Position numbers and translations under genes: made by a program. This document shows, in pieces, positions 1 to 20,415 of a stretch of 20,415 nt of DNA (its first letter is position 1; each line of letters starts with the position of its first letter). The stretch covers positions 1-20,415 of IMG/VR virus record IMGVR_UViG_3300048930_000319; one strand, 5' to 3'. Below the pieces are notes generated by a model. The model ran no database searches and was not told the origin of the DNA. It saw nothing but the letters and a program-made list of their open reading frames with translations. This DNA comes from a virus.

Positions 1-2399
1 GTGCTCTGTTCCAGCTTGTCCAGCAGATACCCGCTGCTCGTGTCGGAGCCCGTTGCGCGCACCAGCCGGTCATAGATGGTCACCGAGTCATCGCCGCCGT
101 TGAAGTGCCCGCGTTCGTCGAAGGTCACATCGTCGCTCTGGCTGTGGTCCACCTGGTTGAGCGTGATCGTGTACTCGGTGGAACTCGGGCCGATGTGCCC
201 CACCACGAACCCCGCGTCGTAATCGCCGGTCACCCCGATCCACACGCCGTCGCCGGTGATGCTCAGTTCCGCCAGCACGGCGGTGAGGTCCAGGTTGATC
301 GCATCGCCGGCGACGATGCTCCGCACATGTCCTTTCGCGTCGAGACTGACTGTGCGCGGCGTGATGGTCAGCGTCGGAGCCAGGTAGCTGGCGGCGACGC
401 TGGCGTAACTGCCCGCCTCGGCCTGGGGGTCGGCGTGGCCGATGCCCACGTTGCTGGTGTTGTTCGTCAGCTCGATCCACGCGTTCTCCGCGCTGAGCTT
501 GGCGAACAGGTACCCAGGGGTGTCGCCGCCCTGCACCGCGACCTTCTCGTCGTGGTCGGTGAACTCCACCGGGCTGCCCGGCGTCACGCTGACCACGTGG
601 CCACGGTCGTCGTAATCAACGGTGGCTGGCGTGATGGTCAGGACATCCCCGCCCCCGGACACATCCACCACGACCGTCGCGTCGTTCGACGTCGCCGTCG
701 ATGGCCCGATGTGCTCCACCGTGTAGCCGGTGGTGTAGTCGCCCGTGACGCCGATCCACACGCCGTCGCCATCAATGTCGAGCTCGCCCAGCAGGCCCTG
801 CAGATCCACTTCAATCGGCGTGCCGATGTCGATCGCGAATACATGCCCCTTGGCGTCGTAGCTCACGTCCACCGGCGTGAGGCTCAGCATCGTGCCGGTC
901 AGCGTCACATCGTCGATCGACGGCACCACGGTCACGGTCGGGTCCGGCCCGATGTGGTTGATCACTTTGCCGCCCACGCCATCGTCCACGAACTCGATCC
1001 ACACGCCGTCGGCGCTGATCGCCAGTTCGTTGACCAGGTCCGCCAGGTCCACGCTCTGCCCGGTGCCGCTGGCGTCGCCGGTGACATGGCCCTTGGCGTC
1101 CCAGCCGACCGTGACACCGGTCACCGTCAGCAGCGTGCCCACCAGGCTGACGCTGCCGACGGTGTCGGTGTTGGCCGACTCGGTCGACGGCCCGCCGTGC
1201 GTCAGCGCGTAGCCTGTGACCGCGTCACCGGTGACGGTGATCCACGGCGGATCGCCGGTGATCGTCAGATCGGTCAGCACATCGTCGAGCGTGATCACAA
1301 TCGGCGTGCCCGCCCCGGCCCCGGTGACATGCCCGCGGGCATCGCTGCCCAGGTTCGCGACGTCGATGGTGATGGTGTTGCCCGTGGCGCTGCCGCCGGT
1401 GATCGGCTCGTAGGTGCTTGTCTGATCGCTGGGACCGATGTGACTGACGACATACCCCTCCTCGATGTCGCCGGTCACCTCGATCCACTCGTCGTCGCCC
1501 GACAGATCCGCCAGCGCGTCCAGATCTACCTCGATGTCGCTCGCGCTGCCGACGGCGGTCAGGTGCCCGCGGCGATCGAACGCGCCGTTGCCGCGCGACA
1601 GCGTCAGCGTCCCAGCGGCGGCGATCGCGCCGGTCACCCAGGTCACCGTGGTCGGATCGGTCTCGTGCAGGACAGGCCCGACGTGCTGGATGTCGATGCT
1701 CCCCTTGGGGAACCCGGCCGTGGGCACCATGTAGAACCATTGCAGCCATTCGTCCGTGGTGCTGAGGTCGCCCAATGTGCCGCTGTTGCCGTTCTGGTTG
1801 AGCAACACATGGCACCACGCCGTGAATCCGCCGCCATCGAGATAGGGGCCGCGCGTCAGTATCTTGCATTCGCCATCGTGCCGCGCCTGCAGCACGGTCG
1901 AAGGTCCACCCTGATCCTGCGAAGCCGGGCTGCAGAACGTCGCGTCCTCCACCGACTGATTCGACGTCGGATCGCTGCTGCTCATGTAGAACTGCACCTT
2001 CGCCGCCGCGACGCCCGCCACGCACACGCTGCCCACACCGCCAGCCGGGATCGGACGCACCACGATGCCCCATGGTCCCGACGCGTTGTGTTTACTGCCC
2101 AACGCGCCACTCTCAACCACCAGCACCGACTGCAGCTTGGCGCGATCGTCGAGGCTTTCACTCTCGCCGAACTCGGGCGTGGTGCCCACCAGACGAACAG
2201 CGTCGCCGACTTTGCACAGTTCGCTGCAGGTGGCGCGCATCACGACGGAGGGCACAGAGGCGCTGGGCGCACCGCCAGACGGATTCACCGACGTGGTGTT
2301 CTGCCGGGCCTGCTGCCCAGCCTCGAGCATGGCGCGGAAGGCGTCGGCATTGGGCCGGAAGCGATCGCCCGGGTTCGGCTTGATAAACGGATCAGTCAC
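1..2399 (-). CDS. Tail fibre / receptor-binding repeat protein (3' end outside window)
   Basis: I see an open frame of at least 799 codons from a GTG at 2399 to the left edge. A GGAGG lies 6 bases before the GTG, which overlaps the previous stop by 8 bases. Residues 1-235 form a non-repetitive head-proximal part. From about residue 250 the protein is built of tandem units of about 80 residues. Each carries a D-x-K/R-G-H-V-like motif (His at residues 279, 357, 438, 519, 601, 691, 765), and a motif of the H-I-G-P type (varying to HVGP, HGGP or HADP) alternates with it. W-I-x-V-T-G-D segments recur. Late segments resemble the D-x-K-V-x-V and D-T-x-G-Y-L-x-x-K-L motifs known from phage tail fibres. 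Its place at the 3' end of the tail operon fits a host-recognition fibre. An extracellular adhesin is the alternative. The missing C-terminus would hold the receptor-binding tip. Confidence 0.85.
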   Translation of the reverse strand, partial: MTDPFIKPNPGDRFRPNADAFRAMLEAGQQARQNTTSVNPSGGAPSASVPSVVMRATCSELCKVGDAVRLVGTTPEFGESESLDDRAKLQSVLVVESGALGSKHNASGPWGIVVRPIPAGGVGSVCVAGVAAAKVQFYMSSSDPTSNQSVEDATFCSPASQDQGGPSTVLQARHDGECKILTRGPYLDGGGFTAWCHVLLNQNGNSGTLGDLSTTDEWLQWFYMVPTAGFPKGSIDIQHVGPVLHETDPTTVTWVTGAIAAAGTLTLSRGNGAFDRRGHLTAVGSASDIEVDLDALADLSGDDEWIEVTGDIEEGYVVSHIGPSDQTSTYEPITGGSATGNTITIDVANLGSDARGHVTGAGAGTPIVITLDDVLTDLTITGDPPWITVTGDAVTGYALTHGGPSTESANTDTVGSVSLVGTLLTVTGVTVGWDAKGHVTGDASGTGQSVDLADLVNELAISADGVWIEFVDDGVGGKVINHIGPDPTVTVVPSIDDVTLTGTMLSLTPVDVSYDAKGHVFAIDIGTPIEVDLQGLLGELDIDGDGVWIGVTGDYTTGYTVEHIGPSTATSNDATVVVDVSGGGDVLTITPATVDYDDRGHVVSVTPGSPVEFTDHDEKVAVQGGDTPGYLFAKLSAENAWIELTNNTSNVGIGHADPQAEAGSYASVAASYLAPTLTITPRTVSLDAKGHVRSIVAGDAINLDLTAVLAELSITGDGVWIGVTGDYDAGFVVGHIGPSSTEYTITLNQVDHSQSDDVTFDERGHFNGGDDSVTIYDRLVRATGSDTSSGYLLDKLEQS

Positions 2400-2685
2400 G
2401 CTCATCCTCCATGATCAGCACCCCGCCGATGCGCACCCGGGCCGGTGTCAGCAGCGGCAACCCCCCTGCCGGCAGCCCGCGGATGATCGCCGCCACGCCG
2501 CCCGGGCAAAGATGGCGCAGGCCGATCGGATCGCCGGCCCGCACATACGCATCCGCATGCTGCGTGCCGCGCACCGCCACGATGTACGGCCGGGCGCAGG
2601 TCAGCATGTAGTCGCCGATCGTCTGCCGCGTCAGCCACAGGCGCACGCCGTCAACCTCGCAGGGATGGAACGTCGCGTCGTTCAT
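2392..2685 (-). CDS. Small conserved tail-region protein, function unknown
   Basis: This 97-residue protein starts at an ATG that shares its A with the upstream TGA (TGATG junction), so it is translated by coupling with the preceding gene. I do not recognise a domain. It contains a V-R-L-W-L stretch, a D-A-Y-V-R-A-G-D segment that looks like a beta-barrel edge, and an acidic end (MEDERD). There is no signal peptide or membrane segment. Its place between the tape measure region and the fibre suggests a tail-tip or fibre-attachment component. A start one codon earlier (GTG at 2688) is possible but less likely. Confidence 0.7.
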   Translation of the reverse strand: MNDATFHPCEVDGVRLWLTRQTIGDYMLTCARPYIVAVRGTQHADAYVRAGDPIGLRHLCPGGVAAIIRGLPAGGLPLLTPARVRIGGVLIMEDERD

Positions 2686-3482
2686 CACACGTTGACCCCC
2701 AGCAGCCCGAAGTCCCTTCGCCTGGCGATCTTCGACACCACCACCTGCCTGGGCACATGGATGATGAACCCGTCCTCGGGCTTCTGGTCGTAGTACACAT
2801 CCACGTGGTCCCAGCCGTCGACGTCGATGTTGCTGATGTCCCCGATGTCAATCGTGTCGTTGGCCCGCCCGGCGAAGCGGAACGAGATGGCCGTCTCCTC
2901 GGCGTTGCGATCCCGGCCGTTGACATTGGTCAACATGCACTCGCCCGCCTCGAACCCCCGGAAGGCGGCGGTGTTGACGCTGCCGGTCATGCGGGTGAGC
3001 ATGCCGATGAACCCGGGGGTCACATCGGCCTTGGGGAAGATGCGCGTCACGCCCAGCGTGAGATTGGGCCGGGGCACTTCCACGCCCTGCGGCCCGTTGT
3101 CCGTCACACGAATCGCCCCCCGATAGTCGATGGCGACCGCTCCGGGGGCGGGGGCGACGTAGTTCACCTGCGCCGCCAGGGACTGCGTGATCGTCTGCGT
3201 CCCGCCGCCGGTGTCGAACCAGAACTCCTCCTGATTGACCTCCAGCGGCGTGAGGCTGCGCGCCTTCCAGAACACCGTGGCGTAGAACAGGTCGCCGCCT
3301 TCTAACTCGTCGACCTGCGGCTCCTGCCGCTGCTTGTTGTCGTACCAGTACGGCAGGTCCAGTTCGATCTGGTCGCGGATGGTGAACACGTCCGCGCTGC
3401 CATCGTTGCGCACGAGATAGTTGCGGACGTACGTCATGTCGTCCAGCGAGCGGCCCCAGCGTTCCTCCAATACAACGGGCAT
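2685..3482 (-). CDS. Tail-tip structural protein (distal-tail position), 265 aa
   Basis: The start is an ATG preceded by GGAG with a 9-base spacer. The protein is beta-rich with many aromatic and acidic residues (for example EEFWFDTGGG and DGWDHVDVYYDQ), has no membrane segment or signal peptide, and ends in FGLLGVNV. I do not recognise a named family. It directly follows the tape measure gene, the slot used in siphophages for the distal tail (Dit) or baseplate hub protein, so a tail-tip role is inferred from order only. It ends in a 1-base overlap with the next gene. Confidence 0.75.
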   Translation of the reverse strand: MPVVLEERWGRSLDDMTYVRNYLVRNDGSADVFTIRDQIELDLPYWYDNKQRQEPQVDELEGGDLFYATVFWKARSLTPLEVNQEEFWFDTGGGTQTITQSLAAQVNYVAPAPGAVAIDYRGAIRVTDNGPQGVEVPRPNLTLGVTRIFPKADVTPGFIGMLTRMTGSVNTAAFRGFEAGECMLTNVNGRDRNAEETAISFRFAGRANDTIDIGDISNIDVDGWDHVDVYYDQKPEDGFIIHVPRQVVVSKIARRRDFGLLGVNV

Positions 3483-3550
3483 TCAACATCACTCCACCCC
3501 CCGGAATCCCCCGGATTGGCCCCACGAAGCCAAGGGTTACATTCCGGGGG
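3483..3550. repeat. Intergenic cluster of CCCCCGGAAT-type repeats
   Basis: This 68-base gap between the tape measure stop and the next start holds three copies of the short G/C repeat: TTCCGGGGG at 3542-3550, directly touching the stop codon (complement of 3551-3553), and a double copy at 3497-3518 with two CCCCCGGA(A)T cores. The ribosome binding site of the downstream gene is at the left end of the gap. Confidence 0.7.
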
Positions 3551-6178
3551 TCAGCCGTAAGCCAACCCGCCGTCCTGGGTCTTTCGATCGATGCGCGCCA
3601 CGGCCACGCCGATGCCGCGCACCGCATCGAAGATGCGCTGGAAGACTTCTTCACGGTCCACGCCGGCGATGCCACCCTGCAGGGTCGCCTCGGCGTCGCC
3701 GCCGCCAATGGCGCCACGGCTGATCGACACCTCGCTGGCAGACAGCCGCATGGCCACTTCCATGTGCATCAGCTGCTCGCGGAGTCGGAACTCCTTCTCG
3801 ACGAGGTCCGTGCGCAAGCCCTCGGCCTTGGCGGCGGCCAGGGCGCGGGCTCGCTCCAGATCAAGCAGCTTCTTCTGCAGTTCGATGCCCCGGTACTGCG
3901 TCTGCAGGCTCAGGCGGTCGACCTGGTACCGCTGCTCGTCAATGCGTTGCTGCAGCATCGCCTGCTCTTCGAGATGGCGCTTCTTCGCCTCCGCCACGCG
4001 GGCGTCCTCGCGCTTGACCGCCGCCGCCAGCTCGACGCGGCGTGCTTCTTCGATCATCAGCAGCGTGTCCAGATTCGCCCCGGCCGCTTTGGCCGCGTCG
4101 CGCTCCTTCTTGTACTTGAGGTCGATCAGCTCATAGGCGCGCATGAACTCGTCATCGATCTGCTGCAGCTTCAGTTGGTGCAGCTTGTCGGCCCAGTCCA
4201 GTTCGAGCTTGCCGATCTGGCGCTGCCGCTCGGCCATGGGATCGCCCCCGGCCCCCGGGTCCGGCGTCGCACTGCCGCCCGTCAGTGCGGAGGTGCTGCC
4301 GGCTTGTAAAGCGTCGCGCTGGAGCTGCAGCTTGTGCACCTTCGCACCCTGCTTGGCGATCTGATCCGCCAGGGCGTCGAAGTCGGCCTGGTCGCCGCCG
4401 ACGAACTTGCCCCATTTTTGGGTGGTGGCGCGGAGCTCCTCGAGCTGCGTCGCGAGCTTGTCGAGGTTCTGGCGCTCCTGCCGCAGAGCGTTGCCCACCT
4501 CGAACAGGGCCGCCTCGCGCATCTTGCCGGTCAGGCGGTCCCATGCCCCGGCCATGCCATCGATGCGGCCGGTCGTCTCGTCGAGACTGATGCCCAGATC
4601 GCCGTAGCGGGACTCCAGCTCGCCGATGAGATCGTGCGCTTCGCGCATCTCGTGCGTGTTGAGTTTTTCCTTGGCGGCCAGTTCCTCGAGCCGTCGCATG
4701 CGCTCCATGTCGGCCGATCGCAGCTCCTCGCCGCGCCGGGCCTGCTCGCTCATGGTGTGGTTGAGCTGTTTGGTTGCGTCGTCGGCTTTGCGGATGGCGT
4801 AGTACAGGGCCGAATACGCCGCGACGATGCCCAGCACAATGAAGGCCACGGGGTGCGCGGCCAGGAACGTCAGCGCGACTGTCACACCCTTGACCGCCAT
4901 GCCCAGCGCCACCATCAGCGTCGACAGCGTCGCGATCGACTTGCCCACGACAAAGGCCGTGCCACTGACGGCCAGCAAGGTCACGCCGACCGCACCGATC
5001 CCCACCGCCAACTCCGCGACGCGGCGGATCAGCCGCTGATTCGCACTGGCCCAGGCCGTCGCCCCGGCCACAATCCGCTGCGCCAGGTTGATCAGTGCCC
5101 GGGCCTTGGGGGCCACCGCTTCACCAATGGCAATGGCCAACCCTTCCAAGGTCGACTTGAGGATGGTGGTTTCCCCGGCAAGGTTGTCGATTTGCGTGGC
5201 GGCGAGGCGCGAGGCGGTGCCGCCGGCATCCTGCAGGGCAGAAGTAAACTCCCGCAGACGCTCCGCCCCCTGCGCCACCAGTTCCGCAGCACCGGCCGCC
5301 TGCCGGGCGTCGAAGATCTGGCCCAGGGAGGCCAGACGCTCGCCACTGCCCATGCCGGACAGGCCGCGCTGCAAATCTTCGATGATGTCCGCCAGCATGC
5401 GGACATTGCCTTGCTCGTCCTTGATCCGCACACCGAGTCGGCCCAGTTCCGCTCCCGCCTCGGCTGACGGGCTGGTCAAAGCCAGAAGCATGCCACGGAT
5501 GGTGGTACCGGCCATCTCGCCCTGCACGCCCGCATTGCTCAGCAGCTGAATCGCCGCCGTCAGTTCTTCCAGCCCGATACCAGCTGTCTTGGCGATGGGA
5601 CCGACGAACTTCATCGCGTCGCCCAATTGCCGCAGATCGGTGTTGGCGGTGGTCATCGCCTTGGCCATGATGTCCACAGCCTTGCCCACGTCCCGGGCTT
5701 CGATGCCCATACCGGCCATGATCTTGGCGGTGATGTCGGCCGCCTCGGCGATCTCCAACTGACCCGCGGCGGCCAGATCCAGCGCCGGGCCGATGGCATC
5801 GAGAATCTTCTGCGTGTCGAAGCCCGCCAGTGCGAAGTAGGACATCGCCTCGGCGGCTTGCGAGGCGGAGAACACCGTCGTCTCGCCCAGCTTCTTAGCT
5901 TTCGCCTCCAGTCGAGCCAGGTCGTCACCCGTCGCGCCGGTCAACGCCTTGACGCGGGACATCTGCTGTTCGAACGAAGCATAAACCTTAGTGGACAGGA
6001 CGAACGGCGTCAGCATGGCCGCCGACATCGCGGTCAGGTTCGTGCCCACCGCCGCGACATTCCGCGCGAACTTCTGCACCGCGCCTTCGGCCGCGCGCAG
6101 ATCGCGCACGAGCTGGCTCTTCTCGGCGAACAGCTCGACAAACGCCCGCCCCGCTCGAATGGCTCCTTGCTTGCCCAT
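3551..6178 (-). CDS. Tail tape measure protein (TP901-like)
   Basis: The protein has 875 residues. The N-terminal 60-340 segment is of the TP901 tape measure type, with motifs such as ASFEQQMSRVKALTGA and F-S-A-S-Q-A-A-E-A-M-S-Y-F-A-L-A-G-F. A long hydrophobic stretch spans about 387-462. Charged coiled-coil helices follow (about 465-560 and 670-800, many E, K, R, L, Q). It sets tail length and helps pass DNA into the host membrane. At about 1.5 angstrom per residue the tail would be about 130 nm (inference). GAGG with a 7-base spacer precedes the ATG and overlaps the stop of the frameshifted chaperone reading frame. The stop codon is followed at once by a CCCCCGGAAT repeat. Confidence 0.95.
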   Translation of the reverse strand: MGKQGAIRAGRAFVELFAEKSQLVRDLRAAEGAVQKFARNVAAVGTNLTAMSAAMLTPFVLSTKVYASFEQQMSRVKALTGATGDDLARLEAKAKKLGETTVFSASQAAEAMSYFALAGFDTQKILDAIGPALDLAAAGQLEIAEAADITAKIMAGMGIEARDVGKAVDIMAKAMTTANTDLRQLGDAMKFVGPIAKTAGIGLEELTAAIQLLSNAGVQGEMAGTTIRGMLLALTSPSAEAGAELGRLGVRIKDEQGNVRMLADIIEDLQRGLSGMGSGERLASLGQIFDARQAAGAAELVAQGAERLREFTSALQDAGGTASRLAATQIDNLAGETTILKSTLEGLAIAIGEAVAPKARALINLAQRIVAGATAWASANQRLIRRVAELAVGIGAVGVTLLAVSGTAFVVGKSIATLSTLMVALGMAVKGVTVALTFLAAHPVAFIVLGIVAAYSALYYAIRKADDATKQLNHTMSEQARRGEELRSADMERMRRLEELAAKEKLNTHEMREAHDLIGELESRYGDLGISLDETTGRIDGMAGAWDRLTGKMREAALFEVGNALRQERQNLDKLATQLEELRATTQKWGKFVGGDQADFDALADQIAKQGAKVHKLQLQRDALQAGSTSALTGGSATPDPGAGGDPMAERQRQIGKLELDWADKLHQLKLQQIDDEFMRAYELIDLKYKKERDAAKAAGANLDTLLMIEEARRVELAAAVKREDARVAEAKKRHLEEQAMLQQRIDEQRYQVDRLSLQTQYRGIELQKKLLDLERARALAAAKAEGLRTDLVEKEFRLREQLMHMEVAMRLSASEVSISRGAIGGGDAEATLQGGIAGVDREEVFQRIFDAVRGIGVAVARIDRKTQDGGLAYG

Positions 6179-6187
6179 CTTTTAACC

Positions 6188-6604
6188 TCAGCCTTTACCG
6201 CACAGCTTCCGAAGCCTGTTGAAGTCGTCCTTCGTCGCCACCCTTGCCGGACGCCTCGTGTCTCTCCCCGAGTAAGGATTCAACGCGTCTGTCCCCAACG
6301 CCCCCACCTTCCGGGGGTCGCGGCCCATGTTGAAGACCATCGTGGCGATCATGCTGGTCCGGGCATATTCATGTCGCAGCCTGTGCCGGCCCATTACTAA
6401 AAGTTCGGCGAAGGTCAGGGGGTCGGGGTCGAGTCCGCAGACGCCGGCGAACTCGTGGACGAGGTCCCAGAGGCGATCACTTGTGAGACCAGGCTCGCGC
6501 AGTCGATCGCGTCGATCCTTGCCTGCACCTCGCCGATGGCGATGGCTTCGGTCTTGAGCATCCGCTGCAGAGCGATCGCCTGGTCCGGCCGACCGCTCGC
6601 CGTA
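6188..6604 (-). CDS. Tail assembly chaperone T extension (-1 frame, joined to G by frameshift)
   Basis: This frame is open from position 6604 down to a TGA at 6188, through 138 codons. It has no usable start before an ATG at 6394, which lies in mid-domain. The segment from about 6475 down (DRLWDLVHEFAGVCGL, then LTFAELLVMGRHR, then ARTSMI...NMGRDPRK and ALNPY) looks like the phage family following the G chaperone, with the usual pattern LW-x-LAG-x-x-G-x-P-x-x-LT-x-x-EL and a final NPY. The conserved part extends upstream of the ATG into the overlap with G, so translation must enter by frameshift or from an unusual start. The first 40 or so residues after the slip are Arg-rich, low-complexity and look unconstrained. 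Confidence 0.65.
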   Translation of the reverse strand, partial: YGERSAGPGDRSAADAQDRSHRHRRGAGKDRRDRLREPGLTSDRLWDLVHEFAGVCGLDPDPLTFAELLVMGRHRLRHEYARTSMIATMVFNMGRDPRKVGALGTDALNPYSGRDTRRPARVATKDDFNRLRKLCGKG

Positions 6605-6918
6605 AAAAAACTTCCCAGCCCCCGGAAGAATTGCTCGCGCAGTTGGGCGAACTTTTCACCGTCGAGTGACGCGCCGAAGGCCTCGTCATCAATGTCCTGC
6701 GCATCCAATTGCGGCTTCAGGATGGCGTAGCACACGTCCACCAGCAGCGACACGTCCGTGCTCAGCCGCGCCATCGTCGGGTCCTCGCCTCCCCCGGAAG
6801 TCCCGGAACTCCCGGACGTGCCGCCCGTGGGGGCCGACACCACATCGAACAGGTCGACGTTGAGCAGACGCTTGACGCGCTTCAGGGCACCGATGTTGAA
6901 CTGCAGGTCGTAGGTCAT
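6415..6918 (-). CDS. Tail assembly chaperone, G-like (167 aa)
   Basis: The gene lies between tail tube and tape measure, where lambda G sits. The ATG at 6918 has AAGGA about 10 bases upstream; the longer frame from 6978 lacks such a signal. The N-terminus MTYDLQFNIGALKRVKRLL is typical of small tail chaperones, followed by a helical body (about 47-135). Residues 31-46 are a Gly/Ser/Thr linker encoded by three copies of the short G/C repeat. The C-terminus (from about 148) is a low-complexity Ser/Thr/Pro/Ala tail, as expected where the zero-frame product only fills the overlap with the frameshift extension. It would bind the tape measure during assembly and is absent from the virion in known systems. 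Confidence 0.75.
   Translation of the reverse strand: MTYDLQFNIGALKRVKRLLNVDLFDVVSAPTGGTSGSSGTSGGGEDPTMARLSTDVSLLVDVCYAILKPQLDAQDIDDEAFGASLDGEKFAQLREQFFRGLGSFFTASGRPDQAIALQRMLKTEAIAIGEVQARIDAIDCASLVSQVIASGTSSTSSPASADSTPTP
6604..6610 (-). promoter_or_regulatory. Candidate -1 ribosomal frameshift slippery heptamer
   Basis: On the minus strand the sequence reads agT TTT TTT acg, with the two TTT codons being codons 104 and 105 of the G-like gene, so the heptamer T-TTT-TTT is exactly in the X-XXY-YYZ phase. A -1 slip enters the frame that runs without a stop to 6188 and gives a product of about 243 residues. Seven Ts in a row stand out in this GC-rich region. Programmed -1 slippage in this gene pair is well established for lambda and many other tailed phages. 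Confidence 0.55.
6791..6817. repeat. In-frame CCGGAA repeat cluster encoding a Gly/Ser/Thr linker
   Basis: Three tandem copies of a CCCGGAAx / TCCCGGAxT unit of about 9 bases lie inside the G-like chaperone gene. Read on the minus strand they encode the flexible stretch GTSGSSGTSGGG (residues 33-44). Confidence 0.6.
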
Positions 6919-6941
6919 GATCGATCGGTCCTTGCGCGGGG

Positions 6942-7004
6942 TGAGGTCCAGAGTCGAGAGTCCAGAGTCGGGAGTCATGCGGCCCGGGGGCCGGGGGCCG
7001 GGGG
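6942..7004. repeat. Intergenic tandem repeats: 14-mer pair and CCGGGGG array
   Basis: The 86-base gap between tail tube and chaperone holds two repeat types. A 14-base unit, GTCCAGAGTCG(A/G)GA, occurs twice in tandem from 6946 with a third partial copy. Three consecutive CCGGGGG units end at 7004, directly against the tail tube stop codon (complement of 7005-7007). Confidence 0.65.
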
Positions 7005-7475
7005 TTACGGCGCGGACGGCACCACGTAGATCTGGATGAACGACGAAGCGCGCAGCGTGACGCTGACCTTCACCACGTCTTCCAGCGCCTGGGTGGTGTT
7101 GAAGTTTTCGACGATGAAGTTGCCCGCGGGGCCTTCGTTGCCTTCCTCGTCGTCGGGACCGGTCAGGGCGACGATGCCCACCTCGGCCTTGGTCGTCTTG
7201 GCGGTGCGCAGCTTCGCGTACTGCGCATCGCCCTTCTTAAAGACGATCTCGGTCTCGATGGTCACGTCGCTGATCGTCGCCGCGTTGGACCTGAACTTTT
7301 TACTGGCCCGCGTGGTGGCGTCGGCGATGGCGTCGACCTCGTTGACGGTCACATCGCGCACGATGTCCAGTTCGGTCAGCGTGGCGCTCTCAACGTCGGT
7401 GGCCTGGTCGCCGGTGAACAGAGCGTCGGCGATGTACAGCTTCGAGTCTGCGCCGAGGGAGTAGTTTTCAGACAT
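7005..7475 (-). CDS. Major tail tube protein
   Basis: The 156-residue protein starts at an ATG with AGGAG 8 bases upstream. It is beta-rich and acidic. The opening (SLGADSKLYIA) and the segments VTVNEVDAIADATTR and ISDVTIETEIVFKK resemble the tail tube proteins of siphophages, which often carry a D-A-T/D-V-T-R pattern for subunit joining. The end (VKVSVTLRASSFIQIYVV) is a long strand typical of the family. It lies just upstream of the chaperone G/T pair and tape measure, the canonical place for the tube protein. The identity rests on order and fold-like pattern rather than a diagnostic motif. Confidence 0.75.
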   Translation of the reverse strand: MSENYSLGADSKLYIADALFTGDQATDVESATLTELDIVRDVTVNEVDAIADATTRASKKFRSNAATISDVTIETEIVFKKGDAQYAKLRTAKTTKAEVGIVALTGPDDEEGNEGPAGNFIVENFNTTQALEDVVKVSVTLRASSFIQIYVVPSAP

Positions 7476-7522
7476 GGGGTGTGCTCCTGCGTTGCTTGTG
7501 TGTGGCAGATTTCAGACGGCCA

Positions 7523-7535
7523 AATTCCGGGGGGG
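7523..7535. repeat. AATTCCGGGGG-type repeat abutting a stop codon
   Basis: A single copy (AATTCCGGGGGGG) lies directly 3' of the stop codon (complement of 7536-7538) of the 165-residue structural gene, within a 60-base intergenic gap that also holds the ribosome binding site of the tail tube gene. Confidence 0.65.
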
Positions 7536-8033
7536 TTACTGGGCCTTTTCGTGGATGGTCAGTGCGGCGAAGAGGCCTTCGCCGAGGGTGCCGGTGCCGG
7601 GGGTGACGGTGATGACGATTTCCAGCACGTCGCCGGCGAGCAGGCCCGCCGATGCGATCGTGCCCGCGACGGTGTCGAAGGCGTCCTGCCCGCTGCCCAG
7701 TTCGATGGGCGCGGTGAGGATGCTTGCACCGTTGTTCTTCAGGTCCACCGTGATCGCCGCATCGCCAATGCACGGCGTGACGCAGCCAACGGCGAAGGCG
7801 ACAACGGAACCCGTCGCGCCGCGCACGTGGTGCAGGACGCGGCCTTCGGCAATGGCGGTCGACCCGCTCTCCTGGGCGAAGGTCACTCGGTGCTGGTGCT
7901 GCAGCTTCGTCGCGTCGATCCCGGCGTTGTCCTTCACCGCCGCGTCGCCCACGGTGCCGTTGGGCAGCGTCACCGTCTGCGCCGACACGTTGCCGGTGAC
8001 ATATAAATTGCCTTCGAGTCGATTCTGGGCCAT
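7536..8033 (-). CDS. Small phage structural protein (decoration or tail-associated), 165 aa
   Basis: GAGG with a 6-base spacer precedes the ATG. The N-terminal motif NRLEGNLYVTGNVSAQTVTLPNG is the kind of short beta-strand repeat found in phage fibre and decoration proteins. KDNAGIDATKLQHQHRV follows, then a beta-rich domain in which ITVDLKNNG and LEIVITVTPGTG alternate strands and turns. I recognise no named family. There is no signal peptide or membrane segment, which argues for a cytoplasmically assembled virion protein. Its place between the gp10-like gene and the tail tube suggests a tail-surface or head-tail-surface protein. Confidence 0.7.
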   Translation of the reverse strand: MAQNRLEGNLYVTGNVSAQTVTLPNGTVGDAAVKDNAGIDATKLQHQHRVTFAQESGSTAIAEGRVLHHVRGATGSVVAFAVGCVTPCIGDAAITVDLKNNGASILTAPIELGSGQDAFDTVAGTIASAGLLAGDVLEIVITVTPGTGTLGEGLFAALTIHEKAQ

Positions 8034-8036
8034 GGG

Positions 8037-8561
8037 TCACCTCTTGATGGAGTCCGCCCACATCGCGGCGGCCTCGGGCAGTTCGGCCTCGAAGGCCGGG
8101 TTCATATAAGGGCGGGGTTGAATGTTGACCGTCTTGTCGAGCCGGCTGACGTGCGTTCTCCCGCCGTGCTCAAGCACCATCGGGGCCATCGTCGGTGTGT
8201 TGAGTTTCATGGGACCGATCACCACCGACGCGTTTTCAAAGTCGTAGGCGAAGATGATGAACTTGCGCAGCAGGCCCACCTGCGACAGCGGCGGCTGCCC
8301 GGGTCGCGAGCTGCTCTGCTTGCGTGGTCGCTTGGGCACGGGCTTGCCATAGTGCTTGGCGATGGCCACGCGGGCCTTGAAGCGTTTGCGCTCGTCGTCG
8401 GTCATCTCCTTGAGCGGCTGCACCGGCGATCGCTTGATCGAGGTTTTAGCGCGCTGCCGCACGAACGCGCCAAAACGGCTCAGCGCGTCGCGTTCCTGCT
8501 TGCGCACCGCCTTCATTACGGCATCGCTGTCGAATCGGGCTGTCGCGCGTGCGTTGATCAC
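8037..8561 (-). CDS. HK97 gp10-like head-tail/tail completion protein
   Basis: The 174-residue protein starts at a GTG forming a GTGA overlap with the previous stop and preceded by GGAG at a 9-base spacing. A slightly longer GTG start at 8576 is possible. The sequence is basic: an N-terminal helix (DAVMKAVRKQERDALSRFGAFVRQRAKTSIK), an R/K/P-rich middle (KPVPKRPRKQSSSRPGQPP), a V-V-I-G-P strand, then MVLEHGGRTHV and a final PRPYMNPAFEAELP. The last pattern (EHGG..., R-PYM-x-PA) is typical of gp10/virion morphogenesis-type proteins that join the tail to the head. Position between terminator and tube genes agrees. Confidence 0.75.
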   Translation of the reverse strand: MINARATARFDSDAVMKAVRKQERDALSRFGAFVRQRAKTSIKRSPVQPLKEMTDDERKRFKARVAIAKHYGKPVPKRPRKQSSSRPGQPPLSQVGLLRKFIIFAYDFENASVVIGPMKLNTPTMAPMVLEHGGRTHVSRLDKTVNIQPRPYMNPAFEAELPEAAAMWADSIKR

Positions 8562-8992
8562 TGCACCACACTCCACTTCACGCCGATCACGCTGCTGAAC
8601 ACGTTCATCTGGTCCAGATGCTCATGATCGAACAGCGGCGCGGTCTGACTCTCCCGCCAGGCGACCTGCTTGTTGAGCAGCCGCGTGTGCCGCCAGAACA
8701 CACCCAGTTCGGCGGCGAAGTCAGTGAGTTGCTCCACGCGCGCCTCGTCCTCGGGCTTGCAGCGCTGCTGCACGCCGATGGCGATGGTGATGTCCATCAT
8801 GGAACTGACCCGGTCATGCGGCGAGGTCTTGACCATCTGCGGCACGACAGTGACCGTCAGCTGCTCGAGGTCCTCGACCTTCACCCGCGGGCGCAGCTGC
8901 AGCACGGCGCTGAACGGCAGTGACAGCGACGCCGCCTCGGTGGTCAGAAGCTCGTAGCAGGCCCGCGCGACATGCCAGGGGGTGATGATCAT
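8558..8992 (-). CDS. Tail terminator-like protein
   Basis: The 144-residue protein overlaps its upstream neighbour by an ATGA. It begins with a helix (TPWHVARACYELLTTEA), then has a beta-sheet core (LRPRVKVEDLEQLTVTVVP, MDITIAIGVQQR) and a helix (EARVEQLTDFAAELGVFW), ending in VFSSVIGVKWSVVQ. This order of elements matches small tail terminator/minor tail proteins such as lambda gpU, which cap the tail tube and bind the head. The assignment rests on pattern and synteny; no catalytic motif is expected. Confidence 0.6.
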   Translation of the reverse strand: MIITPWHVARACYELLTTEAASLSLPFSAVLQLRPRVKVEDLEQLTVTVVPQMVKTSPHDRVSSMMDITIAIGVQQRCKPEDEARVEQLTDFAAELGVFWRHTRLLNKQVAWRESQTAPLFDHEHLDQMNVFSSVIGVKWSVVQ

Positions 8993-9240
8993 GATTTTTC
9001 CAGGGCCTTGCGGATCTGGGTCAGTTCCTTGAGCACGTTGTCCAGCCGCTCGCTCATGCGGGCGATCTGGGCGCGATCCGCCTCCAGCAGGCGTATCCGC
9101 AGTTCATGGTCCTTGTGCAGCTCCTCGAGCTGCGTCACCTGCTTCCGCGCCGCGCCCCGCTCGCCGCCGAAGTTCACGGCCACCGCGAGGATGCTCATCA
9201 GCAGGCTCACCGCCGTCAGCACCAGCAATGCGATGGTCAT
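8989..9240 (-). CDS. Membrane-anchored coiled-coil protein (inner-membrane spanin-like)
   Basis: The 83-residue protein starts at an ATG overlapping the hydrolase stop (ATGA). Residues 3-23 (IALLVLTAVSLLMSILAVAV) form one transmembrane helix with no charged residue. Residues 27-83 are a highly charged heptad-like helix (ARKQVTQLEELHKDHELRIRL and so on). An N-terminal anchor with a coiled coil beyond is the topology of Rz-type inner-membrane spanins. The lipoprotein two genes upstream could be its outer-membrane partner. A holin accessory or a general membrane-tethered phage protein are alternatives. Confidence 0.6.
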   Translation of the reverse strand: MTIALLVLTAVSLLMSILAVAVNFGGERGAARKQVTQLEELHKDHELRIRLLEADRAQIARMSERLDNVLKELTQIRKALEKS

Positions 9241-9851
9241 GCCGCCACCTCGCTTGCCCCGTGCACCGCCTGGGCGTTGTCCAGACACATGCGATGCCAC
9301 TGCGGATCGTTGTCCATCGCCTCGTGCGGCCCTGGGCACTGCACCCCCGGTTCAATGTGGGTGAGCTTGGGCCGGTCCGCGACGGGGGTATGGCCCCATG
9401 GCCGATTCCGCCGCTGATACGTCCAGCTCACCTTCCGCACATTGCGGGGGATGTCGATCGTCGGGAAGCGGGTGAGGCTCAGCGGATTGGCTGGCAGCCA
9501 CGTCGGCAGCCACGGCGAGCGGTACACCGGGTCGGCCAGGATCGCGTGTTCCACCTGCAGGCCATGTTCACGCAGGTGTTTGGCGAGCTGCACGAAGCCC
9601 CAGCCCGCGCCCCACGAGTAGGCGTAGACGAACAATCGCGGCTGCTCGGCCGGACCCGCGACCATGCGCATCAGCGCCGCCACGTCCTTCCAGTTCGAGT
9701 CCCACGTCCAGATGTTCACCGTCGTGCGTTTACTCGCATACGTGCGCATCTTCGCCCAAAGCTCGACGACACCATTCCCCCCGGATCCCCCGGATGGGCC
9801 GGACGCGATGGTCTGCTGGAACCCCGAGATGAGCACATGCTGCACGATCAC
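9237..9851 (-). CDS. Alpha/beta-hydrolase fold esterase/lipase-like protein
   Basis: The GTG at 9851 forms a GTGA overlap with the lipoprotein stop, with GGAGG 7 bases upstream; the frame further upstream is a shadow of the lipoprotein gene. The 204-residue product opens with a strand (VIVQHVLISGF). It has a nucleophile elbow FVYAYSWGAG (A-Y-S-W-G, the GxSxG motif with its first Gly replaced by Ala; Ser79), a candidate acid in ILADPVY (Asp107), and a candidate His in GPHEAMDND (His176), with His165 as the alternative. A Gly/Ser linker at residues 16-27 is encoded by short G/C repeats. No signal peptide is seen. A phage esterase could act on envelope lipids, like mycobacteriophage LysB in principle, but the substrate is unknown. 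Confidence 0.65.
   Translation of the reverse strand: MIVQHVLISGFQQTIASGPSGGSGGNGVVELWAKMRTYASKRTTVNIWTWDSNWKDVAALMRMVAGPAEQPRLFVYAYSWGAGWGFVQLAKHLREHGLQVEHAILADPVYRSPWLPTWLPANPLSLTRFPTIDIPRNVRKVSWTYQRRNRPWGHTPVADRPKLTHIEPGVQCPGPHEAMDNDPQWHRMCLDNAQAVHGASEVAA
9774..9802. repeat. In-frame double CCCCCGGAT repeat in the hydrolase gene
   Basis: Two near-identical units (CCCCCCGGAT and CCCCCGGAT) followed by a partial one lie inside the hydrolase gene. In its reading frame they encode the GPSGGSGGN linker between the first strand and the rest of the fold. Confidence 0.55.
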
Positions 9852-10108
9852 TTCGCCGCCTCCATGACCGCCCGGACCAGTTCGATCGCCTTGGCCTGCT
9901 CGCTGGTGTAGCCCTTGAGCTTCACCGTCGTGCCGTCGGGGGTGGACGCGTCGAAGCCTTCGATGCCGGTATCGGTCAGCCCGCGCATGATCAGCACCCG
10001 CCGCGTCTCGTCCTGATAGTCCACGACCACGCAGCCGGACAGAGCCAGCACGAGGAAGAGAACCCACGCGGCGAGCAGGAGTTTGTGAAGCAGGCTTCCG
10101 GGGGGCAT
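9848..10108 (-). CDS. Small lipoprotein (outer-membrane spanin candidate)
   Basis: The 86-residue product starts at an ATG with a perfect GGAGG 5 bases upstream. An in-frame ATG at 10120 touches the previous stop (TAATG) but has a weaker context. Residues 6-25 are a lipoprotein signal, with a hydrophobic core (LLLAAWVLFLVLALSG) ending in the lipobox L-S-G-C with Cys26. The mature part is about 61 residues, mixed strand/helix, ending in an E-L-V-R-A-V-M-E-A-A-K helix. A small phage lipoprotein next to a membrane coiled-coil gene suggests an o-spanin, but it is not Pro-rich as lambda Rz1 is. Codons 2-5 overlap a short G/C repeat copy. Confidence 0.65.
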   Translation of the reverse strand: MPPGSLLHKLLLAAWVLFLVLALSGCVVVDYQDETRRVLIMRGLTDTGIEGFDASTPDGTTVKLKGYTSEQAKAIELVRAVMEAAK

Positions 10109-10119
10109 GGTGGCCTCCA

Positions 10120-10497
10120 TTACGTCACGTCGCCGACGTACCGCGTGTAAATGCGGTAACGCCGGTTGTAGGGATCACTGAACCGCCAGATCTCCTCGCC
10201 GACCTGCGTCACCTCGTGGCGCTGGGTCCGGCCGTGGAGCGTCATCTCGATCACATCGCCGATCGCCGGTTCGGTGCGCTGGCCACCGAGCACCAGGGCG
10301 TCCACCGCGATCAGGTAATCGCGCACGGCGCTGTCGATCAGGGCACCGGTCGAATCGCTCTGCTCGGTGCCCGTCGACGCGGGTGTGACCAGCACACTGA
10401 CCGACTGGCTCTCGCGCCGGTACGTCGCCAGCGAGGCCAGGTGTTTGAGGCGCTGGTCTTCAAGCCATGCCGCGCCTTGTGCGAGCCGATCCGCCAT
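10120..10497 (-). CDS. Head completion / head-tail adaptor candidate, 125 aa
   Basis: The ATG has GGAG with a 6-base spacer. The protein starts with a helix (RLAQGAAWLEDQRLKHLASLATYRR), then a beta-rich domain (VSVLVTPAS, DYLIAVDALVLGGQ, GDVIEMTLHGRTQRHEVTQ) and ends in FSDPYNRRYRIYTRYVG. The combination of G-x-x-G-D-x-I-E and a tyrosine-rich last strand is common in small phage head closure proteins. I cannot name the family. It lies between the capsid protein genes and the lipoprotein, and its TAA shares a base with the next in-frame ATG. Confidence 0.65.
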   Translation of the reverse strand: MADRLAQGAAWLEDQRLKHLASLATYRRESQSVSVLVTPASTGTEQSDSTGALIDSAVRDYLIAVDALVLGGQRTEPAIGDVIEMTLHGRTQRHEVTQVGEEIWRFSDPYNRRYRIYTRYVGDVT

Positions 10498-10535
10498 GGG
10501 TCACTCCGGTACCGGGTCCACGCCACCGCCGGTCA

Positions 10536-10901
10536 TCACGGGCCGGTCGGAATTAACAACATCCGCACGTGCGTGGCTGCCGTGCCGGCGTCCGCCAGGG
10601 CGTAACCACTAAAACTGTTGTCCGTGGCGGTCTTGGTGAACGCGCCCGAGTCGGCCGTGCCGTCGACGGGGTCACCGTCGGCGTCGAAGTACAGCGCGTC
10701 GCCCGCGCTGACGTCGCTGGCGTCTTTCTCGACGTCGTAGACGCCGCCGACGCTCAGCGCGCCAAGCTGGCCCGCGGGGATGTCGTTGTGGGCGATGCAC
10801 ACCAGCCCGCCAATGACGATCACATCGCCGGCCGACACGTCGGCGACGGGGGTGTGGTCGATCATCTGACCGGGATGACGGAACGTTGCTTTGAAGCTCA
10901 T
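10536..10901 (-). CDS. Capsid-associated DUF2190-like protein
   Basis: The 121-residue protein starts at MSFKATF with GGAG 8 bases upstream; the longer frame from 10949 has no such signal. Motifs are FRHPGQMIDHTP, SAGDVIVIGGLVCIAHNDIPAGQLGALSVGGVYDV, SAGDALYFDADGD and a final ATHVRMLL. G-D-V-V followed by A-x-G-x-x-G-x-x-x-x-G-V-x-x-V and V-x-x-G-x-x-L-Y-x-D is the signature of the DUF2190 family, small beta-barrel proteins encoded next to the major capsid gene and thought to decorate or stabilise the shell. The close position behind the capsid gene supports this. Confidence 0.8.
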   Translation of the reverse strand: MSFKATFRHPGQMIDHTPVADVSAGDVIVIGGLVCIAHNDIPAGQLGALSVGGVYDVEKDASDVSAGDALYFDADGDPVDGTADSGAFTKTATDNSFSGYALADAGTAATHVRMLLIPTGP

Positions 10902-10995
10902 GACCAGTTCTCCAGTTGCTGAGGGGGTACCCCCGGAAGTTGGGACCATGCACTACGGACGCGCCCATCCGGGGCTTCCGGGGGAATTCCGGGGG
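10902..10995. repeat. Intergenic cluster of short G/C repeats behind the capsid gene
   Basis: This 94-base gap has a perfect palindrome GGGGGTACCCCC (10923-10934) running into CCCCCGGAAG, and at 10968-10995 three successive cores (CCGGGGCTTCCGGGGG then AATTCCGGGGG). The last one touches the capsid gene stop codon (complement of 10996-10998). No gene is visible here. Confidence 0.65.
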
Positions 10996-13290
10996 TTACG
11001 CCTCGCCCTTGCTCTTCACGCCCGCGCGCTTCTCGTGCATGGCCACGCCGAAGTCGAAGTAGCCGCGGAACTGCGTGCCCAGCGTCTTGAAGTCGGTGTC
11101 GGCGCTTTCGATGGTGGGCACCTTGCGGCCGCGCAGGTACGCGACCTGGATCGCCGCCAGCACGCCCGGATCGGCCATCAGCCACCACGCCTTGTTGCTC
11201 GCCCCCGGCAGGTTGAAGTTGGGCGACAGCCAGGGCGCGACCACAGGCTTGTAAAGGCCCTTGTGCGGGTTGTCGGTCGGCTTGGGCTTGTTGGCCGTGG
11301 TCGTCTCGTTGACCGTGGTCGACGAATAGATCGTGTCGGCGGTCACCTTCAGGGCCGGGCTGACCAGCAGCTTCGCCGGCGGCACGCTGATCGGATCGCC
11401 GTTGTCGTCCTTGAGCTCCCAGAACTTGGCCACCACCGCCGTCAGCGCCTCGATCGACAGCGCGGTGTCCGCACCCTCGACATAGTTGCCGTTGTCGTCG
11501 TGCCAGAAGCTGCCGGGGTTGCTCAGCCACAGCTTGAAGACCGTCTTCTGCAGGTTGATGCCCGCCATGCGGCCGATCACCGCGTTGACCTGGTTAAACG
11601 CACTGAGGTCGTCGTTGATCTGCATCACCCGCGTCAGCGTCAGCAGCGCGCCCACCGTCTTGACCTGGTTGGCGTAATCCGCTTCCTGCAGGCCCACGTG
11701 CTTGAGCTCGCCGTCCGAGCCGACCTCGGTGAACTCGCCCTTGCCGGTGAGGCGGAACATCTTGAACTGCTTGAAGTCCGTGGCCGTCACATCGGCGGCG
11801 ATCTGCGGCACCACGCTCTCGACGGCGGTAAACGCATTGAGCAGCACCTTGTTGGCCAGGTTGCTCAGGATGCCGGTGAGACTGATCGTCGAGAAGCCGC
11901 TGGCGGCCCGCAGCACCTGGTCGGCCTCGTACGCCGCGCGGATGAAGTCGTTGCTCTTGCGATCGCCCGCGTAGTGCATGCCCGCGGCGCGGATGCACAT
12001 GTCCATGAGCATGTGCAGGCCCGCATGGCGGTAGGTGCTCGACGCGGCCAGGTTCATCACCTGCTCGCGCTCGCCCGCGGGCAGGCTCGCCGCCACGCGA
12101 TCCTCGGCGATGCCCGAGCCCATGCTCAGCGACGCCTCAAGCACCCGCCCGAGCTGAGCCGGGGGCACACCCGGCACGATGGCACCGGGCGAGGACGCCC
12201 GGCTCATGCGCATGGCGTGCAGTTCCGTCTTGTCGCGGTCCCAGCCCTCGCGAATGGCCCGAGCCTCGAGCGGCTCGTCGGAGCCGCCGTCGGTCTTGAC
12301 CGTGGGATTGCGGAACTGCGCGCAGATCTGGCGAATCTCGCTGACCCGCGTCGATTCGGCAGCGAGTTGCTGCCGGTAGGAAGCGACGAGATCGGGATCG
12401 TCGGCACCAGGAGCGGACGCGCCCGTGCGCCCGCCCGACGCGTTGACATTCTGATTGCCCGCGGGCTGCGTGGGCGCACCTCCGCTGCCTTCGCGCTGCG
12501 CGGTGGTCGTGCCGCCGCCCTGGCTGGAATTCCCTGGGCTTCCGGGGGTTCCGGGGGTTCCGGGGGTTCCGGGGGCGTCGTACATTGCCTTGAGGCTGGT
12601 GCGCTGCGCGTCGGTGAGGGTGGCCGGATCAAAGCCCTTGGCGGTCAGCCATTGTTCGAAGGTCATGGCGTCGTTCTCCTGTGTCTGTGCGGTATTGGCG
12701 GACGCGGCAACGCTGGCCGAGGTCTGTCCGTCCGCTCCGATGGCGGTGAAGCTGATTTCCTTAAGGGTGGCGTCGCGGGCGATGATCAGCGGGCCGCTGA
12801 CCTGGCGGCCGTTGACGGTCGCGGTCTTGCCCGCTTCGAGGAACTCACGGCGGTGGATGCTCGCGCCGATCGAGGCCTGCCACTTGAAGCCGTTCTTCGC
12901 ATGGGCCACCACGTCGGCCGCGTCCCCGCTGTCGCCGGTGATGATGCCGCCGACGTTGACGCCCTTGGCGCTGATGGCGATGTCGTTGGCCTGCCCCACC
13001 ACGCGGTTGCGGTCATGGTCGCGCAGGATCGGCAGTGTCTTGCCCGAAGCGCGCAAGCCCGACAGGTCCACGATCACCGGGTAGTAAAAACCCTCGACGT
13101 TCATGGGCGCGCCGGTGTAACCGGCGATCATGAACGAGGGGCGCTTGGCGGGCTGTCCCTCACTTCCGGGGGCGGCGGCCGTGATGTTCACTTCGGCGGT
13201 CAGTTCCAGCGCGTTGGGCTGCTGGGTGCTGGGCGGCGTCGACGGAGCGCTGGCGCGCAGCCAGGTTGGGATGAGATCACTGATCTTCAC
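10996..13290 (-). CDS. Prohead protease - scaffold - major capsid polyprotein fusion
   Basis: The start is a GTG at 13290 with GAGGAGG about 6 bases upstream, giving 764 residues; the portal gene overlaps by 14 bases. Residues 50-200 form a prohead protease-like domain (S78/U35 type) with candidate catalytic His92 in LPILRDHDR and Ser140 in KWQASIGAS. Residues 205-430 are a hydrophilic scaffold-like part that includes a GTP-tripeptide linker (240-250). From about 430 to the end is the major capsid domain (GMHYAGDRKSNDFIRAAYEAD, then helices and strands, ending FRGYFDFGVAMHEKRAG), similar in general pattern to Mu-like head subunits. The protease would remove the scaffold in cis during maturation. 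The TAA is followed directly by a CCCCCGGAAT repeat. Confidence 0.85.
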   Translation of the reverse strand: MKISDLIPTWLRASAPSTPPSTQQPNALELTAEVNITAAAPGSEGQPAKRPSFMIAGYTGAPMNVEGFYYPVIVDLSGLRASGKTLPILRDHDRNRVVGQANDIAISAKGVNVGGIITGDSGDAADVVAHAKNGFKWQASIGASIHRREFLEAGKTATVNGRQVSGPLIIARDATLKEISFTAIGADGQTSASVAASANTAQTQENDAMTFEQWLTAKGFDPATLTDAQRTSLKAMYDAPGTPGTPGTPGSPGNSSQGGGTTTAQREGSGGAPTQPAGNQNVNASGGRTGASAPGADDPDLVASYRQQLAAESTRVSEIRQICAQFRNPTVKTDGGSDEPLEARAIREGWDRDKTELHAMRMSRASSPGAIVPGVPPAQLGRVLEASLSMGSGIAEDRVAASLPAGEREQVMNLAASSTYRHAGLHMLMDMCIRAAGMHYAGDRKSNDFIRAAYEADQVLRAASGFSTISLTGILSNLANKVLLNAFTAVESVVPQIAADVTATDFKQFKMFRLTGKGEFTEVGSDGELKHVGLQEADYANQVKTVGALLTLTRVMQINDDLSAFNQVNAVIGRMAGINLQKTVFKLWLSNPGSFWHDDNGNYVEGADTALSIEALTAVVAKFWELKDDNGDPISVPPAKLLVSPALKVTADTIYSSTTVNETTTANKPKPTDNPHKGLYKPVVAPWLSPNFNLPGASNKAWWLMADPGVLAAIQVAYLRGRKVPTIESADTDFKTLGTQFRGYFDFGVAMHEKRAGVKSKGEA
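12540..12575. repeat. Four perfect tandem TTCCGGGGG 9-mers (G-quadruplex motif) in the capsid gene
   Basis: Four identical 9-base units lie end to end on the plus strand. On the coding (minus) strand they read CCCCCGGAA and encode Gly-Thr-Pro tripeptides in the linker between scaffold parts of the capsid polyprotein. The plus strand has four G5 runs separated by 4-base loops, which meets the usual G-quadruplex consensus. A fifth, diverged unit continues to the left (12530-12539). Confidence 0.85.
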
Positions 13291-14806
13291 TGTCGTCCTC
13301 CTCTTTGTCTTCTGGTGCGCCACGTCCTGGCGCGGCGGCACTTTCGGGGTCGGGTAGGGCGAACAGTTGATCGCGCATGGCCTTCTGGAGTTCCTCGAAG
13401 GTCATGCCCAGTTCCTTGGCGCGCTGCTGCAGTTGCTCTTCCCAGTCCTCGCCCTCGCGGCCGTACTCCTTGGCCAGCGTCGTGGTCAGCGACTTCAGCT
13501 GCGTCTCCTGCCGGCCCGCTTCACGCGGATCAAGCAGGCCCATGCCGTCCCACGTCCACGCCACAGGCGGGACGACGTCGCGGCCAGGCGATGGTGGGAG
13601 ATAGCCCGGGATCAGGCGTGCCTCGGCGTACCACCGCGCGAAGTCGATGTCGCAGATGCTCTCTTCGAAGAGGTCCTGGCAGATGTTGACATGTCGCATG
13701 AAGCCGATGATGTCCAGCTTGCCCGAGGCGAAGTTGTAGCCGCTGAAGTCCGCACCCGCGATGCCCTTGGGCATCTCAAAGCCACGCGCCATCTCGCTGA
13801 TGATGTTCTTCTTGAACATGTCATACGTGGTGGTCGGCTGCTCGGCCTTGACCTGCCGGAAGTCATAGCCCTCGGGCAGCGTCAGCATCTCGCGTCGCCG
13901 CACCGGGAAGCTTTCCAGCGGATCGTGCGCCGCCGGCTGGTCGGGAATCCACGTCGTGGTCAGCAGGCCCGCGATGTCGGCGGCGGTTTCCGCGGCGGCA
14001 AGCACCGCCAGCGTGTAACGGCGAAGCTGGGCGAACAGCGGCAGGCCGGGGGTAAACAGCGACACGCCCCGACGCTGGCCCGGCCGCTCCACGCGGAACA
14101 GGTGCCGCATCTGCTCGGCGGGCACGGTGTCGTAATCGTTCGGCAATGCGCCCGCATACAGCGCGCCGGGATGCACCTTCAGCACGTGGTACGCCATGGG
14201 GTCGCCCCAGTCGTCGTACACGATGCCGTCGGTGGGCTGCACATCCAGCCGCTGGATCGGCGTGTCGATCTGATCGCACTCGATCGGCGTCAGATTCAGC
14301 TTCACCGCATCGCGGATGTTGGGATTGTTCGTCTCGCGGGCGAAGGACTCGCCATCGACCACCCACGCAAAGCCCATGGTCCAGAGCTTCGTCGTCCACT
14401 TGATCGCCCGGCTCCACCGCCGGAATTGGGCCTCCACGGCGCGGTTGTATTGCCGATTCTCGGTGAGGACCTGCAGTGTCGGCCCGGTGCCGACGATGTA
14501 GTTCGTCAGCGTCTGGGCGATGCCCTTCGCATACGTGTTGCTGCCCACCTCATAGCGGCAGCGCTCGCGGATGATCTTGCGCACCTCCGGCCGCAGCGCC
14601 GCCTGGGCGCTGAGCGAATCCGCCCAGCGCCAATGCTCGGCATTCTCCGCCGTCGTCTGCGCCGCGTCATACGACCCCCGGATTTGGCGAGAAGGGGCAG
14701 CGGAGCTTCCGGGGGCACTTCCGGGGGCGGGCTTGGACGTGCGCGCGTTGTGCGGGCGCAGCGTGCCCTCGGGCATGGTCAGCACATCGATGAGCATGCT
14801 CGTCAT
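13277..14806 (-). CDS. Portal protein (lambda-type)
   Basis: The 509-residue protein starts at an ATG in an ATGA overlap with the preceding gene. Residues 27-40 are a Pro/Gly/Ser linker built from two short G/C repeats. The body (about 45-470) has portal features: RPEVRKIIRERCRYEVGSNTY, YIVGTGP, AQFRRWS, GESFAR, LTPIECDQIDTP, YHVLKVHPG, VPAEQMRHLFRVERPGQRRGVS, then the long helix and MARGFEMPKGIAGADFSGYNFASG. The last pattern (GF..PK..GADFS..NYS.. in the family) is typical of lambda gpB/phage portal family 2. It forms the dodecameric channel through which terminase moves DNA. The acidic end (EDKEEDDSEDQ) covers the ribosome binding site of the capsid gene. Confidence 0.93.
   Translation of the reverse strand: MTSMLIDVLTMPEGTLRPHNARTSKPAPGSAPGSSAAPSRQIRGSYDAAQTTAENAEHWRWADSLSAQAALRPEVRKIIRERCRYEVGSNTYAKGIAQTLTNYIVGTGPTLQVLTENRQYNRAVEAQFRRWSRAIKWTTKLWTMGFAWVVDGESFARETNNPNIRDAVKLNLTPIECDQIDTPIQRLDVQPTDGIVYDDWGDPMAYHVLKVHPGALYAGALPNDYDTVPAEQMRHLFRVERPGQRRGVSLFTPGLPLFAQLRRYTLAVLAAAETAADIAGLLTTTWIPDQPAAHDPLESFPVRRREMLTLPEGYDFRQVKAEQPTTTYDMFKKNIISEMARGFEMPKGIAGADFSGYNFASGKLDIIGFMRHVNICQDLFEESICDIDFARWYAEARLIPGYLPPSPGRDVVPPVAWTWDGMGLLDPREAGRQETQLKSLTTTLAKEYGREGEDWEEQLQQRAKELGMTFEELQKAMRDQLFALPDPESAAAPGRGAPEDKEEDDSEDQ
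14687..14728. repeat. CTTCCGGGGGCA pair and CCCCCGGAT copy in the portal gene
   Basis: Two 12-base-spaced copies of CTTCCGGGGGC (14706-14728) encode A-P-G-S-A-P-G-S in the portal linker. A third, inverted copy (ACCCCCGGAT, near 14692) follows 13 bases downstream in the gene. Confidence 0.6.
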
Positions 14807-14994
14807 ACCGCACCCCCGGGCGTGATCTTCGTGCGGCGGACGTTGGCCAGCGGCGAGCCGGCCTGCTGCTTGAGGTACTTGGCGGCCGCGATCTGATCCT
14901 TCAGCGAATGCTGACGGACGCGCACGCTGTCACTCTCGACCTCGGCCGGGCCTTGAGCATTCTCGATGAGCGTGTTCTTCAGATCTTCAGCCAT
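14803..14994 (-). CDS. Head-to-tail joining protein, gpW-like position
   Basis: The 63-residue protein starts at the ATG at 14994, with GGAG about 12 bases upstream; an in-frame TTG at 15006 is the alternative. It is helical in look: AEDLKNTLIENAQGP, then VRVRQHSLKDQIAAAKYLKQQAG, ending KITPGGAV. A short protein with a 'V-x-x-x-S-x-x-D-x-I-x-x-x-x-Y-L' core between terminase and portal is the arrangement of lambda W, which plugs the portal before tail joining. The length (lambda W is 68 residues) fits. Assignment rests on size and context more than on a strict motif. Confidence 0.6.
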   Translation of the reverse strand: MAEDLKNTLIENAQGPAEVESDSVRVRQHSLKDQIAAAKYLKQQAGSPLANVRRTKITPGGAV

Positions 14995-15130
14995 GCGTGA
15001 CAGCAACTCCGAGTTCTGAGCGTCGTCGTGTTGTGTGCGACTACGGCCAGATATGCCGGAGGGCGTCCGCGTTATCGGGGAGATGTGGGATTTTGCGCGA
15101 GATGGGCTATTTCATTCGATATCTATAGGT

Positions 15131-15165
15131 TCCCCCCCGGAATTCCCCACGGAATTCCCCACGGA
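15131..15165. repeat. Tandem GGAATTCCCCAC units with a CCCCCCCGG core in a 187-base gap
   Basis: Two perfect 12-base copies of GGAATTCCCCAC (15139-15150 and 15151-15162) follow a CCCCCCCGG run. The gap 14995-15181 also holds an AT-rich patch near 15100-15128 (contains TATAGATATC on the minus strand) that could contain a promoter element, but I see no convincing -35 box. Confidence 0.6.
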
Positions 15166-15181
15166 TGTTCCTCTGCACCAC

Positions 15182-15397
15182 TCACTTGATCTGCTCGCGG
15201 GTGCTCACGCGATAGCCGCAGTTCCGACAGGCCCGCCGCCGTTCGATCGCGTTGGGGTGGCGCGTGGTGTAGATCACCCTAAAATGCCTGCAGCCGCACT
15301 TGGGGCATTCCAGCCCGCCGTCCTCGGCGCGGTTGCCGTAGTCGGACAGGGACTTCTCGGCCTTGACGCTCTGTCGCACTTTGCCCGGGTCGTTCAT
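15182..15397 (-). CDS. NrdR-like zinc-ribbon protein, 71 aa
   Basis: The ATG at 15397 overlaps the terminase stop (ATGA). The product has a C-P-K-C motif (Cys31, Cys34) and a C-R-N-C motif (Cys57, Cys60), with H-P-N-A-I-E-R-R-R-A-C between and S-T-R-E at the end. This is very close to the N-terminal zinc ribbon of NrdR repressors (C-P-x-C, A-I-R-R-R-R-E-C-x-x-C, R-F-T-T-x-E), which in NrdR precedes an ATP-cone. Here there is no ATP-cone, so nucleotide sensing as in NrdR is not expected. It may be a small DNA-binding regulator or a packaging accessory protein. Confidence 0.7.
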   Translation of the reverse strand: MNDPGKVRQSVKAEKSLSDYGNRAEDGGLECPKCGCRHFRVIYTTRHPNAIERRRACRNCGYRVSTREQIK

Positions 15398-17748
15398 CCG
15401 AATCGCTCCCTGTAAATGTCCTGCAGCTTCTTGGCGGGTTTCACGCGGCGGCTGGGGGTGACCAGCGAGCCGGGCTCGTTGATGCCCTCCATCGACGCCG
15501 CCACCGCGCAGCCCACGATGCCGTCGAACAGGTCGTTGTCGCGGCCCTTGGTCTGCTTCCACAGCAACAGGCTGCGACCCTTCTTGTCATCCAGCGACGG
15601 CTTCTCCGACAGGATGTGGTCCATCAGCAGGCGATGCCGCTCGCGCGACTGCTCGAAGAACGTCAGCGCCCCGCGATCGCCGCGCGGCACGCGCAGGCGA
15701 CTGGCGATCGTCGACTTCCACCGGTTGCTGTCGAAGATGACGAACCGGCTGGCGTGGGTCTTGCTGTACCGCTCGCGCCAGTGCTGGCCCACGCGATCGC
15801 CGGGCTGCTTGGCCCAGTCCTCGATCGCCTGCTGGCCCGGGCCGACGAAGTGGCCGTGGCTGGGCATGAGGATCGGCGCGTGCACGCTCTGCCGGCAGAA
15901 CTGGTACAGCACCGTGGTCATCTCGCCCCAGTTCGCGTCGACCAGGCAGCGACGAATCCGCACCGGCTCGCCGCCTTCGTTGGGCCACTCGCGCGTCAGC
16001 AGGTCGCCGGTGAGCTGCTCCAGGGCGTGCAGCAGTTGCGCCGGCCGCCCCGCGCCCGGCAGCATGCGGGCGATCGTCCGCTTGAGCTCGCGATGCGTGT
16101 AGTAATGGCTCGTCTGCTCGGGCCAGATGCCGTGGGCCACGATGTGGCTGCTGGCATCCTGCCCAAAGGCGCACACCACCCACCACAAGGCCTTGCTGTT
16201 GGCATCGATAAAGGCGGTGAGCGTGGGCATGGCCTGCGGCACCACCCCCGGCTTGGGCGCGGCGATCCGCGTGGCCAGCAGGTTCAGGTCCAGCTTCTCC
16301 TCGCTGTCCTCGTCGCCAGTGAGCGGCTGCTGCATCAGCTCCGCCCAGAACGACAGCTCGTCGTCGAGCTTCACGTGCATGATCGACTGCAGCGGATCGA
16401 CGTCGCCATCCTTGACGTAGTCCGGCCAGACCAGCTCCGCGCCCTCGTAAAGCTTCTTGCGATGCTTCTCGAAGAACGCGTTGGCGCTTTTGCCCTTGTC
16501 GCCGCGGCGCAGCCCCTCGGCGCGGGCCTCGCGGTACTCGTCCCACACGCGATCGCCCGTCGGCAGCTGCTTGAGCGCGGCCGTGCGCTGCCCCTGGAAG
16601 TGGGGATTGCGCTCGCGATCGAGCAGTTGATCCGCCAGATCGTCCTTCTGGATGACCGTCAGCGGCAGGAACACCGCGATCCGCTGCGTCGGTCCGGCCA
16701 ACTGCAGGACGGAACTGTTGATTGTCCGCAGGCGCTTGGCGCATTGTGAGGGGCTGTCGGCCGACTCGTCCGTCTGCGGATCGTCCACCACCGCCAGGTC
16801 CGGCCGGATCACCCGCTGGTCGGCGGTGGTATGCCGCATGCCGCGCAGGGCCCCGGTGATGCCGCGCGACAGGATCACCGATCCCGACGCCGACGAACCT
16901 GGGATCGTCGGCAGCACGAGGTGGTCATCTTCCCAGCGGATGCGCGTCCGCTGGCCCTGGTACGTCTGCGCCCTGGCCCGCTGCGAGATGCCTTCCAGCG
17001 CCCGGATCGGAATGCAGATCTCCGGGAAGTCGGCCGCCAGCAGGTCGTTGGTCTCCAGTTCCGTCTTGACCTCGACCAGCCGCGCGTCGGCTTCCTCGCC
17101 AGCGGCACCGATATACACCACGAAGCGCCGGTGCCCGTAGAACAGCGCCCAGATCGCCCCGGCCAGGCACAGGCTCGTCTTGCCCCAGCCACGCGGCATG
17201 GCCAGGGCGAACAACCCGCCGTCGAGCACCACGGCCTCGATCTGATTGCCCGCCAGCAGATGCGGCTCGGCCCACTCAAGCGTGAACACATGCGGCAGGT
17301 ACGTCCGGCAGAAGCGTTTATAGTCCAGCCGGCACGACTCGCGCCGCTGCGGATCGGCGATCGGCGGCAGATCGCCCAGCTCGCGCCGGTCCCGCGATAT
17401 CTCCCGCTGCTTCTGCGCGGTCCGACTACGATGCCTGTCATAGGCCCCCCCGGAATTGTCGCCCCCGCCCCCGGGGCTTCGAGGGGTTTCCGGATTCTCC
17501 CCTTCCGAATTTCCGGGGGTCGCCGAGACGAGCGGAACTTTGGCCACGGCGAACTCCAAGGTCAGCCAGGCCGCGTACCGGAACAGATTGATGGTGCGCG
17601 GGTCTTGCGGATCGCTAATGCTGTAACCGGCGACATTCCGATGCCGCCGCAACTGCGTCTCCGAGACTTTCCAGCGACCCGCCCCCGCCGCGTTCAATAA
17701 ACGCAGGAGCTGCGCAGGCCTAAGCCTCCGAGGGTCGATCTCCGCCAC
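15394..17748 (-). CDS. Terminase large subunit (gpA-like)
   Basis: The 784-residue protein starts at a GTG inside the end of the preceding small gene. The N-terminal 70 residues are helical and basic. A repeat-encoded Gly/Pro/Ser/Asn linker spans 77-103. The ATPase has a Walker A variant PRGWGKT (185-191) and a Walker B PDLAVVDDP (316-324), followed by a motif III-like QRIAVFLPLT. The C-terminal nuclease has acidic ligands in FIDAN (Asp515), LVDAN (Asp604) and GRDNDLFD (around Asp738). The protein cuts concatemers and pumps DNA into the prohead through the portal. It is long for the family, mostly because of the linker and N-terminal part. The stop overlaps the zinc-ribbon start. Confidence 0.93.
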   Translation of the reverse strand: MAEIDPRRLRPAQLLRLLNAAGAGRWKVSETQLRRHRNVAGYSISDPQDPRTINLFRYAAWLTLEFAVAKVPLVSATPGNSEGENPETPRSPGGGGDNSGGAYDRHRSRTAQKQREISRDRRELGDLPPIADPQRRESCRLDYKRFCRTYLPHVFTLEWAEPHLLAGNQIEAVVLDGGLFALAMPRGWGKTSLCLAGAIWALFYGHRRFVVYIGAAGEEADARLVEVKTELETNDLLAADFPEICIPIRALEGISQRARAQTYQGQRTRIRWEDDHLVLPTIPGSSASGSVILSRGITGALRGMRHTTADQRVIRPDLAVVDDPQTDESADSPSQCAKRLRTINSSVLQLAGPTQRIAVFLPLTVIQKDDLADQLLDRERNPHFQGQRTAALKQLPTGDRVWDEYREARAEGLRRGDKGKSANAFFEKHRKKLYEGAELVWPDYVKDGDVDPLQSIMHVKLDDELSFWAELMQQPLTGDEDSEEKLDLNLLATRIAAPKPGVVPQAMPTLTAFIDANSKALWWVVCAFGQDASSHIVAHGIWPEQTSHYYTHRELKRTIARMLPGAGRPAQLLHALEQLTGDLLTREWPNEGGEPVRIRRCLVDANWGEMTTVLYQFCRQSVHAPILMPSHGHFVGPGQQAIEDWAKQPGDRVGQHWRERYSKTHASRFVIFDSNRWKSTIASRLRVPRGDRGALTFFEQSRERHRLLMDHILSEKPSLDDKKGRSLLLWKQTKGRDNDLFDGIVGCAVAASMEGINEPGSLVTPSRRVKPAKKLQDIYRERFG
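17444..17521. repeat. Cluster of short G/C repeats in the terminase gene
   Basis: Six or so related cores in both orientations (CCCCCCCGGAATT, CCCCCGGGGCTT, TTTCCGG, AATTTCCGGGGGT) lie in 78 bases. All are read through in the terminase frame, giving the 77-103 linker rich in G, P, N, S and E. Nothing in a terminase needs such a linker, so it looks acquired. Confidence 0.65.
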
Positions 17749-17938
17749 GCCAGGTTTCTCCCGCGAGATACGCCGTGTAGTCGATGAGGCTCATCGTCCC
17801 GTCGGCCCGCAGAAGCTCCCCGTGCTCCGCAACCCGCCTGACCTGATCCTCCATCACCCGTCGGCCGAATGCCGCTGTCAGCACCCGCGCCGCCTGACCC
17901 GGTGTAATCATGGTGAGACTGAGCTGCTCGTCTGGCAT
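17720..17938 (-). CDS. Small HTH-like protein (terminase small subunit position)
   Basis: The ATG at 17938 has GAGGAGGA about 5 bases upstream, which decides the start over a longer frame from 17998. The 72-residue product begins MPDEQLSLTMI and carries a helix-turn-helix-like stretch (TPGQAARVLTAAFGRRVMEDQVRRVAEHGELLRADGTMSLIDYTAYL). It resembles short MerR/excisionase-type DNA-binding folds, where an early helix, a recognition helix and an L-x-x-D-G strand follow each other. It overlaps the methyltransferase by 31 bases and the terminase by 29. A DNA-recognition partner of terminase is plausible but unproven; a transcription regulator is the alternative. Confidence 0.65.
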   Translation of the reverse strand: MPDEQLSLTMITPGQAARVLTAAFGRRVMEDQVRRVAEHGELLRADGTMSLIDYTAYLAGETWRGGDRPSEA

Positions 17939-19329
17939 GGTTCCTCCTCGGAGCGTGCACGAATCCGCTCCGCTTTCTCTCCAGTGAACTGTTCCCACCG
18001 CTGCACAATCACGTCGCAGTACAGCGGATCGATCTCCATCAAGTAGGCCCGCCGCCCCGTCTGCTCACAGCCGATCAGCGTCGAACCGCTGCCGCCGAAC
18101 AGATCGAGCACCGCGTCGCCCGGTTTCGATGAATACTGAATGGCCCGCACCGCCAGCTCCGCCGGCTTCTCGGTCAGGTGCACCATCGACTGCGGGTTGA
18201 CCTTCTTCACATGCCACAGGTCCGTGGCGTTGTTCGGGCCATGGAAGTGATGCCCCGCGCCTTCCTTCCACCCGTAGAAGCAGATCTCAAACGCGCCCAT
18301 GAAGTCCTTGCGCGTCAGCACCGGGTGCTGTTTGTCCCACACGATCGCCTGGCTGAAGTAGAAGCCCGCCGCCTTGATCGGCGCGGGATAGTTGGCCAGG
18401 TTCGCGTAGCCGCCCCAGATGTAGAACGACCCGCCCGGCTTGAGCACACGCGAGGCGTTGTTGAACCAGGCGGTGAGCATGCGGTCGAACGACTCGGGCG
18501 TGACAAAGTCGTTGGCCAGCGGGCGGTCCTTGGCCCGCAGCTTCTTGTCCGTCCGCTTGAGCTTGCCGGGATCGCGGGCGGCGTCGAGCTGCTGGTGATG
18601 GTTCTTGCCGCACTTGGACTCGCGCTTCTGCCCTGCATTCGACGCTTCGAACGAACTGAGGCCCGCGGCGATCGCGTTGTTGCTGCGCGGCTCGACCTTC
18701 ACGTTGTACGGCGGGTCCATGTTCACCAGGTCGATCACCTGCCCGTCGCGCAGGCGATCGAGGTCCGCCGGGCTGCAACTATCGCCGCACATGAGACGAT
18801 GGTTGCCGAGAATCCAGATGTCACCGGGTTGTGTGGTCGCCTCGTCCGGCGGCAGCGGAATGTCGTCGGGATCGGTGAGCCCGGCCTGCACGCCGTTGGG
18901 ATCGCCGCTCATCAGCGCCGCCAGTTCCTCGTCGCCGAAGCCCAGCGTCGTCAGGTCCACGCTGGCGGCCTGCAGCTCGCTCAGTTCGATGCGCAGCGCC
19001 GGCAGGTCCCACTCGGCCAGCTCGCCGGTCTTGTTGTCACCGATGCGATACGCCTTGACCTTCTCCGGCGGCAGGTCCGCCGCGACGTGCACCGGCACGC
19101 GGGCCAGCCCCAGCTTGCGGGCGGCCTTGAGGCGGACGTGGCCGACGATGACCACGCCGTCGGCGTCGACGACGATCGGCTGCCGCCAGCCGTAGTCCTT
19201 GATCGACTGGACCACCGCGTCGACGGCCTGGTCGTTGATCCGCGGGTTGTTCTCGTAGGGAATGACCTTGTCGATGTCGCGCAGCTCGATGGCCAGCGAT
19301 TCAACGGGCTGGGAAGTCTCGGCACTCAT
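17908..19329 (-). CDS. ParB-domain DNA methyltransferase (beta class, N6-adenine or N4-cytosine)
   Basis: AAGGAG with a 6-base spacer precedes the ATG. The 473-residue protein has a ParB/Srx-like N-terminal domain (about 13-115, with NNPRIND and GHVRLKAARKLG). The catalytic motif IV DPPY is at 205-208, a variable target-recognition region lies at about 210-290, and the AdoMet-binding motif I-like FGGSGST is at 411-417, after DPPY. That order defines the beta class. It would methylate phage or host DNA at an unknown site, probably to block host restriction. No cognate restriction endonuclease is in the window, so it is an orphan methylase here. ParB-methylase fusions are frequent in phages and mobile elements. 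Confidence 0.92.
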   Translation of the reverse strand: MSAETSQPVESLAIELRDIDKVIPYENNPRINDQAVDAVVQSIKDYGWRQPIVVDADGVVIVGHVRLKAARKLGLARVPVHVAADLPPEKVKAYRIGDNKTGELAEWDLPALRIELSELQAASVDLTTLGFGDEELAALMSGDPNGVQAGLTDPDDIPLPPDEATTQPGDIWILGNHRLMCGDSCSPADLDRLRDGQVIDLVNMDPPYNVKVEPRSNNAIAAGLSSFEASNAGQKRESKCGKNHHQQLDAARDPGKLKRTDKKLRAKDRPLANDFVTPESFDRMLTAWFNNASRVLKPGGSFYIWGGYANLANYPAPIKAAGFYFSQAIVWDKQHPVLTRKDFMGAFEICFYGWKEGAGHHFHGPNNATDLWHVKKVNPQSMVHLTEKPAELAVRAIQYSSKPGDAVLDLFGGSGSTLIGCEQTGRRAYLMEIDPLYCDVIVQRWEQFTGEKAERIRARSEEEPCQTSSSVSP

Positions 19330-19513
19330 GTACTTCTCCTTGACGGGGCCGTGGTTGGTTCCGCGATTCCGGGGTGGTGCGCGAAAGAAAGTGTGTCTAT
19401 GACGGGGGCTGTTCCCGATGGAGTCGCCAAAACGACCTCCCAGGGAGGACCCATCGCCCCCCCCGGACCTGGCGGGCCTTGGGGGCCATCCGGGGCTTCC
19501 GGGCTCCGGGGGG
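19330..19513. repeat. 184-base gap with short G/C repeats behind the sigma-like gene
   Basis: At 19457-19513 four or more cores (CCCCCCCCGGA, CCGGGGCTTCCGGG, CTCCGGGGGG) end exactly at the stop codon of the sigma-like gene (complement of 19514-19516). A palindrome CCTCCC-A-GGGAGG is at 19436-19448. The left end holds the ribosome binding site of the methyltransferase. I see no gene and no clear promoter in this gap. Confidence 0.6.
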
Positions 19514-20140
19514 CTATGGGGTCAGTTCGTTGCGCATGACGGCTGTCAGCCGCGTCTTGAGGCGGCCGATGGCTCGGCTGTAGTTGCTTGGGTGGGTGAA
19601 GCCCGCCTTGCGAGCCGACGGTGACGGCCCCATCACCACGCGCAGCAACGCGGCGTCGCGCTGGTTGAGGTAGTCGTCGGGTCGATCGACGATGCGATCG
19701 ATCAACTCGTAGATGTGCTGGTCATCATCCGCTGCCGCGGGCATGAGGTCGGTGTCGCCGTCGATGGCGGTAAGCATCTCCGCCCGTCGACGGCGGATGA
19801 TCTGCCGGCTCAGCGATCGCAGTCGATACCGCGCACACGAACGCAGGTAGCTGCACAGCTTGCTGCGGCGCTGGTCGTACTTCGGCAGCGCCCGCCAGAG
19901 GCTCAGCAACACCTCCGATGCGATGTCGTCCGCCTCGGGACGATCGACGCCGAGGCGACGCGCCTGCGCCAGCGACCATCGCATGACCCACGGCCTGGCC
20001 CAGCGCAGCACGAGCTCGACCGCGACATCGACACGCGCCTGCGGCACATGCCCGTCAGCCAGAAACGGGAACGGCCGATCCGCACGCTGCAGCAGCGCCA
20101 GGATCGGCTCGACGGAATCGGGGATGGGGGCGTACGTCAC
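19514..20140 (-). CDS. Sigma-70 family-like transcription regulator
   Basis: The 208-residue protein has a region 2-like helix set at about 43-115: ARPWVMRWSLAQARRLG, then EADDIASEVLLSLWRALPKYDQ, then LCSYLRSCARYRLRSLSRQ. This is the pattern of ECF-type sigma factors (D-D-x-x-x-E-V-x-x-x-x-W-R-A-L, followed by W/Y-L-x-x-x-A-R-x-R). A possible region 4-like HTH is at about 157-200 (QRDAALLRVVMG, SARKAGFTHPSNYSRAIGRLKTRL). As the first gene of the late block it could direct late transcription. The GTG start has no clear Shine-Dalgarno. A host regulator next to the prophage is an alternative. Confidence 0.7.
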   Translation of the reverse strand: MTYAPIPDSVEPILALLQRADRPFPFLADGHVPQARVDVAVELVLRWARPWVMRWSLAQARRLGVDRPEADDIASEVLLSLWRALPKYDQRRSKLCSYLRSCARYRLRSLSRQIIRRRRAEMLTAIDGDTDLMPAAADDDQHIYELIDRIVDRPDDYLNQRDAALLRVVMGPSPSARKAGFTHPSNYSRAIGRLKTRLTAVMRNELTP

Positions 20141-20148
20141 TATGGACG

Positions 20149-20177
20149 TATATGCCGTAGGGAGGGGAAGTTGTCAT
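20149..20177 (-). promoter_or_regulatory. Weak candidate promoter for the late block
   Basis: On the minus strand ATGACA (20177-20172, 5 of 6 to TTGACA) is followed after 17 bases by CATATA (20154-20149, 3 of 6 to TATAAT). Transcription would begin about at the GTG of the sigma-like gene, so the message would be leaderless, which agrees with the missing ribosome binding site. Evidence is weak. Confidence 0.2.
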
Positions 20178-20243
20178 GTGGTGCGCACGCCGTGGACCAG
20201 CCACAAGGTCGTATCCACAGCTCATTCGACAGGAGTCATCCGA

Positions 20244-20415
20244 CTACGGCAACAGCGGCAGACCCAGCTTCTTCAGAAACGCGTTGTGCTCGTCGGTCGC
20301 CTGTCGAATTGTCTTATCGATCTTTACCAGTTCGCGATGCGTCGCCGCGAGGTCAATTTCCACCTCGGGCTCGGCGGTGCTCACGTACCTTGAGATGTTC
20401 AGGTTGAAGTCGTTC
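20244..20415 (-). CDS. hsdM: Type I restriction-modification methylase HsdM, C-terminal 56 codons (5' part outside window)
   Basis: The frame enters at the right edge and ends in TAG at 20244. The visible peptide starts NDFNLNISRYV and continues through EPEVEIDL to a helix and FLKKLGLP at the end. N-D-x-N-L-N-I-S-R-Y-V is the hallmark near the C-terminus of type I HsdM subunits (N6-adenine methylases acting with HsdS, and with HsdR for cleavage). The catalytic motifs are outside the window. The ~100 bases to the sigma-like gene hold no hsdS, so the type I operon either has another order or is interrupted by the phage region. Confidence 0.88.
   Translation of the reverse strand, partial: NDFNLNISRYVSTAEPEVEIDLAATHRELVKIDKTIRQATDEHNAFLKKLGLPLLP

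Follow-up and report, generated by a model that had tools for sequence, protein, structure and literature searches.

Bacterial genomes commonly carry short repeats, dispersed or in tandem, close to the ends of genes, and repeats of this kind are already known. The STRR sequences of filamentous cyanobacteria, for example, are imperfect tandem short repeats, usually built of 7-bp units, and we know of no description of exact stop abutment for them. They resemble the element described here in being short, imperfect and tandem. STRR sequences are mentioned in PMC2670836, and heptameric G-rich SSRs of Xanthomonas and Nostoc (GGGAATC / GGGGA(C/T)T) are found near stops in a strand-polar manner, with 89-93% of the Xanthomonas copies intergenic and stop distances binned at 0-50 bp, stop overlaps included (PMC4692102). 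These heptamers have 7-bp units and a G-rich coding strand, whereas the present element has 9-15 bp units, a C-rich coding strand and, in place of a 0-50 bp bin, a spike at exactly 0. The TAACTGA direct repeats of Beggiatoaceae, which are patchy and cross-lineage and, in their largest class, end 1 nt ahead of the start (PMC4679880), are likewise short and exactly positioned relative to codons, but they lie on the start-codon side and the heptamer contains stops, whereas the present element lies on the stop-codon side with no stop in its unit. REPs within 15 nt of a stop have been reported to stall ribosomes (PMC12306157), and GTAG REPs often to provide TAG (PMC3733652). They too are dispersed short repeats near stops, yet they are palindromes of 20-40 bp with GTAG/CGTC ends, whereas the present element needs no palindrome and uses the gene's own stop; a palindrome of the REP kind was found at none of our sites. 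The REP and heptameric-SSR precedents indicate that near-stop repeats can matter. Literature searches on the motif and on Planctomycetes returned nothing relevant, and in the literature searched we found no description of such exactness to one base, of a C-rich coding-strand polarity in a unit that carries no stop, or of the sharing between phage and host.

The stretch of DNA analysed here (the window) is linear and 20.4 kb long, and stands in IMG/VR as a virus record. Its minus strand carries the genes, among them those for a sigma-70 region 2 protein, a ParB_N/N6-N4 methylase, a GpA-type terminase, a lambda-type portal, a protease-capsid polyprotein, a cement protein, a tail tube and a tape measure. 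The repeat unit is C5-8 GGAA(G/T)T..., single or in imperfect tandem arrays of 9, 12, 14 or 15 bp, and its core is variable (C4-C10, GGA or GGC); array units within the window are of 7, 9 and 12 bp. There are 29 occurrences of CCCCCGGA, whereas dinucleotide shuffles give 1.58 and never as many as 29; the element amounts to 1.4 per kb over both strands. Of these 29 C5+GGA copies, 18 are in genes (either strand), ten in gaps and one (at 652) is unassigned; stop-adjoining copies are a minority and the majority lie elsewhere. Several in-gene copies code for Gly/Pro/Ser/Thr linkers (Table 1). An Rfam search of the window gave no match, and comparison with a near-identical contig (L009, 99.9%) revealed no indels and hence no polymorphism information.

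Table 1. Positions of C-rich repeat copies in the window
Position	Strand	Feature	Remarks
19505..19513	-	Sigma-like gene: C6GGA element adjoining its TAG stop (19514-19516)	TAG, then CCCCCCGGA; first C = 19513
19457..19467	+	Inverted C8GGA copy	Pairing possible with 19505-19513
10988..10995	-	Capsid polyprotein: C5GGA element adjoining its TAA stop (10996-10998)	TAA, then CCCCCGGAATTCCCCCGGAAG; first C = 10995
10977..10984	-	Second tandem copy behind the capsid stop, 11 bases on	-
10930..10937	+	Inverted copy within the capsid 3' gap	-
7526..7535	-	165-aa gene (p165): C7GGA element adjoining its TAA stop (7536-7538)	TAA, then CCCCCCCGGAATT; first C = 7535
6984..7004	-	Tail tube: (CCCCCGG)x3 array adjoining its TAA stop (7005-7007); variant without A	TAA, then CCCCCGGCCCCCGGCCCCCGGG; first C = 7004
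3543..3550	-	Tape measure: C5GGA element adjoining its TGA stop (3551-3553)	TGA, then CCCCCGGAAT; first C = 3550
3497..3515	+	Pair of inverted copies (C6GGAAT C5GGA) within the tape measure gap	Hairpin with 3543-3550
15132..15165	+	Zinc-ribbon gap, antisense orientation: C7GGAATT with a degenerate array of CCCCACGGAATT 12-mers	CCCCACGGAATT array 15133-15165
12541..12575	-	Four tandem 9-mers, in frame, capsid polyprotein	Encode PGTPGTPGTPGSPG between the protease and capsid parts
14708..14727	-	Two in-frame 12-bp copies close to the portal protein N terminus	APGSAPGSS
6791..6816	+	Antisense copy array	Codes for Ser/Gly/Thr linker GTSGSSGTSGGG
9777..9794	+	Two antisense 9-mers	Code for SGPSGGSGG

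The letters at the stop junctions were read directly in gene direction (minus strand), and all five C-runs that the original prediction had placed immediately behind stops are where it put them; its figure of five abutments among the seven 3' gaps longer than 30 bases (707 bases in total) was reproduced on recounting. It had described the run at all five stops as C5-7 GG A, which fits four of them; the tail tube instead has the C5GG 7-mer array without A. The repeat copy that it had noted in the zinc-ribbon gap is present, although in the opposite orientation and with a degenerate 12-mer array. Of the sense-strand gap copies in the window, 4/5 are at distance 0 (P ~5e-8), and C5GG is found at distance 0 behind 5 of the 22 window stops (P ~8e-11).

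Phycisphaerae can be named as the host class with near certainty, because TerL homologs of the window occur in that class and the genome labels read 'Phycisphaeraceae' and 'Phycisphaerales'. The class in question is the one to which Phycisphaeraceae NORP295 belongs; 125/397 of its genomes hold such homologs, the closest (60% identity) being in G284, a genome of the same family as G056. Searching 84,980 species genomes for a stop-plus-hairpin pattern yielded mostly scattered single sites across phyla; the matches included two Phycisphaerae records, and these alone led to element-rich genomes (CCCCCGGAA 444 vs 20 and 316 vs 21 over the whole genome, relative to a reversed control). When 248 genomes of the class were compared in this way, the excess of CCCCCGGAA was patchy: the majority were near the control, and the counts were, for example, 893 vs 61 in G056 and 583 vs 19 in G146; in G260, from the family of G056, they were 1641 vs 52. 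Provirus loci in strongly element-rich genomes held 14 copies in 5.2 kb (G042), 7 and 1 (G146) and 3 (G208), although that of G116 held none despite its strongly element-rich genome; loci from element-poorer genomes held 0-2. The element is scarce in the distant phages L010 and L011 (35% TerL), so that the trait is not conserved along with the phage genes. A longer exact pattern, CCCCCGGAATTCCCCCGGAA, sought in viral contigs gave no match. The repeat family is best read as specific to a lineage and common to its hosts and phages.

Whether the abutment extends beyond the window was the test that the original prediction had set, and we profiled distances from each stop in sampled stretches of genomes from the probable host class, genes in 1.18 Mb of G056 being called with a simple codon-usage ORF caller. 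In G056, 15 same-strand C5+GGA copies are at distance 0 against 0.52 expected (approximately 30-fold; Poisson P 3e-17), with at most two at any other distance, and at distance 0 there are no antisense C5+GGA, C4GGA or reversed-motif copies. In G146 there are seven at distance 0 (0.1 expected, P 2e-11) and five in total at 1-50; in G116 there are two (0.1 expected, P 5e-3); in G042 there is one (P 0.16). Antisense copies at distance 0 number zero in each of these four genomes. Other viral contigs have five at distance 0 (0.32 expected, P 2e-5) and 16 at 1-50, and again no antisense copy at distance 0. The expected enrichment is therefore found in G056, G146 and G116, but the tendency is not universal in element-rich genomes, since G042 has only one such copy and, in the first listing of 100 copies from G260, TAA precedes three and TGA or TAG none. 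Where it occurs, the sense-strand placement at distance 0 is too exact for chance. This subset begins at the first base after real stops with the C-run always on the coding strand, and it prefers TAA (18/25 abutted genes vs 7.9 expected in four genomes, P 2e-5) and genes of higher codon adaptation (CAI, P 0.003). The C-run at stops varies from 5 to 10 in length, and thus no strict RNA motif is involved.

The abutted genes include rplP (L16), rpsN (S14), nuoJ, sdhA, sdhB, fliQ, ahpC and rpoZ (RNA polymerase omega), as well as those for a microcompartment shell protein and homogentisate dioxygenase, and were confirmed by Pfam. The C terminus of NuoJ has nearly the same conserved MARRRA end in relatives without the element. 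A gene-call artefact is ruled out by the Pfam-verified abutted genes together with the nuoJ homologs. Most copies are nevertheless not at stops: in G056, 214/301 (71%) are in genes, in sequence that is 87% coding, in every reading frame and on both strands, and same-strand copies there are spaced chiefly by 9, 12, 14 or 15. In-gene copies are tolerated in disordered Gly/Pro/Ser linkers. The element thus lacks both the 7-bp tandem spacing and the mostly intergenic location of heptameric SSRs and STRR sequences, and has their strand-polar nearness to stops.

Gain and loss could be followed in G146, which has 12 sibling provirus copies with 80-100% DNA identity to the query, by aligning three of these (L317, L324 and P1068) with the G208 copy. 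Behind the capsid stop L317 has TAA followed by CCCCCGGAAGTT and L324 a mutated TAA followed by CCTCCGGAAGTT; in P1068 and G208 the stop is TGA followed by TTTGTC and the element is absent. In the capsid linker L317 has an inverted pair, TTCCGGGGGAACCCCCGGAA, in frame, where L324 has an 18-bp gap. The element is hence a 9-18 bp presence/absence indel among sibling proviruses, both at a stop and in a protein linker; with siblings at 80-85% identity, a target-site duplication of the kind looked for in MITE- or transposon-like units is not evident at these indels. The window shares with G146 proviruses, though not with their sibling P1068, an element adjoining the capsid stop, although the proteins are only approximately 43% identical. 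The family is dispersed, patchy among genomes and gained or lost as micro-insertions, in agreement with the earlier remark, made from the five genes of the window, that this is not one conserved gene end copied.

We tentatively propose, at a likelihood somewhat short of even, that a Phycisphaerae phage carries the repeat family of its host lineage and that sense copies behind stops are kept for an effect at the RNA level. The bulk of copies would spread neutrally or selfishly, and those sense copies landing directly behind a stop would be retained because a C-rich tract directly 3' of the stop may act on ribosome release, recycling or spacer access in highly translated messages; the post-stop element would not end transcripts. 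Such a benefit at translation termination is suggested by sequence patterns, and insertion targeted to stops is a close rival from which the present data do not separate it. In that rival, which we consider rather unlikely, insertion itself would be directed to stop codons, for instance by an mRNA- or translation-coupled route in sense orientation, and the element would be functionless there. The exact single-base spike, the strict sense polarity, the bias towards genes of high codon adaptation and the rapid gain and loss all accord with targeting, as does the finding that a stop triplet precedes other intergenic copies at background frequency (4/72 in G056, where background is 3.3%, and 0/21 in G146). 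No enzyme or known pathway was identified, however, and the in-gene copies, which form the majority and occur in all frames and on both strands, mean that an additional insertion route must exist. Counted against the RNA-level proposal are the fact that functionless stop-targeted insertion would yield much of the pattern, the variable run length at stops, the weak tendency in G042 and G260, and the fact that three of the five abutting phage copies can fold with an inverted partner. That these are purely neutral short tandem repeats of spacers, and that tight packing of genes once left the junction as the sole free site, is improbable. Some arrays do occupy the entire spacer from stop to start, and C4 adjoins ATG in G056 (22/510 vs 3-5 at control positions); but the element-free P1068 already has a spacer of approximately 60 bases behind the capsid stop, and antisense abutment would be expected equally often and is found in none of the four genomes. 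The related suggestion in the original prediction, an element settling where it does least harm, holds in so far as copies are dispersed and tolerated in linkers, but does not account for a coding-strand spike at a single base in place of spread through spacers in both orientations.

The other suggestion made there, a transcript-end signal, is disfavoured and, with the kindred idea of a terminator formed as a hairpin by the element and an inverted copy behind the gene, is an improbable account of the abutment. At three of the five window stop sites an inverted partner lies approximately 40-65 bases on, giving folds of approximately -32 to -34 kcal/mol, and other terminator-like hairpins in G056 have C-rich post-stop stems starting at stops. 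Yet in stability the window folds do not significantly surpass shuffles (z -1.6, -1.7 and +0.6), no U tract follows directly behind them, so that the stable hairpin and U tract of an intrinsic terminator are not found together, and a search of G056 for opposite-orientation element pairs within 60 bases found none. Some elements, moreover, sit between genes of ribosomal-protein and nuo operons, the next same-strand gene being 61-79 bases away behind rplP, rpsN, nuoJ and fliQ in G056. A very improbable and largely refuted explanation is that the element supplies its own stop codon, insertion near a gene end defining the stop in the way that TAG is supplied by GTAG REPs. TAA is over-represented, element-free siblings have TGA at the same stop, and a second G056 family, TAGCCGCAGATGAACGC, includes TAG at nearly every location; but TAA precedes few of the other intergenic copies counted above and is not among the common triplets preceding in-gene copies, and abutted genes keep intact, conserved C termini. 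Stop triplets being at background elsewhere, the element brings no stop codon of its own, and an element carrying TAA is ruled out, C5GGAA copies away from stops being generally without it. Equally remote is a genome-wide recognition word common to phage and host, such as a DNA uptake sequence: the density on both strands of the window and the presence in phage and host alike would fit, but the core is variable, phage and host densities differ several-fold, and the distance-0 spike is left unexplained. Taken together, the indels, the intra-operon sites and the conserved genes make it unlikely that the element terminates transcription, derives from a copied gene end or brings its own stop.

It is possible, though we hold it at less than even confidence, that this lineage and its phages use the C-rich post-stop repeat as an RNA-level signal to terminating ribosomes or else have a stop-recognising insertion route of their own; if so, either would constitute a short repeat targeted to stop codons, of which we found no earlier description. 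The position is exact to one base, strand-polar and recurrent in phage and host genes, and the sibling presence/absence pairs make targeted insertion versus selection at translation termination directly testable. Upstream of two of the four stop-preceded intergenic copies in G056 lie open frames, of 100 and 278 codons, and these two sites may therefore be missed genes. A pattern-based reading of the bases behind the rpsN stop across the class gave mostly non-rpsN matches and one clear related case, in G081, where TAA is followed by CGCCCCGGAAGT.

The phage type to which the window belongs is a widespread provirus group in the class Phycisphaerae. Its terminase is present in 125 of the 397 genomes of this class, frequently with two per genome, and has no close relative among named phages, the best named match being below 30 % identity. 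G146, an element-rich Phycisphaerae genome assembled as one contig of 7.4 Mb, is unusually rich in related proviruses: its chromosome carries 12 sibling copies of the capsid region, which are 80–100 % identical at the DNA level.

In G056, another element-rich genome of the class, the element lies at the stop codons of both rplP and rpsN within one ribosomal-protein operon, and the TGA of an rpsC-like gene in the operon is followed by CCCCCCC and a hairpin. Two other repeat families in this genome provide stop codons for neighbouring frames: TAGCCGCAGATGAACGCAGATGAACGC and its variants have TAG at their beginning nearly always, at gene stops and elsewhere, and CCGCCAAGACGCCAAG often has TAA directly ahead of it. 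C-runs abut start codons too, since CCCC immediately precedes ATG in 22 of 510 ATG-started G056 genes versus 3–5 at control positions; no such excess was seen in G146.

Immediately past the CCCCCGG array of the tail-tube gene, the window carries a 7/14 bp array (GACTCTG/GACTCTC) similar to cyanobacterial heptamer STRRs. The unrelated viral contig L043 has a perfect 8-mer array, four copies of CCCCCGGA, shortly ahead of a stop/start region.

Coordinates of the loci and arrays described
Feature	Source	Position
Ribosomal-protein operon with post-stop elements	G056	C16:12606-27511
Second and third repeat families, example loci	G056	L158-L217
Sibling provirus capsid-region copies, examples	G146	C1 2678853-2682326, 2757082-2760587, 3351511-3355011, 5784250-5787775
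7/14 bp array	Window	6946-6976
8-mer array	L043	8557-8588
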